Part shown: positions 1-64,000 of the stretch, piece after piece
Numbering within the stretch: the first letter of the stretch is position 1
How the letters are laid out: the number at the start of each line of letters is the position of its first letter
Assembly: GCF_001307295.1 (NCBI RefSeq)
Contig: NZ_CP012700.1
Span: 2,545,001 to 2,609,000 of the forward strand
From: Sphingopyxis macrogoltabida
GTDB lineage: Bacteria; Pseudomonadota; Alphaproteobacteria; Sphingomonadales; Sphingomonadaceae
Length of the DNA: 64,000 nt
Reading direction: 5' to 3'
The notes under the pieces: generated by a model
What the model saw: the letters and a program-made list of their open reading frames with translations, nothing else
Told to the model about the DNA's origin: nothing
Databases searched by the model: none
Translations under genes and position numbers: made by a program

Positions 1-179
1 CCTTTCCCGGCGGCTTCGTCCAGCAGCATGTCCTGAAGGGCCGCCGCGTCCACGACGACGGCGAAGTCCGCCTGCCGTGCGCGATCGTGTGCAAGGTGAC
101 GGACGGCAAGATCACCCGCCTCGACGAATATTTCGACAGCGCGCACGTCGCCGAATTCCGCAAATTTGCGAACGCCTGA
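1..179 (+). CDS. SnoaL-like / NTF2-fold protein, C-terminal fragment
   Basis: The gene begins before the window; the frame starting at base 3 is open and stops with TGA at 177-179. The visible 58 residues end in a typical SnoaL/ketosteroid-isomerase-like tail, with VTDGKITRLDEYFDSAHV followed by a short helix. Such small cone-fold proteins act as isomerases, hydrolases or cyclases on small hydrophobic substrates, or have no known activity. It is followed 10 bases later by the next gene, so it is probably the promoter-proximal member of the catabolic operon that runs to about 3.05 kb. Substrate unknown. Confidence 0.75.
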   Translation, partial: FPGGFVQQHVLKGRRVHDDGEVRLPCAIVCKVTDGKITRLDEYFDSAHVAEFRKFANA

Positions 180-189
180 GGAGTTAGCC

Positions 190-837
190 ATGCCCGTCCT
201 GCGCCAGGTTCCCCGTTCGGAAGTCACCGACGAAACCGTCACCGCTTATTACAACCGCCTGTTCGGCGACCGCGACCCCGTCGCCGAACCCGGCACCGCG
301 ACCGGCACGCCCGGCGACTGGTGGACGGTGTTCGCGCTGTCGCCCGATATATTCGAACATGCGGTCAAGGGTTTTGCCGTCTATCGCAACCCCGCGCGGA
401 CGATCGATCCGGTGCTGCGCGAACTCGGCCAGACGCGCGCCGGCTGGGTCAAGGGCAGCCAGTTCGTCTTTTCGCAGCATTGCAAGTCGCTCCGCGGCCT
501 CGGCGTCAGCGAAGAGAAGATCGCCGCCATCGCCTATTGGACCGTCGCCGACTGTTACAACGATCAGGAACGTGCGGTGCTCGCCTATGCCGACTGCCTG
601 AGCCAGGCCGGCGGCCGCGTCCCGCTCGAGGTGTTCGACAAGCTCAAGACCTTCTGGAACGATGAGCAGATTTTCGAATTCACCTACATCACCTGCCTCT
701 ATGACATGCACGCCGTGATCACCCGCGCGCTGCGCATGGAATATGACGCGCGCGAAGACCCGATCGTCGAAGTCGCCGCCCCCGAAGGCTTCAGCGCCGC
801 CGACTTCCTCAGCGCGCCGCGCCCCGCGAACGGCTGA
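190..837 (+). CDS. Carboxymuconolactone decarboxylase (AhpD-like) family protein
   Basis: 215 residues if started at ATG 190, which has GAGGAG at 178-183 at good spacing; an upstream in-frame ATG at 166 lies inside the preceding gene and is less likely. The core has the all-helical CMD/AhpD pattern, with the SQFVFSQHCKSL segment (His-Cys) where the family keeps its catalytic His/Cys, followed by a GLGVSEEKI turn. Members are decarboxylases or peroxidase-like proteins and are often found in aromatic and lactone catabolic operons. The stop overlaps the ATG of the SMP-30 gene (837), so the two are translationally coupled. A role with the lactonase next door is an inference. Confidence 0.75.
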   Translation: MPVLRQVPRSEVTDETVTAYYNRLFGDRDPVAEPGTATGTPGDWWTVFALSPDIFEHAVKGFAVYRNPARTIDPVLRELGQTRAGWVKGSQFVFSQHCKSLRGLGVSEEKIAAIAYWTVADCYNDQERAVLAYADCLSQAGGRVPLEVFDKLKTFWNDEQIFEFTYITCLYDMHAVITRALRMEYDAREDPIVEVAAPEGFSAADFLSAPRPANG

Positions 838-1751
838 TGAGCGACTACGGCACGCCCGAGGTCGTCGCGACGGGCCTTCGCTTTCCCGAAGGCCCGGTGC
901 CGATGGCAGACGGGTCGGTGCTGCTGGTCGAGATCGCGCGCGGCACACTGACGCGCGTCGCGCCCGACGGGTCGCTGTCGGTCGTCGCCGAGCTCGGCGG
1001 CGGGCCGAACGGCCTCGCGATCGGTCTCGACGGCGCCGCCTATGTCTGCAACAATGGCGGCTTCCAGTGGATCGAGGCGGGCGACCTGCTCTTTCCCGGC
1101 CATGCCGCCAATCCCGATGCGTGCGGATCGATCGAGCGCGTCGACCTTGCGACCGGCGCGGTGACGACGCTCTACGACAGCTTCGAGGGCGAGCGGCTGA
1201 AAGGCCCGAACGATATCGTCTTTGACGCCGACGGCGGCTTCTGGTTCACCGATCATGGCCAAGTGCGCGGCACCGGCCGCGACCATGGCGCCATCTATCA
1301 CGCCGCCGCCGACGGATCGAAGATCACGCGCCAGCGCGCCGAGATGATGGGCCCCAACGGTATCGGCCTGTCGCCCGACGGCAGGACGCTTTATGCCAGC
1401 GAGACGATGACCGCGCGCGTCTGGGCGATGGACATCGTCGCCCCCGGCACCCTCGCACCGCCCCCGCCATGGGCGCCCGGCCGCTTCGTCGGCACGCCGC
1501 CCGCCTTCCGCCTGCTCGACAGCCTCGCCGTCGAGGAAAGTGGCCGCATCTGCGTCGGCACGATGGTCGAGGGCGGGATCACCGTCTTCGACCCCGACGG
1601 GCGCGCGTCCGAGTTCGTGCCGCTGCCCGACATCGGGATCACCAACATCGCGTTCGGCGGTGCCGACCGGCGCGACGCCTATATCACCGCATCGACCACC
1701 GGCACCCTTTGCCGCGTCCGCTGGCCGCGACCGGGCGCGCGATTGCATTAA
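837..1751 (+). CDS. SMP-30/gluconolactonase/LRE family lactonase
   Basis: 304 residues, a six-bladed beta-propeller of the SMP-30/gluconolactonase family. Signature metal and active-site segments are visible: RFPEGPV near the N terminus (metal Glu), GGPNGLAIG, GPNDIVFDADGGFWFTDHG and GIGLSPDGRTLY, which supply the Asn and Asp ligands for the divalent cation. These enzymes hydrolyse lactone rings. The start ATG overlaps the end of the CMD-family gene. The pairing of a CMD protein with a lactonase fits a ring-opened or lactone intermediate of a catabolic pathway, but the substrate cannot be told. Confidence 0.85.
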   Translation: MSDYGTPEVVATGLRFPEGPVPMADGSVLLVEIARGTLTRVAPDGSLSVVAELGGGPNGLAIGLDGAAYVCNNGGFQWIEAGDLLFPGHAANPDACGSIERVDLATGAVTTLYDSFEGERLKGPNDIVFDADGGFWFTDHGQVRGTGRDHGAIYHAAADGSKITRQRAEMMGPNGIGLSPDGRTLYASETMTARVWAMDIVAPGTLAPPPPWAPGRFVGTPPAFRLLDSLAVEESGRICVGTMVEGGITVFDPDGRASEFVPLPDIGITNIAFGGADRRDAYITASTTGTLCRVRWPRPGARLH

Positions 1752-1763
1752 TCGTCAACTTAA

Positions 1764-1792
1764 TTGACAGTTATAGCCTCCTGTGCTAGGAA
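1764..1792 (+). promoter_or_regulatory. Possible sigma-70-type promoter
   Basis: TTGACA at 1764-1769 is a perfect -35 box, followed after 17 bases by TAGGAA at 1787-1792 as a weak -10. It lies in the 63-base gap between the SMP-30 gene and the GST at 1815. The predicted transcript start would fall very close to the GST ribosome binding site, so the call is weak. Confidence 0.3.
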
Positions 1793-1814
1793 AGACTCAA
1801 GGAAGAGGATGGGC

Positions 1815-2432
1815 ATGAAATTCTATAACTCCATCGGCCCCAACCCGCGCGTCGTGAAGCTGTTCATGGCCGAAAAAGGTATCGAGATTCCCGAGGTCAT
1901 GATCGACCTGCGCGGCGGCGAGAACCGGCGGGCGCCCTATAATGTCGAGGTCAATCCCGCGGGTCAGACCCCGGCGCTTGCGCTCGACGACGGCAGCGTC
2001 CTCACCGAAATCACCGCGATCTGCGAATATCTGGAAGAGCGTTTTCCCGAAACGCCGCTGATCGGCAGCACGGCGGAGGAGCGCGCGAACACGCGCATGT
2101 GGACCCGCCGCGTCGATATCAAGATCTGCGAGCCGCTGACCAACGGCTTCCGCTTTGCCGAAGGCCTGCCGCTGTTCGAGCCGCGGATGCGCTGCCTGCC
2201 CGAGGCTGCGGCGGGGCTGAAAGCCATCGCGCAGGACGGCATTGCCTGGCTCGATCCGCTGATCGCGGGCCGCGACTTCATCGCCGGCGACCGGCTGAGC
2301 CTCGCCGACCTCATGCTTTTCGCTTTCCTCGATTTCGGCGTGTCGGTCGGCCAGCCGGTCGACCCGGCCTTCGCCAACGTCAATGGCTGGTACGAACGGA
2401 TGAAGGCCCGCCCCAGCGCCAACCTCAAATAG
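1815..2432 (+). CDS. Glutathione S-transferase family protein
   Basis: 205 residues from ATG 1815; an AAGGAAGAGG Shine-Dalgarno run ends at 1808. ATG 1809 is in frame but too close to that site. The N-terminal thioredoxin fold shows FYNSIGPNPR, the cis-Pro segment GQTPAL and the glutathione-binding ES-like TEITAICEYLEE. The C-terminal helical domain contains the N-capping region AGDRLSLADLMLFAFLDF. It conjugates glutathione to, or cleaves ether or isomerises, a hydrophobic substrate. It is followed after 24 bases by a VOC gene, suggesting one operon. Confidence 0.85.
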   Translation: MKFYNSIGPNPRVVKLFMAEKGIEIPEVMIDLRGGENRRAPYNVEVNPAGQTPALALDDGSVLTEITAICEYLEERFPETPLIGSTAEERANTRMWTRRVDIKICEPLTNGFRFAEGLPLFEPRMRCLPEAAAGLKAIAQDGIAWLDPLIAGRDFIAGDRLSLADLMLFAFLDFGVSVGQPVDPAFANVNGWYERMKARPSANLK

Positions 2433-2456
2433 ATTACCAAAAATAGGAGACGGATC

Positions 2457-3050
2457 ATGGCTGCAACCAATACCGAATTCGAATTCTGCGGCGTCAATCA
2501 CCTCGCGCTCGTATGCAAGGATATGGCGAAGACGGTCGAATTCTATCGCGACATTCTGGGCATGCCGCTGCTCAAGACACTCGATCTCCCCGGCGGGCGC
2601 GGCCAGCATTTCTTCTTCGACGTCGGCAACGGCGACAGCATTGCCTTCTTCTGGTTCCCGAACGCGCCCGAGGCGGTTCCCGGCATTTCGGCCCCCGCCG
2701 CACTGCCGACGCGCGGTAGCTTTGTTTCGGCGCACGGCTCGATGAACCATATCGCGATCAACGTCCGCGCCGAAAAGTTCGACGAATATTATCAGCGGCT
2801 GGTCGACAAGGGCGTCGAAGTCACGCCGATCCTCAACCACGACAATTCGCCGACCCAATCGTCGCCCGAAATGAACGACGACGTCTACGTCCGCTCGGTC
2901 TATTTCTTCGACCCCGACGGCGTCTGCCTCGAATTCGCGGCATGGACCAAGGTGTTTGACGAGAGCGACGTCGCGCACGATCCGGTGCAGGCCGACGGTA
3001 CGAAGCGCGAAGGCTTCATCACCGGCCGCACCCCGGTGCCCGCCGAATAA
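2457..3050 (+). CDS. VOC-family metalloprotein (glyoxalase/dioxygenase-like)
   Basis: 197 residues, start at ATG 2457 with TAGGAGA upstream. It has paired beta-alpha-beta-beta-beta modules. Putative metal ligands are His in CGVNHLALVC near the start, His in GSMNHIAINV in the second module and Glu in DGVCLEFAAW. The family includes glyoxalase I, extradiol dioxygenases and glutathione-dependent isomerases or FosA-like enzymes. With a GST directly upstream, a glutathione-adduct substrate is attractive but unproven. A strong terminator at 3077-3108 closes this transcription unit. Confidence 0.8.
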   Translation: MAATNTEFEFCGVNHLALVCKDMAKTVEFYRDILGMPLLKTLDLPGGRGQHFFFDVGNGDSIAFFWFPNAPEAVPGISAPAALPTRGSFVSAHGSMNHIAINVRAEKFDEYYQRLVDKGVEVTPILNHDNSPTQSSPEMNDDVYVRSVYFFDPDGVCLEFAAWTKVFDESDVAHDPVQADGTKREGFITGRTPVPAE

Positions 3051-3076
3051 CAGGCGTTTCTACTGGGAAGCACTCC

Positions 3077-3108
3077 GGCCCGGCGGCACAACCGCCGGGC
3101 CTTTTTTT
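3077..3108 (+). terminator. Rho-independent terminator after the VOC gene
   Basis: A perfect 10-bp stem GGCCCGGCGG / CCGCCGGGCC with loop CACAA, followed by seven T residues (3102-3108). It lies 26 bases after the VOC stop and ends the operon that starts before the window. Confidence 0.9.
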
Positions 3109-3172
3109 GCGACCTTGTCGCGGCCCGACGAAAGCGCGATAGCATATTGGCAACCGACGGAAAGGTCCGGCT

Positions 3173-3805
3173 ATGAGCGAACTGACCATCTGGACCTATG
3201 ACTGGGTGCCGGAAATGCCGCGCGGTTTCGTCCGCGACCTGCGGCTCCGCTGGGCGTGCGAAGAGGCGGGGCTTCCCTATAGCGTCCGCACCGTCGCATT
3301 CGACGATCGCGCGACCAATCACCTCGAACAGCAACCCTTCGGCCAGGTGCCGTTCCTCAGCGACGGCGAGGTCGAGATATTCGAGAGCGGTGCCGGGCTG
3401 CTCCATCTCGCACGCAAAAGCGAACGGCTGATGCCCGGAGACCCGGCGGGCGAAGCGGCAACGGTGCAATGGTCGATCGCCGCGCTCAATTCGATCGAGA
3501 TGGTCTCGGTGCCGTGGTGGTTCCTGAAAATCTCGGGCGATGCCGACAACAAGCTGACCGGATGGCTGACCATGCGCCTCGGCCAGCTCGAGGACATATT
3601 AAGCGAACGCGAGTGGCTGGCGGCCGGGCGCTTCACCGTCGCCGACCTGCTGATGGCCGACGTACTGCGCGTTGCCGATGTCCGCGCGTTCGGCGACCGG
3701 CCGGCGACCGAAGCCTATGTCGCGCGCGTCACCGCTCGCCCCGCCTTCCGGAAGGCCTATGCCGACCAGATCGCCCATTTCGAGGCGGGCGACGCCCAGC
3801 GCTGA
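3173..3805 (+). CDS. Glutathione S-transferase family protein
   Basis: 210 residues from ATG 3173 with GGAAAGG upstream. The thioredoxin-fold half contains FGQVPFLSDG (cis-Pro) and EIFESGAGLLHLA (the ES pair binding the glutathione gamma-glutamyl group); the helical half contains AAGRFTVADLLMADVLR. It is the second GST in 1.4 kb but is separated from the first by a terminator, so it has its own promoter. It converges with the acyl-CoA ligase that ends 12 bases after it. Confidence 0.85.
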   Translation: MSELTIWTYDWVPEMPRGFVRDLRLRWACEEAGLPYSVRTVAFDDRATNHLEQQPFGQVPFLSDGEVEIFESGAGLLHLARKSERLMPGDPAGEAATVQWSIAALNSIEMVSVPWWFLKISGDADNKLTGWLTMRLGQLEDILSEREWLAAGRFTVADLLMADVLRVADVRAFGDRPATEAYVARVTARPAFRKAYADQIAHFEAGDAQR

Positions 3806-3817
3806 AGCTCCCTCGCT

Positions 3818-5383
3818 TCAGCCTACGGCGCGGTCACGTCCCTCCCAATAAGGCGCGCGCAGTTCGCGGCGCAGCACCTTGCCCGACGGGTTGCGCGGCA
3901 ACGCATCGATATAGTCGACGCGCTTCGGCGCCTTGTACGCCGCGATCCGCTCGCGCGCCCAGGCGATGACATCGGCGGGTTCGGGGCGGAGGTCCGCCGA
4001 CGCAACCACCAGCGCCATCACCGCCTCGCCCCATTTGTCGTCGGGGATGCCGATCACCGCGACATCGGCGACCCCGGGGCACCCCATGATCGCGCTTTCG
4101 ACCTCGGCCGGATAGACATTCTCGCCCCCCGACACGATCATGTCCTTGATCCGGTCGTGAACATAATAAAAGCCGTCGGCATCGCGGTAGCCGACGTCGC
4201 CGGTGTGGAGCCAGCCCCCAGCAAGCGTTTCCTCGGTCGCCGCGGCGCGGTTCCAATATTCCTTCATCACGATGCCGCCGCGGATCGCGATCTCGCCGAT
4301 TTCGCCCTCGCCGAGTTCCTTGCCCTCGCCATCGAGGATCGCCATCGCCGCCCCCGGCCAGGGCTGGCCGCACGAGGTCAGCTTGCCGGGCAGGTCATGC
4401 GCGGCGGGCGACAGATAGGAACCGCCGCCGGCGGATTCGGTCATCCCGTAAAATTGCACGAAATCGCAGCCGAAGGTCGCCCGCGCGCGGCGCAATACAT
4501 CCTCGGCGATCGGCGACGCGCCATAGGCGATCGATTTGAGCTCCGGATAGGCCGCGCCGTCGGCATCGGGCTGGAGCAGCATCATCTGGATCATCGCCGG
4601 GGCGAGGAAAGCATGCGCTACCCCTTCCTCGCGCAGCATCCGCACCGCGTCGGGGGCGGTGAAATCCTTGACCAGCACCAACCGCCCGCCCTGCGCCAGC
4701 CCCGAGAAACTGACGTTCGTCCCCGCGACATGGAACAGCGGCATGACGATCATCACCGTCTCGTCCTCGCCATAGGCAAAGCCGTCGACCTCGGTCGCGG
4801 CCTCAAGGAAGGTCCGGTAATTGGCGTTGGTCAGTACGACGCCCTTGGGCAGGCCCGTCGTGCCGCTGGTATAGAGCTGGAGTACGTCGTCGGCGAGCTG
4901 CGGCGGGTCTGCCGGCGGCGCGTCGGATGCGCCCGCCAGCCACGCCTCGAACGGTTCGAACGCCGGATGGTCGCCGTACAGCGCGATCAGCCGCGGCGGC
5001 GAAGCCAGCCCCGCGACCGCAGCCAGCGCGCAATCGAAGAAATCCTCGCCGACGAACAGCAATTTCGGCCCCGCATCGCCGAGGATGAAGCCGATCTCGC
5101 CCGGCGCTAGGCGGCAGTTGATCGGCGCAAAGCAGGCACGCGCCCGCGCGGTGCCGAAGAACAGCGGATACCAGCCGTCATGATTTTTGGTCAGCGCCGA
5201 GACCCGGTCGCCCGGCACGATGCCAGAGGCGATCAGGGCGTTCGCAACGCGGTTCGATCGCGCATCGAGTTCGGCGAAACTCGTCTCGCGCGCCCCGAAC
5301 TTCACCGCAGTTGCTTGCCCCCGTGCCCGCGCCTGCGCCGCCGGTATGTCGGCCAGCGTCCGGATGGCGTCCAGATCGATCAT
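3818..5383 (-). CDS. Class I adenylate-forming acyl-CoA ligase
   Basis: 521 residues from ATG 5383, which is preceded on its strand by GGGGAGAG; an upstream in-frame start at 5497 would overrun the divergent promoter. ANL-superfamily motifs are in order: P-loop YTSGTTGLPKG, YGMTES, GGWLHTGDVGYRD, hinge and IKDMIVSGGENVYPAE, and the C-terminal catalytic lysine in NPSGKVLRREL. It activates a carboxylic acid with ATP and transfers it to CoA. It is divergent from the MetE-like gene, and the shared 98-base gap holds operator site A. The acid substrate (fatty, aryl or cyclic) cannot be deduced. Confidence 0.9.
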   Translation of the reverse strand: MIDLDAIRTLADIPAAQARARGQATAVKFGARETSFAELDARSNRVANALIASGIVPGDRVSALTKNHDGWYPLFFGTARARACFAPINCRLAPGEIGFILGDAGPKLLFVGEDFFDCALAAVAGLASPPRLIALYGDHPAFEPFEAWLAGASDAPPADPPQLADDVLQLYTSGTTGLPKGVVLTNANYRTFLEAATEVDGFAYGEDETVMIVMPLFHVAGTNVSFSGLAQGGRLVLVKDFTAPDAVRMLREEGVAHAFLAPAMIQMMLLQPDADGAAYPELKSIAYGASPIAEDVLRRARATFGCDFVQFYGMTESAGGGSYLSPAAHDLPGKLTSCGQPWPGAAMAILDGEGKELGEGEIGEIAIRGGIVMKEYWNRAAATEETLAGGWLHTGDVGYRDADGFYYVHDRIKDMIVSGGENVYPAEVESAIMGCPGVADVAVIGIPDDKWGEAVMALVVASADLRPEPADVIAWARERIAAYKAPKRVDYIDALPRNPSGKVLRRELRAPYWEGRDRAVG

Positions 5384-5428
5384 TTTGCTCTCCCCAATTT
5401 CATTTCGCGCTTCTGTTTCGCTTGAATT

Positions 5429-5444
5429 AGATAGAATACTAAGT
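5429..5444. promoter_or_regulatory. Operator A of the ACTTAG-N4-CTAAGT family
   Basis: AGATAG-AATA-CTAAGT, 10 of 12 arm bases match the palindrome ACTTAG-N4-CTAAGT seen complete at 58414. It sits between the divergent acyl-CoA ligase (start 5383) and MetE-like gene (start 5481) and overlaps TAGAAT, a plausible -10 for the rightward gene, so binding would block transcription. Confidence 0.6.
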
Positions 5445-5480
5445 AAATACTGGCCAGCCTGAAAATCGAGAGGATTGGCC

Positions 5481-6533
5481 TTGTTCGACCACCCCATATT
5501 GCCGACGACGATCGTCGGAAGCTACCCCCAGCCCGACTGGCTGATCGACCGCGAACGGCTGAAGGCCAGCCTGCCCCCGCGCGTCCGCGCCGAGACGCTG
5601 TGGCGCATCCCCGAACCGTGGCTCGCCGATGCGCAGGAAGCGGCAACGCTGATGGCGATTCGCGATCAGGAAGAACTTGGCATCGACATCGTCGGCGACG
5701 GCGAAATGCGCCGCGAAAGCTATTCGAACCGCCTCGCGACCGCGCTGTCGGGAATCGATAGCGAAAAGCACGGCACCGCGGTCGACCGCACCGGCAATGC
5801 CAACCCGGTGCCACTCGTCTCGGGCCCGATCCGCCGCGTCGCGCCGATCGAGGCGCAGGATGCAGCGTTCCTCCGCCGCCATTCGACCAAACCGGTGAAG
5901 CTCACCCTGCCCGGCCCGTTCACGATGACGCAGCAAGCGGAAAATGGCTATTATCCCGACGCGCGGGCGCTCGCGATGGACTATGCCGACGCGGTCAATG
6001 CCGAGGTGAAGGATCTGTTCGCGGCGGGTGTCGATGTCGTCCAGCTCGACGAACCCTATCTGCAGGCACGCGCCGCCGAGGCGAACAGCTATGCGATCGA
6101 GGCGATCAACCGCGCGCTCGAGGGGGTCGGCGGCACGACCGCGCTGCATATCTGTTTCGGCTATGCGATGGTGCACCATGGCGCCGGCGCAACGGGGCCG
6201 AAGCCCAAGGCCTATGATTTTCTCGCCGAACTCGAAGCGTCGGCGATCGACGTCATCTCGATCGAAGCGGCACAGCCGGGGCTCGACCCGGCGATCCTCG
6301 CCGAACTGCCCACCAAGACGATCATGTACGGCGTGCTCGATCTGTCGATTCCCGATGTGGAAACTCCCGAGGTCGTCGCCGGCCGCATCCGCGAGGCGCT
6401 GCGTTATGTCGACGCCGAACGGCTGTGGATCGCGCCCGATTGCGGGATGAAATATCACAGCCGCGAGCATAGCCAGGCCAAGCTGAAGACAATGGTCGAC
6501 GGGACCGCACTGGTGCGGGCCGAACTCGCCTGA
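5481..6533 (+). CDS. MetE-like zinc-dependent methyl/alkyl transferase, C-terminal domain type
   Basis: About 350 residues, matching only the catalytic half of cobalamin-independent methionine synthase (full MetE is about 750). TTG 5481 is chosen because GAGAGG ends 7 bases before it; TTG 5475 is possible. Seen: GSYPQPDWL near the start, HICFGY (His-x-Cys zinc ligands), Glu in DVISIEAAQPG and PDCGMKYHSREHS (third zinc thiolate). This fold activates a thiol as Zn-thiolate; family members include methionine synthases and epoxyalkane:coenzyme M transferase. Its place opposite an acyl-CoA ligase and near GSTs suggests a catabolic transfer to a thiol rather than methionine synthesis (inference). 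Confidence 0.8.
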   Translation: MFDHPILPTTIVGSYPQPDWLIDRERLKASLPPRVRAETLWRIPEPWLADAQEAATLMAIRDQEELGIDIVGDGEMRRESYSNRLATALSGIDSEKHGTAVDRTGNANPVPLVSGPIRRVAPIEAQDAAFLRRHSTKPVKLTLPGPFTMTQQAENGYYPDARALAMDYADAVNAEVKDLFAAGVDVVQLDEPYLQARAAEANSYAIEAINRALEGVGGTTALHICFGYAMVHHGAGATGPKPKAYDFLAELEASAIDVISIEAAQPGLDPAILAELPTKTIMYGVLDLSIPDVETPEVVAGRIREALRYVDAERLWIAPDCGMKYHSREHSQAKLKTMVDGTALVRAELA

Positions 6534-6536
6534 CAG

Positions 6537-6596
6537 CGTCATCCCGGCGAAGGCCGGGATCTCACCGTCGTCATCCCGGCCTTCGCCGGGATGACG
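6537..6596. repeat. Intergenic palindromic repeat (possible bidirectional terminator)
   Basis: A perfect 24-base inverted repeat: 6537-6560 pairs with 6573-6596 around a 12-base loop, and each arm is itself nearly palindromic around GGCGAAGGCC. It lies between converging genes (MetE-like stop 6533, hydrolase stop 6603). A related sequence is found at 14661-14748. Confidence 0.85.
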
Positions 6597-6602
6597 AATT
6601 GG

Positions 6603-7295
6603 TCAGGCGTCGATAAAATCCGTCAACAACGGTACCAAAACCTCCGGTGCCTCGACCGTCGGCAGATGCCCCGCGCCCGCAATCACTTCGAGCCGCGCCC
6701 CCGGAATCGCATCTGCAATCTCGTCATGATGCGCCCGGCTGGTGATGCCGTCCTTCTCGCCCCAGATCAGCAGCGTCGGCACCGCGATCTCCCCGAGCCG
6801 CGGGCGGCTGTCGATACGCGCCATGATCGCGCGCTGCTGCGCAAGGAAGGTGTCGGCGCCGGTATCGGCCGCCATCGCCCGCGCGATTCCGAGCAGTCGT
6901 TCGTCATTCCGCTTCTCTTCGGGAAAGAGGATCGGGATGCGTTCTTCGACAACCTGATCGAAATTGCCGCTCTCGACAAGGTCGATATAGCCCTGCCGCC
7001 GCGCCGTCTGCGCCGGGCCGTCGGCCGAAGCGAGCGTCGAGATCAGAGCAAGCTTCGCAACGCGTCCGGGCGCGCGGCGCATCACATCGAACGCGACGAA
7101 GCCGCCCATCGCGTGCGCGACAAGCGCGAATTTGGGCGGGGCGTTGTCGAGCAGGCGCTGCGCGAAGCCCTCGATCGTATCGTCGCTGCGATTGTCGGCG
7201 ACGATCACCTCGCGGTCCGCCCATGCATCGAGGAGTGGCTGCCACACGGCGTCGGTCAAAAGCTGACCGGTAATCAGAACGATGGGAAGCGACAT
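6603..7295 (-). CDS. Alpha/beta-fold hydrolase homologue lacking the nucleophile serine
   Basis: 230 residues from ATG 7295, whose A overlaps the TAA of the upstream dehydrogenase (TAATG). The alpha/beta fold is clear: oxyanion region near LITG, elbow LVAHAMGGFVAF, acid Asp182 in WGEKDG, His210 in GAGHLP. The nucleophile elbow normally reads GHSMGG; here the serine is Ala62 (codon at 7110-7112) and the first Gly is Ala60, while the Asp and His of the triad remain. It is either a non-hydrolytic lyase/isomerase-like protein or an inactive partner. It is the last gene of a coupled five-gene set. Confidence 0.8.
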   Translation of the reverse strand: MSLPIVLITGQLLTDAVWQPLLDAWADREVIVADNRSDDTIEGFAQRLLDNAPPKFALVAHAMGGFVAFDVMRRAPGRVAKLALISTLASADGPAQTARRQGYIDLVESGNFDQVVEERIPILFPEEKRNDERLLGIARAMAADTGADTFLAQQRAIMARIDSRPRLGEIAVPTLLIWGEKDGITSRAHHDEIADAIPGARLEVIAGAGHLPTVEAPEVLVPLLTDFIDA

Positions 7296-8215
7296 TAGAC
7301 CACCTGATGAAGGAGAGATTCGCCCGCCGCGAGGCGACGGCAATTCTCGTGCGCCACGGTGAGGCTGCGCACGAGCGTTTCGGGAGTGAGCCAGGCGATA
7401 TGCGGCGCGAGCACCGCATTGGGCAGGCCGAGCAGGGGATTGCCGCGCGGCAGCGGCTCTTCGGCGAAGACATCGAGCCCGGCGCCGCGCAAATGCCCCG
7501 ACGCCATCGCCTCGACCAGCCGGGCCTGATCGACCAACTCGCCACGCGCGGTGTTCACCAGCACCGCACCCTTCTTCATCGCGAAGGGATCGATGCTCGC
7601 GCGCGTCTCGTCGGTCAGCGGCATGTGCAGCGACACGATGTCGCTTTCGGCTAGCAGGCGGTCGAGCGGCGAATAGTCGTAAGGCACGTCGCGCGGGCTG
7701 CGCGCGGTATAGACGACCTTCGCACCCAGCGCCGCGAGCACCGGCGCGAGGAGCTGCGCCGAATTGCCGAAACCGACCAGCCCCACCGTGCGCCCGCCGA
7801 TCTCGCCGACGCTGTCGAGTTCGGACGGGTCGGCACTCCAGCCTTCGCCGGCGCGCGTGCGCGCATCGAAGAAGCAGGTGCGGCGCAGCACCGCCATCAT
7901 CAACGACAACGCCATTTCGGCGACGGCCTGGCTGTTCGTGCCGGGCATGTTGCACACCGCGACTTCATGGTCGCGCGCGGCGTCGAGCGCGATCGTGTTC
8001 ACGCCGACGCCGAGCTTCTGGATCAGTTTGAGCTTCGGTGCCGACGCGATGAACTCGGGCGTCACGGGCGTCAGCACATGGAGCAGCGCTGTAATCTCGG
8101 GCGCGACCTCGTCGAGCGGTGCTGCCTCGTCGACATGCACGACGACGCCCGGCCCGAAGATTTCATCGACGGCCTCGCGAAAGCCGGGGCTCGGCCGGGC
8201 GTGGAGGACGATCAT
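7295..8215 (-). CDS. D-2-hydroxyacid dehydrogenase family (NAD-dependent)
   Basis: 306 residues from ATG 8215, which overlaps the TGA of the enolase-like gene (ATGA). It shows the D-isomer-specific 2-hydroxyacid dehydrogenase layout: N-terminal substrate domain with KLKLIQKLGVGVNTI, Rossmann motif VGLVGFGNSA, and the catalytic trio Arg in NTARGELVD, Glu in GLDVFAEEPLP and His in LAPHIAWLT. It oxidises or reduces a 2-hydroxyacid/2-ketoacid pair. Its coupling to an enolase paralogue and a kinase suggests that it handles a 2-oxoacid or enol product of that pair, an inference. Confidence 0.88.
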   Translation of the reverse strand: MIVLHARPSPGFREAVDEIFGPGVVVHVDEAAPLDEVAPEITALLHVLTPVTPEFIASAPKLKLIQKLGVGVNTIALDAARDHEVAVCNMPGTNSQAVAEMALSLMMAVLRRTCFFDARTRAGEGWSADPSELDSVGEIGGRTVGLVGFGNSAQLLAPVLAALGAKVVYTARSPRDVPYDYSPLDRLLAESDIVSLHMPLTDETRASIDPFAMKKGAVLVNTARGELVDQARLVEAMASGHLRGAGLDVFAEEPLPRGNPLLGLPNAVLAPHIAWLTPETLVRSLTVAHENCRRLAAGESLLHQVV

Positions 8216-9510
8216 GCCGTCACCCGGCCGATCGACCCGGCAAAGGCCGAAAAGCCCGCGAATTCGGCGTCGCCGCCCATCGCTTCCTCGATCCGCAGCA
8301 TCTCGTTCCACTTCGCCATACGCTCCGACCGCGTGAAGCTGCCGACCTTCAGTTGCCCCGCGTTCCAGCCGGTCGCGAGATGCGCGATGGTGACATCCTC
8401 GGTCTCGCCCGAGCGCGCCGAAACGATCGCGCCCCAGCCGCGCGTCACGGCGGCGTCGAGCGCGGCCTTTGCCTCGGTCACTGTGCCGACCTGATTGACC
8501 TTGATCAGCGCGGCATTGCACACCGCCGCCTCGCCCGCTCGTTCGACGCGCGCCGCGTCGGTGACGAGAACGTCGTCACCGATGATCTGGACGCGCTCGC
8601 CGATCGCCGCGGTGACCGCCGCCATCGTCGTCCAGTCGTCCTGTCCCGCCGGATCCTCAATCGACAGGATCGGATAGCGCCCCGCCCATTCGACGATCCG
8701 CGCCGCCATCGCTTTACCCGACAGGCGCCCGTCGTCGAGCGCGAGGGTGTAGCCGTCGGCGTCACCCAGCTCGTTCGCCGCGATGTCGAGCGAGATGAAC
8801 ACCTCCTCGCCCGCGCGGTGCCCGCTCGCCTCGATCGCCCTCGTCAGCGTGTCGAGCGCATCCTCGTTCGACGCGAAGTTCGGCCACCAGCCGCCTTCGT
8901 CGGCGACCCCCGACAAGGGCCCCTTGGCTTCCATCAGCTTGCCTGCGGCGCGATAGACATCGTCGGTGATTTCGAGCGCGCGGCGGAAGCTTCCGGCCTG
9001 CGGACACATGATCATGAAATCCTGTACGTCGGTGCGCCGCCCGGCATGGGCGCCGCCGCCGAAAATCTGGATCTCGGGTAGCGGCACGCGCACCTTGCGC
9101 CCTTCGGCCAGATAGCGCCACAGCGGCTCGCGCGCGTCCGCCGCGGCGGCGTGCAGCACCGCCATCGACACCGCGACGACGGCATTCGCGCCGAGCCGCG
9201 CCTTGTTCGCCGTGCCGTCAAGATCGCACAGCGCAATATCGACCGCGACCTGTTCGCGCGCATCCATGCCCGCGAGCGCACCCGCAATCTCGGCACCGAT
9301 CCCCGCAACCGCACCGTTCACGCCGAAACCGCCGAATGCCGCGCCGCCGTCGCGCAGGTCGATCGCTTCATGCGCGCCGCGCGAAGCGCCCGCGGGCGCG
9401 ATGGCGCGGCCGATGGCGCCCGATTCCAGCACGACCTCTGCCTCGACGGTGGGCCGGCCGCGCGAATCCCAGAGCTGGCGGCCGGTGACGGAGGCGATAC
9501 GCGAAGTCAT
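8212..9510 (-). CDS. Enolase-like protein (divergent phosphopyruvate hydratase paralogue)
   Basis: 432 residues, the normal length of enolase, from ATG 9510 (overlaps the kinase stop by four bases). Metal ligands are kept: Asp242 (SLDIAA), Glu285 (SIED), Asp312 (GDD); so are the acid/base Glu205 (DEGG) and Lys337 (LIKVNQ), His155 and Lys388. Changed: the flexible loop PSGAST becomes PAGASRG, the Glu of QEFM becomes Asp164, and the HRSGETED histidine becomes Ala365. The protein probably catalyses an enolase-type dehydration or enolisation of a substrate other than 2-phosphoglycerate. It sits between a kinase and a 2-hydroxyacid dehydrogenase, so it is not expected to be the glycolytic copy. 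Confidence 0.85.
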   Translation of the reverse strand: MTSRIASVTGRQLWDSRGRPTVEAEVVLESGAIGRAIAPAGASRGAHEAIDLRDGGAAFGGFGVNGAVAGIGAEIAGALAGMDAREQVAVDIALCDLDGTANKARLGANAVVAVSMAVLHAAAADAREPLWRYLAEGRKVRVPLPEIQIFGGGAHAGRRTDVQDFMIMCPQAGSFRRALEITDDVYRAAGKLMEAKGPLSGVADEGGWWPNFASNEDALDTLTRAIEASGHRAGEEVFISLDIAANELGDADGYTLALDDGRLSGKAMAARIVEWAGRYPILSIEDPAGQDDWTTMAAVTAAIGERVQIIGDDVLVTDAARVERAGEAAVCNAALIKVNQVGTVTEAKAALDAAVTRGWGAIVSARSGETEDVTIAHLATGWNAGQLKVGSFTRSERMAKWNEMLRIEEAMGGDAEFAGFSAFAGSIGRVTA

Positions 9511-10487
9511 GCAAGGTTCCTTTTCCAGTTGGCGACCAGTTCGCCGAGCGGCGACGGGCGGGCGATCAGCGCCCGCGCCTGATCGCGCACGATGTTCTTG
9601 TGTTCGGGGTTGGTCAGATAAGGCGCCGGCGACTTGCCCTCGACCCGCGCGAGAAGCAGCGCCGCGGTCAATTTGCCCGCGCGCAGCATCAGCCCGCCCG
9701 TATCTTCCCAGTCGATCCCCGCGCGATAGGCGTCGACGAGCGCCGCCGCCGCCTCGTTCAGCCGCGCGTCGCCCGACCACACCGCCTTCAGCAGCAGGTG
9801 CGTCGTGCAAAAGGCGAGGTCGAAGGCCGGATCGCCATAGACCGCGCATTCGGCGTCGAGAAACACTGGGCCACCGGCGCTGACGAGGATATTCTTCGGG
9901 CTGACGTCGCCATGGGCCAGCGCGATCTTGCGTCCCGAAAGATCGTCGGCAAGCGCGGTGAGGATGGGCGCGAGTTCGGCATCATGCCGCGCGACATGGA
10001 GCAGGAACGGATCGACGCGCAGCGCGCGGAACATCTCGTCGTTCGGGAAGTCGCCGCGGTCGCCGTCGTTATGCGCGGTCGCGGCGTGAACCGCGGCGAT
10101 ACCGGCACCAACCTGCGCGGCGAAAGCGAGGTCGACACGCCCCGCCATCAGCTCGTCTTTCCACACCGGACAGCCGGGCAGGAAGCGCATCGCAAAGGCG
10201 TGCCCCGTCGGCAGTTCGGCGAGCACTTCGGGCGCGAGCCGCGGGTCGACGCCGCGCGCACGCCGCAACCAGCGCACCTCGCTCGTCCCGCGTTCGACCG
10301 GCGCGAGCCATTCGGCGGCGACGCGAAGCTGGGGCAGCGGGCGTTTGACGACGATCGGGCCGGTCGGCGTCTCGACCTTCCACACGTCGCAGGACACGCC
10401 GCCGGTCAACGGCTGAAGGACGACGTCGCCCTCCCCCGTCAAACCGGCATTTCGCAATCCGGCAATGATTTCGGCCTCCGCCGTCAC
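9507..10487 (-). CDS. APH/choline-kinase-type phosphotransferase
   Basis: 326 residues from GTG 10487, one base after the preceding stop. The protein-kinase-like fold of the aminoglycoside/choline kinase family is shown by VVKRPLP (ATP lysine), the Brenner motif LAHGDVSPKNIL (catalytic Asp) and VFLDAECAVYGDPAFDLA (metal Asp). Such kinases phosphorylate small hydroxyl compounds. Sitting directly before the enolase paralogue, it may produce the phosphorylated substrate of that enzyme. Antibiotic resistance is unlikely in this context. The kinase stop overlaps the enolase-like start. Confidence 0.82.
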   Translation of the reverse strand: MTAEAEIIAGLRNAGLTGEGDVVLQPLTGGVSCDVWKVETPTGPIVVKRPLPQLRVAAEWLAPVERGTSEVRWLRRARGVDPRLAPEVLAELPTGHAFAMRFLPGCPVWKDELMAGRVDLAFAAQVGAGIAAVHAATAHNDGDRGDFPNDEMFRALRVDPFLLHVARHDAELAPILTALADDLSGRKIALAHGDVSPKNILVSAGGPVFLDAECAVYGDPAFDLAFCTTHLLLKAVWSGDARLNEAAAALVDAYRAGIDWEDTGGLMLRAGKLTAALLLARVEGKSPAPYLTNPEHKNIVRDQARALIARPSPLGELVANWKRNLA

Positions 10488-10488
10488 G

Positions 10489-11622
10489 TCACAGCTTCTC
10501 CCGGATCCACGCGCCGACGAGGTCGGCGGCGTTCTGGCGCTCTTCTATCGAATCCTCGAAATAATGCGCCCCGGTGATCAGTTCGAGTTTCTTGTCGGTC
10601 GAGCCGAGGAAATCGAAGATCTTGCGCGCGTCGCTCGGGAAGACGCCCGTGTCGGCCGTCCCCTGTACGACCAGCGCGGGCGTGTCATGCTTGGCGAGGT
10701 GCGGCTGCCCCTGACATGGCGAGGTTTCGAGGCTCCACATGTTGAGCCAGGTCTTCAGCGTGTTGGCGCGGCCGATGCTCGGCGTCCGGTTCGCGGTCGC
10801 GGGGTCGCCGCGATAGCACCAGTTCGGCTTGCGGTCCGACGGGTCAATCGCCGGATCGACGCAGCGGATGTCGCCCCAGCAACGGAACATCGGGAAGATG
10901 CGATCGGGAATGCCCGCGGCATTGAGCCGCGCAAGTTCGGCCTTCGCCCAGTCGGTGATCCGCTGGTTGCGCGCGCGCTGCCCGGCGCGATATTTTTCGA
11001 TGAACGCGTCCGAATAGGGCGGGCCGTTATCGGGGTTGAACGGATCGAGTTCGGGATCGGTCGCGACCGGATCATTCTCGTCGATCACCGACGCGTCCAT
11101 CCAGTCGGTCAGCACCTCGGGACGCCCCTGGTGGGCGTTAAAGCTGATATAGAGATCACCCTTGATGAGCTGCGCCAGCGCATCCTGACCGATCGGGGGA
11201 AGCCGGTCGGTCAACGTTGGCGCGATCGCCTCGGCCTGATAGGCGCCCATCAGCGAGCCGCCGCCCGAATTGCCGAGGATTACGATCTGTTCGACCCCGG
11301 CCTCTTCCTTCAGCCATTTCATGCCGACGCCAATGTCGAGCACGGCATGTTCGAGCAGGAACTGGTCCTCGAAGCCGCGATAACGCGTGTTCCAGCCGAG
11401 GAACCCGATGCCCTGCCGCGCAAAATAGGGCGCGATATAATGTTCGGAGAAATCGACATTATAATGGGTAGCGATGACCGCCACCTTCGGGCGCTTGCCC
11501 GCCTCGGTCCAGTAGATGCCCTGGCACGGATGCCCGCCCGCCTGAATGCGCGGCGCGGTCGGCGACACGCGCCCGATAAATTGCGCATCCAGTCCTGCGA
11601 TCCCGTTCGGGTCCACCATCAT
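10489..11622 (-). CDS. Alpha/beta hydrolase, first gene of the kinase/enolase-like cluster
   Basis: 377 residues from ATG 11622 (AGGAG five bases upstream on its strand; a second ATG follows at once at 11619). Complete triad: Ser in ILGNSGGGSL, Asp in GTADTGVFPSD and His in GAHYFED. A long cap of about 130 residues rich in Trp, Cys and Asp lies between the nucleophile and the acid. It is larger than typical esterases and probably acts on a bulky ester, lactone or C-C bond. It is the first gene of a set of five that read leftward with gaps of one base or overlaps. Confidence 0.78.
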   Translation of the reverse strand: MMVDPNGIAGLDAQFIGRVSPTAPRIQAGGHPCQGIYWTEAGKRPKVAVIATHYNVDFSEHYIAPYFARQGIGFLGWNTRYRGFEDQFLLEHAVLDIGVGMKWLKEEAGVEQIVILGNSGGGSLMGAYQAEAIAPTLTDRLPPIGQDALAQLIKGDLYISFNAHQGRPEVLTDWMDASVIDENDPVATDPELDPFNPDNGPPYSDAFIEKYRAGQRARNQRITDWAKAELARLNAAGIPDRIFPMFRCWGDIRCVDPAIDPSDRKPNWCYRGDPATANRTPSIGRANTLKTWLNMWSLETSPCQGQPHLAKHDTPALVVQGTADTGVFPSDARKIFDFLGSTDKKLELITGAHYFEDSIEERQNAADLVGAWIREKL

Positions 11623-11662
11623 CGTCTCTCCTAATCTGAATTTATCTGCGGATCACCACCAT

Positions 11663-11726
11663 CGTCACCCCGGACTTGACCCGGAGTCCATGCAGCGATG
11701 GATTCCGGATCAAGTCCGGCATGACG
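11663..11726. repeat. Intergenic palindromic repeat
   Basis: Imperfect 64-base inverted repeat beginning CGTCACCCCGGACTTGA and ending TCAAGTCCGGCATGACG, between the hydrolase start at 11622 and the acyl-CoA ligase stop at 11743. It resembles the stem-loop at 19847-19949, which has the same outer CGTCA...TGACG ends. Confidence 0.8.
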
Positions 11727-11742
11727 AAGGGAAGAATTTGCA

Positions 11743-13377
11743 TCAGCGGGTCACTTCGAAGGGCAGCTTATATCCCTCCAGCCCGGCACGGATCGCCTTC
11801 TTGTCGATCTTGCCGGTCGGCCCGAGCGGGATTTCATCGACGAACAGCACATCGTCGGGCATCCACCAGCGGGCGATCTTGCCGTCGAGATACGCCTTCA
11901 AATCGTCGGCGGACGCCGTGCTGCCGTCCTTGAGCTGACAGAGCAGGATCGGCCGCTCGTCCCATTTCGGGTGCGCGACGCCGACGACCGCGGCGTTGGC
12001 GACCGCGTCATGCCCCATCGCGATATTCTCGATTTCGATCGAGCTGATCCACTCGCCGCCCGACTTCACGACATCCTTGGCGCGGTCGGTGATCTGCATA
12101 TAGCCTTCGCCGTCGATCGTGCTGACGTCGCCGGTGTCGAAAAAGCCTTCCTCATCGAGCACGTCGCCGCCCTCGCCGCCGAAATAGCCGCGCGCGATCG
12201 TCGGCCCCTTGATCATCAGCCGCCCCGGCGTCTTGCCGTCGTGCGGCAGGCGATCTCCCGCGTCGTCGACCAGCTTCATCTCGAGCCCGCAGAGCAGCCG
12301 CCCCTGCTTCAGCTTGTACGCCATCTGCGCGTCATCGCCCTTCGCCGCAACCGACGCATTGGGCACCGATACCGTCCCGAGCGGCGAGGTTTCGGTCATC
12401 CCCCAGCCCTGGACGACATCGACGCCATAATCGTCGCGGAAAGTGCGGATGATCGATTCGGGACATGCCGAGCCGCCGATCGTCACACGTTCCAACGTCG
12501 TGAAGCGCTTGCCGTTTTCCTGCATATAGGTGAGCAGCATCTGCCAGACGGTCGGTACGGCGGCCGAATAGGTGACGCCCTCTTCCTCGATCAGGTTATA
12601 GATCGATTCGCCGTCCATCCGCTGGCCGGGCAACACGAGTTTCGCGCCGACCGCGGGCGCCGAGTAGACGACGCCCCATGCATTGGCGTGATACATCGGC
12701 ACGACCAGCAGAACCGTATCGCGCGCCGACAGCGCCAGCGCGTCGCGCTGCAACGTCATCAGCGCGTGGATATAGTTGGAGCGGTGCGAATAGAGCACGC
12801 CCTTGGGATTGCCGGTGGTCCCGCTGGTGTAACAAAGCCCGCAGGCGGCATTTTCGTCGAAGCCGCCCCAGTCATATTCGGCCGGCTGCCCCGCGATCCA
12901 GTCGTCGAAGGCGATCGCCTCGAAATCAGTTTCCGGCATCGACGCCGCGTCGCAAAAAAAGATCACCTTTTCGATCGACGGCACCTGCGGCAGCAGGTCC
13001 GCGACCAGATCGGCAACCGCCGGATCGGCGATCAGCAGCCGGTCGCCGGCATGGTCCGCGATATAGGCGATCTGTTCGGGGAACAGGCGTGGATTGAGCG
13101 TGTGGAGCACCGCTCCCATCCCCGCCGCGCCATACCATGCCGCAAGATGGCGCGCGCCGTTCCAGCCCATCGTCGCGACACGGTCGCCCGGCTTGATCCC
13201 CTCGCCGGCGAGCGCATTCGAGACGCGCTTCCCATCGGCGTGGATGTCGGCATAGGTCGAACGGGTGACGCGCCCCTCGGCATCGCGCGAAACGATCTCG
13301 CGGTCGCCGTGCCAGTTCGCCGCATGATCGATGATCCGGTCGACCGTCAGCGGCACATTCTGCATCAATCCGTCCAT
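11743..13377 (-). CDS. Fatty-acid/acyl-CoA ligase (AMP-forming)
   Basis: 544 residues from ATG 13377 with GGGAGAG upstream on its strand; ATG 13365 is the only near alternative. Motifs: [16 protein letters not shown] (P-loop), PMYHANAW (typical of medium/long-chain ligases), [38 protein letters not shown] and the lysine in [12 protein letters not shown]. It makes an acyl-CoA thioester with ATP. It is divergent from the MarR gene, with operator site B in the gap. It shares only the general fold with the ligase at 3818 and has distinct motif residues, so the substrates probably differ. Confidence 0.9.
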
Positions 13378-13411
13378 GTCGGCACGACTCTCCCTCGTCC
13401 ATTCGTTAAAA

Positions 13412-13427
13412 GCATAGTATACTAAGT
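13412..13427. promoter_or_regulatory. Operator B of the ACTTAG-N4-CTAAGT family
   Basis: GCATAG-TATA-CTAAGT, 10 of 12 arm bases match, with an inner perfect 10-base palindrome TAGTATACTA. It lies 35 bases before the acyl-CoA ligase start (13377) and 104 bases before the MarR start (13531), so it can control both. Confidence 0.6.
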
Positions 13428-13530
13428 ATTTTGTTTTTGCAATGCCGCTCCGCCTTGCCTCGCCCCGGCCCTTCTTCTAGCGTGCCGCGGTTGGCGCTCG
13501 GCCGGCAAACGGGGGAAATCGCGGCTCTTC

Positions 13531-13965
13531 ATGCGTACCAATCAGCTTATTATCGCCCTTTTTCAACGCTTCTGCTGGCTCGACGAGGGCCTGCAGGCGC
13601 GACTGCACGATCGCGGCTGGCCCGATGTCAGCCGCCCGCAATCGATGGTGATGACCAACATCGTCAGCGGCATCGTGCGCCCGTCGGACATTGCGCGCAA
13701 CCTCGGCGTGTCGCGGCAGGCGATCCACAGCACGATCGGCCAGATGGTCAAGCTCGGCATCGTCGAACTCGCGCCCGACCCCGGCGACCGGCGCCACATG
13801 ATCGTGTCGCTGACCGAAACCGGTGCAAAGATGCGGCATGACGCGCAGCGCGCGATGGATGCGCTGTCCGACCAGCTTGCCGAACGGCTGGGCCACGAAC
13901 GCTTCGACGCGCTGCTGGCAACGCTCGAAGCCGACTGGGGCGACAATATCGAGCGGACGCGCTAG
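13531..13965 (+). CDS. MarR-family transcriptional regulator
   Basis: 144 residues, the usual MarR length. The winged helix-turn-helix is at about residues 50-95: RPSDIARNLGVSRQAIHSTIGQMVKLGIVEL followed by the wing DPGDRRHMIVSLTETG, with its Asp-x-Arg signature. Flanking helices would form the dimer interface and the ligand pocket. It is divergent from an acyl-CoA ligase over operator B and overlaps the convergent FMN reductase by four bases. It is one of three candidate regulators for the palindrome family; MarR repressors typically respond to aromatic acids or acyl-CoA products. Confidence 0.88.
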   Translation: MRTNQLIIALFQRFCWLDEGLQARLHDRGWPDVSRPQSMVMTNIVSGIVRPSDIARNLGVSRQAIHSTIGQMVKLGIVELAPDPGDRRHMIVSLTETGAKMRHDAQRAMDALSDQLAERLGHERFDALLATLEADWGDNIERTR

Positions 13966-14537
13966 GCGGACAGCGCCTTCGCGACCGCGACCAGCCGCCC
14001 GGCCGTCATTTCGACCAGCGACGCCGGCAGCGCCTCCTTCAGGCTGCCATCCTCGGCGAACGCCGCGTGCGCATTCGGCACCACCACCTGTTCGGGGATC
14101 ACCAGCATCTGGATCGTCGACAGGATCTGGCGCAAATGCATCAGCCCGCGCAGCCCGCCGAAGGGACTGATCGACGCCGACATGATCGCCGCCACCTTGC
14201 CGCGATAGGCGGTCAGCGCGACGAGCCCCTCGCCCCCGGTCGGCCGCGACGCCCAATCGATCGCATTCTTGAGCAGCGGCGGCAGCGACCCGTTATATTC
14301 GGGCGACACGAACAGCAGCCCGTCCTGCGCCGCGAAAATGTCCTTGAGCTGCTGTGCGTCGGGCGGAAAATCATCCGCCTCGAGCGCCGCCGAATAGAGC
14401 GGCAGATCGAACGTCGCCAGATCGACGCGCGTCACGGTAGCGCCCTGCGCCGCAAGACTCGCGGCGGCGAGGTCGCCGAGCATACGATTGAACGATCCCT
14501 CGCGCGTGCTGCCGACGATTACCGCAATGCTGGTCAT
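13962..14537 (-). CDS. NADPH-dependent FMN reductase family protein
   Basis: 191 residues from ATG 14537, preceded on its strand by GGAGGG. The flavodoxin-like fold is shown by the phosphate-loop start IAVIVGSTREGSFNRMLG, the FVSPEYNGSLPPLLKNAIDWAS segment that contacts the isoalloxazine ring, and AIMSASISPFGG. It supplies reduced flavin or reduces quinones and azo compounds. Operator C is 19-34 bases upstream of its start codon. It converges with, and overlaps by four bases, the MarR gene. Confidence 0.85.
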   Translation of the reverse strand: MTSIAVIVGSTREGSFNRMLGDLAAASLAAQGATVTRVDLATFDLPLYSAALEADDFPPDAQQLKDIFAAQDGLLFVSPEYNGSLPPLLKNAIDWASRPTGGEGLVALTAYRGKVAAIMSASISPFGGLRGLMHLRQILSTIQMLVIPEQVVVPNAHAAFAEDGSLKEALPASLVEMTAGRLVAVAKALSA

Positions 14538-14555
14538 TTTCCCTCCGGACAAAAT

Positions 14556-14571
14556 AATTAGAATACTAACC
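14556..14571. promoter_or_regulatory. Operator C of the ACTTAG-N4-CTAAGT family
   Basis: AATTAG-AATA-CTAACC, 9 of 12 arm bases match and the inner TTAG-AATA-CTAA is intact. It is the most degenerate of the seven. It sits immediately upstream of the FMN reductase ribosome binding site, in the promoter position. Confidence 0.45.
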
Positions 14572-14626
14572 TATTTTATCGGAGATGGGCAACCGACTTT
14601 GCATGGCTCAATCAGCACGAGGGCAA

Positions 14627-14653
14627 TTTTGGGGTGGGGAGCGAACGTTCGCC
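14627..14653. repeat. Short dispersed repeat with GCGAACGTTCGC core
   Basis: The segment TTTGGGGTGGGGAGCGAACG plus TTCGCC recurs almost unchanged at 53156-53181 (one base different). It contains the perfect 12-base palindrome GCGAACGTTCGC (14641-14652). It lies in the gap downstream of thiG. Function unknown. Confidence 0.7.
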
Positions 14654-14660
14654 CGTTTTA

Positions 14661-14748
14661 TGTACCCCGGCGAAGGCCGGAGTCCCGAGCATTGGAAAGC
14701 CGGCGCCGCGCACTTGCGCCCTGGACCCCGGCCTTCGCCGGGGTGCAT
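14661..14748. repeat. Intergenic palindromic repeat (CCCCGGCGAAGGCCGG type)
   Basis: Arms of about 23 bases (14663-14685 and 14723-14747) pair around a 37-base loop. The arm core CCCGGCGAAGGCCGG is shared with the element at 6537-6596, showing one dispersed family. It lies between the FMN reductase promoter and the thiG stop and may end transcription from thiG. Confidence 0.8.
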
Positions 14749-14782
14749 GCCAGTTACGACAGCTGCCGGCCGATACCCGCCC

Positions 14783-15556
14783 CTAAATCAACCCCGCCAG
14801 CGGGCTCGACGGGTCGGCATATTTGCGCAGCCCCATCCGCCCCGACAGATAGGCGTCGCGCCCGGCCTCGACCGCCAGCTTCATTGCGCGCGCCATACGG
14901 ATGGGATCTTTCGCTTCGGCGATCGCGGTGTTCATCAACACCCCGTCGCAGCCGAGTTCCATCGCCACGGCCGCATCGCTCGCCGTGCCGACCCCGGCAT
15001 CGACAAGCACCGGCACCGACGCCCCCTCGACGATCAGACGGATCGTCACCCGGTTCTGGATGCCCAGCCCCGACCCGATCGGCGCCCCGAGCGGCATTAC
15101 CGCGACCGCGCCCGCATCCTCGAGCTGCTTCGCGGCGATCGGATCGTCGACGCAATAGACCATCGGCAGGAAGCCCTCTTTAGCAAGCACCTCGGTCGCT
15201 TCTAGCGTCTCGCGCATGTTCGGATACAGCGTCTTCGCCTCGCCGAGCACTTCCAGCTTTACGAGATCCCACCCCCCCGCCTCGCGCGCCAGCCGCAGCG
15301 TCCGGATCGCATCATCGGCGTTGAAACAGCCCGCGGTGTTGGGCAGGTAGGTGATCTTCTTGGGATCGATATAGTCGGTCAGCATCGGCGCTGTCGGATC
15401 AGAAACGTTGACGCGGCGCACCGCGACGGTGACGATCTCGGCCCCCGACGCTTCGACCGCCGCCGCATTCTGTTCGAAATCCTTATATTTGCCGGTGCCG
15501 ACAATCAGCCGCGACGTAAACGTCCGCCCGGCGACACTCCACTGATCCGCTGACAC
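14783..15556 (-). CDS. thiG: Thiazole synthase ThiG
   Basis: 257 residues from GTG 15556. It forms the thiazole phosphate moiety of thiamine from deoxyxylulose 5-phosphate, dehydroglycine and ThiS thiocarboxylate. Visible: [11 protein letters not shown] at the N terminus, the Schiff-base lysine in [17 protein letters not shown], and the phosphate-binding [27 protein letters not shown] barrel end. It starts two bases after the thiS stop, so the pair is coupled. Cytoplasmic; the rest of the thiamine pathway is not in the window. Confidence 0.95.
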
Positions 15557-15557
15557 C

Positions 15558-15758
15558 TTAGCCGCCTCCCACGAAATGAACGATTTCCAGCGCGTCGCCC
15601 TCGGCGAGCGCCACTTCGGCGAGCGTCGAGCGCGGGACGATCGCGCGATTGCGCTCGACCGCGACCTTCTTCACGTCAAGCCCCAGCGACGCGACGAGGT
15701 CGGCGATGCTGCCTTCGCGCACCTGACGGGGTTCGCCGTTGAGAATGACCGATATCAC
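15558..15758 (-). CDS. thiS: Sulfur carrier protein ThiS
   Basis: 66 residues if started at GTG 15758, matching the family length; the open frame extends to 15863 but the extra N terminus is basic and not ThiS-like. The beta-grasp fold begins [12 protein letters not shown] and ends in the obligatory Gly-Gly (FVGGG). The C-terminal glycine is thiocarboxylated and delivers sulfur to ThiG. The ribosome binding site before GTG 15758 is weak, so the start is the least certain part of this call. Confidence 0.88.
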
Positions 15759-15840
15759 CGGGGAATCCGCCTTGCTTTGCCTTTTGCCGAGCAGCCCATA
15801 TAGGGGGAGCGCCCGTCGCCGCAACCGAAAGACCTTGCCC

Positions 15841-16293
15841 TTGACCAGCGATCGTTCCGACAAGCCGACAGTTTATGTCCTCTCCGGCCCCAATCTCAAC
15901 CTGCTCGGCACCCGCGAGCCCGAGATTTACGGCCACGACACGCTCAACGACATTCACGCGCGGCTGGAAGCGCAGGCCGAAGGACTGGGCTTGCGGCTCG
16001 AATGCCGGCAGACGAACCATGAAGGCGTGCTCATCGACTGGCTGCACGAGGCCTATGTCGCGGGCGCCAAAGCGGTGCTGCTCAACGCCGGCGGCTATAC
16101 GCACACCTCGATCGCGATTCACGACGCGATCAAGTCGATCAAGGTGCCGGTGATCGAGGTTCACCTGTCGGACCCGATGAAGCGCGAAGAGTTCCGCCAT
16201 TTGAGCTATGTCGGCATGGCGGCGGTGGACCATTTTGCAGGTCACGGCGCGAACAGCTATACGCTGGCGCTGGACGCCGCCGCCCGTCTCTGA
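15841..16293 (+). CDS. aroQ: Type II 3-dehydroquinate dehydratase
   Basis: 150 residues from TTG 15841, the expected AroQ length; an upstream ATG at 15739 would add an unrelated N terminus that overlaps thiS. It dehydrates 3-dehydroquinate in the shikimate pathway. Seen: [18 protein letters not shown] (flexible lid with catalytic Tyr/Arg), [29 protein letters not shown] and VIEVHLSDP with the catalytic His. It is followed by accB and accC, a common alphaproteobacterial arrangement. Confidence 0.93.
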
Positions 16294-16363
16294 CAATAGG
16301 GCGCATCAAAAAACGGGGTCAGGGCGTCGGAACCGCGACGCCGCAACAACAGGAAAAATTCTC

Positions 16364-16849
16364 ATGGGTGACCATAAAGACAATGGCATCAACATCGATC
16401 CGGCGTTTGTTCGCGCGCTCGCCGAACTGCTCGACGACACGCAGCTTTCGGAAATCGAGGTTGAGGACGGCGATCGCAAGGTCCGCGTCGCACGGACCCT
16501 GACCGCCGCGCCTGTCGCCTATGCCGCCGCGCCCGCTCCCGTTGCGGCCCCCGCTGCGGCAGCTCCCGCCGCCCCTGCCGCTCCGGCGGCGGCCGCCCCT
16601 GCGGCCGACAGTTTTGCCGGAGCGGTAAAGTCGCCGATGGTCGGCACCGTCTATCTCGCCCCCGAACCCAGCGCGCCGAATTTCGCGGCGGTCGGTTCGG
16701 CCGTGAAGGAAGGCGATACCGTGCTGATCATCGAGGCGATGAAGGTGATGAACCCGATCGTCGCGCCGACCTCGGGCACGCTGAAAGCGGTGCATGTCGA
16801 GAACAGCCAGCCGGTCGAGTTCGACCAGCCGCTGTTCACCATCGGCTGA
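16364..16849 (+). CDS. accB: Biotin carboxyl carrier protein of acetyl-CoA carboxylase
   Basis: 161 residues from ATG 16364 with an AGGAAAA run upstream. An N-terminal domain of about 50 residues is followed by a long Ala/Pro linker (about residues 48-85) and a biotinyl domain whose EAMKVMN motif carries the biotinylated lysine. It transfers carboxyl groups between AccC and the carboxyltransferase in fatty-acid synthesis. It lies eight bases before accC in one operon. Confidence 0.96.
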
Positions 16850-16857
16850 ACGATCCG

Positions 16858-18219
16858 ATGACCATCGAAAAACTGCTGATCGCCAACCGCGGCGAGATCG
16901 CGCTGCGCATCCACCGCGCCTGCCACGAAATGGGCATCAAGACCGTCGCGGTTCATTCGACCGCCGATGCCGACGCGATGCACGTCCGTCTTGCCGACGA
17001 AGCCGTGTGTATCGGCCCGCCGAGCGCCAAGGACAGCTATCTCAACATCCCGGCGATCATTTCGGCCGCCGAGGTGACCGGCGCCAACGCGATCCATCCC
17101 GGCTATGGCTTCCTGTCCGAGAACGCGCGTTTTGCCGAGATCATCGAAGCGCATAATATCTGCTTCGTCGGCCCGAAGCCCGAGCATATCCGCACGATGG
17201 GCGACAAGGTCGAAGCGAAACGCACCGCGGTCGAGCTCGGCTTGCCGGTCGTCCCTGGCTCGCCCGGTGCGGTGACCTATGGCGACGAGGCGAAACGGAT
17301 CGCGGCCGAAGCCGGCTATCCGGTGCTGATCAAGGCGGCGTCGGGCGGCGGCGGCCGCGGCATGAAGGTCGTCTCCGACGAAGCGAGCCTCGAAAGCCTG
17401 ATGGGTCAGGCGTCGAGCGAAGCGGCGGCGGCGTTCGGCGACCCGACCGTATATATGGAAAAATATCTCGGCAACCCGCGCCACATCGAATTTCAGATAT
17501 TCGGCGATGGTCAGGGCAATGCCATCCATTTGGGCGAACGCGACTGCTCGCTGCAGCGGCGCCATCAAAAAGTGCTCGAGGAAGCCCCCTCGCCGATCAT
17601 CTCGGCCGAGGAGCGCGCGCGCATGGGCAAGGTCTGCGCCGACGCGATGGCGGCGATGGGCTATCGCGGCGCCGGCACGATCGAGTTTCTGTGGGAGAAT
17701 GGCGAGTTTTTCTTCATCGAGATGAACACGCGCATCCAGGTCGAGCATCCGGTGACCGAGATGATCACCGGCTTCGACCTCGTCCGCGAACAGATCCGCA
17801 TCGCCGACGGCCGCGGCCTGTCGGTGACGCAGGAGGATCTGGAGTTCCGCGGCCACGCAATGGAGTGCCGGATCAACGCCGAAGACCCGCGCACCTTCAT
17901 GCCCTCGCCGGGCAAGGTGACGAACTATCATGCCGCGGGCGGCATGCATGTGCGCGTCGATAGCGGGCTTTATGCCGGCTATTCGATCCCGCCTTATTAC
18001 GACAGCATGATCGCCAAGCTGATCGTCTATGGCCGCACGCGCGAAAGCTGCATGATGCGGATGCGCCGCGCGCTCGAGGAAATGGTGATCGGCGGGGTCA
18101 AGACGAACATCCCGCTGCATCAGGCACTGCTCGCCGCTCCCGACGTCATCCATGGCGACTATACGATCAAATGGCTCGAGGAATGGCTGGCGCGCGAGGA
18201 AGCGGAAGGCGCGGCGTAA
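16858..18219 (+). CDS. accC: Biotin carboxylase subunit of acetyl-CoA carboxylase
   Basis: 453 residues, full length for AccC. Domains in order: N-terminal biotin carboxylase domain ([17 protein letters not shown]), ATP-grasp with the glycine-rich loop [12 protein letters not shown], metal/substrate motif [14 protein letters not shown], and the C-terminal domain with RINAEDP. It carboxylates AccB-biotin using ATP and bicarbonate. The operon ends at the palindromic repeat 18228-18382. Confidence 0.97.
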
Positions 18220-18227
18220 AAGCCCCT

Positions 18228-18382
18228 CCCCTCCCGCAGGCGGGAGGGGCAGCGAGGCTTGGCAGCTTGCTGCCTAGCCACAGCGGGGTGGGCCAACACC
18301 CCCTCGGACGTGCCCACCCGGCTTCGACTAGGCCCGGCTACGCCGAACCAAGTCTCGCGACCCCTCCCGCCTGCGGGAGGGG
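18228..18382. repeat. Repeat bounded by two CCCCTCCCGC hairpins
   Basis: Two short hairpins with identical arms CCCCTCCCGC / GCGGGAGGGG lie at 18228-18249 and 18361-18382, enclosing about 110 bases that contain GGCAGCTTGCTGCC. The structure resembles a small non-autonomous or REP-pair element and fills the gap between accC and the L,D-transpeptidase gene. Confidence 0.7.
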
Positions 18383-18452
18383 GGACTTGGGGTGCGGCAA
18401 CCTGTGCCCCCGCTCACTTTAACTATGTGATCTTTTTGGCTATGGCACCCGC

Positions 18453-19808
18453 ATGGTCAAAAATACTCTCCCGTCGATGCGCCCCGCTGCGGCGCTGATC
18501 CTTTCGCTGGCGCTCGCCGCGCCGTCCGTCCTTGCGCAAGAAGTGAAGGAGGATTCGGTCGTCCTCCAGCCCGACAAGGTCACCGACGATGCACCTGTCG
18601 TCGTCGCGCCGGTCGCGCTTCCCGCCTGGTCCGAAGCGAATGCGACCGCGCTGCTCAGCGCCATCGAAGGCGCCGGCGACGAAGGGCTTTTCGCCAAGGA
18701 TTACAATCCCGACGACCTCGCTGCGGCGATCATGTCGAAGGATCAGGCACGGCTCGACAAGGTCGCGACCGACGCCTTCCTGCTGCTCGCGACGCACCTG
18801 CGCGACGGGCGGACGCCGAACGCCGCACGCAAGCAATGGTTCATGGTCGACAGCGACGACACCGACGAGCCGCTGCTGCCGTTGCTCACCAACGCGCTGG
18901 CGACGAACAACGTCGCGCAGGCGCTCGCCGGCCTCGATCCGGTCCATCCCGATTTCGCGGTGCTGAAAGCGTCGCTGAAGAAGGCCAAGACCCCCGCCGA
19001 AGCCAATGGAATCCGGGTGAACATCGAACGCTGGCGCTGGATGCCGCGCGACCTCGGCGAACGCTATGTCGTCAGCAACGTCCCCGAATATCTGACCCGC
19101 GTCATCCACGGCGGCACGACGATCGCGACGCACAAGGCCGTCGTCGGCAAAGCCTCGACCCCGACGCCGCAGCTCAATCCGATGGCGACGGGCGTCATCG
19201 TCAACCCGACCTGGACGCTGCCGCGCAGCATCATCAACGAAGGCATCGGCGCGACCATCGCCAACAATCCGGCGTCGGCACGCCGCCAGGGCTATACGTG
19301 GACCGGCAGCGGCAAGACGCTTTCGGTCGTGCAACAGCCCGGCGCGAACAACGCGCTCGGCGTGATGAAGATGGAAATGCTCAACCCGCACGCCATCTAT
19401 TTGCACGACACGCCGTCGAAGGGCGCGTTCGCCGCGGCGGCGCGGGCGTTTAGCCACGGCTGCATCCGTACCGAGCGCGCTTTGCATTTTTCGGGCCTGA
19501 TGGCGGTTTATTTCGCCGGCAAAAGCCCCGAGGAGTTCGGCGAAGCGATCGCCAGCGGCAAGACGACGCGCTTCGGCTTCGAACAGCCTTTCCCGGTTTA
19601 TGTCGCCTATTGGACCGTCGTTCCCGACGGCAAGGGCGGCGTGAAGAAGCTCGCCGACATCTACGGCCGCGACGCGCCCGTCGTGGCGAGCTTCGCAAAG
19701 CAGGGCCGCCCGGCCGGTGCGCTCATCGCGCCGCCGCCGCCGGAGGTCGTTCCGACCGTCCAGACCACCGCGCGCGCGACGACTCCGGGAACGTCGGGGA
19801 TTTATTGA
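18453..19808 (+). CDS. L,D-transpeptidase (YcbB/LdtD-like), exported
   Basis: 451 residues from ATG 18453. A signal peptide is clear (MRPAAALILSLALAAPSVLA). A scaffold region of about 170 residues precedes the YkuD catalytic domain, which carries HDTPSKGAF and the catalytic cysteine motif FSHGCIRTERA at about residue 335. It makes 3-3 peptidoglycan crosslinks or attaches proteins to peptidoglycan in the periplasm. The C-terminal tail is Pro/Thr-rich. It converges on a second, unrelated-subfamily L,D-transpeptidase. Confidence 0.88.
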   Translation: MVKNTLPSMRPAAALILSLALAAPSVLAQEVKEDSVVLQPDKVTDDAPVVVAPVALPAWSEANATALLSAIEGAGDEGLFAKDYNPDDLAAAIMSKDQARLDKVATDAFLLLATHLRDGRTPNAARKQWFMVDSDDTDEPLLPLLTNALATNNVAQALAGLDPVHPDFAVLKASLKKAKTPAEANGIRVNIERWRWMPRDLGERYVVSNVPEYLTRVIHGGTTIATHKAVVGKASTPTPQLNPMATGVIVNPTWTLPRSIINEGIGATIANNPASARRQGYTWTGSGKTLSVVQQPGANNALGVMKMEMLNPHAIYLHDTPSKGAFAAAARAFSHGCIRTERALHFSGLMAVYFAGKSPEEFGEAIASGKTTRFGFEQPFPVYVAYWTVVPDGKGGVKKLADIYGRDAPVVASFAKQGRPAGALIAPPPPEVVPTVQTTARATTPGTSGIY

Positions 19809-19846
19809 GGCGCTGGTTAACAGCCGGAAACGGACATCCCATTATT

Positions 19847-19949
19847 CGTCACCCTGAACTTGTTTCAGGGTCCATCGCCTGCCGATTCCTTCGACGCAGC
19901 GTGGGATTGAATGTCAGGCCATGGATGCTGAAACAAGTTCAGCATGACG
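19847..19949. repeat. Intergenic palindromic repeat (GAACTTGTTTC type)
   Basis: Outer arms CGTCACCCTGAACTTGTTTC and its complement GAAACAAGTTCAGCATGACG flank an inner region of about 60 bases that also carries a GGTCCAT/ATGGA pair. It lies between two converging L,D-transpeptidase genes and may terminate both. Confidence 0.8.
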
Positions 19950-19980
19950 CAGCCTAGAGGTAGTTCCCCACGGCGCGCTA

Positions 19981-20721
19981 TTAATCGGCCGTTTTTGGGA
20001 TAGCCCCGTTGGTCGCGCCGGTGCGGATCATATTCTCCGTCCCCGGCAACGGCTCGGTCGGCATTTCGAACTTCGGTGCCGGCGGCGGCACGCTCAGCTT
20101 GTCGGCGAACAGCAGCCGGCCGGGACCGAGCTTGTAGAGGATCATCGGCAGCAGCGCCTCGCCGAACACGAAACAGCCCTCGCTGCGGCCCAGCTTGCCC
20201 TGTGTCGCGATCAGCGACGGGTCGGCGTACCAGGCGCCATGGACGACGATCGCGCGCGCGTCGGCGCTGTAATTGTCGGGTTCCAGCCCCGCGAGCCGCA
20301 TCGACGAGCCGTTGCTGCCATAATAATAATCGCTGGTGCGATAGGCGCCCCGCGAGGTCGCTAGGCTGCCGACACGGTTCGAAAAGCTTTTGAGCCAGCC
20401 GTCGTGCTGCGGATCCGAACCGCGGCCATGGGTGACCGGAAACATGTCGATCTTTCCCGCGACCATATCGACGAGCGCGAAGCGCGGGCGCGACGACGGC
20501 AGGCCAAAATCGACGATGCCGACGCGGTCGGCTTGCGGGATATTGCGATTCTGCATCGCCAATTGCCGGCGCGCGACGGTAAGATAGTCGACCGGCGGCG
20601 ATACCGGCGCGATCGGCTGCTGAATCCAGTCCGGCGTCTGGGCGCGCGTCGGAAACGCCGCCATCGCGCCTGCGCCTGCAAGCCCCGCCAATATCGCCCT
20701 GCGATCAATCAGTTCATTCAC
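19981..20721 (-). CDS. Murein L,D-transpeptidase catalytic domain family protein (YkuD_2 type)
   Basis: 246 residues from GTG 20721; the frame extends 12 bases further to a TTG but neither has a good ribosome binding site. A twin-arginine-like signal (NELIDRRAILAGLAGAGAMA, cleavage after TRA) directs export. The catalytic segment GKLGRSEGCFVFGEA carries the cysteine, with VVHGAWYADPS upstream. The family is related to but distinct from classic YkuD enzymes and is expected to act on periplasmic peptidoglycan. It converges with the larger transpeptidase at 18453. Confidence 0.8.
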   Translation of the reverse strand: MNELIDRRAILAGLAGAGAMAAFPTRAQTPDWIQQPIAPVSPPVDYLTVARRQLAMQNRNIPQADRVGIVDFGLPSSRPRFALVDMVAGKIDMFPVTHGRGSDPQHDGWLKSFSNRVGSLATSRGAYRTSDYYYGSNGSSMRLAGLEPDNYSADARAIVVHGAWYADPSLIATQGKLGRSEGCFVFGEALLPMILYKLGPGRLLFADKLSVPPPAPKFEMPTEPLPGTENMIRTGATNGAIPKTAD

Positions 20722-20934
20722 TTTGCAACCCAACCCCGCATTGGCCGCCTTTGACGGTCCCTCGGCTTGTCATAAGCCCCAAGATGGTGGTCGAAGGCAA
20801 TATTACCATGCCTGTCATGCGGGCAGATGTGGCATATTCGCCATGAATAGCGGGTTTACGCGCCCGAAGTTTTTCCGGGCGCCTTGTCGACGACAGGATT
20901 GTCGGCGGCGCGGCGCGGCGATAGGAGCGGCCGA

Positions 20935-21279
20935 ATGAAAGCAACGATCTGGCACAACCCCGCCTGCGGCACCTCGCGCAAGGCTCTCGCGATTCTCGAG
21001 GAGACGCCCGGCGTCGACGTCACCGTCGTCGAATATCTGAAAACCCCGTATAGCGAGGCGAAGCTGCGCCAGCTTTTCGCCGATGCCGGGATCGCCGCTC
21101 GCGACGCGCTGCGCCTGCGCGGCACCGACGCGGCCGAACGCGGGCTGGACGGAGCCAGCGAAGACGAGATCGTCGCCGCGATGGCCGCCAACCCCGCCTA
21201 TGTCGAACGCCCGATCGTCGAGACCGACAAGGGCGTCCGGCTGTGCCGCCCGCAGGACCGGGTGCACGAAATCCTCTGA
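20935..21279 (+). CDS. ArsC-family reductase (glutaredoxin-type arsenate reductase-like)
   Basis: 114 residues from ATG 20935 with AGGAG eleven bases upstream. The active-site loop NPACGTSRKAL keeps the Cys-x-x-Ser-Arg of the glutaredoxin-coupled ArsC fold, and NPAYVERPIVETDKGVRLCRP matches the C-terminal arginine region. It may reduce arsenate with glutathione, or belong to the ArsC-like Spx/YffB group. No arsR, arsB or acr3 lies next to it, so an arsenic role is only family-based. Confidence 0.8.
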   Translation: MKATIWHNPACGTSRKALAILEETPGVDVTVVEYLKTPYSEAKLRQLFADAGIAARDALRLRGTDAAERGLDGASEDEIVAAMAANPAYVERPIVETDKGVRLCRPQDRVHEIL

Positions 21280-21391
21280 CGCCGGGCCGGCAGCCGAGCG
21301 GTTCAGACTCAGAATTATTCGGTCCACGGAAATTTTGACACGATTTTGCAAGTCGCTACAACCGGCGCATGCCTCCCTGCAGGTGCCGAAA

Positions 21392-22798
21392 ATGAGCGTG
21401 CGATACCGCTATCCGATCGTCCTTCTGGTATCCGCATCGCTCGCCGGGTGTAGCGTCGGCCCCGACTACCGCCCCGCCACCGCGAGTGAGCTGGCGCTGC
21501 CATCCGGTTACAGCGACGGCCGCAACGCGGCGCTCGACGAAGCGGGGCTCGCTTCATGGTGGACGCAGTTCGACGATCCGATGCTCGACCGGCTCGTCGA
21601 ACGCGCGATTGCGGTCAATCTCGACCTCGCGCAGGCCGAGGCGCGACTGCGGCAGGCGCGCGAGGCGTCGGTGCAGGCCGGCGCCGACCTGCTGCCGACG
21701 GTGAGCGCCAGCGGCCGCGCCGGCCGCAATGTCGTGATCGACGGACAGGACAGCAGCAGCTACTCGCTCGGACTCGATGCCGACTGGCAGGTTGACCTGT
21801 TCGGCGGCGGCCGGCGCGCGCTCGAGGCGGCCCGCGCCGACGAAGCGGCGACCCGCTACGACCTCGCCGGGGTGCGGATCGCGATCATCGCCGAACTCGT
21901 CACCAACTATGTCCAGCTTCGCCTTGCGCAGCAGCAACTGGCGATCGCCGAAGAGACGGTCCGCTATCAGCGCGACAATTACGATATCGCGCGCTGGCGG
22001 GTGCAGGCGGGCCTCGCCTCCTCGCTCGACGAGCAACAGGCGCGTACGCAATTGGCACAGACCGAAGCGAGCATTCCCGAGTTCCGGACCAGCATCCGCG
22101 GCGCGCTCAACCGCATCGCGGTGCTGACCGCCGAAGCGCCCGGAACGGCGACCGCCGCGCTCGAACCCGCCGCCCCCATCCCTGCCCCGCCGACCGGCAT
22201 CGCCGCGGGCTTTCCCGCCGATACGCTACGCCAGCGCCCCGACGTCCGCGCGGCCGAGCGCGGCCTCGCCGCAGCCACTGCGCGCATCGGCGTCGCGCAG
22301 GCGCAATTGCTCCCCTCGCTGGGTCTGACCGGCTCGCTCGGCACCAGCGCGCTGACCACCCGCGGCCTGTTCGATACCATCACCGGATCGCTGTTTGCCG
22401 GCCTGTCGCAAATTCTGTTCGACGGCGGCGCGCGCGCATCGCAGGTCCGCGCCCAGCGTGCGGCGGCGGACGGCGCCTTCGCCGCCTATCGCCAGACGAT
22501 CCTCGTCTCGCTCGAAGACGTCGAAAATGCGCTGGTCGCGGCAAGCTCCGCCGACGAACGCAGCGCACAACTGGCGATCGCCCGCGAAGCGGCGAACAAC
22601 AGCGCCATCCTTGCCCGGCTGCAATATCAATCGGGGCTGACCGACTTTCAGACGCTGTCCAGCGTCGAAACCTCGCTCCTGTCGTCGAGCAACAGTCTGG
22701 CGAGCTCGCGCGCGGCGCAGGCGCTGGCCATTGTCCAGCTCTACAATGCGCTGGGCGGCGGGTGGCAGTCCATGGAAACGAACGGAACCGGCGGATGA
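21392..22798 (+). CDS. NodT-family outer-membrane efflux lipoprotein
   Basis: 468 residues from ATG 21392. The signal ends in a lipobox LLVSASLAGCSVGPDY, so the protein is lipidated. Two OEP repeats with long coiled-coil helices follow (LDLAQAEARLRQAREASVQAG; ATARIGVAQAQLLPS; LARLQYQSGLTDFQTL). It is the TolC-like channel of a tripartite pump. Its TGA overlaps the ATG of the adaptor gene at 22795, so all four pump genes form one operon. Confidence 0.9.
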   Translation: MSVRYRYPIVLLVSASLAGCSVGPDYRPATASELALPSGYSDGRNAALDEAGLASWWTQFDDPMLDRLVERAIAVNLDLAQAEARLRQAREASVQAGADLLPTVSASGRAGRNVVIDGQDSSSYSLGLDADWQVDLFGGGRRALEAARADEAATRYDLAGVRIAIIAELVTNYVQLRLAQQQLAIAEETVRYQRDNYDIARWRVQAGLASSLDEQQARTQLAQTEASIPEFRTSIRGALNRIAVLTAEAPGTATAALEPAAPIPAPPTGIAAGFPADTLRQRPDVRAAERGLAAATARIGVAQAQLLPSLGLTGSLGTSALTTRGLFDTITGSLFAGLSQILFDGGARASQVRAQRAAADGAFAAYRQTILVSLEDVENALVAASSADERSAQLAIAREAANNSAILARLQYQSGLTDFQTLSSVETSLLSSSNSLASSRAAQALAIVQLYNALGGGWQSMETNGTGG

Positions 22799-24201
22799 CC
22801 GACGACAGCAAGCGCGATGAGACTCTCGACGACTTCCTCGGCGTCAAGCCCGCCAGTCCGTGGGTGCGGCGCGGCAAATGGATCGGCGTCGCGCTGCTGG
22901 CGCTTCTTTTCCTGTTCGTCCTCTATCGCTGCTTCGGTCCCGATGATGCGGTGCGTTATTCGACCGAGGAAGTGCGCAAGGGCGCGCTGACCGTCACCGT
23001 CTCCGCGACCGGCAACATCAAGCCGATCAACCAGGTCGATGTCGGTTCGGAACAGTCCGGGCTGATCACCAACGTCTATGTCGATGTGAACGACCGTGTG
23101 ACGAAGGGCCAGTTGCTCGCGTCGCTCGACACCGCGCGCCTGCAGGATTCGGTCGTCCAGGCCGAAGCGAGCCTCGCCGCCGCCAACGCCAATGTCGGCG
23201 AGGCGCAGGCGACGCTGGCGCAGGCAGGCGCGAACCTCGCGCGGCAGGAAGAGGTGTTCCGCCTGTCGGGCGGCCGCGTGCCGTCGAAAACCGAGCTCGA
23301 CGCGGCGCGCGCCGACCAGAAACGCGCCGTCGCGTCGCTCGCCGCCTCGCGCGCGCAGGTGGCGCAGCAACGCGCCGCGCTCGGCACCGCGCAGACCAAT
23401 TTGTCGAAGGCGCGCATCTATTCGCCGGTCACCGGCGTCGTGCTGTCGCGCGATATCGAACCCGGCCAGACCGTCGCCGCCTCGCTCAACGCGCCGGTGC
23501 TGTTCACGATCGCCGAGGATCTGAGCCAGATGGAACTCGAAGTGTCGATCGACGAGGCCGACGTCGGTCAGGTCAAGGAAGGCCAGGACGCGACCTTCAC
23601 CGTCGATGCCTTTCCCGGCCAGCGTTTCCCGGCGAAGATCACCCGCGTCAACGTCGGATCGAACAACAGCGGCAGTTCGTCCTCTTCCTCGTCGTCGGGT
23701 TCGTCGGCGAGCAGCGCGAGTTCGGGCAATGTCGTCGCCTATACGGCGATCCTGTCGGTCGACAATGCCAAGCAGGAACTGCGCCCCGGGATGACCGCGA
23801 CCGCCGATATCGTGACCATGCACAAGCAGAACGCACTGCTGATCGCCAACGCCGCGCTGCGCTTCCGTCCAGCCCAGGCGGACGGCGCCGGCGCGTCGAG
23901 CGGCGGGATCACCGGCGCGCTCGTCCCCCGCCGCCCGCGGCGCGGCGGCGACAGGCCGGCACGCACGGTCACCGCCGACCGGGGCGCGCAGCAGACGGTC
24001 TATACCCTCGACGCCGAAGGGCAGCCGCAGCCGATGCAGATCACCACCGGCGACACCAACGGCAGCCTTACCGAGGTGACATCGGGCAGCCTGCGCACCG
24101 GCACGAAGGTCATCACCGGCCAGCTTTCGGACGGATCGTCGGGTGGATCGGGCGGCGGGTCCGGCGGATCGGGCGGCGGACGACGCGGCGGTGGCGGCTG
24201 A
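22795..24201 (+). CDS. Periplasmic adaptor (membrane-fusion) protein, MacA-like
   Basis: 468 residues from ATG 22795. One N-terminal transmembrane helix (WIGVALLALLFLFVLY), then barrel/lipoyl/hairpin organisation: ATGNIKPINQVDVGSEQSG, coiled-coil with repeated Ala/Gln, and SPVTGVVLSRDIEPGQTV. Odd features are a serine run (about 23673-23725) in the beta-barrel region and a C-terminal Gly/Ser tail (about 24127-24198) ending GGGG. It links the NodT channel to the MacB-type transporter. Confidence 0.88.
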   Translation: MTDDSKRDETLDDFLGVKPASPWVRRGKWIGVALLALLFLFVLYRCFGPDDAVRYSTEEVRKGALTVTVSATGNIKPINQVDVGSEQSGLITNVYVDVNDRVTKGQLLASLDTARLQDSVVQAEASLAAANANVGEAQATLAQAGANLARQEEVFRLSGGRVPSKTELDAARADQKRAVASLAASRAQVAQQRAALGTAQTNLSKARIYSPVTGVVLSRDIEPGQTVAASLNAPVLFTIAEDLSQMELEVSIDEADVGQVKEGQDATFTVDAFPGQRFPAKITRVNVGSNNSGSSSSSSSSGSSASSASSGNVVAYTAILSVDNAKQELRPGMTATADIVTMHKQNALLIANAALRFRPAQADGAGASSGGITGALVPRRPRRGGDRPARTVTADRGAQQTVYTLDAEGQPQPMQITTGDTNGSLTEVTSGSLRTGTKVITGQLSDGSSGGSGGGSGGSGGGRRGGGG

Positions 24202-24205
24202 CGCG

Positions 24206-24928
24206 ATGGCCGGCCCCATCATTCGTCTGCGCGGCATCGTCAAAACCTATGGCGAAGGGCCGACCGCCTTTCAGGCACTGAAGGGCATCGACCTCGACAT
24301 CGGCGCGGGCGATTTCGTCGCGGTGATGGGGGCATCGGGATCGGGCAAGTCGACGACGATGAACATCCTCGGCTGCCTCGATGTGCCGACGCGCGGCGAA
24401 TATCTGTTTCGCGGCCACCATGTCGAGGCGCTGACGCGCGACGAGCGCGCCCTGCTGCGCCGCAAATATTTCGGCTTCGTCTTTCAGGGCTTCAACCTGC
24501 TGTCGCGCACCAGCGCGCTTGAAAATGTCGAACTGCCGCTCGTCTATCGCGGCGACCCGAAGGCCGAGCGGCACGACGCGGCGATGGCGGCGCTCGACAA
24601 GGTCGGGCTCAAGGACTGGTGGGATCATACTCCGGCCGAATTGTCGGGCGGACAGCAGCAGCGCGTCGCCATCGCCCGCGCCATCGTGACCCGGCCGCAG
24701 GTGCTGCTCGCCGACGAACCGACCGGCAATCTCGATTCCGAACGCTCGGTCGAGATCATGGAACTGCTGTCCGACCTCAACCGCAACAGCGGCATCACCG
24801 TGCTGATGGTGACGCACGAACCCGACATGGCCGAATTCGCGCGCACCCTCGTCCATTTCAAGGACGGGCTGGTCGAGCGGATCGAAACCAACGCGCACCC
24901 GCCGGGACTGGCGGAGCATGGCGCATGA
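24206..24928 (+). CDS. MacB-type ABC transporter ATP-binding protein
   Basis: 240 residues from ATG 24206, four bases after the adaptor stop. Walker A GASGSGKST, Q-loop VFQGFNLL, signature LSGGQQQRVAIARAI, Walker B VLLADEPTGNLDS and the switch His in VTHEPD are all intact. It powers the FtsX/MacB-type permease encoded next; the stop overlaps the permease start. In MacB of enteric bacteria these are one fused chain, but here they are separate genes, as in LolD-like systems. Confidence 0.93.
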   Translation: MAGPIIRLRGIVKTYGEGPTAFQALKGIDLDIGAGDFVAVMGASGSGKSTTMNILGCLDVPTRGEYLFRGHHVEALTRDERALLRRKYFGFVFQGFNLLSRTSALENVELPLVYRGDPKAERHDAAMAALDKVGLKDWWDHTPAELSGGQQQRVAIARAIVTRPQVLLADEPTGNLDSERSVEIMELLSDLNRNSGITVLMVTHEPDMAEFARTLVHFKDGLVERIETNAHPPGLAEHGA

Positions 24929-26133
24929 TCGGCACGACCTTCTTCCTCGCGCTGCGTTCGATCCGCCGCCACGTGCTGCGTTCCTTCCTCACCGTGCTCG
25001 GCATCGTCATCGGCGTCGCCGCGGTGGTGACGATGGTCACGCTCGGCAATGCGACGACCGCCGCCGTACAGAGCCAGATATCGGCGCTCGGCACCAACAT
25101 CCTCCAGATCCGTCCCGGTCAGGGCTTCGGCCGCGGCGGCAGCGGCCCGCGCCCGCCCGATTTCGAAATGGCCGACCTCGAAGCTATCGCGCAGCAGATC
25201 GGCGGGGTGACCGCCGTCGCGCCGCAGGCGCAGACCAGCGGCACCGCGATCTACGAAGGCGCCAATTGGTCGACGACGGTGAACGGCACCACCGATGCCT
25301 ATTTCACCGTCCAGCCCTGGCCGCTTGCCGAGGGCCGCACCTTCACCCCCGCCGAGGAGCAGGCCGGCAAAAGCGTCTGCATCATCGGCAACACGATCCG
25401 CCAGAATCTGTTTCGCGGCGGCAGCGCGGTGGGTCAGCGCTTCCGCATCAAGGGGGTGAGCTGCGACGTCATCGGGGTGCTGTCGACGCGCGGTCAGGCG
25501 GGCTTCGGCGGCGATCAGGACGATATCGTGATCATGCCGGTCAAGGCGGTGCAGCGCCGTTTCACGGGCAATCAGGATATCTCGGTGATGCTCGTCGGCG
25601 TCGATCAAAGCTATTCGAGCGAACAGGTGCAGGCCTCAATCGCCGACCTGCTGCGCGAACGCCGCAAGATCGATGGCGGCAAGGAAGATAATTTCAACAT
25701 CTTCGACACCAAGCAGATTTCGGAAACGCTGACCGGCACGACCACCCTGCTGACGCGGATTGTCGCGGCAGTCGCCGCAATCTCGCTCGTCGTCGGCGGC
25801 ATCGGCATCATGAATATCATGCTGGTATCGGTCACCGAACGCACGCGCGAGATCGGCATAAGGCTCGCGATTGGCGCGGTCGCGCGCGAGGTGCTGATGC
25901 AGTTTCTGGTCGAGGCGATCGTCCTATCATGCCTCGGCGGGCTCGCCGGTCTCGTCATCGCGCAGCTCGCGATTGCGATCCTCTCGCCCCTGATGCAGGT
26001 GAGCTGGATGTTCGACGCCCAGATCAACGTCATCGCCTTTGCGATTTCGGCGCTGATCGGCGTCGTCTTCGGCTATTTCCCGGCGCGCCGCGCGGCCAGC
26101 CTCAATCCGATCGACGCGCTGCGGCACGAATAG
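24925..26133 (+). CDS. MacB/FtsX-type ABC transporter permease
   Basis: 402 residues from ATG 24925 (overlaps the ATPase stop). Topology is one N-terminal helix (LRSFLTVLGIVIGVAAVVTMV), a large periplasmic MacB_PCD domain to about residue 260, and three C-terminal helices with the FtsX signature (GGIGIMNIMLVSVTERTREIGIRLAIGA). It is a mechanotransmission exporter for peptides, lipids or drugs; the substrate is unknown. It is followed two bases later by a serine hydrolase gene. Confidence 0.92.
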   Translation: MIGTTFFLALRSIRRHVLRSFLTVLGIVIGVAAVVTMVTLGNATTAAVQSQISALGTNILQIRPGQGFGRGGSGPRPPDFEMADLEAIAQQIGGVTAVAPQAQTSGTAIYEGANWSTTVNGTTDAYFTVQPWPLAEGRTFTPAEEQAGKSVCIIGNTIRQNLFRGGSAVGQRFRIKGVSCDVIGVLSTRGQAGFGGDQDDIVIMPVKAVQRRFTGNQDISVMLVGVDQSYSSEQVQASIADLLRERRKIDGGKEDNFNIFDTKQISETLTGTTTLLTRIVAAVAAISLVVGGIGIMNIMLVSVTERTREIGIRLAIGAVAREVLMQFLVEAIVLSCLGGLAGLVIAQLAIAILSPLMQVSWMFDAQINVIAFAISALIGVVFGYFPARRAASLNPIDALRHE

Positions 26134-26135
26134 GG

Positions 26136-27377
26136 ATGAGCGCTTCCGTACATATGCCCGGGCGACGGGCAGTGCTGGCCGGATCCGCGGCGCTGATCGC
26201 CGGCGGCTCGGCGTCTACCGGCGCGCGGCCGGCTCCCGAATGCGCGGACGACGATACAGCCTGGGTGCCGTCCGCGGAACTGGTGCGCGAAATTCCGCGG
26301 CTCATGCAGATCGCCGGGGTGCCCGGCATCGCCATCGCGGTCGTCGACCGCGGGGCGCTCGTCTGGAGCGAGGGCTTCGGGGTCAAAAACGCCCTCACCC
26401 GCGACCCGGTGCAGGACGACACGTTGTTCGAGGCTGCGTCGATGACCAAGCCGGTCTTTGCCTATGTCGTGATGCGGCTCGCCGACGAACAGCGCCTCGA
26501 CCTCGACCGGCCGCTCGTCGCCTATCGCCGGCCGGCCCATTTGGGCGATGACGCCAATCTCGAACAGGTCACGACCCGGCATGTGCTGGGGCATTCGACC
26601 GGCTTGCCCAACTGGGCTTCGGGTCCGCTGGTCACCAACAGCGCGCCCGGATCGCGCTACAGCTATTCGGGCGAAGCCTTCATCTGGCTCCAGCTCGTCG
26701 TCGAGCAGATCACGGGTATGGGCCTCGGCAGCGTGATGCAGGCGAAGCTGTTCGGTCCGGCCGGCATGTCGCGGAGCAGCTTCGGCTGGGACGAGAATAT
26801 CGCGAAGGCGGCGGTCTTCGGTCATTCCGAACCGCCCGAAGGCGAACGGATGCTCCCTCCCCAGCCGACACGCGAGCTCGGCGACCGGCTGTTGCCGGTC
26901 GCGGCGAAATGGCGCAAGCCGATCGCGTTCTGGACCTACGAAGATTCGGTCGCGGCGATGCGCGAGGCGGACCCGAAGACGCCGCCGTCAACGCACGACC
27001 TGCTGGTCAATTCGGCGGGCGGTCTCCTGACCACCGCGTCCGATTATGCACGGTTCATGCTGCTCATGATGGACGGGCGAGCGCGGGCGGACTGGGAGAT
27101 CGGCGAGGCGGCGCGGCAAGCGATGCTCACCCCGCAGACCGAAGTGCGCGGGCGCGATATTTCGCGGGGACTGGGCTGGGAACTCGAGCAATCCCCAGCG
27201 GGCCAGCTATTTCAGCACAGCGGCAGCAATTACGGGATATTCAGAACGCTGGGCGTCGGCGATGCCGGAAGCGGGCGCGCGATCGTCGTCTTTACCAACG
27301 GCGCGAACGGACAAGCGCTCGCGTCGCGGATCGTCCGGGAGGCAACGGGAATCGACCGGTTGAAATCGCTGATCTGA
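26136..27377 (+). CDS. Serine hydrolase, beta-lactamase/class C-like family
   Basis: 413 residues from ATG 26136. A possible Tat-like export signal (PGRRAVLAGSAALIAGG) precedes the domain. The SxxK nucleophile motif is EAASMTKPVF, the second motif RYSYSGEAF, and the third HSGSNYG in place of KTG. Family members include esterases, D-aminopeptidases and carboxypeptidases. The start is two bases after the permease stop, so it is probably co-expressed with the pump and could process the exported molecule. Confidence 0.85.
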   Translation: MSASVHMPGRRAVLAGSAALIAGGSASTGARPAPECADDDTAWVPSAELVREIPRLMQIAGVPGIAIAVVDRGALVWSEGFGVKNALTRDPVQDDTLFEAASMTKPVFAYVVMRLADEQRLDLDRPLVAYRRPAHLGDDANLEQVTTRHVLGHSTGLPNWASGPLVTNSAPGSRYSYSGEAFIWLQLVVEQITGMGLGSVMQAKLFGPAGMSRSSFGWDENIAKAAVFGHSEPPEGERMLPPQPTRELGDRLLPVAAKWRKPIAFWTYEDSVAAMREADPKTPPSTHDLLVNSAGGLLTTASDYARFMLLMMDGRARADWEIGEAARQAMLTPQTEVRGRDISRGLGWELEQSPAGQLFQHSGSNYGIFRTLGVGDAGSGRAIVVFTNGANGQALASRIVREATGIDRLKSLI

Positions 27378-27405
27378 TCGACGCCAAGGCCTGATCGAGA
27401 AACCT

Positions 27406-28188
27406 TCAATAGATGGTATAGCCGCCGTCGATCACGATCGCATCGCCCAGATGAAAACTCGAGTGACGGCTGGCGAGATAGACGGCGATGGCCGAAAAAT
27501 CGTCGCCGTCACCCCAGCGGCCGACCGGCGCGCGGCTGATCACATTGTCGTTGAACTTGTCCCACCCCTGCAACCGCTCGGTCATGTCCGACCGCGTCCA
27601 GCCCGGCAGGATGCTGTTGACGCGGATGCCGTGCGGGGCGAGTTCGACCGCCATAGCGCGCGTCAGCGACAGCACCGCACCCTTGGTCGCGCCATAATGC
27701 TCGTTGCGCGCGGCGCCGTGAACGGCGGCGGTGGAAGCGATCGAGACGAGCGAGCCGCCGCGCTCGCCGGCCTTGCCGCGCTCGATCATGTGCGCCGCCG
27801 CCTCGCGCAAGGTGTAGAACACACCATAGACGTTGATCGACTGAAGCTTATCGAAATCGGCCTGGCTGATCTCGAACATGTCGCGGCGCGCGATGCCGAC
27901 GCCGGCGTTCGCAATCGCCTGATCGAGACGGCCGAACTCTTCGAGGATCGCCGCTATACCGGCTTTCACCGCCGCCTCGTCGGCCACGTCGACCTGCGCG
28001 CAGCGGACGATGCCGCCAAAAGCATCGAGTTCGGCGACCGCCCGCTCGTTTTTGTCGGGCTTGTTGCCCCAGATCACGACCGTCGCGCCGTGCATCGCGA
28101 GACCTTTCGCCATGCCGAGGCCGATACCACCGTTGCCGCCGGTCACCAGCGCGACCTTGCCCGTCAGGTCGAAAAGCCCCAAAGCCAT
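27406..28188 (-). CDS. Short-chain dehydrogenase/reductase (SDR)
   Basis: 260 residues, classical SDR. Cofactor motif TGGNGGIGLG, NAGVG, catalytic Ser in LVSIASTAA, Tyr-x-x-x-Lys in EHYGATKG, and the C-terminal DGGYTIY. A WGNKPDK loop after the second strand suggests NADP or NAD specificity that cannot be settled here. It oxidises or reduces an alcohol/ketone pair. It is monocistronic and convergent with the serine hydrolase. Confidence 0.88.
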   Translation of the reverse strand: MALGLFDLTGKVALVTGGNGGIGLGMAKGLAMHGATVVIWGNKPDKNERAVAELDAFGGIVRCAQVDVADEAAVKAGIAAILEEFGRLDQAIANAGVGIARRDMFEISQADFDKLQSINVYGVFYTLREAAAHMIERGKAGERGGSLVSIASTAAVHGAARNEHYGATKGAVLSLTRAMAVELAPHGIRVNSILPGWTRSDMTERLQGWDKFNDNVISRAPVGRWGDGDDFSAIAVYLASRHSSFHLGDAIVIDGGYTIY

Positions 28189-28294
28189 CTTTGTCTCCTA
28201 GCGATGCCGATGCGCGATCCTTTTCTGTCGCGCGGTCACCCTTTCCATAAGGCGCCCGCCGCCGGGGTTTCAAGAAGCTACGCCGCTCCGCCCT

Positions 28295-28387
28295 TCAAAC
28301 CCACGCCCCGCTGGCATTCGAGGAATAGCCGAGCGCGCGATAGGCGGTGTCGATCAGCAGTTGCGCGCGCGGCCCGACCGATTGCAT
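28295..28387 (-). pseudogene. Possible C-terminal remnant of a lost gene
   Basis: A 30-residue reading starting at ATG 28387 and ending TGA at 28295 encodes QLLIDTAYRALGYSSNASG-like sequence with codon use like the neighbouring genes, and reads like the tail of a longer enzyme. An in-frame stop lies 12 bases upstream of the ATG. It sits in the 293-base gap between the SDR and the S33 hydrolase, which otherwise shows nothing. I cannot name the parent family. Confidence 0.3.
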
Positions 28388-28481
28388 AGCCTGTTGTCAT
28401 GCATGCATCTGATCTTTGCGGTCGCCATCGCGCGGCTTCTTTCCTAATCGCTGGGACGACCGATTTCCCGGAGAGACGCCC

Positions 28482-29387
28482 ATGACCTTCCGCAAGCCTC
28501 GCCATCTCGTCCTCGCGCTGTGCCTTGGCCTCGCGGTTCCCGGCCTTGCTTCCGCGCAGCAACCGGCACCGGATCCGGAGGGCGAGACGCTCTATCATGT
28601 CGCGATCGGCACGCCGGGCGAGGTTCCGCTCGTCGCCGTCAACGGCGGCCCGGGGTTCGATCACAGCTATCTCGTCAATGCGCCGGCGTGGAAGGAGATG
28701 TCCGCCCGCCGTCAGATCATCTTCTACGACCAGCGCGGCACCGGCAAATCGCCCCCGGCGCGAGGCCCCGGGGACATGACCGTCGACCGCATGGTCCGCG
28801 ATCTCGAAGCGCTGCGGCAACAGCTGAAGGTCGAGCGGATCGACCTGCTCGGCCATTCCTTCGGCGGCATCATCTCGATGGCCTATGCCGCCCGCTACCC
28901 CCGCCATGTCGCGCATCTGGTTCTGGTCGGGTCGGGCGCGCCCAAACCCGCCGAGCATGAATTTCTCTTCGACAAGCTGTATCCGGAGATTGTCTCCGCC
29001 ATCCCGCCCGACTCCAGCCCGGCGGGGCAGATGGGGTGCATCGCGATCGACACCTATGACCGGATGTCCTATTACGACCAGCGCAACCGCGCCCTCGAAA
29101 GCGGCGATGCCGGCACCTTCTCGCAGGAGGTCTGCACCGAGGTCATGCTCGATGCGATGAAGCTCGACCTTTATCCCGCCCTCGCCAGGCTCGATGTGCC
29201 GACGCTGGTTATCAACGGCCGCTTCGACGCGAACGTCTCGCCGACCGTGGCGTACAAGATCAGCAAGACCATACCGGGTGCCCGGCTCGTCTATTTCGAA
29301 CGGAGCGGGCACTCGCCGCAGGTCGAGGAGCCCGAGAAATTCGCGCTCGAGGTCGAACGCTTCCTCGACGGCGGCGTCAAAAAATAG
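28482..29387 (+). CDS. Secreted alpha/beta hydrolase, proline iminopeptidase (S33) type
   Basis: 301 residues from ATG 28482 (GGAGAGACGCCC upstream). A signal peptide ends near GLASAQQ. Family marks: VNGGPGFDHS (oxyanion HGGPG-like), YDQRGTGKS, nucleophile LLGHSFGG, Asp in VINGRFDANVS and His in RSGHSPQVEEP. The S33 group removes N-terminal proline or acts on other small peptides and amides. Its 3' end overlaps the LysR gene's 3' end by 11 bases. Likely periplasmic. Confidence 0.82.
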   Translation: MTFRKPRHLVLALCLGLAVPGLASAQQPAPDPEGETLYHVAIGTPGEVPLVAVNGGPGFDHSYLVNAPAWKEMSARRQIIFYDQRGTGKSPPARGPGDMTVDRMVRDLEALRQQLKVERIDLLGHSFGGIISMAYAARYPRHVAHLVLVGSGAPKPAEHEFLFDKLYPEIVSAIPPDSSPAGQMGCIAIDTYDRMSYYDQRNRALESGDAGTFSQEVCTEVMLDAMKLDLYPALARLDVPTLVINGRFDANVSPTVAYKISKTIPGARLVYFERSGHSPQVEEPEKFALEVERFLDGGVKK

Positions 29388-30303
29388 GCGGTTCGGCCGG
29401 CGGCCGGACATCGACGAGGACATCGATCACCGCCTCGACGAGCGCCTCGCGGGCGTCGGCGCGGTGAACGACATGGAAGCCGTGGCCCGACGTCAGCGAG
29501 CGGTGGGAAAGCCGCACGAGCTGGCCCGTTTCCAGATAGGGATCGACGATGCCGCGCCACCCCAGCGCGACGCCGCGCCCGGCCAGCGCCTCCTGCAGCA
29601 TCGGCGTATAGGCGCTGAACATCGGGCCATGCTGCGACGGCGCGATGCCGAGGTCGCCGAACCAGTCCAGCCAGTCGACCCGGCCCTGCGCGTCGGGCGC
29701 CAGATGCAGCAATGGCGCCTGCTGCCACGCCGCGCGATCGTCCTCGGCCAGCCCGGGCAATTCGGCAAGCATCGCGGGCGCGCAGACGGGAAACACTTCC
29801 TCCGCAAGCAGCTTGCGCGACCGCAGGCCCGGCCAGTCGGACGGTTCGCCATAGCGGATCGACAAATCGACATCGTCGGCGTCGAAGTTCAGATAGCTGT
29901 CCGACGTGATCAGCCGAAGCTGCGCCTTGGGCAGCACCGCGCGCAACCTGCCGAAGCGCGGCATCAGCCAGTCGTGCGCCATCGCATAGGTACAGGCGAT
30001 GGTGAAACTTTCCGCCTCGCCGCGCCGCCGCCGGATCGCCTCCACACTGTCGCGAATGCGCCCGAGCCCCGACTGGATCGCCTCCGCCAACCGCTCTCCC
30101 GGGTTGGTGAGGGCAAGCCGGTTGCCGCTGCGCATGAACAGCGTGACGCCCAGGTCCGCTTCCAGATTGGCGACGTGGCGGCTGACCGCCGACTGCGCGA
30201 TGTTGAGTTCGGCCGCCGCGCGGGTGAAGCTGTGGTGCCGCGCTGCCGCCTCGAATACCGCGAGGGCGTTGAGCGGTGGCAGGGACTGGCGCAGGCTCCT
30301 CAT
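29377..30303 (-). CDS. LysR-family transcriptional regulator
   Basis: 308 residues from ATG 30303, with AAGG five bases upstream; ATG 30315 is also in frame. N-terminal winged helix: PPLNALAVFEAAARHHSFTRAAAELNIAQSAVSRHVANLE. The remainder is a periplasmic-binding-protein-like effector domain of the GcvA type (LTSGHGFHVVHR near the end). It is divergent from the amidohydrolase gene (112-base gap), the normal arrangement for a LysR activator of the 30.4-37.9 kb genes. Confidence 0.9.
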   Translation of the reverse strand: MRSLRQSLPPLNALAVFEAAARHHSFTRAAAELNIAQSAVSRHVANLEADLGVTLFMRSGNRLALTNPGERLAEAIQSGLGRIRDSVEAIRRRRGEAESFTIACTYAMAHDWLMPRFGRLRAVLPKAQLRLITSDSYLNFDADDVDLSIRYGEPSDWPGLRSRKLLAEEVFPVCAPAMLAELPGLAEDDRAAWQQAPLLHLAPDAQGRVDWLDWFGDLGIAPSQHGPMFSAYTPMLQEALAGRGVALGWRGIVDPYLETGQLVRLSHRSLTSGHGFHVVHRADAREALVEAVIDVLVDVRPPAEPPIF

Positions 30304-30414
30304 CGCCGCCTTCATATCGAAAAGGCATCGAGTGTCCACATTTCTCTTGTTACGGGACGATCGCACCCCGCCTAGGTTGGCCGCCTTTGATGCCGACCGG
30401 CCGGGGGAAACGAA

Positions 30415-31650
30415 TTGACGATGATCGTGTTCGAAAATGCGCGCGTGCTGAACGAGACCGCGGATGGCTATCGCGAGGACTGCCATGTCGTGGTGGAAGA
30501 CGGCCGGATCGTGGCGGTCGACACCGGCCCGGCGCGCATCGCCAATGCCGAGGTCATCGACGTACGCGGCGGCGCGCTGCTCCCCGGCCTGATCGACGTC
30601 CATATCCACGCGCGGCTTTCCAGCGCCAATGTGGTCCAGCTTCTCGATCATCCGGCGACCTATTCCTCGGCCCATGCCGCGCGAATGCTGCGCCACGCGC
30701 TCGATTGCGGCTTTACCAGCCTGCGCGACGTCGGCGGCGGCGACCAGGGCCTTGCGCAGGCGATCGAAGACGGCCTCATCCCCGGGCCGCGTTTCTTCTA
30801 CGCCGGCCGCACCCTGTCGATGACCGGCGGTCATGGCGACCTGCGGCCCGGCCACGAGGATGTCGAACCGTGCGGATGCAGCCGGATGAACATGATCGCG
30901 CATGTCGTCGATGGCGCCGACGAAGTGCGCCGCGCCGCGCGCGAGGAATTGCGCATGGGCGCGCATTGCATCAAGATCATGCTGTCGGGCGGTGTGCTTT
31001 CGCCCACCGATCCCATCTGGATGCAGCAGTTCACCGATGACGAGGTACAGGCAGCGGTCGAGGAGGCGGCACGGTGGCGCCGCTATGTCGCGGCGCATGC
31101 CCACACCGCCGAGGCGGTGATGCGCGCGGCACAACTGGGCGTGCGAACGGTCGAGCATGCGACGCTGATTTCACCGGAAGCCGCGGCAGCGCTGCGCGAT
31201 GCCGGCGGATTTGCGGTGCCCACCCTGTCGGTCGTGATGGCGCTGACCGAGCGCGGCGACGCGCTCGGCCTGCCCGCGGCGGCGGCGGCGAAGGCGAAGG
31301 AAATTGCCCATCTCGCGATGCAGGGTTTCGAAACCGCGTGGCGCGCCGACCTGCCGCTCGGTTTCGGTACCGACCTGCCCGGCGATGTGTTCGACATGCA
31401 GGCGCGCGAGTTCCTCTATCGCCGCGAGGTTCAGCCTGCCGCGGAGGTCTTGCGGTCGGCAACCGTCACCGGCGCCGAGATATTGGGGCGCCCCGACCTC
31501 GGCCGCATCGTTCCGAGCGCGACGGCGGACCTGCTCGTCGTCGACGGCGACCCGCTGGACGACATTGCGCTGCTTGCCGAGGACGGCCGGCGCCTGCGCA
31601 TCATCATGAAGGCGGGGAACTTCCACAAGCGCGAACCGCTCCCCGCATGA
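30415..31650 (+). CDS. Metal-dependent amidohydrolase (Xaa-Pro/acyl-amino-acid dipeptidase-like)
   Basis: 411 residues from TTG 30415 (GGGGG seven bases upstream); ATG 30421 is the alternative. Metal-site motifs of the amidohydrolase superfamily: HIHAR after GLIDV, the carbamylated-lysine segment CIKIMLSGGV, His in AAHAHTAEAV and VEHATLI, and the catalytic Asp in GFGTDLPGD. The subgroup includes imidazolonepropionase-like peptidases that cleave Xaa-Pro, Xaa-Arg or Xaa-Lys. The stop overlaps the MFS start. Confidence 0.85.
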   Translation: MTMIVFENARVLNETADGYREDCHVVVEDGRIVAVDTGPARIANAEVIDVRGGALLPGLIDVHIHARLSSANVVQLLDHPATYSSAHAARMLRHALDCGFTSLRDVGGGDQGLAQAIEDGLIPGPRFFYAGRTLSMTGGHGDLRPGHEDVEPCGCSRMNMIAHVVDGADEVRRAAREELRMGAHCIKIMLSGGVLSPTDPIWMQQFTDDEVQAAVEEAARWRRYVAAHAHTAEAVMRAAQLGVRTVEHATLISPEAAAALRDAGGFAVPTLSVVMALTERGDALGLPAAAAAKAKEIAHLAMQGFETAWRADLPLGFGTDLPGDVFDMQAREFLYRREVQPAAEVLRSATVTGAEILGRPDLGRIVPSATADLLVVDGDPLDDIALLAEDGRRLRIIMKAGNFHKREPLPA

Positions 31651-32804
31651 CGGCCCACCCGTCGTCCGCCCCCTCGTCGATGCCAGCGGCGACCCTGCGC
31701 GCCTCGACATGGGCGGCGATCTATCTCGGCGTGGCGGCGGCAACGCTGCCGGCGGTCCTCCCGGTGATGGTGGGCGTTTTCGCCGATCGCTTCGGCTATG
31801 GCGTGGCGGGCGCCGGCACCGTCGCCGCGCTCAACATGGCGGGCATCCTTGTCGGCAGCCTGCTATGCCCGCTCATCACCGCACGCTTTGGCTGGGCGGC
31901 GGTTGTTCGCGCCAGCCTTGCGGTGATGATCGCCGGCAACCTGCTGACCATGCTCGACGACCATTATGGCTATGTCGCTGCGACGCGCCTTCTCTCGGGG
32001 CTCGGCGAGGGCGTCGTCGGCGGGATCTGTTATGCGGCGATGGGCCGGTCGGCACGCCCCGAACGCAGCATCAGCATCTATTTCGCGGGCCAGTCGGTCG
32101 TCGGCATGATCGGAATGGGCAGTTTCGGCTGGATCGCCGCCAGCCTCGGATGGCCGTGGCTGTTCCTGATCCTCTCGGCGATCGCGGTCCCCGGCTTCTG
32201 GCTGGCCGCCGTCATCGGCCGGGCGCAGCCGGCCGCCGCGGGGCCGCGCGCGGCCCGATCGCCGGGCAACCCGCTCGTCATCGGCGCGCTGGCGTGCATC
32301 CTCCTCTATTTCATCGGCATGGCCTCGCTATGGCCGTTTCTCGAACGTATCGGCGTCGGCAAAGGCCTCTCGCCCGGCATCGTTGCCTTTGCGCTCTCCG
32401 CTTCGGCTTTCGGCGGGCTGGCGGGTTCGCTCGTTGCGGGCGCGGTCGCCGACCGCCTGTCGCGGACGACCGGCCTGCTGTCCGGGCTTGGGCTGCTCGC
32501 CGGCGCGGTCGGGGGGCTCCTGTTCATGCCCGGCACGGCGGCCTTCGTCCTTTCGGTCAGCCTGTTCGCCTTTGCTTGGCCCTTTCAATATGCCTTTCAG
32601 TTCGGCCTGCTGGCGTCGCTCGATCGCGACGGGCGGCTGATCGCGCTGACCCCGGCGATGACCGGCGGCGGCCTCGCGGTCGGGCCGGCGATCGGCGGGC
32701 TGTTGCTCGAGAATCTGTCGCTGGGGGCGGTCACCGCCTTTTGCCTTGTGTGTGTGGTCGCGGCGGTCGGCGGGACGATCAGGCTGCGTGCGCGCCCAGC
32801 GTGA
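31647..32804 (+). CDS. Major facilitator superfamily transporter
   Basis: 385 residues from ATG 31647, overlapping the amidohydrolase stop (ATGA). Twelve hydrophobic segments are visible, with the loop 2-3 region around ITARFGWAAV and the loop 8-9 region AVADRLSRTTGLL, a variant of the MFS D-x-x-x-R motif. It should move the substrate or product of the coupled amidohydrolase across the inner membrane. Confidence 0.85.
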   Translation: MTAHPSSAPSSMPAATLRASTWAAIYLGVAAATLPAVLPVMVGVFADRFGYGVAGAGTVAALNMAGILVGSLLCPLITARFGWAAVVRASLAVMIAGNLLTMLDDHYGYVAATRLLSGLGEGVVGGICYAAMGRSARPERSISIYFAGQSVVGMIGMGSFGWIAASLGWPWLFLILSAIAVPGFWLAAVIGRAQPAAAGPRAARSPGNPLVIGALACILLYFIGMASLWPFLERIGVGKGLSPGIVAFALSASAFGGLAGSLVAGAVADRLSRTTGLLSGLGLLAGAVGGLLFMPGTAAFVLSVSLFAFAWPFQYAFQFGLLASLDRDGRLIALTPAMTGGGLAVGPAIGGLLLENLSLGAVTAFCLVCVVAAVGGTIRLRARPA

Positions 32805-32917
32805 ACTGCATCACATTTTGATATCCTAACCCCGAAATACTCTGCTGGCGAATGAGATCGTGCATGCGATTATTGCATGGAACCCGATCTTTCCGGCCGT
32901 CTTTGTCAGGAGCCTTC

Positions 32918-33703
32918 ATGTCGATCGTAAACGCCACGCTATACCCCCTGTCCGATCCCGACCGCCGCGCCGCGATCGTCGACCGGGCGACCGTCCAGCT
33001 CGGGGAGGATGGCGCCGCCGCCTTTCCCGATTTCATTGCGCCGGGCGCGCTGGCCGAAATGGTAGCCGAGGCGGCGGCGAAATTCCCGCTCGCCTATCGC
33101 CGCGACCAGCGGCTCGGCTTCAACCCGCAAGGACCGATTGCGGACATGGCCGACGAGGAACTGCGCAGCCGAACCTCGCCCTATTCGATGTGGATATTGG
33201 GATCGGACCTGCTCGATCCGGCGGGCGCGCTGCGCCGTTTCTATGAATCGGAGGAGTTGATGTCGCTCGTCCGCGACGCGCTCGATATCGACAGCCTCCA
33301 CACGATCGCCGATCCGCTGATCAACATCAACCTCACCTATATGGGCGTCGGCGACCAGCAAGGCTGGCATTTCGACGACAATGACTTCGTCGTCTCGCTG
33401 CTGTTACAGGAGGCCGAAACCGGCGGCGCATTCGAATATGCGCCTGGCGTCGACGATGCCCCGCCGGAGGATATCCACGCCATTCTCGATGGCGTGTCAC
33501 CCCGAACCCGCCTCCAGAAGGTCGGGGCCGGCACCTTGCTGCTGTTCCGCGGCCGCCGGGCGTTGCACCGGGTGACCGAGGTGGCGGGGGACACGCAGCG
33601 GATCATCGCCTTGCTCAGCTACCATCGCGAACCCGGGTTCATCTATGCCGATAGCGTCAAGCAAAACGGGCTCGGCCGGACCGAAGTGCTGGCCGCGCAA
33701 TAG
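32918..33703 (+). CDS. Fe(II)/2-oxoglutarate-dependent oxygenase
   Basis: 261 residues from ATG 32918 with CAGGAG upstream. A double-stranded beta-helix is indicated by GWHFDDNDFVVSLLLQEAETGGAFEYAPG, giving the His-x-Asp metal dyad, the distal His in RALHRVTEV and the 2-oxoglutarate Arg in TQRIIALLSYH. It is likely to hydroxylate or otherwise oxidise an amino acid or peptide-like substrate. It is 113 bases after the MFS gene and 62 before a TonB receptor in the same direction. Confidence 0.8.
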   Translation: MSIVNATLYPLSDPDRRAAIVDRATVQLGEDGAAAFPDFIAPGALAEMVAEAAAKFPLAYRRDQRLGFNPQGPIADMADEELRSRTSPYSMWILGSDLLDPAGALRRFYESEELMSLVRDALDIDSLHTIADPLININLTYMGVGDQQGWHFDDNDFVVSLLLQEAETGGAFEYAPGVDDAPPEDIHAILDGVSPRTRLQKVGAGTLLLFRGRRALHRVTEVAGDTQRIIALLSYHREPGFIYADSVKQNGLGRTEVLAAQ

Positions 33704-33765
33704 GCGCGGCATCGCGCCCGATGGCGCGTCGACCATAAAACAAGAAAATACCGAAAGGGGACAAT

Positions 33766-36024
33766 ATGCTTAAGCGGACCTTGCTGATTTCCTTGCTGTC
33801 GGGCTGCGCATTCGCGCCGGTCGCCCATGCGCAGAGCGAAGCCGGCGTCGAAGACGGATCGGGCGGCGATATCGTCGTCACCGCCCAGCGGCGCGAAAGC
33901 CGCCTGCAGGACGTGCCGCAGGCGGTGACCGCCTTTGGCAGCGAAACGCTGGAGCGGCTGGCGATCCGCGACACAGAAAGCCTCGTCCGCAACACCCCCA
34001 GCCTGACCTTCACTCCCGTCGGCCCGGGCGAGTCCAACGTTGGGCTTCGCGGGCTGACGACCGACCTCGGGCTCGCACCGGCGGTCGCGGTCTATATCAA
34101 CGACACGCCGTTCGATTTCCGGACCGATGCCTATAGCGGCACGCCCAACATCGACCTGTTCGACATGCAGCGCGTCGAAGTGCTGCGCGGGCCGCAGGGC
34201 ACGCTGTTCGGGTCGAGTTCGACCGGCGGCACCATCCGCTACATCACCAACGAACCCGATCCTTCGGGATTCGACGCGCATGGCGAGGCCTTCGTCAACA
34301 GCGTCCGGGGCGGCGGCGAAAGCTATGGCGCCAAGGCCGCGGTCAATGTGCCGCTGTCCGCCAACGCCGCCCTGCGGCTGACCGGCACCTATGAGAAGAT
34401 CGCGGGCTATATCGATCGCTACGATGCCACGCTCGCCGGGCTGACATCGCCGCAATCGGATGACGAGGTCGTCGAAAAAAACGCCAACGACGCGACGATC
34501 TTCAGCCTGCGCGGCGCGCTCCGGCTCGAAACGGGGGACGATTTGACGATCACGCCGAGCCTGTTCTTCCAGCGCATCGATGCCGACAACCCGATCGCGA
34601 CGCAAAGCAACCTGCCGGGGTTCGGCCGTGCGAGCGCGATCGGCCCCGAACCGTCGCGCACCGATCTGCTCGTCGCGAACCTGACGGTCGAAAAGAGCTT
34701 CGGCAATGTCGAGCTGGTTTCGTCGAGCTCCTATCTCCACAAGAAATCCGACGCGACGCTCGATTACACGGCGCTCGGCTATAATATTCTCGGCGAGTTC
34801 GCCCCTTTCGCCAGCCTGACGCCGGCCAAGGCCGACACCTATGTCCAGGAATTGCGCCTGACGTCGTCGAACGACGGCCCGTTCAACTGGATCGCCGGGG
34901 TCTATTTCAGCCATACCGACCAGGAACTAGGCCAGATTTTCGTCGGCCAGGCCTTTACCGACCTGATCGATGCGACCTTTGGCCCCGCGACGGGACCGGT
35001 AGGACCGGTTTCCTACGATTATATCCAGCGAACCTCCGACCAGCAGCTCGCCGGCTTTGCCGAAGTCAATTTCGATGTCAGCGAAACGGTCGAACTGATC
35101 GCCGGGCTCCGCGTCTACCGCCTGAAGAATACGCTCGAGGCAAGCTGTACCGAGGTCGTGCCCGGCATCCTCTGCGGTCCCGATACGCCGCGGATCACCG
35201 CGACGAAGACGAGCGCCAGCCCGCGCTTCACGGTCAATTTCCGTCCCAATGACCACACCACCCTCTATGCGACGGTCTCGCGCGGCTTCCGGGCGGGCGG
35301 CGCCAATGCGACGGTACCCCCTGCCCTAGGCTGTTCGCTCGCCGAATCGGTCGGCGCGATTTTCAGCCCCGATTCGGTGTGGAACTATGAGGCGGGGGCA
35401 AAGCTCGAAACGCCCGACAGGGTACTGACCGTCAACGGCGCCGCCTATCGCATCGAACAAAAGGGCGTTCAGCTCGCGATCCCCGACCCGTGCGGATCGA
35501 CCTTCTTCGCCAACGCCGGCGACGCGCGCATCGACGGCGCCGAACTGGAAGTCAGCCTGCGTCCGTCGCGCCACGTGACGGTCAGCGGGCAGCTGAGCTA
35601 CGCCGACGCCCGCTTTACCTCCGTCCCCGACACATTCGGCGCGGCGGCAGGCTACACCGAAGGCGATCGCACCCCCGAAACCCCCCGCTGGAAATTCGCG
35701 CTATCGTCGGAACTGCGCTATCCGGTGAACGATGCATGGGAAGTTTATGCGCGCGGAAGCTGGCAACATGTCGGCAGGACGCCCTTCGCTATCGACGGCG
35801 TCGTCAGTTCGGGGCGGTTCCGGCCGGCGTACGACATCGCGAACTTCGACATCGGGGCGGAGAACGGCGGCGTCGAAGTCAGCCTGTTCATTCGCAATGC
35901 ATTCGACAAGCGGGGTATCCTCGCGATCGGCTCGGGCGCGGTGAGCACGATCGTGGGGGCGTATGAGAATGTCACTTACGCCGCGCCGCGCACCGTCGGC
36001 CTCAGCGTCCGGATCAAAGGCTGA
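33766..36024 (+). CDS. TonB-dependent outer-membrane receptor
   Basis: 752 residues, signal peptide ending CAFAPVAHAQ, TonB-box-like segment GGDIVVTAQRR, plug domain with VEVLRGPQGTLFGSSSTGGTIRYIT, and a 22-strand barrel ending ...TVGLSVRIKG. It imports a bulky substrate. By context the cargo could be the peptide or amide processed by the amidohydrolase, M24-family protein and oxygenase around it. Confidence 0.93.
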   Translation: MLKRTLLISLLSGCAFAPVAHAQSEAGVEDGSGGDIVVTAQRRESRLQDVPQAVTAFGSETLERLAIRDTESLVRNTPSLTFTPVGPGESNVGLRGLTTDLGLAPAVAVYINDTPFDFRTDAYSGTPNIDLFDMQRVEVLRGPQGTLFGSSSTGGTIRYITNEPDPSGFDAHGEAFVNSVRGGGESYGAKAAVNVPLSANAALRLTGTYEKIAGYIDRYDATLAGLTSPQSDDEVVEKNANDATIFSLRGALRLETGDDLTITPSLFFQRIDADNPIATQSNLPGFGRASAIGPEPSRTDLLVANLTVEKSFGNVELVSSSSYLHKKSDATLDYTALGYNILGEFAPFASLTPAKADTYVQELRLTSSNDGPFNWIAGVYFSHTDQELGQIFVGQAFTDLIDATFGPATGPVGPVSYDYIQRTSDQQLAGFAEVNFDVSETVELIAGLRVYRLKNTLEASCTEVVPGILCGPDTPRITATKTSASPRFTVNFRPNDHTTLYATVSRGFRAGGANATVPPALGCSLAESVGAIFSPDSVWNYEAGAKLETPDRVLTVNGAAYRIEQKGVQLAIPDPCGSTFFANAGDARIDGAELEVSLRPSRHVTVSGQLSYADARFTSVPDTFGAAAGYTEGDRTPETPRWKFALSSELRYPVNDAWEVYARGSWQHVGRTPFAIDGVVSSGRFRPAYDIANFDIGAENGGVEVSLFIRNAFDKRGILAIGSGAVSTIVGAYENVTYAAPRTVGLSVRIKG

Positions 36025-36050
36025 CCGGCCATTTTGCGAGGAGGCGAGGC

Positions 36051-37319
36051 GTGACCAGCAGCAATTATTTCCCCCGCGAGGAATATGAGGGGCGCTGGAA
36101 GCGGGTGTGGGACGCGATGCGCGCCAAGGGTTACGACCATCTTCTGGTCTGGTCGCGGGGGGCCGGATCCTACGACCGGCTCGGCAATGGTCTCTGGCTC
36201 ACGAACTTCGCCAATAACGGCACCGGCCAGGATTGGGCGGACGACGTCCAGATGGGCGCCTGGACCTTTTCCGCGGTGCTGTTCAGGGACGGCCGCGCAC
36301 CCGAACTGCATAGCGCGCAACCGCCGCAGGAAACCGAATATGCCAAAGTCGTCTGCGGCGAACTGATCGTCCATGAGCCCAGCCTGATCACAGGGCTGCC
36401 CGAATATTTCCGCAAGCATGGCATCGAGGGACGCGTGGCGGTGGTCGGTGACGACGTGCTCCCCGGGCTTTACGACCGGCGCCTGCGCAGCCTGACCCCG
36501 CAAATCGAATGGGTGACCGACGAATGGTTCCTGCTCGAACCGCAACGCGTGAAGTCGAAACGCGAACAGGAGGCCTTCCGGACCGCCGGCGACATCACCA
36601 CCCACGCGCTCGCCGCGGGTATGGATGCGCTGATCGCCGGCGAAAGTTCGGCGGAAGCAGCGGCGCGGACGGCGATGGAAATCATGCGGCGCGGCGGGTG
36701 CTTTTCACGCATCGACATGCATCACGGCCCACACGCGGAGCGCTTCCTGCTCGGCGATATGCTGTACGGCTATGACACCAGCGCGCCGCAAAAGGGCGAC
36801 ATGGTGCGCGGATGGATTCAGGGCCCGATCTTTCAGGGCTATTGGCTCGATCCCGGCCGGACCGCCGTTTGCGGAGGACTCCCGACGAAGGAGCAGCGTC
36901 ATATCCTTGAGGGCGCGACCGAGGTGTGCCGGACAATCATCAAGGCGATCCGCCCCGGCGTTACCGCGAGGCAGCTCGGCGTAATCGGCGAAAGCGCGGC
37001 GTCGCGCTATGCCGGCGCGGGAATCGACCTGAATTTGGGGATTTTCGGACATCAGATGGGCACCTTTTATGGGCCGCACATCATCCCGGCGGGCGATCCC
37101 GGCGTGCTGGAGGCCATCGAGGAAAAACAGGGCGCATCGGCGAATGAAATCATGGTCAGGGAATATGAGAAGATCGACGAACCCTATGAGCCGGGAATGC
37201 TGATTGCAGTCGAGGCCTTCATGAAGCATGCGGGCGTGGGCATGAGCGGCCTTGAAGACCATGTGCTGGTCACCGCAGATGGCTGCGAGCAGATAACGAA
37301 CACGCCCCTCTATCTTTGA
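36051..37319 (+). CDS. M24-family (creatinase/prolidase-fold) protein with an altered metal site
   Basis: 422 residues from GTG 36051 with GAGGAGG upstream. The C-terminal pita-bread domain is recognisable from GPHAERFLLGDMLY, LDPGRTAVCG (Asp ligand), GIFGHQMG (His), YEPGMLIAVEAF (Glu) and GLEDHVLVTADG (Glu). The first metal Asp, expected in GDLVxxDxG, is Trp255 in GDMVRGWIQG. So it may bind one metal or none and act like creatinase. It follows the TonB receptor by 26 bases and precedes the truncated gene by 33. Confidence 0.8.
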   Translation: MTSSNYFPREEYEGRWKRVWDAMRAKGYDHLLVWSRGAGSYDRLGNGLWLTNFANNGTGQDWADDVQMGAWTFSAVLFRDGRAPELHSAQPPQETEYAKVVCGELIVHEPSLITGLPEYFRKHGIEGRVAVVGDDVLPGLYDRRLRSLTPQIEWVTDEWFLLEPQRVKSKREQEAFRTAGDITTHALAAGMDALIAGESSAEAAARTAMEIMRRGGCFSRIDMHHGPHAERFLLGDMLYGYDTSAPQKGDMVRGWIQGPIFQGYWLDPGRTAVCGGLPTKEQRHILEGATEVCRTIIKAIRPGVTARQLGVIGESAASRYAGAGIDLNLGIFGHQMGTFYGPHIIPAGDPGVLEAIEEKQGASANEIMVREYEKIDEPYEPGMLIAVEAFMKHAGVGMSGLEDHVLVTADGCEQITNTPLYL

Positions 37320-37352
37320 ATATGGCGTGATCGGATTTCAAAGGATCGGGAC

Positions 37353-37943
37353 ATGCAGGCGAACCGGCGGCAATTCATCGCGCGATCCGCGATCGGCGGG
37401 CTCGGCCTTGTCGCCGCGCCGCTGATGCCAGCGGGATTTGCTCGTGCAGCCGCACCGGCCCGGCAGGACGCCGCACCACCGATTGTCGCTTCGACGGCGC
37501 GCTACTACCGGCTTTCGCCCGCGGACGGGATGCGCCGGGAAGAATTTGGGTGGGTCCAGATCGATCTCGGCGTCACCCGGCCGATCGATGCGATCCGGCT
37601 GCACCCCGCAGAGATCGGGATGTTACCGCGACAGCGGTCCCCGATCCATTTTCGCATCGAAGGGTCGGATGACCCGGCCTTTGAAGAAACCCGACCGCTC
37701 GTCGATTGGCATGCCGACGACCATGGCGACCCCGCGAACTTCCTTGCCCGCTTTCCGCTGACGGCGGTGAACGCCCGCCATATCCGGGTGAGCGCAACGA
37801 CGGAAATCCCCTTTGGCGGCTCGGGATTGGCATCCGGACTGGCGATGATAGAAATCCTGTCGGGCAACGCCGCCCTGCCCATCGCTGTGCGGCGACGCGA
37901 AGCCAATTGCCGCCGCGGCCTGAAAACGGGCAGTTCGCTTTAG
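37353..37943 (+). CDS. Tat-exported protein with F5/8-type (discoidin-like) domain, probably truncated
   Basis: 196 residues from ATG 37353. The Tat signal is NRRQFIARSAIGGLGLVAAP. Residues 45-160 resemble the N-terminal discoidin-like module seen in front of glycosidases such as alpha-L-rhamnosidases (WVQIDLGVTRPIDAIRLHPA; HIRVSATTEIPF). No catalytic domain follows: the last 25 residues are basic and unlike the rest, suggesting loss of the 3' part. The 172 bases from its stop to tRNA-Trp hold no other gene. Confidence 0.55.
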   Translation: MQANRRQFIARSAIGGLGLVAAPLMPAGFARAAAPARQDAAPPIVASTARYYRLSPADGMRREEFGWVQIDLGVTRPIDAIRLHPAEIGMLPRQRSPIHFRIEGSDDPAFEETRPLVDWHADDHGDPANFLARFPLTAVNARHIRVSATTEIPFGGSGLASGLAMIEILSGNAALPIAVRRREANCRRGLKTGSSL

Positions 37944-38115
37944 ACTATAGCACCGGCAAGACCGGTATGATCCGCATCTGTCGGTATTGGCCTGCCGGCC
38001 GCCACAGACAGCCGCTTTCCGGCAATCCCGCGTGACGTCCGGAACCGCGTGAGAGGGCCTGACGGGAATCTTCGAGCGCGGGAAATGAGACGTCTTCGAA
38101 CGTCGTGCAACGGCC

Positions 38116-38191
38116 TGGCAGGGGCAGCAGGACTCGAACCCGCGACCCTCGGTTTTGGAGACCGATGCTCTACCAACTGAGCTATACCCCT
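38116..38191 (-). tRNA. tRNA-Trp (CCA anticodon)
   Basis: The minus strand folds as a complete tRNA: acceptor AGGGGTA / TGCCCCT, D-arm with AGCTCAGTTGGTAGAGC, anticodon stem CGGT/ACCG around loop CTCCAAA, T-arm GGGTTCGAGTCC, and encoded 3' CCA (38116-38118). The anticodon CCA reads UGG. Its 3' end faces the accessory genes at 28-38 kb. Confidence 0.95.
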
Positions 38192-38299
38192 AGGCCGGAG
38201 TGCGCCCGTAGCCCGATTGGCGGAGCGGAGCAAGGGTTATGCGCGGCGAAATTGCATAGCTTGCAAAGCATCGCGGGACTGATATGCGCGGGTCTGCCC

Positions 38300-39232
38300 A
38301 TGACCGCCGCAACCGCCTCCCATCCGCCGCAGCATTATCTGGGCGGAATCGCGCTCCGGCTGCTCGCGATGCTCAGCCTGTCGGTCATGTTCGTGCTCGT
38401 CAAATATATCGCCGAAGCCGGCATCCACATCGTCGAAAGCCTGTTCTGGCGCCAAGCCGTCGTGTTGCCGCTGCTGATCCTCTGGGCGTTGACGCACGGC
38501 GGTCTCGGCAGCTTTGCGACACAGCGCATCGGCGTGCACGCTCGCCGCGCTGCGATGGGGCTGACCGGCATGGCGCTCAATTTCGGCGGCATGATCTTCC
38601 TGCCGATGGCGGAAGCGACCACGATCAACCTGTCGGTGCCGATCATCTGCGTCTTCCTCGCTGCGGCATTGCTCGGCGAGCGGGTCGGGGCAGCGCGGTG
38701 GAGCGCGGTGATCGTCGGCTTCGTCGGCGTGCTCGTCGTGCTCAACCCGACGACGCTGCTGTATGAGGGTTTCGAGGGCGATCACGGGCTTGGTACGCTG
38801 ATCGCGCTCGGCGGTGCAGTGATGACGGCGCTGATCACCATCCAGGTCCGCGATCTCGGCCGCACCGAAAACGCGATGACGATCGTCTTCTGGTTCAGCC
38901 TCCTGTCGCTGGTCCCGCTCGGCATCGCCCTCCCCTTCGTGATGACGCCGCACAGCATCGGCGAATGGGGATTGCTCGTCGGGTTGGGCCTGCTGGGCGC
39001 GGTGGTGCAATTGTCGCTCACCGGCGCGCTCCGGCTGGCGCCCGTTTCGGTCGTGACGCCGATGGATTATTCGAGCCTCCTGTGGTCGATCGTCTGCGGC
39101 TGGTGGTTCTTCGGCACCTTGCCCGCCGACACGACGTGGATCGGCGCACCGCTGATCATCGCGAGCGGGCTGTTCATCGCGTGGCGCGAGCATCGCCTGC
39201 ATATCGAGCGGATGAAGGACATTACGGCATGA
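38300..39232 (+). CDS. DMT-family (EamA) transporter
   Basis: 310 residues from ATG 38300. Ten predicted membrane segments in two EamA repeats (LLAMLSLSVMFVLVKYIAE; GALRLAPVSVVTPMDYSSLLWSI). It is an inner-membrane exporter of metabolites, unknown cargo. Its TGA overlaps the ATG of the GST gene at 39229, so the two are coupled. Confidence 0.85.
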   Translation: MTAATASHPPQHYLGGIALRLLAMLSLSVMFVLVKYIAEAGIHIVESLFWRQAVVLPLLILWALTHGGLGSFATQRIGVHARRAAMGLTGMALNFGGMIFLPMAEATTINLSVPIICVFLAAALLGERVGAARWSAVIVGFVGVLVVLNPTTLLYEGFEGDHGLGTLIALGGAVMTALITIQVRDLGRTENAMTIVFWFSLLSLVPLGIALPFVMTPHSIGEWGLLVGLGLLGAVVQLSLTGALRLAPVSVVTPMDYSSLLWSIVCGWWFFGTLPADTTWIGAPLIIASGLFIAWREHRLHIERMKDITA

Positions 39233-39846
39233 CGCTCCCGATCCTCTATCATTGCGCCGACGCGCGCTCGCTGCGTTGCCTGTGGGCGGTCGAAGAGGCG
39301 GGGATAGACGTCGACCTTCGCCTGCTTCGCTTCCCGCCGCGCGCCTTCGAGCCCGGTTATCGCGCGGTAAACCCGCTGATGACCGTGCCGGGCTGGATCG
39401 AGGACGGGCGGCTAATGACCGAATCGGCGGCGATTTGCGAACGCATCGCCGAAGGGACCGAGCTCGCGGTCCGCCGCGACGAGCCGGACCATTGGGAATG
39501 GCGCAACTGGCTGCACCGCAGCGACGCGACGCTGACCTTTCCGCTCGCGATCATGCTCCGTTACACGCGCGTCGAACCCGAGGAGCGGCGGCTGGCGCAA
39601 GCGGTCGCCGACTATAAGGCCTTTTTCGGCGGCCGCGCGCGAAGCATCGAGGCGGCGCTCGGCGACGGGCGCGAATGGCTCGTCGCGGGGCGTTTCACAG
39701 CGGCCGATATCGTAATCGGCTATGCCGCCTTCCTCGCGACGACGCTCGACGCCGGCGACGTGCTGGGCGACGCAACGAAAGTCTGGCTCGATCGCTGTAC
39801 GGCGCGCGAGGGGTTCCAGCGCGCACGCGAGCGGCAAAAGCCGTAG
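39229..39846 (+). CDS. Glutathione S-transferase family protein
   Basis: 205 residues. Thioredoxin-like half: LYHCADARSLRCLWAVEEAG, cis-Pro TVPGWIEDG and TESAAICERIAE; helical half with VAGRFTAADIVIGYAAF. A cysteine near the N terminus (YHCADARS) could serve as the thiol-activating residue. It converges on the Hsp70-like gene, with the stops adjacent (39846/39847). Confidence 0.85.
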   Translation: MTLPILYHCADARSLRCLWAVEEAGIDVDLRLLRFPPRAFEPGYRAVNPLMTVPGWIEDGRLMTESAAICERIAEGTELAVRRDEPDHWEWRNWLHRSDATLTFPLAIMLRYTRVEPEERRLAQAVADYKAFFGGRARSIEAALGDGREWLVAGRFTAADIVIGYAAFLATTLDAGDVLGDATKVWLDRCTAREGFQRARERQKP

Positions 39847-41142
39847 TCAGGCCGTCCATTCGGACGGATCGGGCTCGGCACCGATCAACGCCAGCCCGTG
39901 CGCGATCGATGTCAGCTCGCCGCCCGTCGCGATCCGTTCGTCGCCGAAACGGCGGTCGAAAAGCGCCCGGGTCGCCGGGATCAGCGACGAGCCGCCGGTC
40001 AGGAACACGCGATCGATGCCAGCGGCGTCGACGCCGGCCTTCGCCAGCGCCGCGTCCATCGCGGCTTCGATGCGGCGGAGGTCGTCGGCGATCCAGCCTT
40101 CGAAATCGCTGCGGCGCACCTCGGCGGCGATATCCACCCCGTCGCCCGAAAAGCGGAACTCGGCCGCCTCGACATCCGACAGCGCCCGCTTGAGCCGCCC
40201 GACCGCGTCATACAGCGGAAAGCCTTGCTCATGCTCGATCAGCGCGATCATCCGGCCGATCGGTTCGGGATCGGTGGCGTCGCGCTGCAACCGCCTGAGT
40301 TCGTCGAGCGTCCGGCGATTGCGCATCAGCGCCAGCCGCGACCAGTCGGCGAAGTCGGCGAAATAGCCGCCCGGGATTTCGAGCAATTTATCGAACGAAC
40401 GGTAACTGCCGCCCTTGCCGAGCAGCGGGAGGATCAGGCGATCGACGATCCGGTAGTCGAAACGGTCGCCCGCGATCCCGATCCCCGACGAGGCGAGCGG
40501 GACGCAGCGTCGCGGGCTGCCCGGCGCAGCGACGCGGACGATCGAAAAGTCGGTGGTGCCGCCGCCGAAATCGGCGACAAGGATCGTCGCGGGTTCGGTC
40601 AGCCGCGCCGCATAGCTGTGCGCGGCGCCGAGAGGCTCGTGAACATAATAGACTTCGGTCCCGAACGCCGCGAGCATCAGGTCGTAGCGCTGGCGCGCCA
40701 GCGCGGCGTCGGGGCGCGCGCCGGCATATTCGACCGGGCGCCCGACAACGACGCGGCGCGGCCGCGTGTCGAGCCGCCCGCCGGCGTGCGCGACCAGCCG
40801 CTGGAGGAACAGGCGGCCCATATCCTCGAAACGATAGGGTTTGCCCCAGATCATCGCGCGCTCGAACGACGGGCTTGCCGCGACGCTCTTGAACGACTGG
40901 ACGAAACGGCTGTCGAGCGGCGACTGGAGATATTCGGCGATCGCCCACGGCCCCGCCTCGTGAGCGACACCCTGCCAGGCGCGCTCTTCTTCCCAGAAGC
41001 ACAGGGCTGAGCGGAATACCGCGCCGGTCGCCTCGTCGCCCGCGAACTCGACAAGCTGCGATCCGTTCTGCCCGTCGGCGAGCGCAACGACGGTGTTCGT
41101 TGTCCCGAAATCGAGACCGAGCGCGGTGGCGTCGCTGATCAT
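39847..41142 (-). CDS. Hsp70-family protein (YegD-like)
   Basis: 431 residues from ATG 41142 with AGGAG upstream. Only the actin-like ATPase domain is present: phosphate 1 LGLDFGTTNTVVALADG, phosphate 2 VADFGGGTTDFSIV, adenosine motif VFLTGGSSLIPATRA. There is no substrate-binding domain as in DnaK (about 640 residues). It resembles YegD-type atypical Hsp70. It reads toward tRNA-Trp and away from recF, 76 bases after the recF stop. Confidence 0.85.
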   Translation of the reverse strand: MISDATALGLDFGTTNTVVALADGQNGSQLVEFAGDEATGAVFRSALCFWEEERAWQGVAHEAGPWAIAEYLQSPLDSRFVQSFKSVAASPSFERAMIWGKPYRFEDMGRLFLQRLVAHAGGRLDTRPRRVVVGRPVEYAGARPDAALARQRYDLMLAAFGTEVYYVHEPLGAAHSYAARLTEPATILVADFGGGTTDFSIVRVAAPGSPRRCVPLASSGIGIAGDRFDYRIVDRLILPLLGKGGSYRSFDKLLEIPGGYFADFADWSRLALMRNRRTLDELRRLQRDATDPEPIGRMIALIEHEQGFPLYDAVGRLKRALSDVEAAEFRFSGDGVDIAAEVRRSDFEGWIADDLRRIEAAMDAALAKAGVDAAGIDRVFLTGGSSLIPATRALFDRRFGDERIATGGELTSIAHGLALIGAEPDPSEWTA

Positions 41143-41218
41143 GGGATGCTCCTGTGCCGGTCGGGCGCTGCGCGGGGCCGGCGCCTATTGCACGACGCGG
41201 CGCACGGAGCAAGTCGGG

Positions 41219-42328
41219 TCAGCCCGGCGCGATCCGGCCGCCGGCGATGCGGAAGCGCGTCACTGGTCCCGGCATGTCGGCGAAGAGCGCCGCTTCGGTC
41301 CCGGTCAGCCACGCCTGCCCGCCCTGCCCGGCCAACCGTTCGTACAATGCGGCGCGACGGAGAGGATCGAGGTGCGCGGCGACCTCGTCGAGCAACAGCA
41401 CCGGCCGCGCCCCGCGCAGCCGCGCGACGCAATCGCTGTGCGCCAGAATGAGCGACAGCAGCATCGCCTTCTGCTCGCCGGTCGAACAGCGCGCCGCGGC
41501 GCGCCCTGTCGCGGCATGCATGGCGGACAGGTCGTCGCGGTGCGGCCCCGCGGTCGCGCGGCCCGCCGCGGCGTCGATCCGGCGACGCGAGGCGAACAGC
41601 GCCTTGAGCGCTTCCGGCTCGTAAGGCCCCGCCCGTGCTGCGCCGTCGCTGTCGGTGAGCGTCAGCAACGGCCGGGCAAAGGGCGCGTCGGGCTGCTCTG
41701 CCAGTTCGCCCGCCAGCGCCGCGAGCATATGCTGGCGCGCCGCGTCCATCGCCGCGCCATGCTCGGCGAGCTGCGCCTCGAGACTGGTCAGCCATTGCTG
41801 ATCGGCCGCGGCAAGGTCGGCGAGCAATTTGCCGCGCGCGCGCAGCGCGGCGTCATAGCGGTTGCTGTGCTGCGCATGGCGCGGGTCGAGCGCGAGCACC
41901 AGCCGGTCGAGGAAGCGGCGGCGATTGCCCGCCGTCTCGACGAACAGCCGGTCCACCGCCGGGGTCAGCCACAGCACCGCGATCCACTCGCCGAGCGAGG
42001 CGGCGGCGGCGGCGGCGCCGTTGATCCGCACCAGCCGGCGTCCGGGATGCGCGGCCTCGATCCCCGTTCCGAGCGCGACCGGCGGCAATTCCCTGTCCGC
42101 TTGCACCTCAGCGAAGATCGCAAAGCCGCCGCCTGCCCCGTCGCGCACCATGTCGGACAAAGGCGCCCGCCGCAGCCCGCGCCCCGGCGCGAGCAGCGAA
42201 ATCGCTTCCAATATATTGGTCTTGCCCGCGCCATTGTCGCCGTGCAGCGCGACCAGTCCCGCCTCCGCCGCCAGATCCGCGCCGGCGTGATTGCGAAAAT
42301 CGGTCAGCGAAAGGCGGATCAGCGTCAT
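41219..42328 (-). CDS. recF: DNA replication and repair protein RecF
   Basis: 369 residues, normal RecF length. Walker A GDNGAGKTN at residue 30, signature STGEQKAML and Walker B VLLLDEVAAHLD are intact. It binds gapped DNA and loads RecA with RecO/RecR. It is not beside dnaN or gyrB here. The divergent 242-base gap to the right holds the sigma-54 promoter of the pspC unit. Confidence 0.93.
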   Translation of the reverse strand: MTLIRLSLTDFRNHAGADLAAEAGLVALHGDNGAGKTNILEAISLLAPGRGLRRAPLSDMVRDGAGGGFAIFAEVQADRELPPVALGTGIEAAHPGRRLVRINGAAAAAASLGEWIAVLWLTPAVDRLFVETAGNRRRFLDRLVLALDPRHAQHSNRYDAALRARGKLLADLAAADQQWLTSLEAQLAEHGAAMDAARQHMLAALAGELAEQPDAPFARPLLTLTDSDGAARAGPYEPEALKALFASRRRIDAAAGRATAGPHRDDLSAMHAATGRAAARCSTGEQKAMLLSLILAHSDCVARLRGARPVLLLDEVAAHLDPLRRAALYERLAGQGGQAWLTGTEAALFADMPGPVTRFRIAGGRIAPG

Positions 42329-42388
42329 CTATACGGCGCCTACCGCAGGCAGCGGTACGACGCCAGTCCACAGGCTCGCTCGATTATC

Positions 42389-42440
42389 GAAATGCAAATT
42401 TTTCGCCCGAATGATATTTTTCCCATCATTCTGCATTTTC
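42389..42440. promoter_or_regulatory. Nested inverted repeat, possible enhancer-binding site
   Basis: In an AT-rich stretch, AATGCA (42391-42396) and TGCATT (42432-42437) enclose GAATGAT (42409-42415) and ATCATTC (42425-42431). It lies about 60-110 bases upstream of the sigma-54 promoter at 42499, the usual distance for an activator such as PspF. The activator gene is not visible. Confidence 0.45.
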
Positions 42441-42498
42441 TTCGCTGAAATATTCTTACAAAAACGCAAAAACGGCGCTTAACCGCCAATGAATTAAA

Positions 42499-42516
42499 TT
42501 GGCACGCCCCCTGCAT
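42499..42516 (+). promoter_or_regulatory. Sigma-54 (-24/-12) promoter
   Basis: TTGGCACGCCCCCTGCAT matches the sigma-54 consensus with GG and GC exactly ten bases apart. The predicted transcript starts near 42527 and reads into the 42-residue small protein and the pspC gene. It fits the sigma-54 control known for psp genes in proteobacteria. Confidence 0.75.
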
Positions 42517-42570
42517 TGGTGTCGGCATCCACCGGGATGGTCCGGAGGGAGGTAAGAAAGGAAACACATC

Positions 42571-42699
42571 ATGGCCCATTTCAATGTCGACTCGCTCAAA
42601 AGCTACGCAATCGCTGCGGTTGCCTCGCTCTACTGCTCGATCATGTTCCTCGCCGCTGTCGGCCCGAACGGTGCGGAACTCGGCCGGCTGGTCATCTGA
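42571..42699 (+). CDS. Small membrane protein, 42 residues, in front of pspC
   Basis: ATG 42571 is preceded by AAGGAAACACATC. The product is MAHFNVDSLKSYAIAAVASL continued by YCSIMFLAAVGPNGAELG and RLVI; a single hydrophobic helix covers about residues 11-32. The frame ends TGA 42697. It sits 45 bases after the expected sigma-54 start and 59 before pspC, so it is the first gene of that unit. No family recognised; it may play a PspB- or PspD-like membrane role. Confidence 0.65.
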   Translation: MAHFNVDSLKSYAIAAVASLYCSIMFLAAVGPNGAELGRLVI

Positions 42700-42758
42700 C
42701 CGGCCGCCCGTCCCCGCTAAAAACGCCGGCCCCGAAGGCCGGGACAGAAAGGAAAAAA

Positions 42759-42938
42759 ATGAAACAGGGTTTTCGCAAGAATCGTCGCGATGGCATGGTC
42801 TTCGGCGTTTGCGCCGGCATGGCCGACCAGTTCGGCATCGACGTCTTGTGGACGCGCATCGCCTTTGTGGCGCTGACGCTGCTTGGCTTCGGCCTGCCAT
42901 TGCTGGTGTATCTGACCGTGGCGATCCTCGCGCCTTAA
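42759..42938 (+). CDS. pspC: PspC-domain protein
   Basis: 59 residues from ATG 42759 with AAAGGAAAAAA upstream. It is just the PspC domain: basic start KQGFRKNRRDGMVFGVCAGMADQFGID, then one hydrophobic helix LWTRIAFVALTLLGFGLPLLV with a short tail. PspC senses membrane stress in the phage-shock response. A small hairpin (CCGGCC/GGCCGG, 42726-42742) precedes it. A clear terminator follows at 43000. Confidence 0.88.
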   Translation: MKQGFRKNRRDGMVFGVCAGMADQFGIDVLWTRIAFVALTLLGFGLPLLVYLTVAILAP

Positions 42939-42999
42939 GCCAGCACCGGGCCGGCCGCCGCAACAGCGCAGTCGCACCGGCCCGCACAATTCCAGGACC

Positions 43000-43031
43000 A
43001 AGGGCTCACCGGCCACCCGGTGAGCCCTTTT
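43000..43031 (+). terminator. Rho-independent terminator after pspC
   Basis: A 13-base perfect stem AAGGGCTCACCGG / CCGGTGAGCCCTT with a four-base loop, followed by T residues to 43031. It ends the sigma-54 unit and also lies beyond the stop of the convergent VOC gene. Confidence 0.88.
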
Positions 43032-43080
43032 CAATTCAGCGGCAAACCGAAAGGCAACGGGTCCATACCCGGCCCCCGCA

Positions 43081-43479
43081 TCACCGCGATCCAAAACGTT
43101 CTTTCGCAGCCGTCGTGGCGGGCGTGAACAGCGCGACGAGCGTCCCTTCCGGATCGCGGAACTGCATCGTGCGGTTTCCCCATGGCATCGCCTTCGGTTC
43201 GTGCACCCATTCGACACGATCCTTCAAACGGACGAAATCGGCATCGACGTCATCGACCATGAATTCGATGATCGCCGTGCGGTTGGCTGCGGGCTCGGCG
43301 CTGCCGTCCCGAAACAGCGCCACCGTTTCCGCCGCGCCGATCGCAAGCGTGGCGGCCGGCGTGACGATCTCGGCAAATTGCGGTGCGAGCCATTCCGCCG
43401 GCCGGGCGGTCACCATTTCATAAAAGTCGACCATGGCGTGAATATCGGCCGCGATCAGGCGAGTGGACGCGAATTTCAT
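43081..43479 (-). CDS. VOC-family protein
   Basis: 132 residues from ATG 43479 (GGAAG seven bases upstream on its strand); the longer in-frame start at 43533 lacks support. A single VOC module pair: FASTRLIAADIHAMVDFYEMV and MQFRDPEGTLVALFTP. The usual first His ligand position is replaced (STRLIA), so a classic metal site is doubtful. It is divergent from the WYL regulator, which probably controls it. Confidence 0.78.
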   Translation of the reverse strand: MKFASTRLIAADIHAMVDFYEMVTARPAEWLAPQFAEIVTPAATLAIGAAETVALFRDGSAEPAANRTAIIEFMVDDVDADFVRLKDRVEWVHEPKAMPWGNRTMQFRDPEGTLVALFTPATTAAKERFGSR

Positions 43480-43573
43480 AGGGGCTTCCTTGACAAGATT
43501 GTTCCGGCGCAGCGCCGAAGCGCCTTGTTGCACAGGCCTGTTGCCAGCATGATGTCAGCAGGAGTCAGTAACC

Positions 43574-44296
43574 ATGCGCCGAGCCGAACGCCTGTTCCAG
43601 ATCATCCAGATTCTCCGCCGGTCGCACCGGCCCGTGACCGGCGCCGTTCTGGCCGCCGAATTGGAAGTGTCGATACGCACCGTCTATCGCGACATGGCCG
43701 ACCTGATCGGCCAGCGCGTGCCGATTACCGGCGAACCGGGCTTCGGCTATCTGCTTGCCGCCGAATATGACATGCCGCCGCTGATGCTCACCCCCGACGA
43801 GATCGAGGCCGTGGTCCTCGGTTCGCAGTGGGTGGCCGAACGCGGCGATCCGCTGCTTTCGAGGGCCGCAAGCGATGTGATCGCAAAGATCGCCGCGGTC
43901 GTACCCGACCATCTGCGTCCCTTCATCGAAGACCCGGGCGTCGCGGCGAAACCCAAACTTCACAGGGAGGATGACCCCGGCAGCGGGATCGATATCGCCC
44001 CCCTCCGAAAAGCCATTCGCGAAGGCCGGAAGCTGCGGCTTGGTTACCGCTCGGTTGGTGGAGAGAGGACCGAAAGGACGGTATGGCCGGTCGTTCTCGG
44101 CTTTTCGGAAGCCGAGCGCCTGTTGATCGCATGGTGCGAACTGCGTCGGGACTTTCGTCATTTCCGCACCGACCGAATGACCGATGCGGAGATGCTCGAC
44201 GAAGCGATCGGGATCGGCAGCAAGGAATTACGCCTCCGCTGGCAAGGCTGGCGCGCGACGCAGATCGCCGGTCATGTGGGTTCGGTAACCAAATGA
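43574..44296 (+). CDS. HTH/WYL-domain transcriptional regulator (YafY type)
   Basis: 240 residues from ATG 43574. The N-terminal HTH reads RRAERLFQIIQILRR...TGAVLAAELEVSIRTVYRDMADL, and the C-terminal WYL region reads LRLGYRSVGGERTERTVWPV...LLIAWCELRRDFRHFRTDRM. WYL domains sense nucleotides or other ligands. It is divergent from a VOC gene, a common pair in which the regulator controls the neighbour. Confidence 0.9.
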   Translation: MRRAERLFQIIQILRRSHRPVTGAVLAAELEVSIRTVYRDMADLIGQRVPITGEPGFGYLLAAEYDMPPLMLTPDEIEAVVLGSQWVAERGDPLLSRAASDVIAKIAAVVPDHLRPFIEDPGVAAKPKLHREDDPGSGIDIAPLRKAIREGRKLRLGYRSVGGERTERTVWPVVLGFSEAERLLIAWCELRRDFRHFRTDRMTDAEMLDEAIGIGSKELRLRWQGWRATQIAGHVGSVTK

Positions 44297-44336
44297 AGGG
44301 ACCGTCGGAATACGTCTTCCCAAAGAGTGCATAACG

Positions 44337-44368
44337 AAAAAGCCCCGCCGGATCGCTCCGGCGGGGCT
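44337..44368 (-). terminator. Rho-independent terminator of rpoC
   Basis: A 12-base perfect stem AGCCCCGCCGGA / TCCGGCGGGGCT with loop TCGC; on the minus strand it is followed by five T. It is 32 bases beyond the rpoC stop. Confidence 0.93.
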
Positions 44369-44399
44369 CTATTCGGTCAGCCAAAGGCCTTGAAGAAGC

Positions 44400-48683
<4,284 letters not shown>

Positions 48684-48699
48684 ATGTCTGCTCCATCTT

Positions 48700-48722
48700 C
48701 CCCTCTCGCGCCGCGAGAGGGG
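48700..48722. repeat. Hairpin between rpoB and rpoC
   Basis: CCCCTCTCGCG and CGCGAGAGGGG are exact complements around one base, making an 11-bp arm palindrome. There is no T tract, so it is more likely an RNA-stability or processing element than a terminator. Confidence 0.7.
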
Positions 48723-48734
48723 TGAGGAAAAATC

Positions 48735-52913
<4,179 letters not shown>

Positions 52914-53155
52914 AAGTGATTGTCTCGCCTTAGTAAAAATCAGCTCGCGAGCGCATCGACGCGAAAAAAGCCGCAGGCAACCGTTGCCGGTTTACCGCAG
53001 CTTTCCTACGCCTGTCGAAATCCCTGCCGCCCTATCCGTACAGCCCGCTGCGCAAAGTCAGGCTCTATCTCGGACGGTGGGGTGTGATGGCGATATAGGA
53101 TCGGGGGTGCGCGGTGTCAACGGCACCGCAGCGAAGCGATCGCGTGCACGGCGAC

Positions 53156-53181
53156 TTTGGGGTGGGGAGCGGACGTTCGCC
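53156..53181. repeat. Short dispersed repeat, second copy
   Basis: Nearly identical to 14627-14653; the core here is GCGGACGTTCGC, one base off the perfect palindrome. It lies just beyond the stop of the orphan gene at 53187, within the 273-base gap upstream of rpoB, which otherwise shows nothing recognisable. Confidence 0.65.
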
Positions 53182-53186
53182 GGGGA

Positions 53187-53561
53187 CTACATCACCAATA
53201 GAGACGTGATCTGCGAAGGTTCAGAAAGGCCCAATTGGCGCCCTAACGCAACGCCCAAAGGCACCACCCAGAAGGCCGAGTCAGCATCAAATGGCGCAGG
53301 AGAATCGCTAAGATTGTAAATGGTCTTCGCGCAGATTTCCTCAAAAGCATATTGCGCCAAACCCAGCTGATCGTCGCGCTTTCCTGCCCTCAGCGTCTTT
53401 TGCCTAATGTCTTGGAAGAGCGCGTGCGCGCCCTTCCAACTTTCACGATCCGAAATCATTCTGAGAAGTTTGCGGAGCGTGTCGCTATCGTCACACCGGT
53501 TTTCGAAGAATGTCAGCATCTCCGTCATTGCGTCAACGATGTTGGTTGGATGAGTGCGCAT
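53187..53561 (-). CDS. Hypothetical protein, low GC
   Basis: 124 residues from ATG 53561, with AGAAG upstream at acceptable spacing. Codon use is clearly more AT-rich than its neighbours, which suggests transfer. The product is soluble and mostly helical, with charged segments (FFENRCDDSDTLRKLLRMIS) and no motif that I recognise. It resembles small orphan proteins of mobile regions, but there is no integrase or transposase beside it. Confidence 0.55.
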   Translation of the reverse strand: MRTHPTNIVDAMTEMLTFFENRCDDSDTLRKLLRMISDRESWKGAHALFQDIRQKTLRAGKRDDQLGLAQYAFEEICAKTIYNLSDSPAPFDADSAFWVVPLGVALGRQLGLSEPSQITSLLVM

Positions 53562-53627
53562 CGTATTCTTCTATAGGATGTCACGATGTCCGCAATCGGT
53601 CGATACCGGACGATGCGCCTACACCCG

Positions 53628-54296
53628 TCAAAAAATGCCCTTGAGCAACCCCGCCGGATTCCGCCGCAACGCCGCCTCTTCGCCCGCCATATAATGGAAA
53701 ATCCCTTTCAGCGCCTGTTCGGTCACCGATCGCGTCAGCCCGTCGCGCGTCAGGCCGGCCGATGCCAGCAGCGGACTGCCCTGCGACAGTTGGTCGAGTT
53801 GACGATACGCGCCGACATCGCCCAGCGCCGACCCGATCAGCGGCGACACTTTGGTGAACAGCACGCTGCCCGCGCTCTGCTGGAGATAGCGTGTCGCGCC
53901 ATCATTCTTCGCCACCAGTCCGGGCGCATCGGTCCAGCGCAAATCGTCGATCGCGGTGCGGAAGATCGGCTTCGCTTCGCCCGCCGCCTTGCCGCCCGCG
54001 TCGTTCAGGCTCTTGGTCAAGTTGGTGGTGAGCCCGAGCTGGTCGCCCATGCCGAACAGCTTCGACGCCAGCTTCCCGCCCGCGCCCGGCAACAAGATAC
54101 GCACCGCGGTGTCGCGATAGAAGGCGCCCGGCTCCGCGAGCTTGTCGAGCGCGCCATCGGAGGCGCCCGCGATCAGGCCCTTCACCCCGCTCTTCGGCAG
54201 CTTCGCCATCGCCCAGGGCGCGTTCGCCACTGCCAACATCCCCGCCGCGCCCGCGATCAGCGTCCTGCGTGCGATCATTTCCGTGCCATCGTCCAT
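53628..54296 (-). CDS. DUF4197-family exported protein
   Basis: 222 residues from ATG 54296 with GGGAGAGAG seven bases upstream. The N terminus ARRTLIAGAAGMLAVANAPWAMA is a Tat-like signal. The body matches DUF4197: LIAGASDGALDKLAEPGAFYRD, RILLPGAGGKLASKL, and the C-terminal ALKGIFHYMAGEEAALRRNPAG. Function unknown in the family. It follows the TetR gene by 56 bases in the same direction. Confidence 0.85.
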   Translation of the reverse strand: MDDGTEMIARRTLIAGAAGMLAVANAPWAMAKLPKSGVKGLIAGASDGALDKLAEPGAFYRDTAVRILLPGAGGKLASKLFGMGDQLGLTTNLTKSLNDAGGKAAGEAKPIFRTAIDDLRWTDAPGLVAKNDGATRYLQQSAGSVLFTKVSPLIGSALGDVGAYRQLDQLSQGSPLLASAGLTRDGLTRSVTEQALKGIFHYMAGEEAALRRNPAGLLKGIF

Positions 54297-54352
54297 CGCG
54301 ACTCTCTCCCACCGGTCCGGGCCGCGAACCTATCAGCAAAAGCCGGCGCGCC

Positions 54353-55069
54353 CTATGGCCGATCGGCAAGCCCGTCGAGCTTGCGTTCGATCCGCTCCAA
54401 TCGTTCGGCAACCTCGCCCTGCGCCCCGCCCGGCAAGGCGAGCACCGGCATGATATAGATCGCGACGCGCTGCCGCACCTCTTCGAACGTCGCATAATCG
54501 TCGGCGCCCAGCACGAGCATCTGGTGGAGCAGCCATTCGAGCAGGCGCTCGAGAGCGTCGGGCGGCGTCCATTGCCCGGAGGCCGCGGCGCCTTCGAGCA
54601 TCGAGCGCACCAGCGCCCCGGTGATCGACTTGTGCGCGGCAAGGAAGATCGAGAAATCGTCGTGAAGCAGGCCCTCCTGCGCCACCTTGTGGATCCACGG
54701 CGTGTTGCAGATGCTCTCGATCCCGCCCGCGATCACCTGTTCGAGCCGCTCCTCGAGCGGACCGAGCCCGACCGCAATCTGCCCGCTGCGTTCGAGATAC
54801 GGTCCGGCCAGATGCTGGAGAAGCGCGAGCAGCAACCCCTCGCGATTGCCGAACCAGCGATAGAGCGTCGCGCGCGACACGCCGGATTCGCGCACCACAT
54901 GGTCGATCGTGACATCGCGAAAGCCGATGCGTTCGACGACGATCGCAGCGGCATCGAGCGCCGCCTCGCGGCCGCCCAAGGCGCTGCCCGCTCCGCCACC
55001 GCGCGGATTTGCGTCGATTGTTGCGATCCCAGCCTCCCTTGATGAGCCGCCTCGCCTATCATGTCGCAC
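54353..55069 (-). CDS. TetR-family transcriptional regulator
   Basis: About 238 residues if started at GTG 55069; TTG 55081 is equally in frame and a strong AAGGGAGG at about 55035 points to a start further in, but no start codon follows at proper spacing. The HTH is FRDVTIDHVVRESGVSRATLYRWFGNREGLL at about residues 55-85. It is divergent from a TonB receptor over operator G. It is a candidate ligand for the palindrome family. Confidence 0.85.
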   Translation of the reverse strand: MRHDRRGGSSREAGIATIDANPRGGGAGSALGGREAALDAAAIVVERIGFRDVTIDHVVRESGVSRATLYRWFGNREGLLLALLQHLAGPYLERSGQIAVGLGPLEERLEQVIAGGIESICNTPWIHKVAQEGLLHDDFSIFLAAHKSITGALVRSMLEGAAASGQWTPPDALERLLEWLLHQMLVLGADDYATFEEVRQRVAIYIMPVLALPGGAQGEVAERLERIERKLDGLADRP

Positions 55070-55097
55070 TTGATGAGGCAAACTCTTGCGCTTGTCT

Positions 55098-55115
55098 CAC
55101 TTAGTGTGATAAGTG
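55098..55115. promoter_or_regulatory. Operator G of the ACTTAG-N4-CTAAGT family
   Basis: ACTTAG-TGTG-ATAAGT (55099-55114), 11 of 12 arm bases match; it can also be read as the perfect inverted repeat CACTTA-N6-TAAGTG. It lies between TetR (start about 55069) and the TonB receptor (start 55179). Confidence 0.65.
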
Positions 55116-55178
55116 GACTTCAACGTCTCATGAATGAGAGACCGGTTTCAGCCGGTCCGGGACGGGAGGGAGAGAGAA

Positions 55179-57545
55179 ATGACACGACGCCTATTGCTGC
55201 TCCTCGCCGGCGCCAGCATCGCCGCCGCCGCGCAGGCCCAGACTGCCCGCGCCACCACGGCCGCCGATGCCCCCGTCCCCGCCGATGACAACAACGCCCA
55301 GAGCTCGGGCATTGCCGACATCGTCGTCACCGCGCGCCGCACCAGCGAAGCCGCGCAGACGATCCCGCTCGCGATCAGCGTGTTCGGCGGCCAGCAACTC
55401 GCCGACACCAACGTCCAGGGTATCGAGAATATTGCGCAGCAGACGCCGAACTTCTTCGTCCAGACGTCGAGCGCCGACCCGACCGGCGTCCTCCTCACCA
55501 TTCGCGGCCAGTCGCAACAGGATTCGATCCTGACCATTGAGTCGCCGATCGGCGTCTATGTCGACGGCATCAACTATATCCGCTCGTCGAACCTCGAAAC
55601 CGCGCTGACCGACGTCGAACGCGTCGAGGTGCTGCGCGGCCCGCAGGGGACGCTGTTCGGCAAGAACACCACCGGCGGCGCGATCAACATCACGACGCGC
55701 CAGCCCGATCTCGATGCGGTCGGCGGTTATGTAAAACTCAGCGCCGCGACGCACGACCGTTATGGCGCGACCGGCGTCCTCAACCTGCCGCTCATCGACG
55801 ACGTGCTCGGCGTGCGCATCCTCGCGCAACGGATCGAGGACGGCTCGCTCGGCGTCAACGGCCTCGGCGACGGGATCGGCGGCAAGAAGCAGACCGCTTT
55901 CCGCACCAACTGGCTGTTTACCCCGAACGACAGCGTCACTTGGGCGATCTCGGCCGACTATACCCGCACCCGCGGCGACGCGCCGGTGAGCAAGCTCGCC
56001 TTCGTCAGCCCCTTCCCCAGCCCCGCTCCGGGCACACCGAACCCCGCCCCGGCGCTGATCGACATCGCGATCAGCCAGGGCATCCTCGATCCGGCGCTGC
56101 TCGCCGACCCGGAGGGCAATGCGGCCGCGATCGGCGCTGCACTCGGGCAGGCGCACGCGCTGTTCACCGGCCTCGTCGGGCGGCGCGGCTTTTACGACAA
56201 TGATGCAACGGGCGCGCAGGGCAGTTATGCGCGCACCTATGGCGTCAGCTCGAACCTGGCGGTCGAGCTGACGCCAACCTTGTCCTTCCGTTCGATCACG
56301 GCGGCACGCTGGCTGAAGCGCTGGCTCGACGTCGACCTCGACAGCTCGCCCTTCACGCTGCTCGAGGCCGAACTCGCGAGCCGCGCGAAGAACCTCAGCC
56401 AGGAATTCCAGTTCAGCGGCGAGATCGGCGACCGCGTCGACTGGATCACCGGGGTCTATTTCAACGAGGAAACCGGCCGCGACTTCTCGCGCGCGACGGC
56501 ACTCGGGACGATCAACGCGACCAACCCCAACATCACCGACGGCTTCGTCAAGAACAGCAGCTGGGCCGCCTTTGGCCAACTCATCGTCGACCTCACCGAC
56601 AGCGTCCGCTTCACCGGCGGGCTGCGCTGGACCGAGGAAAGCAAGGAACTGCGCTCGTTCAACCGCTCGTCGGGCAGCGCGGTGTGCAACATCCCGTCGG
56701 CGCTGCAACTCGGCGGCACCTGCCAGGCACGCTTCAAGGACAGCTTCTCGGATTACTCCTACCTCGCCAGCCTCGACTGGACGATCCAGCCCGGCGTCCT
56801 CGTCTATGCCCGCACCGCGCGCGGCTTCAAGGGCGGCGGCCAGAATCTGCGCGGCACCGGCACTGCCGACAGCTTCGCCGCCTTCGCGCCCGAAGTCGTC
56901 ACCGATTACGAAGTCGGGGCCAAGGCCGATTTGCTCGACCGCCGCCTGCGCGTCAACGTCGCGCTGTTTCAGGCCAATTACAGCGACATCCAGCGCACGA
57001 TCGTTCAGGCGTCGCCCGGCGGCGCGATCGTCAGCCTCGTCACCAACGCGGCGCGCGCGCGCATCCGCGGCGCCGAGGCCGAAATCACCGCGGTGCCGGT
57101 CGACGGGCTGACGCTGTCGGGCGGTTTCGGGGTCAACGACGCCAAATATCTCGACTTCACCGACGTCACCGGCGACCGCTCGAACGAGCCGTTCCAGTTC
57201 CCCAAATACAGCTATCGCCTCGCCGCCACCTACAGCACCCCGACCGGCGCCGGCGACCTGCGGCTCAGCGTCGACTGGAACTGGCGCAGCGCGACCCAGC
57301 TCGTCGGTTCGGCGATCTACCGCGACAGCCTGCGCCAGCCCGCCTACGGCCTGCTCGGCGCGCGCATCGCGCTCGACATCGACAGCATCAACAGCGAGAT
57401 TGCGGTGTTCGGCACCAACCTCACCAACCGCCATTATGCGGTGTCCGGGGTCCAGTTCGACAACAGCCTGGGGTTCAACACGCTCTACGCAGGCGAGCCG
57501 CGGGTGATCGGCCTGCAACTCACGACGCGCTTCGGCGGGGGCTGA
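55179..57545 (+). CDS. TonB-dependent outer-membrane receptor
   Basis: 788 residues from ATG 55179 with GGGAGGGAGAGAG upstream. Signal peptide ends AAAAQAQ; TonB-box region ADIVVTARRT; plug with VEVLRGPQGTLFGKNTTGGAINITTRQ; barrel ending VIGLQLTTRFGGG. It is divergent from TetR over operator G, so expression is likely controlled by substrate. The cargo is unknown, but the operator ties it to the acyl-CoA ligase regulon. Confidence 0.93.
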   Translation: MTRRLLLLLAGASIAAAAQAQTARATTAADAPVPADDNNAQSSGIADIVVTARRTSEAAQTIPLAISVFGGQQLADTNVQGIENIAQQTPNFFVQTSSADPTGVLLTIRGQSQQDSILTIESPIGVYVDGINYIRSSNLETALTDVERVEVLRGPQGTLFGKNTTGGAINITTRQPDLDAVGGYVKLSAATHDRYGATGVLNLPLIDDVLGVRILAQRIEDGSLGVNGLGDGIGGKKQTAFRTNWLFTPNDSVTWAISADYTRTRGDAPVSKLAFVSPFPSPAPGTPNPAPALIDIAISQGILDPALLADPEGNAAAIGAALGQAHALFTGLVGRRGFYDNDATGAQGSYARTYGVSSNLAVELTPTLSFRSITAARWLKRWLDVDLDSSPFTLLEAELASRAKNLSQEFQFSGEIGDRVDWITGVYFNEETGRDFSRATALGTINATNPNITDGFVKNSSWAAFGQLIVDLTDSVRFTGGLRWTEESKELRSFNRSSGSAVCNIPSALQLGGTCQARFKDSFSDYSYLASLDWTIQPGVLVYARTARGFKGGGQNLRGTGTADSFAAFAPEVVTDYEVGAKADLLDRRLRVNVALFQANYSDIQRTIVQASPGGAIVSLVTNAARARIRGAEAEITAVPVDGLTLSGGFGVNDAKYLDFTDVTGDRSNEPFQFPKYSYRLAATYSTPTGAGDLRLSVDWNWRSATQLVGSAIYRDSLRQPAYGLLGARIALDIDSINSEIAVFGTNLTNRHYAVSGVQFDNSLGFNTLYAGEPRVIGLQLTTRFGGG

Positions 57546-57586
57546 GGCCCGTCCGGTCCGGGGTGGTTTCCAAACCGCCCTCTATT

Positions 57587-57670
57587 CCCGTTCATGTCGA
57601 GCGAAGTCGAGACACCCATCGAAGTTGCGCCTAGCCGAGGGGCATCTCGACTTCGCTCGATGCGAACGGG
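57587..57670. repeat. Intergenic palindromic repeat (GTCGAGCGAAGTCGAGA type)
   Basis: Arms of about 30 bases (CCCGTTCATGTCGAGCGAAG and complement near 57640-57670) pair with few mismatches around a loop of about 22 bases. It lies between the TonB receptor stop (57545) and the MarR stop (57737), both converging on it. Confidence 0.8.
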
Positions 57671-57736
57671 TTAGGGGTTGGCCTAAACGGCAGAAACCGG
57701 CCGGAACCCGTCACTCACGCCTTCCACAAACAGCAA

Positions 57737-58243
57737 TCACGCCTTGACGTCGGAAAGCACCGACAGCTTGCGCGTCTCGTCGGCGAGATTGTCGATCACG
57801 CGGCGCATCAGCGCCTGCAGCATCTCGACCTCTTCGTCGCTCATCCCGCGGGTCGCGATCTCGTGGATCTCGGCGTTCATCGGCGCGAGCACAAGTTCGA
57901 GCTTTTTCGCATGCGGGGTCAAATGGATGAAGGTCTTGCGCCGGTCGTCCTCGGTCTTCTTGCGAGTGATCAGCCCGGCTTTTTCCAGCCCCTTCAGCGC
58001 GACGACGGTCGTCGGCTCGCGCATCCCGACGCGTTCGCTGAGCTCGCGCTGGGTGATCCCGTCCTCGCGCCACAACTGGCGGAGGAAGCGCCATTGCCCC
58101 GCCGAAACGTCGTGCGTGAGCGTGCGGCGTTCGAGGAGACGCGAAAAGGACCGGAAAACGACGCGCGCCAGATAGCCGATACTGTTCTCCGGGTCGGTGT
58201 AATATTCCGCCGTATGCCGGTAAGTCTTCGTGTTCCTGGCCAA
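57737..58243 (-). CDS. MarR-family transcriptional regulator
   Basis: 168 residues from TTG 58243, which has GGGGAG six bases upstream; the frame is open to 58396 but that N terminus is Arg-rich and unlike MarR. HTH and wing: GITQRELSERVGMREPTTVVALKGLEKAGLITRKKTEDDRRKTFIHL. Its upstream gap contains operator D, 171 bases away, directly in front of the leuD-like gene. It is the second MarR tied to the palindrome. Confidence 0.87.
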   Translation of the reverse strand: MARNTKTYRHTAEYYTDPENSIGYLARVVFRSFSRLLERRTLTHDVSAGQWRFLRQLWREDGITQRELSERVGMREPTTVVALKGLEKAGLITRKKTEDDRRKTFIHLTPHAKKLELVLAPMNAEIHEIATRGMSDEEVEMLQALMRRVIDNLADETRKLSVLSDVKA

Positions 58244-58413
58244 AACCTGCTCCCCTGCGATGGCCCGGCATCGGGCATTTGCCCGCGTCCCGCCGAAGCC
58301 TGGCGCAAACCTTAGAACGCGAAGATTCACCCCGCAACCTCTTCGTGGCGCTGGCAACCAGCGCCTCCGCACCAACCCGTCGATATCGTTGGACAAGGTC
58401 GCGACCTTCCATT

Positions 58414-58429
58414 ACTTAGAATACTAAGT
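58414..58429. promoter_or_regulatory. Operator D, perfect ACTTAG-N4-CTAAGT
   Basis: ACTTAG-AATA-CTAAGT, the only copy with all 12 arm bases symmetrical. It ends 13 bases before the GTG of the leuD-like gene and overlaps TAGAAT and TATTCT -10-like boxes on both strands, so the leader of leuD must be very short or start inside the site. Confidence 0.75.
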
Positions 58430-58442
58430 TAATGGAGGTGAA

Positions 58443-59030
58443 GTGGAGAAATTTGTCCGGATCAAGGGCGTCGCGGCACCGCTGCCGCTCGCCAATGTCG
58501 ATACCGACATGATCATTCCCGCGCGCTATATGAAGGCGCTGACCCGCCTCGGGCTCGGCCGTCATCTGTTCCGGGAACTGCGCTTCGACGACGAAGCGGG
58601 CGGCGAACGCCCCGACTTCATTCTCAACCGGCCGGCATGCCGCGATGCGCAGATATTGATCGCCGACCGCAATTTCGGCTGCGGCTCGTCGCGCGAGCAC
58701 GCGGTGTGGGCGCTCGGCGATTTCGGTATCCGTTGCGTGATCGCACCGAGCTTCGGCGATATCTTCGCGGGCAATGCGCGCAAGAACGGCCTGTTGCTCA
58801 TCCGCCTGCCCGAGGCGCTGTGCGACCGGCTGCGCCGCGAGGTCGAACTCGCCCAATATGCTCCCATCGAGGTCGATCTTGCGGCGCAGCAGATTCGCCT
58901 CGCTTCGGGCGAAGCGATCGATTTCGCCATCGATCCCGGCGACCGCCGCATCCTCATCGAGGGACTCGACGACATCGCCCGCACCCTGCGCCACGCCGAC
59001 GCGATCGCGCGGTTCGAGACGGCAACCTAG
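58443..59030 (+). CDS. leuD: 3-isopropylmalate dehydratase small subunit-like (LeuD family)
   Basis: 195 residues from GTG 58443 with GGAGG five bases upstream. Typical swivel-domain motifs: [35 protein letters not shown] and [17 protein letters not shown]. With the large subunit at 59027 it would make a hydro-lyase of the aconitase superfamily. Unusually, the two subunit genes converge and their stops overlap by four bases. Operator D in front suggests a catabolic paralogue rather than the leucine-pathway copy. Confidence 0.85.
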
Positions 59031-60445
59031 CCGAGACTGTCCGGCGCCGCGATAAAGCCCGCGATCGCACTCGCCGCCGCGAGCGCCGGGCTCATCAGAT
59101 GCGTCCGCCCGCCGCGCCCCTGCCGGTTCTCGAAATTGCGGTTCGACGTCGCGGCGCAGCGCTCGCCGGGAAGCAGCCGGTCGGCGTTCATGCCGACGCA
59201 CATCGAGCAGCCGGGTTCGCGCCAGTCGAAACCCGCGTCGCGCAGCACCGCGTCGATCCCTTCCGCCTCGGCCTGCCGCTTGACCAGCCCCGACCCCGGT
59301 ACGACCATCGCGCGAACGTGCGGCGCCACCCGGCGCCCGCGCACGACATCGGCGACGATGCGCAAATCCTCGATCCGGCTGTTGGTGCAGCTCCCGATGA
59401 ACACGCGGTCGAGCCGCGTCCCGGCGATCGGCGCGCCGGACGAAATGTCCATATAAGCGAGCGCCCGCTCTGCGGCTGCCCGCGCCTCCTCGCCCGTCAG
59501 CGACGCCGGGTCGGGGACGACCCCGTCGACCGCAACGACCTGCGACGGGTTCGTCCCCCAGCTCACCATCGGCCGCACGTCGCGCGCGTCGATCCGCACC
59601 TCGCGGTCGAACCTCGCACCGTCGTCGCTCGCCAGTGTCCGCCAGCGGGCGACTGCGGAGTCCCACGCCGCACCCGCGGGCGCCGCGGGCCGGCCCGCCA
59701 GATAGGCGAAGGTCACCGCGTCGGGCGCGACCAGCCCGGCGCGCGCGCCCATTTCGATGCTGAGGTTGCAGAGCGTCATCCGCCCCTCCATCGACAGCGC
59801 CCGGATCGCTTCCCCCGCATGTTCGATCACATGGCCCCCGGCGCCGTCGACCCCGATCGTGCCGAGCAGGTGCAGCGCGAGGTCCTTGGCGTGGACATGC
59901 GGCGCCAGCGTTCCGTCGACCGTCACCCGCATGTTGCGCGACCGGCGCTGGCGGATCGTCTGCGTCGCCAGCACATGCTCGACCTCCGACGTGCCGATTC
60001 CGAAAGCGAGCGCGCCGAACGCGCCATGCGTCGAGGTGTGGCTGTCGCCGCAGACGATCGTCATGCCCGGCTGCGAGCGCCCCTGTTCGGGGCCGACGAC
60101 ATGGACGATGCCGCCGCGCGGGTCGCCCATCGGAAAATTCTCGATCCCCGCCTGCGCCGTATTCGCCACCAACGCCTCGAGCTGCGCACGCGCCTCGGCG
60201 TCGGGGACCCCGGCGGGGCCGGCCGCCTGCCCCTCGGTCGGCACATTGTGATCGGACAGTGCAAGCACCCGGTCAGGGCGGCGCACCGCCCTCCCCGCCG
60301 CAGCGAGCCCGGCGAACGCCTGCGGCGAGGTCACCTCGTGCAACAGGTGGAGGTCGATATAGAGCAATGTCTCGCCGTCATCCTCGGCGACGACATGCGC
60401 ATCCCAGATCTTGTCATAAAGCGTGCGAGGGACCGGGCGCGCCAT
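59027..60445 (-). CDS. leuC: 3-isopropylmalate dehydratase large subunit-like (LeuC family)
   Basis: 472 residues from ATG 60445. The [4Fe-4S] cysteines are present: [10 protein letters not shown] and [13 protein letters not shown]. Substrate motifs [26 protein letters not shown] and [20 protein letters not shown] are intact. It hydrates and dehydrates a branched dicarboxylate such as isopropylmalate or citraconate. It is transcribed toward its own small subunit. Operator E lies about 150 bases upstream of the start. Confidence 0.9.
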
Positions 60446-60593
60446 CAGGCCCTACCCTGCCGTGCGCCACTTTGCCGGCGCCCGCGATTCGCCGCGCCGG
60501 CGCGATGGCCGCATAATCCAAAAGCTGCCCTATCCATCACCCCGACGCTCCCGTCCCCATGCTCCATCTCCTGCCGGACAACGGCTCAAAAAT

Positions 60594-60609
60594 ACTTAGA
60601 AACCTAACT
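60594..60609. promoter_or_regulatory. Operator E of the ACTTAG-N4-CTAAGT family
   Basis: ACTTAG-AAAC-CTAACT, 11 of 12 arm bases match. It is 149 bases before the leuC-like start (60445), reading leftward. Confidence 0.6.
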
Positions 60610-60676
60610 TATATGGCACGGACAGCGCATCGGGCAAGCGCTTTTCCGCCAAATGTGCTTTTCACAAATAAGAAAT

Positions 60677-60692
60677 ACTTAGTACTTGAAGT
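60677..60692. promoter_or_regulatory. Operator F of the ACTTAG-N4-CTAAGT family
   Basis: ACTTAG-TACT-TGAAGT, 10 of 12 arm bases match, extended by AAAT and ATTT on the outside so that an inverted repeat AAATACTT-N8-AAGTATTT is exact. It is 68 bases after operator E and 225 before the TonB receptor start. Confidence 0.6.
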
Positions 60693-60916
60693 ATTTTCCC
60701 GACTTGCTAAAAGCCGATGCGGGAACGGAGGATGACGACGCACTGACGGCACGAGTCGAGGACGCCGAAGATGTCCTGCGCCGATACGAAAGACTGGCCG
60801 AAGCCAGCAGCAACTCCTGTTCCGAAGACATGACGAGGCCGGATGCGTACGCCGCATTTCCGACGCGATGGCGCGTGCGGAACGCGTCGTGGCACGGCCG
60901 CAAACGGGAGGATGTT

Positions 60917-63187
60917 ATGAGGACCGCTTTTCTTCTGCTTTCGACGGCTGCCGTCGCCTTGGCCGCCATGCCGGCGCAGGCGCAAACCGCCGGCGCCGCC
61001 AGCGATGCCACCACCGACACGGCAACGGGCGCCGACGACACCTATGGCGAAATCCTGGTGACCGCGCAGCGCCGCTCCGAAAGCGTGCAGGACGTGCCGA
61101 TCGCCATCTCGGCCTTCAACAGCGAGATGGTCGAAAGCAGCGGCAGCACCAATATCACCAGCCTCAACGGCCTCGCCCCCAACGTCGTCCTGCAGACGCA
61201 GGGCCTGGTCGCCAACGTGCCGATGATCTCGATCCGCGGCATGAGCACCGCCGATCCCGATCCCAATGCCGATCCCAAGGTCAGCACGATCATCGACGGC
61301 GTCTATATCCCCTTCGTGTCGAGCACGATGCTCGACCTGTTCGACATCGAACGCGTCGAGGTGCTGAAGGGCCCACAGGGCGTGCTGTTCGGCAAGAACA
61401 ACCTTGCGGGCACGCTCAACGTCATCACCGCGCGCCCGACCGACGATTTCGGGGCCGAGGCGCGCTTCACGCTGGGCTCGTTCGGGCTCAAACAGTTCCG
61501 CGGCAAGGTCAACAGCGGCCGCTTCGCCAACGACATGCTCGCGGCGAAGGTCGCGGTCAATTTCCGCGATTATAACGGCTACAGCCGCAATGTGATCACC
61601 GGCAACCGTCTCAACGGCAGCAACGTCAAGTCGGTGCGCGGCGCGCTCGACTTCGATCCGGGCGGCGCCTTCGATTCGGCGCTCGTCGTCGACTGGCTGA
61701 AGCAGAAGACGACCGGTCCGGCGCCGCATGTGCTCGACAACGGCGATCCCAACTGGGATCTGCTCCCCGACATCGTGAAGACCGACATCCGCAAGTCGGC
61801 GGTGCTGTTCGATCCGATCGCCAACACCGAAACCTATGGCGGCTCGCTCACTTCGAACCTCGATGTGGGCTGGGGCACGATCACTTCGGTGCTCGGCTAT
61901 CGCCACCTTACCTATCTGACCCGCGGCGACTTCGACGGGCTGATCACCCCAGCGCCGCAGCTCGACGTGACTCGCGACTTCTCCGGCAATTCAAAGAGTG
62001 CCGAACTGCGTTATGTGTCGCCGGCCGGCGAGCCGGTCGATTTCGTCGTCGGCCTCTATTACCAGACCGACAAATGGCGCCAGTTCAACACCGTGCTCGC
62101 AACCCCGACCACGACGACGCGCGCGCAGCTCCGCCAGGACACCGAAAGCTACGCGATCTTCGCGCTCGTCAACGCGCATCCGGCCGACGGGCTGACGCTG
62201 TCGCTCGGCGGCCGCTACAGCCACGACCGCAAGAAATACGACATCGCGAACCAGGTGTTCGTGAACGGCAACCAGGCCTCGTCCTTCGCGAGCAGCCTGA
62301 AGGCATCGTGGGCCGAATTCACGCCGCGCCTGACGGTCAACTACGAAGTCACGCCCGACGTCATGGTCTACGCCAATTATTCGCAGGGTTATAAGGCGGG
62401 CGGGTTCAACTCGCGCGGCACGATCCCCGAAAATGTCGGCCCCTATAATCCCGAACGCGTCAACGCCTTCGAGGTCGGGGCAAAGACCGACCTGTTCGAC
62501 CGGCTCCTGCGCTTCAACGTCGCGGGCTTCGTCAACAATTACCGCGACCTGCAAAGCTCGGTGACCAAGATGGGTGCCGTGCGCGCCGAGAATATCACGA
62601 CCAATGTCGCCGCGGCCAAAATCTACGGCTTCGAGGTCGAAAGCCTGCTGCGCCCGATGGACAATTTCACCATCGGCGCCAATGTCGCCTATCTTCATGC
62701 GCGCTACACCGACTTCTGCGCCGACACCAACGGCGTCTTCACCGACGGTTCGCCCGAGGTCGGCCAGTGCGGTCCGGCGGTGCCGATCCTGATCAACGGC
62801 GTTCCCAACGGCACCTTCGCGGTCCCGACCGATTCCTCCGGTCTCGACCTCGCCAACGCGCCGAAGTGGAGCGGCAGCCTGTCGCTCGACTATGCGATCC
62901 CGACCGGCTTCGGCGAGATCAAGCTGCACAGCGATGCGCGCTATTCGGCCCGCTTCAACACCTGGGGCCGCAGCAACCTGCCCGGCTATTACCGCGACGA
63001 AGTCGTGCTGCTCAACGCGAGCATCGCGGTCGCGGGTCAGGACGACCGCTGGAAGGTCACGCTGTACGGCAGCAACCTGACCGATCAGGACGTGATTTCG
63101 GGCGCGACCAACGCCGGCGCCACCCCGATCACGCAATTCTACCAGCCGCCGCGCGAGTTCGGCGTCGACTTTGCGATCAAATTCTGA
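60917..63187 (+). CDS. TonB-dependent outer-membrane receptor
   Basis: 756 residues from ATG 60917, with GGGAGG eight bases upstream; signal MRTAFLLLSTAAVALAAMPA ends QAQ. Segments: EILVTAQRRSESVQDVPIA (TonB-box region), plug with VEVLKGPQGVLFGKNNLAGTLNVITARPT, and barrel ending REFGVDFAIKF. It precedes a sulfatase by 69 bases in the same direction, suggesting uptake of a sulfated substrate. Operators E and F lie upstream. Confidence 0.93.
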   Translation: MRTAFLLLSTAAVALAAMPAQAQTAGAASDATTDTATGADDTYGEILVTAQRRSESVQDVPIAISAFNSEMVESSGSTNITSLNGLAPNVVLQTQGLVANVPMISIRGMSTADPDPNADPKVSTIIDGVYIPFVSSTMLDLFDIERVEVLKGPQGVLFGKNNLAGTLNVITARPTDDFGAEARFTLGSFGLKQFRGKVNSGRFANDMLAAKVAVNFRDYNGYSRNVITGNRLNGSNVKSVRGALDFDPGGAFDSALVVDWLKQKTTGPAPHVLDNGDPNWDLLPDIVKTDIRKSAVLFDPIANTETYGGSLTSNLDVGWGTITSVLGYRHLTYLTRGDFDGLITPAPQLDVTRDFSGNSKSAELRYVSPAGEPVDFVVGLYYQTDKWRQFNTVLATPTTTTRAQLRQDTESYAIFALVNAHPADGLTLSLGGRYSHDRKKYDIANQVFVNGNQASSFASSLKASWAEFTPRLTVNYEVTPDVMVYANYSQGYKAGGFNSRGTIPENVGPYNPERVNAFEVGAKTDLFDRLLRFNVAGFVNNYRDLQSSVTKMGAVRAENITTNVAAAKIYGFEVESLLRPMDNFTIGANVAYLHARYTDFCADTNGVFTDGSPEVGQCGPAVPILINGVPNGTFAVPTDSSGLDLANAPKWSGSLSLDYAIPTGFGEIKLHSDARYSARFNTWGRSNLPGYYRDEVVLLNASIAVAGQDDRWKVTLYGSNLTDQDVISGATNAGATPITQFYQPPREFGVDFAIKF

Positions 63188-63256
63188 CGAACTGAGCCGC
63201 GGCACGGCCCTGTCGTGCCGCGGCCCCCGTTTTCAAGACAGACCTGGGAGAGAGAC

Positions 63257-64000
63257 ATGGGCTGGGATGTGAATCGGCGCACCTTCGTCGGCGGCATGGG
63301 CGCGCTCGCCGCAGCGGGGCTCGCGCTGCCGACCTATGCGAAGAACGGCAAGAAGCTCAACGTCCTGATGATCGTCACCGATCAGGAACAGAGCGTCGCC
63401 AGCTATCCCAAGGGCCTGCTCGAAAAGCTGCCGCATCACCGCGAACTGATGGAACGCGGGATGCTGGTCGAAAACTATCATGTCCACACGACCCCCTGCA
63501 CGCCGTCGCGTTCGACGATCTTCCAGGGTCACCATACACAGCAGACCGGGCTGTTCCTCAACAGCGACAACGCCCCCAATCCGGTTGCGGCGGAGGATAT
63601 GCCGACGCTCGGCCACATGATGCAGGCGGCGGGCTATTACACCAGCTACAAGGGCAAGTGGCATCTCAGCCGGATGAATTTCGAACGCAACTGGCCGCGC
63701 GTGCCGGGCGGCATCTATCCCAGCACCGAACGGGCGATGGAGAAATACGGTTTCCACGACTACGGCTTCGACGGCGAGGAACTGGGGCTGACGTGGGACG
63801 GCTATCGCGCCGACATGTATGTCGCGGGCGACGCGGCACGCAGCATCTTCGACTTCGTCCGCCGCGACAAGGCGGGCGGTAAGCCGTGGTTCATGGTCGT
63901 CGGCCTGATCAACCCGCACGACATCATGTTCTACGACGCGACGGGCGAGCAGGCGAAGCACCGCACCCACCCCGATATCCTCGCGCCGCTGCGCCGCGAA
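63257..64000 (+). CDS. Tat-exported sulfatase, N-terminal part
   Basis: 248 codons are visible from ATG 63257 (GGGAGAGAGAC upstream) and the frame is open at the window end. The Tat signal NRRTFVGGMGALAAAGLAL is followed by the metal-binding KLNVLMIVTDQEQ, the formylglycine motif with Cys81 in PCTPSRSTIFQG, and GYYTSYKGKWHLSRM. It hydrolyses sulfate esters once Cys81 is oxidised by a formylglycine-generating or anaerobic maturase, which is not in the window. It probably lies in the same operon as the TonB receptor. Confidence 0.9.
   Translation, partial: MGWDVNRRTFVGGMGALAAAGLALPTYAKNGKKLNVLMIVTDQEQSVASYPKGLLEKLPHHRELMERGMLVENYHVHTTPCTPSRSTIFQGHHTQQTGLFLNSDNAPNPVAAEDMPTLGHMMQAAGYYTSYKGKWHLSRMNFERNWPRVPGGIYPSTERAMEKYGFHDYGFDGEELGLTWDGYRADMYVAGDAARSIFDFVRRDKAGGKPWFMVVGLINPHDIMFYDATGEQAKHRTHPDILAPLRRE

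What the first reader, a model, noticed from the sequence alone, without database searches (positions are those of the whole stretch)
5429..60692. Seven copies of one 16-bp inverted repeat link two catabolic regions 40 kb apart
ACTTAG-N4-CTAAGT occurs at 5429, 13412, 14556, 55099, 58414, 60594 and 60677, with 9 to 12 of 12 arm bases matching. Every copy is intergenic and next to an acyl-CoA ligase, the MetE-like gene, FMN reductase, leuC/leuD-like genes, two TonB receptors or a MarR/TetR gene. I found none in the thi/aro/acc, pump, or rpo blocks. This is what a dedicated regulon looks like: uptake, CoA activation and degradation of an unidentified compound.
Basis: partly seen in the sequence, partly recalled or inferred. 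Interest (0 to 1): 0.85.

Follow-up and report, generated by a model that had tools for sequence, protein, structure and literature searches.

The report
MarR repressor regulon, split gene cluster
A short palindrome in front of uptake and breakdown genes is very probably the docking site of one MarR-type repressor that controls a conserved but unassigned breakdown pathway in Sphingopyxis bacteria; in this genome the pathway's once single gene cluster has been pulled about 40 kb apart.

Summary
In detail: all seven sites exist and are intergenic. At two or fewer arm mismatches the window has 6 sites, all intergenic; genome-wide there are 14, of which 8 lie in one 71-kb stretch. The regulon idea is largely right, with three corrections. 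(1) The two regions were one cluster: in 37 of 55 related loci leuC/leuD and the acyl-CoA ligase both lie within 10 kb of the MarR gene 57737; the gap here is a rearrangement. (2) MarR 57737 is the best regulator candidate, ahead of MarR 13531 and the TetR: in the genus 58 of 62 genomes with it have two or more strict motif copies, 0 of 18 without it, and one genome of another genus has it plus 4 strict copies but no MarR 13531 match. (3) The regulon is larger: sites lie left of the window and, in relatives, at unlinked TonB/MFS/DUF3237 genes. Expected mechanism: a SlyA-like dimer on TTAG-N4-CTAA blocks promoters until a pathway acid or its CoA ester releases it. The substrate is unknown; an aromatic compound is hinted at. 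No binding was measured. New member of a known kind.

The parts
5429..5444 (.). Operator AGATAGAATACTAAGT between divergent second acyl-CoA ligase and MetE-like gene
   Evidence: site of <=3 mismatches before the MetE-like gene in 32 of 40 loci
13412..13427 (.). Operator GCATAGTATACTAAGT between divergent acyl-CoA ligase operon and MarR2
   Evidence: before the ligase in 40 of 44 and before MarR2 in 37 of 41 loci, the same site
14556..14571 (.). Operator AATTAGAATACTAACC (9 of 12) before the FMN reductase
   Evidence: <=3 mismatches in 23 of 43 loci
55099..55114 (.). Site ACTTAGTGTGATAAGT between divergent TetR and TonB receptor genes; could instead be the TetR's own site
   Evidence: same 16 bases at the same gene pair in G213 (L094) and listed in G212
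58414..58429 (.). Operator ACTTAGAATACTAAGT, perfect palindrome, between divergent MarR1 and leuD-like gene
   Evidence: <=3 mismatches before leuD in 38 of 38 loci and before MarR1 in 45 of 54; TGGACA box 19-24 bp 5' of it in leuD orientation
60594..60609 (.). Operator ACTTAGAAACCTAACT before the leuC-like gene
   Evidence: <=3 mismatches in 22 of 31 loci
60677..60692 (.). Weaker site ACTTAGTACTTGAAGT between leuC-like and TonB receptor genes
   Evidence: similar second site about 70-85 bp from the leuC site in L032, L038, L050, L057, L060, L071
57737..58243 (-). MarR1, the proposed regulator (true start codon not settled)
   Evidence: MarR PF01047 3.2e-15; co-occurs with the motif; HTH segment near-invariant in 56 aligned sequences
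13531..13965 (+). MarR2, second MarR-family regulator of the cluster
   Evidence: MarR_2 1.5e-10; not found in some relatives that keep the motif
54353..55081 (-). TetR-family regulator
   Evidence: TetR_N 6.4e-11
3818..5383 (-). Second acyl-CoA ligase
   Evidence: AMP-binding 6.2e-78
5475..6533 (+). MetE-like (MesD-related) gene; start 5475 or 5499
   Evidence: Meth_synt_2 2e-39; 3RPD 1.5e-58
6603..13377 (-). Probable operon under operator 13412: acyl-CoA ligase (11743-13377), hydrolase (10489-11622), APH-type kinase (9507-10487), enolase paralogue (8212-9510), 2-hydroxyacid dehydrogenase (7295-8215), alpha/beta hydrolase (6603-7295)
   Evidence: no site of <=3 mismatches before inner genes: enolase 0 of 46, dehydrogenase 0 of 46, alpha/beta hydrolase 0 of 45, kinase 1 of 45, hydrolase 5 of 47
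13962..14537 (-). NADPH-dependent FMN reductase
   Evidence: FMN_red 6e-43
55179..57545 (+). TonB-dependent receptor
   Evidence: best NCBIfam models are TonB-dependent receptors, below their cut-offs
58443..59030 (+). leuD-like small subunit
   Evidence: TIGR00171 209.6 bits over cut-off 116.25
59027..60445 (-). leuC-like large subunit, one of three LeuC homologues of >=55% identity in this genome (itself counted)
   Evidence: TIGR00170 704 bits over cut-off 560; the others 60% and 55%
60917..63187 (+). TonB-dependent receptor
   Evidence: best NCBIfam models are TonB-dependent receptors, below their cut-offs
190..3805 (+). Further genes of the left part (CMD-family, SMP-30-like, GST, VOC, GST); membership in the regulon inferred from gene order
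   Evidence: Pfam; homologues of the CMD, VOC, GST (1809) genes beside the cluster in L064 and L098

Best explanation
The 16-bp palindrome (core TTAG-N4-CTAA) is the operator of MarR1 (57737-58243). Expected working: a MarR1 homodimer sits on each operator at the promoter and blocks transcription of outer-membrane receptors, a transporter, acyl-CoA ligases, the leuC/leuD-like hydratase, the MetE-like enzyme and MarR1 itself; a pathway acid or its CoA ester binds MarR1 and releases it, and the units switch on together. The genes formed one cluster in the ancestor; in this genome it was split and its halves now flank about 40 kb of other genes. Shown: the sites, their conservation before orthologous genes, their co-occurrence with MarR1, the contiguity in relatives. 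Inferred: binding by MarR1, repression, the inducer, the pathway.
For: Sites of <=3 mismatches before orthologous genes: leuD 38 of 38, MarR1 45 of 54 (the same divergent site), MarR2 37 of 41 and ligase 40 of 44 (the same site), MetE-like 32 of 40, leuC 22 of 31, against 0 of 46, 0 of 46 and 0 of 45 before three genes inside the operon. In the 260 bp before MarR1 of 51 loci (L021-L071 of the 63 fetched), ACTTAG arms give 42 at <=2 and 37 at <=1 mismatches; the best of the other 179 permuted arms gives 25, and no other arm exceeds 2 at <=1. Genus, 80 genomes: >=2 copies at <=1 mismatch in 58 of 62 with MarR1 and 0 of 18 without (Fisher 2e-14, relatedness ignored), while the reversed control pattern does not differ, 1.82 vs 2.06. 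Family, 199 genomes: >=3 copies in 4, each with a MarR1 homologue of 68% or more; one of them, G074, another genus, has no MarR2 match at E<=1e-20 and carries 10 sites, 9 at <=2 mismatches, in a 32-kb homologous cluster. Unlinked perfect palindromes between TonB and MFS genes in 8 other genomes. The core equals the SlyA consensus TTAGCAAGCTAA in half-sites and spacing (PMC5797941, passages); SlyA is among MarR1's matches.
Against: No binding or expression data. MarR1 and MarR2 nearly always occur together in the genus, so they cannot be told apart there. Four of 62 genomes with MarR1 have fewer than 2 strict copies: G199 (broken cluster), G200 and G247 (MarR1 without the cluster in the 18 kb read) and G274 (cluster present, sites mostly degenerate). 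In the family 3 of 7 genomes with MarR1 of >=68% have none at <=1 mismatch; by matching coordinates two are the MarR1 genes of L069 and L070, which lack most of the cluster, and one is L059, whose site has 2 mismatches. Three of 18 genus genomes without MarR1 have one copy. No site before the second ligase in the 7 loci that hold most of that gene. A consensus scan found no sigma-70 promoter match in 54900-61000. Site 55099 may belong to the TetR.
Confidence: 0.8

Rival explanations
1. MarR2 (13531) binds the motif, alone or together with MarR1; MarR1 is then one of its targets.
For: MarR2 lies beside a conserved site (37 of 41 loci) and matches in 61 of 80 genus genomes at E<=1e-20, nearly the same set as MarR1. 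The two MarR1-bearing genomes without a MarR2 match, G200 and G247, have 0 and 1 strict copies.
Against: G074 has 4 strict copies and no MarR2 match at E<=1e-20. Loci L062, L065, L066, L072-L075 keep sites while the best MarR2 homologue of those genomes is 36-53% identical and none is called inside the cluster. G200 and G247 lack the target cluster beside MarR1.
Confidence: 0.12
2. Several regulators share the sites: MarR1 serves the core cluster, while the TetR (54353) owns site 55099 and its divergent TonB gene.
For: 55099 deviates in one arm (GATAAGT) and is kept letter for letter at the same TetR/TonB pair in G213, on another contig than MarR1.
Against: It still matches 11 of 12 arm bases, and operators of this length by chance at that spot are unlikely (8 intergenic sites against at most 2 for other arms).
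Confidence: 0.2
3. The palindromes are not operators but a dispersed repeat or chance similarity.
For: The plain count in the window is not outstanding against permuted arms.
Against: Only the palindrome core is shared between sites, at promoter positions, with slot-specific conservation and absence before inner operon genes, and copy number follows MarR1.
Confidence: 0.03

Closest known systems
SlyA (MarR family), consensus TTAGCAAGCTAA (PMC5797941, passages)
   Same: Half-sites TTAG/CTAA with four bases between; MarR1 matches the SlyA model and SlyA structures weakly
   Different: 47.2 bits against the SlyA equivalog cut-off of 120; targets here are a catabolic cluster, not H-NS-silenced genes
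CouR / FerC-type MarR repressors of hydroxycinnamate catabolism (PMC4737184, passages)
   Same: MarR repressor of catabolic genes with an acyl-CoA ligase, inverted-repeat operator between divergent promoters at several units
   Different: Operator cATTGA-N5-TCAATg, not TTAG-N4-CTAA; CoA-ester response not tested here
DesR of Sphingobium sp. SYK-6 (PMC6888825, passages)
   Same: Sphingomonad MarR-type repressor acting at several dispersed catabolic promoters and on its own gene
   Different: Operator GTTTGTGTCACATAC-like; vanillate/syringate as inducers
MesD core methionine synthases (PMC7857596, passages), for the MetE-like gene
   Same: 3RPD is the best solved match and the named substrate residues align
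   Different: Below the PRK09121 equivalog cut-off (244.6 vs 392); no MesX found in the genome (control silent); lies in a catabolic regulon

Membership tests
MarR family (MarR1) | MarR winged-helix domain over the curated cut-off | tested here: met
   PF01047 56.2 bits against 24.6
MarR family (MarR1) | Inverted-repeat site at its own divergent promoter | tested here: met
   58414-58429; <=3 mismatches before MarR1 in 45 of 54 loci
MarR family (MarR1) | Dimer that binds the site and is released by a ligand | not testable with these tools
   needs purified protein
SlyA proper (NF002926) | Score over the NCBIfam equivalog cut-off | tested here: not met
   47.2 against 120 bits
HpaR (TIGR02337) | Score over the NCBIfam equivalog cut-off | tested here: not met
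   57.8 against 121.2 bits
CouR/FerC-type regulators | Release by a hydroxycinnamoyl-CoA | not testable with these tools
   needs purified protein; no sequence comparison with CouR or FerC was made
MesD core methionine synthase (MetE-like gene) | Substrate residues Ser22, Glu73, Asp188 and the MesD-specific Tyr226 of 3RPD | tested here: met
   identical residues in the alignment, counted by eye with an inferred +3 numbering offset (residue list)
MesD core methionine synthase (MetE-like gene) | Score over the PRK09121 equivalog cut-off | tested here: not met
   244.6 against 392 bits
MesD core methionine synthase (MetE-like gene) | MesX partner (PF08908) in the genome | tested here: inconclusive
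   no match in the own genome, but none in the control genomes either

The most novel reading that the evidence does not exclude
MarR1 defines an unnamed MarR subfamily that senses an intermediate of an undescribed pathway for a plant-derived aromatic (lignin- or lignan-type) compound in Sphingopyxis and relatives. The pathway would combine DUF3237 decarboxylases, several glutathione transferases, a MesD-like methyltransferase, a kinase and an enolase paralogue, with several TonB receptors under one operator. Hints of an aromatic substrate: in G074 the motif cluster has ligA and ligB genes just before its first site and LigXa- and VanA-like genes inside it, and DUF3237 proteins act on lignan-type acids in a sphingomonad (PMC12607616, passages).
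Probability: 0.3. Interest if true: 0.65.

Novelty: new member of a known kind. Interest (0 to 1): 0.45.

Why it matters
It gives a testable, genus-wide regulon with a defined operator and a candidate regulator for about thirty enzyme and transporter genes (my count from gene order) whose common substrate I found described nowhere (paper searches). The operator lists pathway members even where the cluster is broken up, so it can be used to find missing genes, and the regulator's inducer would point to the substrate. It also shows a catabolic cluster that kept its operators after being split by rearrangement.

Tried and rejected
Permuted-arm control in the window: the plain count is not outstanding; the intergenic count and the comparative tests carry the claim. 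The 1.73-1.76 Mb sites that matched at <=2 mismatches were not counted as members: they fit another palindrome, AGTTATATAACT. The built-in reversed-pattern control gave more matches than the motif at <=2 mismatches in the own genome (48 against 14) and at <=3 (807 against 199); I set it aside there because the reversed word contains GATTC/GAATC, which I suspect is common (recalled, not tested), and used it only at <=1 mismatch as a flat comparison between genomes. In the own genome at <=1 mismatch it is 2 against 5. Consensus promoter scan: nothing. Paper search for the half-sites with MarR: 135 papers, the 20 listed look unrelated by title. Searches for a printed description of this regulon or cluster; two gave no paper, the listings of the others showed none that I recognised, and 67 listed 12 of 421. 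Structure prediction was not used. The list of places was capped, so the unlinked sites I read (12 stretches) are a sample chosen by me.
Full report
Observation. The seven palindromes exist as described. In a gene model of 124 kb that includes the window, all sites with two or fewer arm mismatches are intergenic (8 of 8; 6 of 6 in the window), where 10.7% of the window's 16-mers are wholly intergenic. Among 180 arms with the same letters no other has more than 2 intergenic sites. The plain count is less striking: 6 sites, tied for fourth of 180 arms, and at three mismatches 63rd. Three unlisted 9/12 matches exist, two of them in coding DNA. Genome-wide, 14 sites have two or fewer mismatches; 8 lie within 71 kb. 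At three mismatches there are 199, most of which must be chance; only part of that list was shown.

More members. Left of the window, sites lie between an HMG-CoA-lyase-like gene and a CoA-transferase gene (-10291), a DUF3237 gene and a TonB-receptor-like gene (-6864, three mismatches), and an SDR and an MFS gene (-2464) (the -6781 receptor was named by resemblance, not by a Pfam run). Five glutathione transferases by Pfam lie in this part and its continuation in the window; the -8138 protein is closest to YfcG in the PDB.

One cluster, later split. A search with MarR1 in genome contigs gave 63 loci; 55 have MarR1 at 50% identity or more. In 37 of these 55, leuC or leuD and the acyl-CoA ligase of the other region both lie within 10 kb of MarR1; some loci end earlier. 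The usual order is leuC, leuD, site, marR1, often a weak site, FMN reductase, marR2, site, ligase, hydrolase, kinase, enolase, dehydrogenase, alpha/beta hydrolase, MetE-like gene, site, second ligase. The nearest genome, G212, has MarR1 and MarR2 about 52 kb apart, and L021 has no homologue of the window's genes in the 10 kb after MarR1.

Conservation by slot. Best site with three or fewer mismatches from 250 bp before to 30 bp after the matched gene start: leuD 38 of 38 and MarR1 45 of 54 (one shared site), MarR2 37 of 41 and ligase 40 of 44 (one shared site), MetE-like 32 of 40, FMN reductase 23 of 43, leuC 22 of 31, second ligase 0 of 7, VOC gene 2 of 8; inner operon genes: hydrolase 5 of 47, kinase 1 of 45, enolase 0 of 46, dehydrogenase 0 of 46, alpha/beta hydrolase 0 of 45. 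Genes that matched below 50% identity, below 60% coverage, with a cut start, or too near a locus end were dropped from these counts; this removes most second ligases. In the Phenylobacterium-type loci L073-L075 (MarR1 at 57-60%) core sites such as GATTAGTATTCTATCC stand before MarR1, and the helix MREPTT is unchanged there.

Which regulator. Genus, 80 genomes: MarR1 in 62, MarR2 in 61 (one of these, G248, only a 47% paralogue), motif at one or no mismatch in 63. Two or more copies in 58 of 62 with MarR1 and 0 of 18 without; three of the 18 have one copy. The two MarRs cannot be separated there. Family, 199 genomes: three or more copies in four, G000, G122, G074, G150, all with MarR1 of 68% or more; G074 has no MarR2 match at E<=1e-20. 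Its region is a 32-kb relative of the regulon, without leuC/leuD, with 10 sites, 9 at two or fewer mismatches; none overlaps a called gene, though the stretch around one of them has no called gene. MarR1 genes without the cluster (L049, L054, L069, L070) have no site of two or fewer mismatches before them: targets and sites are lost together, but MarR1 alone does not guarantee the motif.

Unlinked sites. From the capped list I read 12 stretches. In eight genomes (G205, G206, G207, G209, G211, G213, G214, G218) a perfect palindrome stands between a TonB-receptor-like and an MFS-like gene with a DUF3237-like gene beside them; in G205, G206 and G211 a MarR1-like paralogue (46-54%) is in the same stretch, in the other five none is, and there MarR1 itself lies on another contig or more than 100 kb away. 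The others: a kinase/acyl-CoA-dehydrogenase/leuC unit in G209 (L087), a cupin gene in G217, the TetR/TonB pair in G213, the lyase/CoA-transferase pair in G219. DUF3237 was confirmed by Pfam for the G209 protein only of these. This argues for a regulator acting in trans.

Mechanism. The core TTAG-N4-CTAA has the half-sites and spacing of the SlyA consensus. At leuD, 36 aligned operators (35 loci and the window) show TGGACA 19-24 bp 5' of the operator, each of its positions kept in at least 90% of rows, and a short stretch between operator and start codon. I read this as a promoter whose -10 region the operator covers; this is inference, and the general promoter scan found nothing. Repression and release by an acid or CoA ester are inferred from CouR and DesR (passages).

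Pathway. Enzymes: two acyl-CoA ligases, a LeuCD-like hydratase (three LeuC homologues in the genome), an enolase paralogue (45% to the other enolase), a MesD-like protein. A DUF3237 protein, PinX, is reported for a lignan pathway of Novosphingobium and is compared there with two decarboxylases of a phenylcoumaran pathway (PMC12607616, passages). In G074 LigA and LigB genes and an oxidoreductase gene (LigC-like is my recall) precede the first site, and a LigXa-like Rieske protein and a VanA-like protein lie inside the cluster; whether these are controlled by the motif is not known. This points to an aromatic, perhaps lignin-derived substrate, not more.

Noticed in passing
Own genome G000:C1:1703030-1773155 (L018-L020, L106): A second region rich in catabolic-looking genes carries another palindrome, AGTTATATAACT: 4 exact, 2 with one and 2 with two mismatches in the 80 kb read, against 1 (two mismatches) in the 124 kb around the window. 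It looks like a separate regulon.
   Followed up: partly
5475-6533: MesD-like gene inside a catabolic regulon, near an FMN reductase in the ancestral cluster, with no MesX found in the genome (control silent).
   Followed up: partly
L084, L085, L086: Paralogous cluster with MarR1-like (46-54%) and MarR2-like (41-42%) genes and the same motif; FMN-reductase-like and sulfatase-like genes in L084 and L085, acyl-CoA dehydrogenase confirmed by Pfam in L084.
   Followed up: partly
L096, L097 (G199): Decaying copy of the cluster: MetE-like and hydrolase genes in fragments, no enolase match in the stretch, FMN reductase match short, sites degenerate.
   Followed up: no
L087:1176-5494 (G209): A leuC homologue (88%) with an acyl-CoA dehydrogenase and an APH/DUF6285 kinase gene behind one motif copy, away from MarR1: probable further pathway members missing from the window.
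   Followed up: partly
Own genome G000:C1:835866-835881 (L105:2867): Isolated three-mismatch site ACTTAGTATTCTACCG at the end of one gene and before a 134-aa gene; chance or an outlying member.
   Followed up: no
57590-57670 and 6535-6600: Inverted repeats of common-looking intergenic words (GTCGAGCGAAGTCGAGA; GTCATCCCGGCGAAGGCCGGGAT), seen by eye; perhaps REP-like elements.
   Followed up: no
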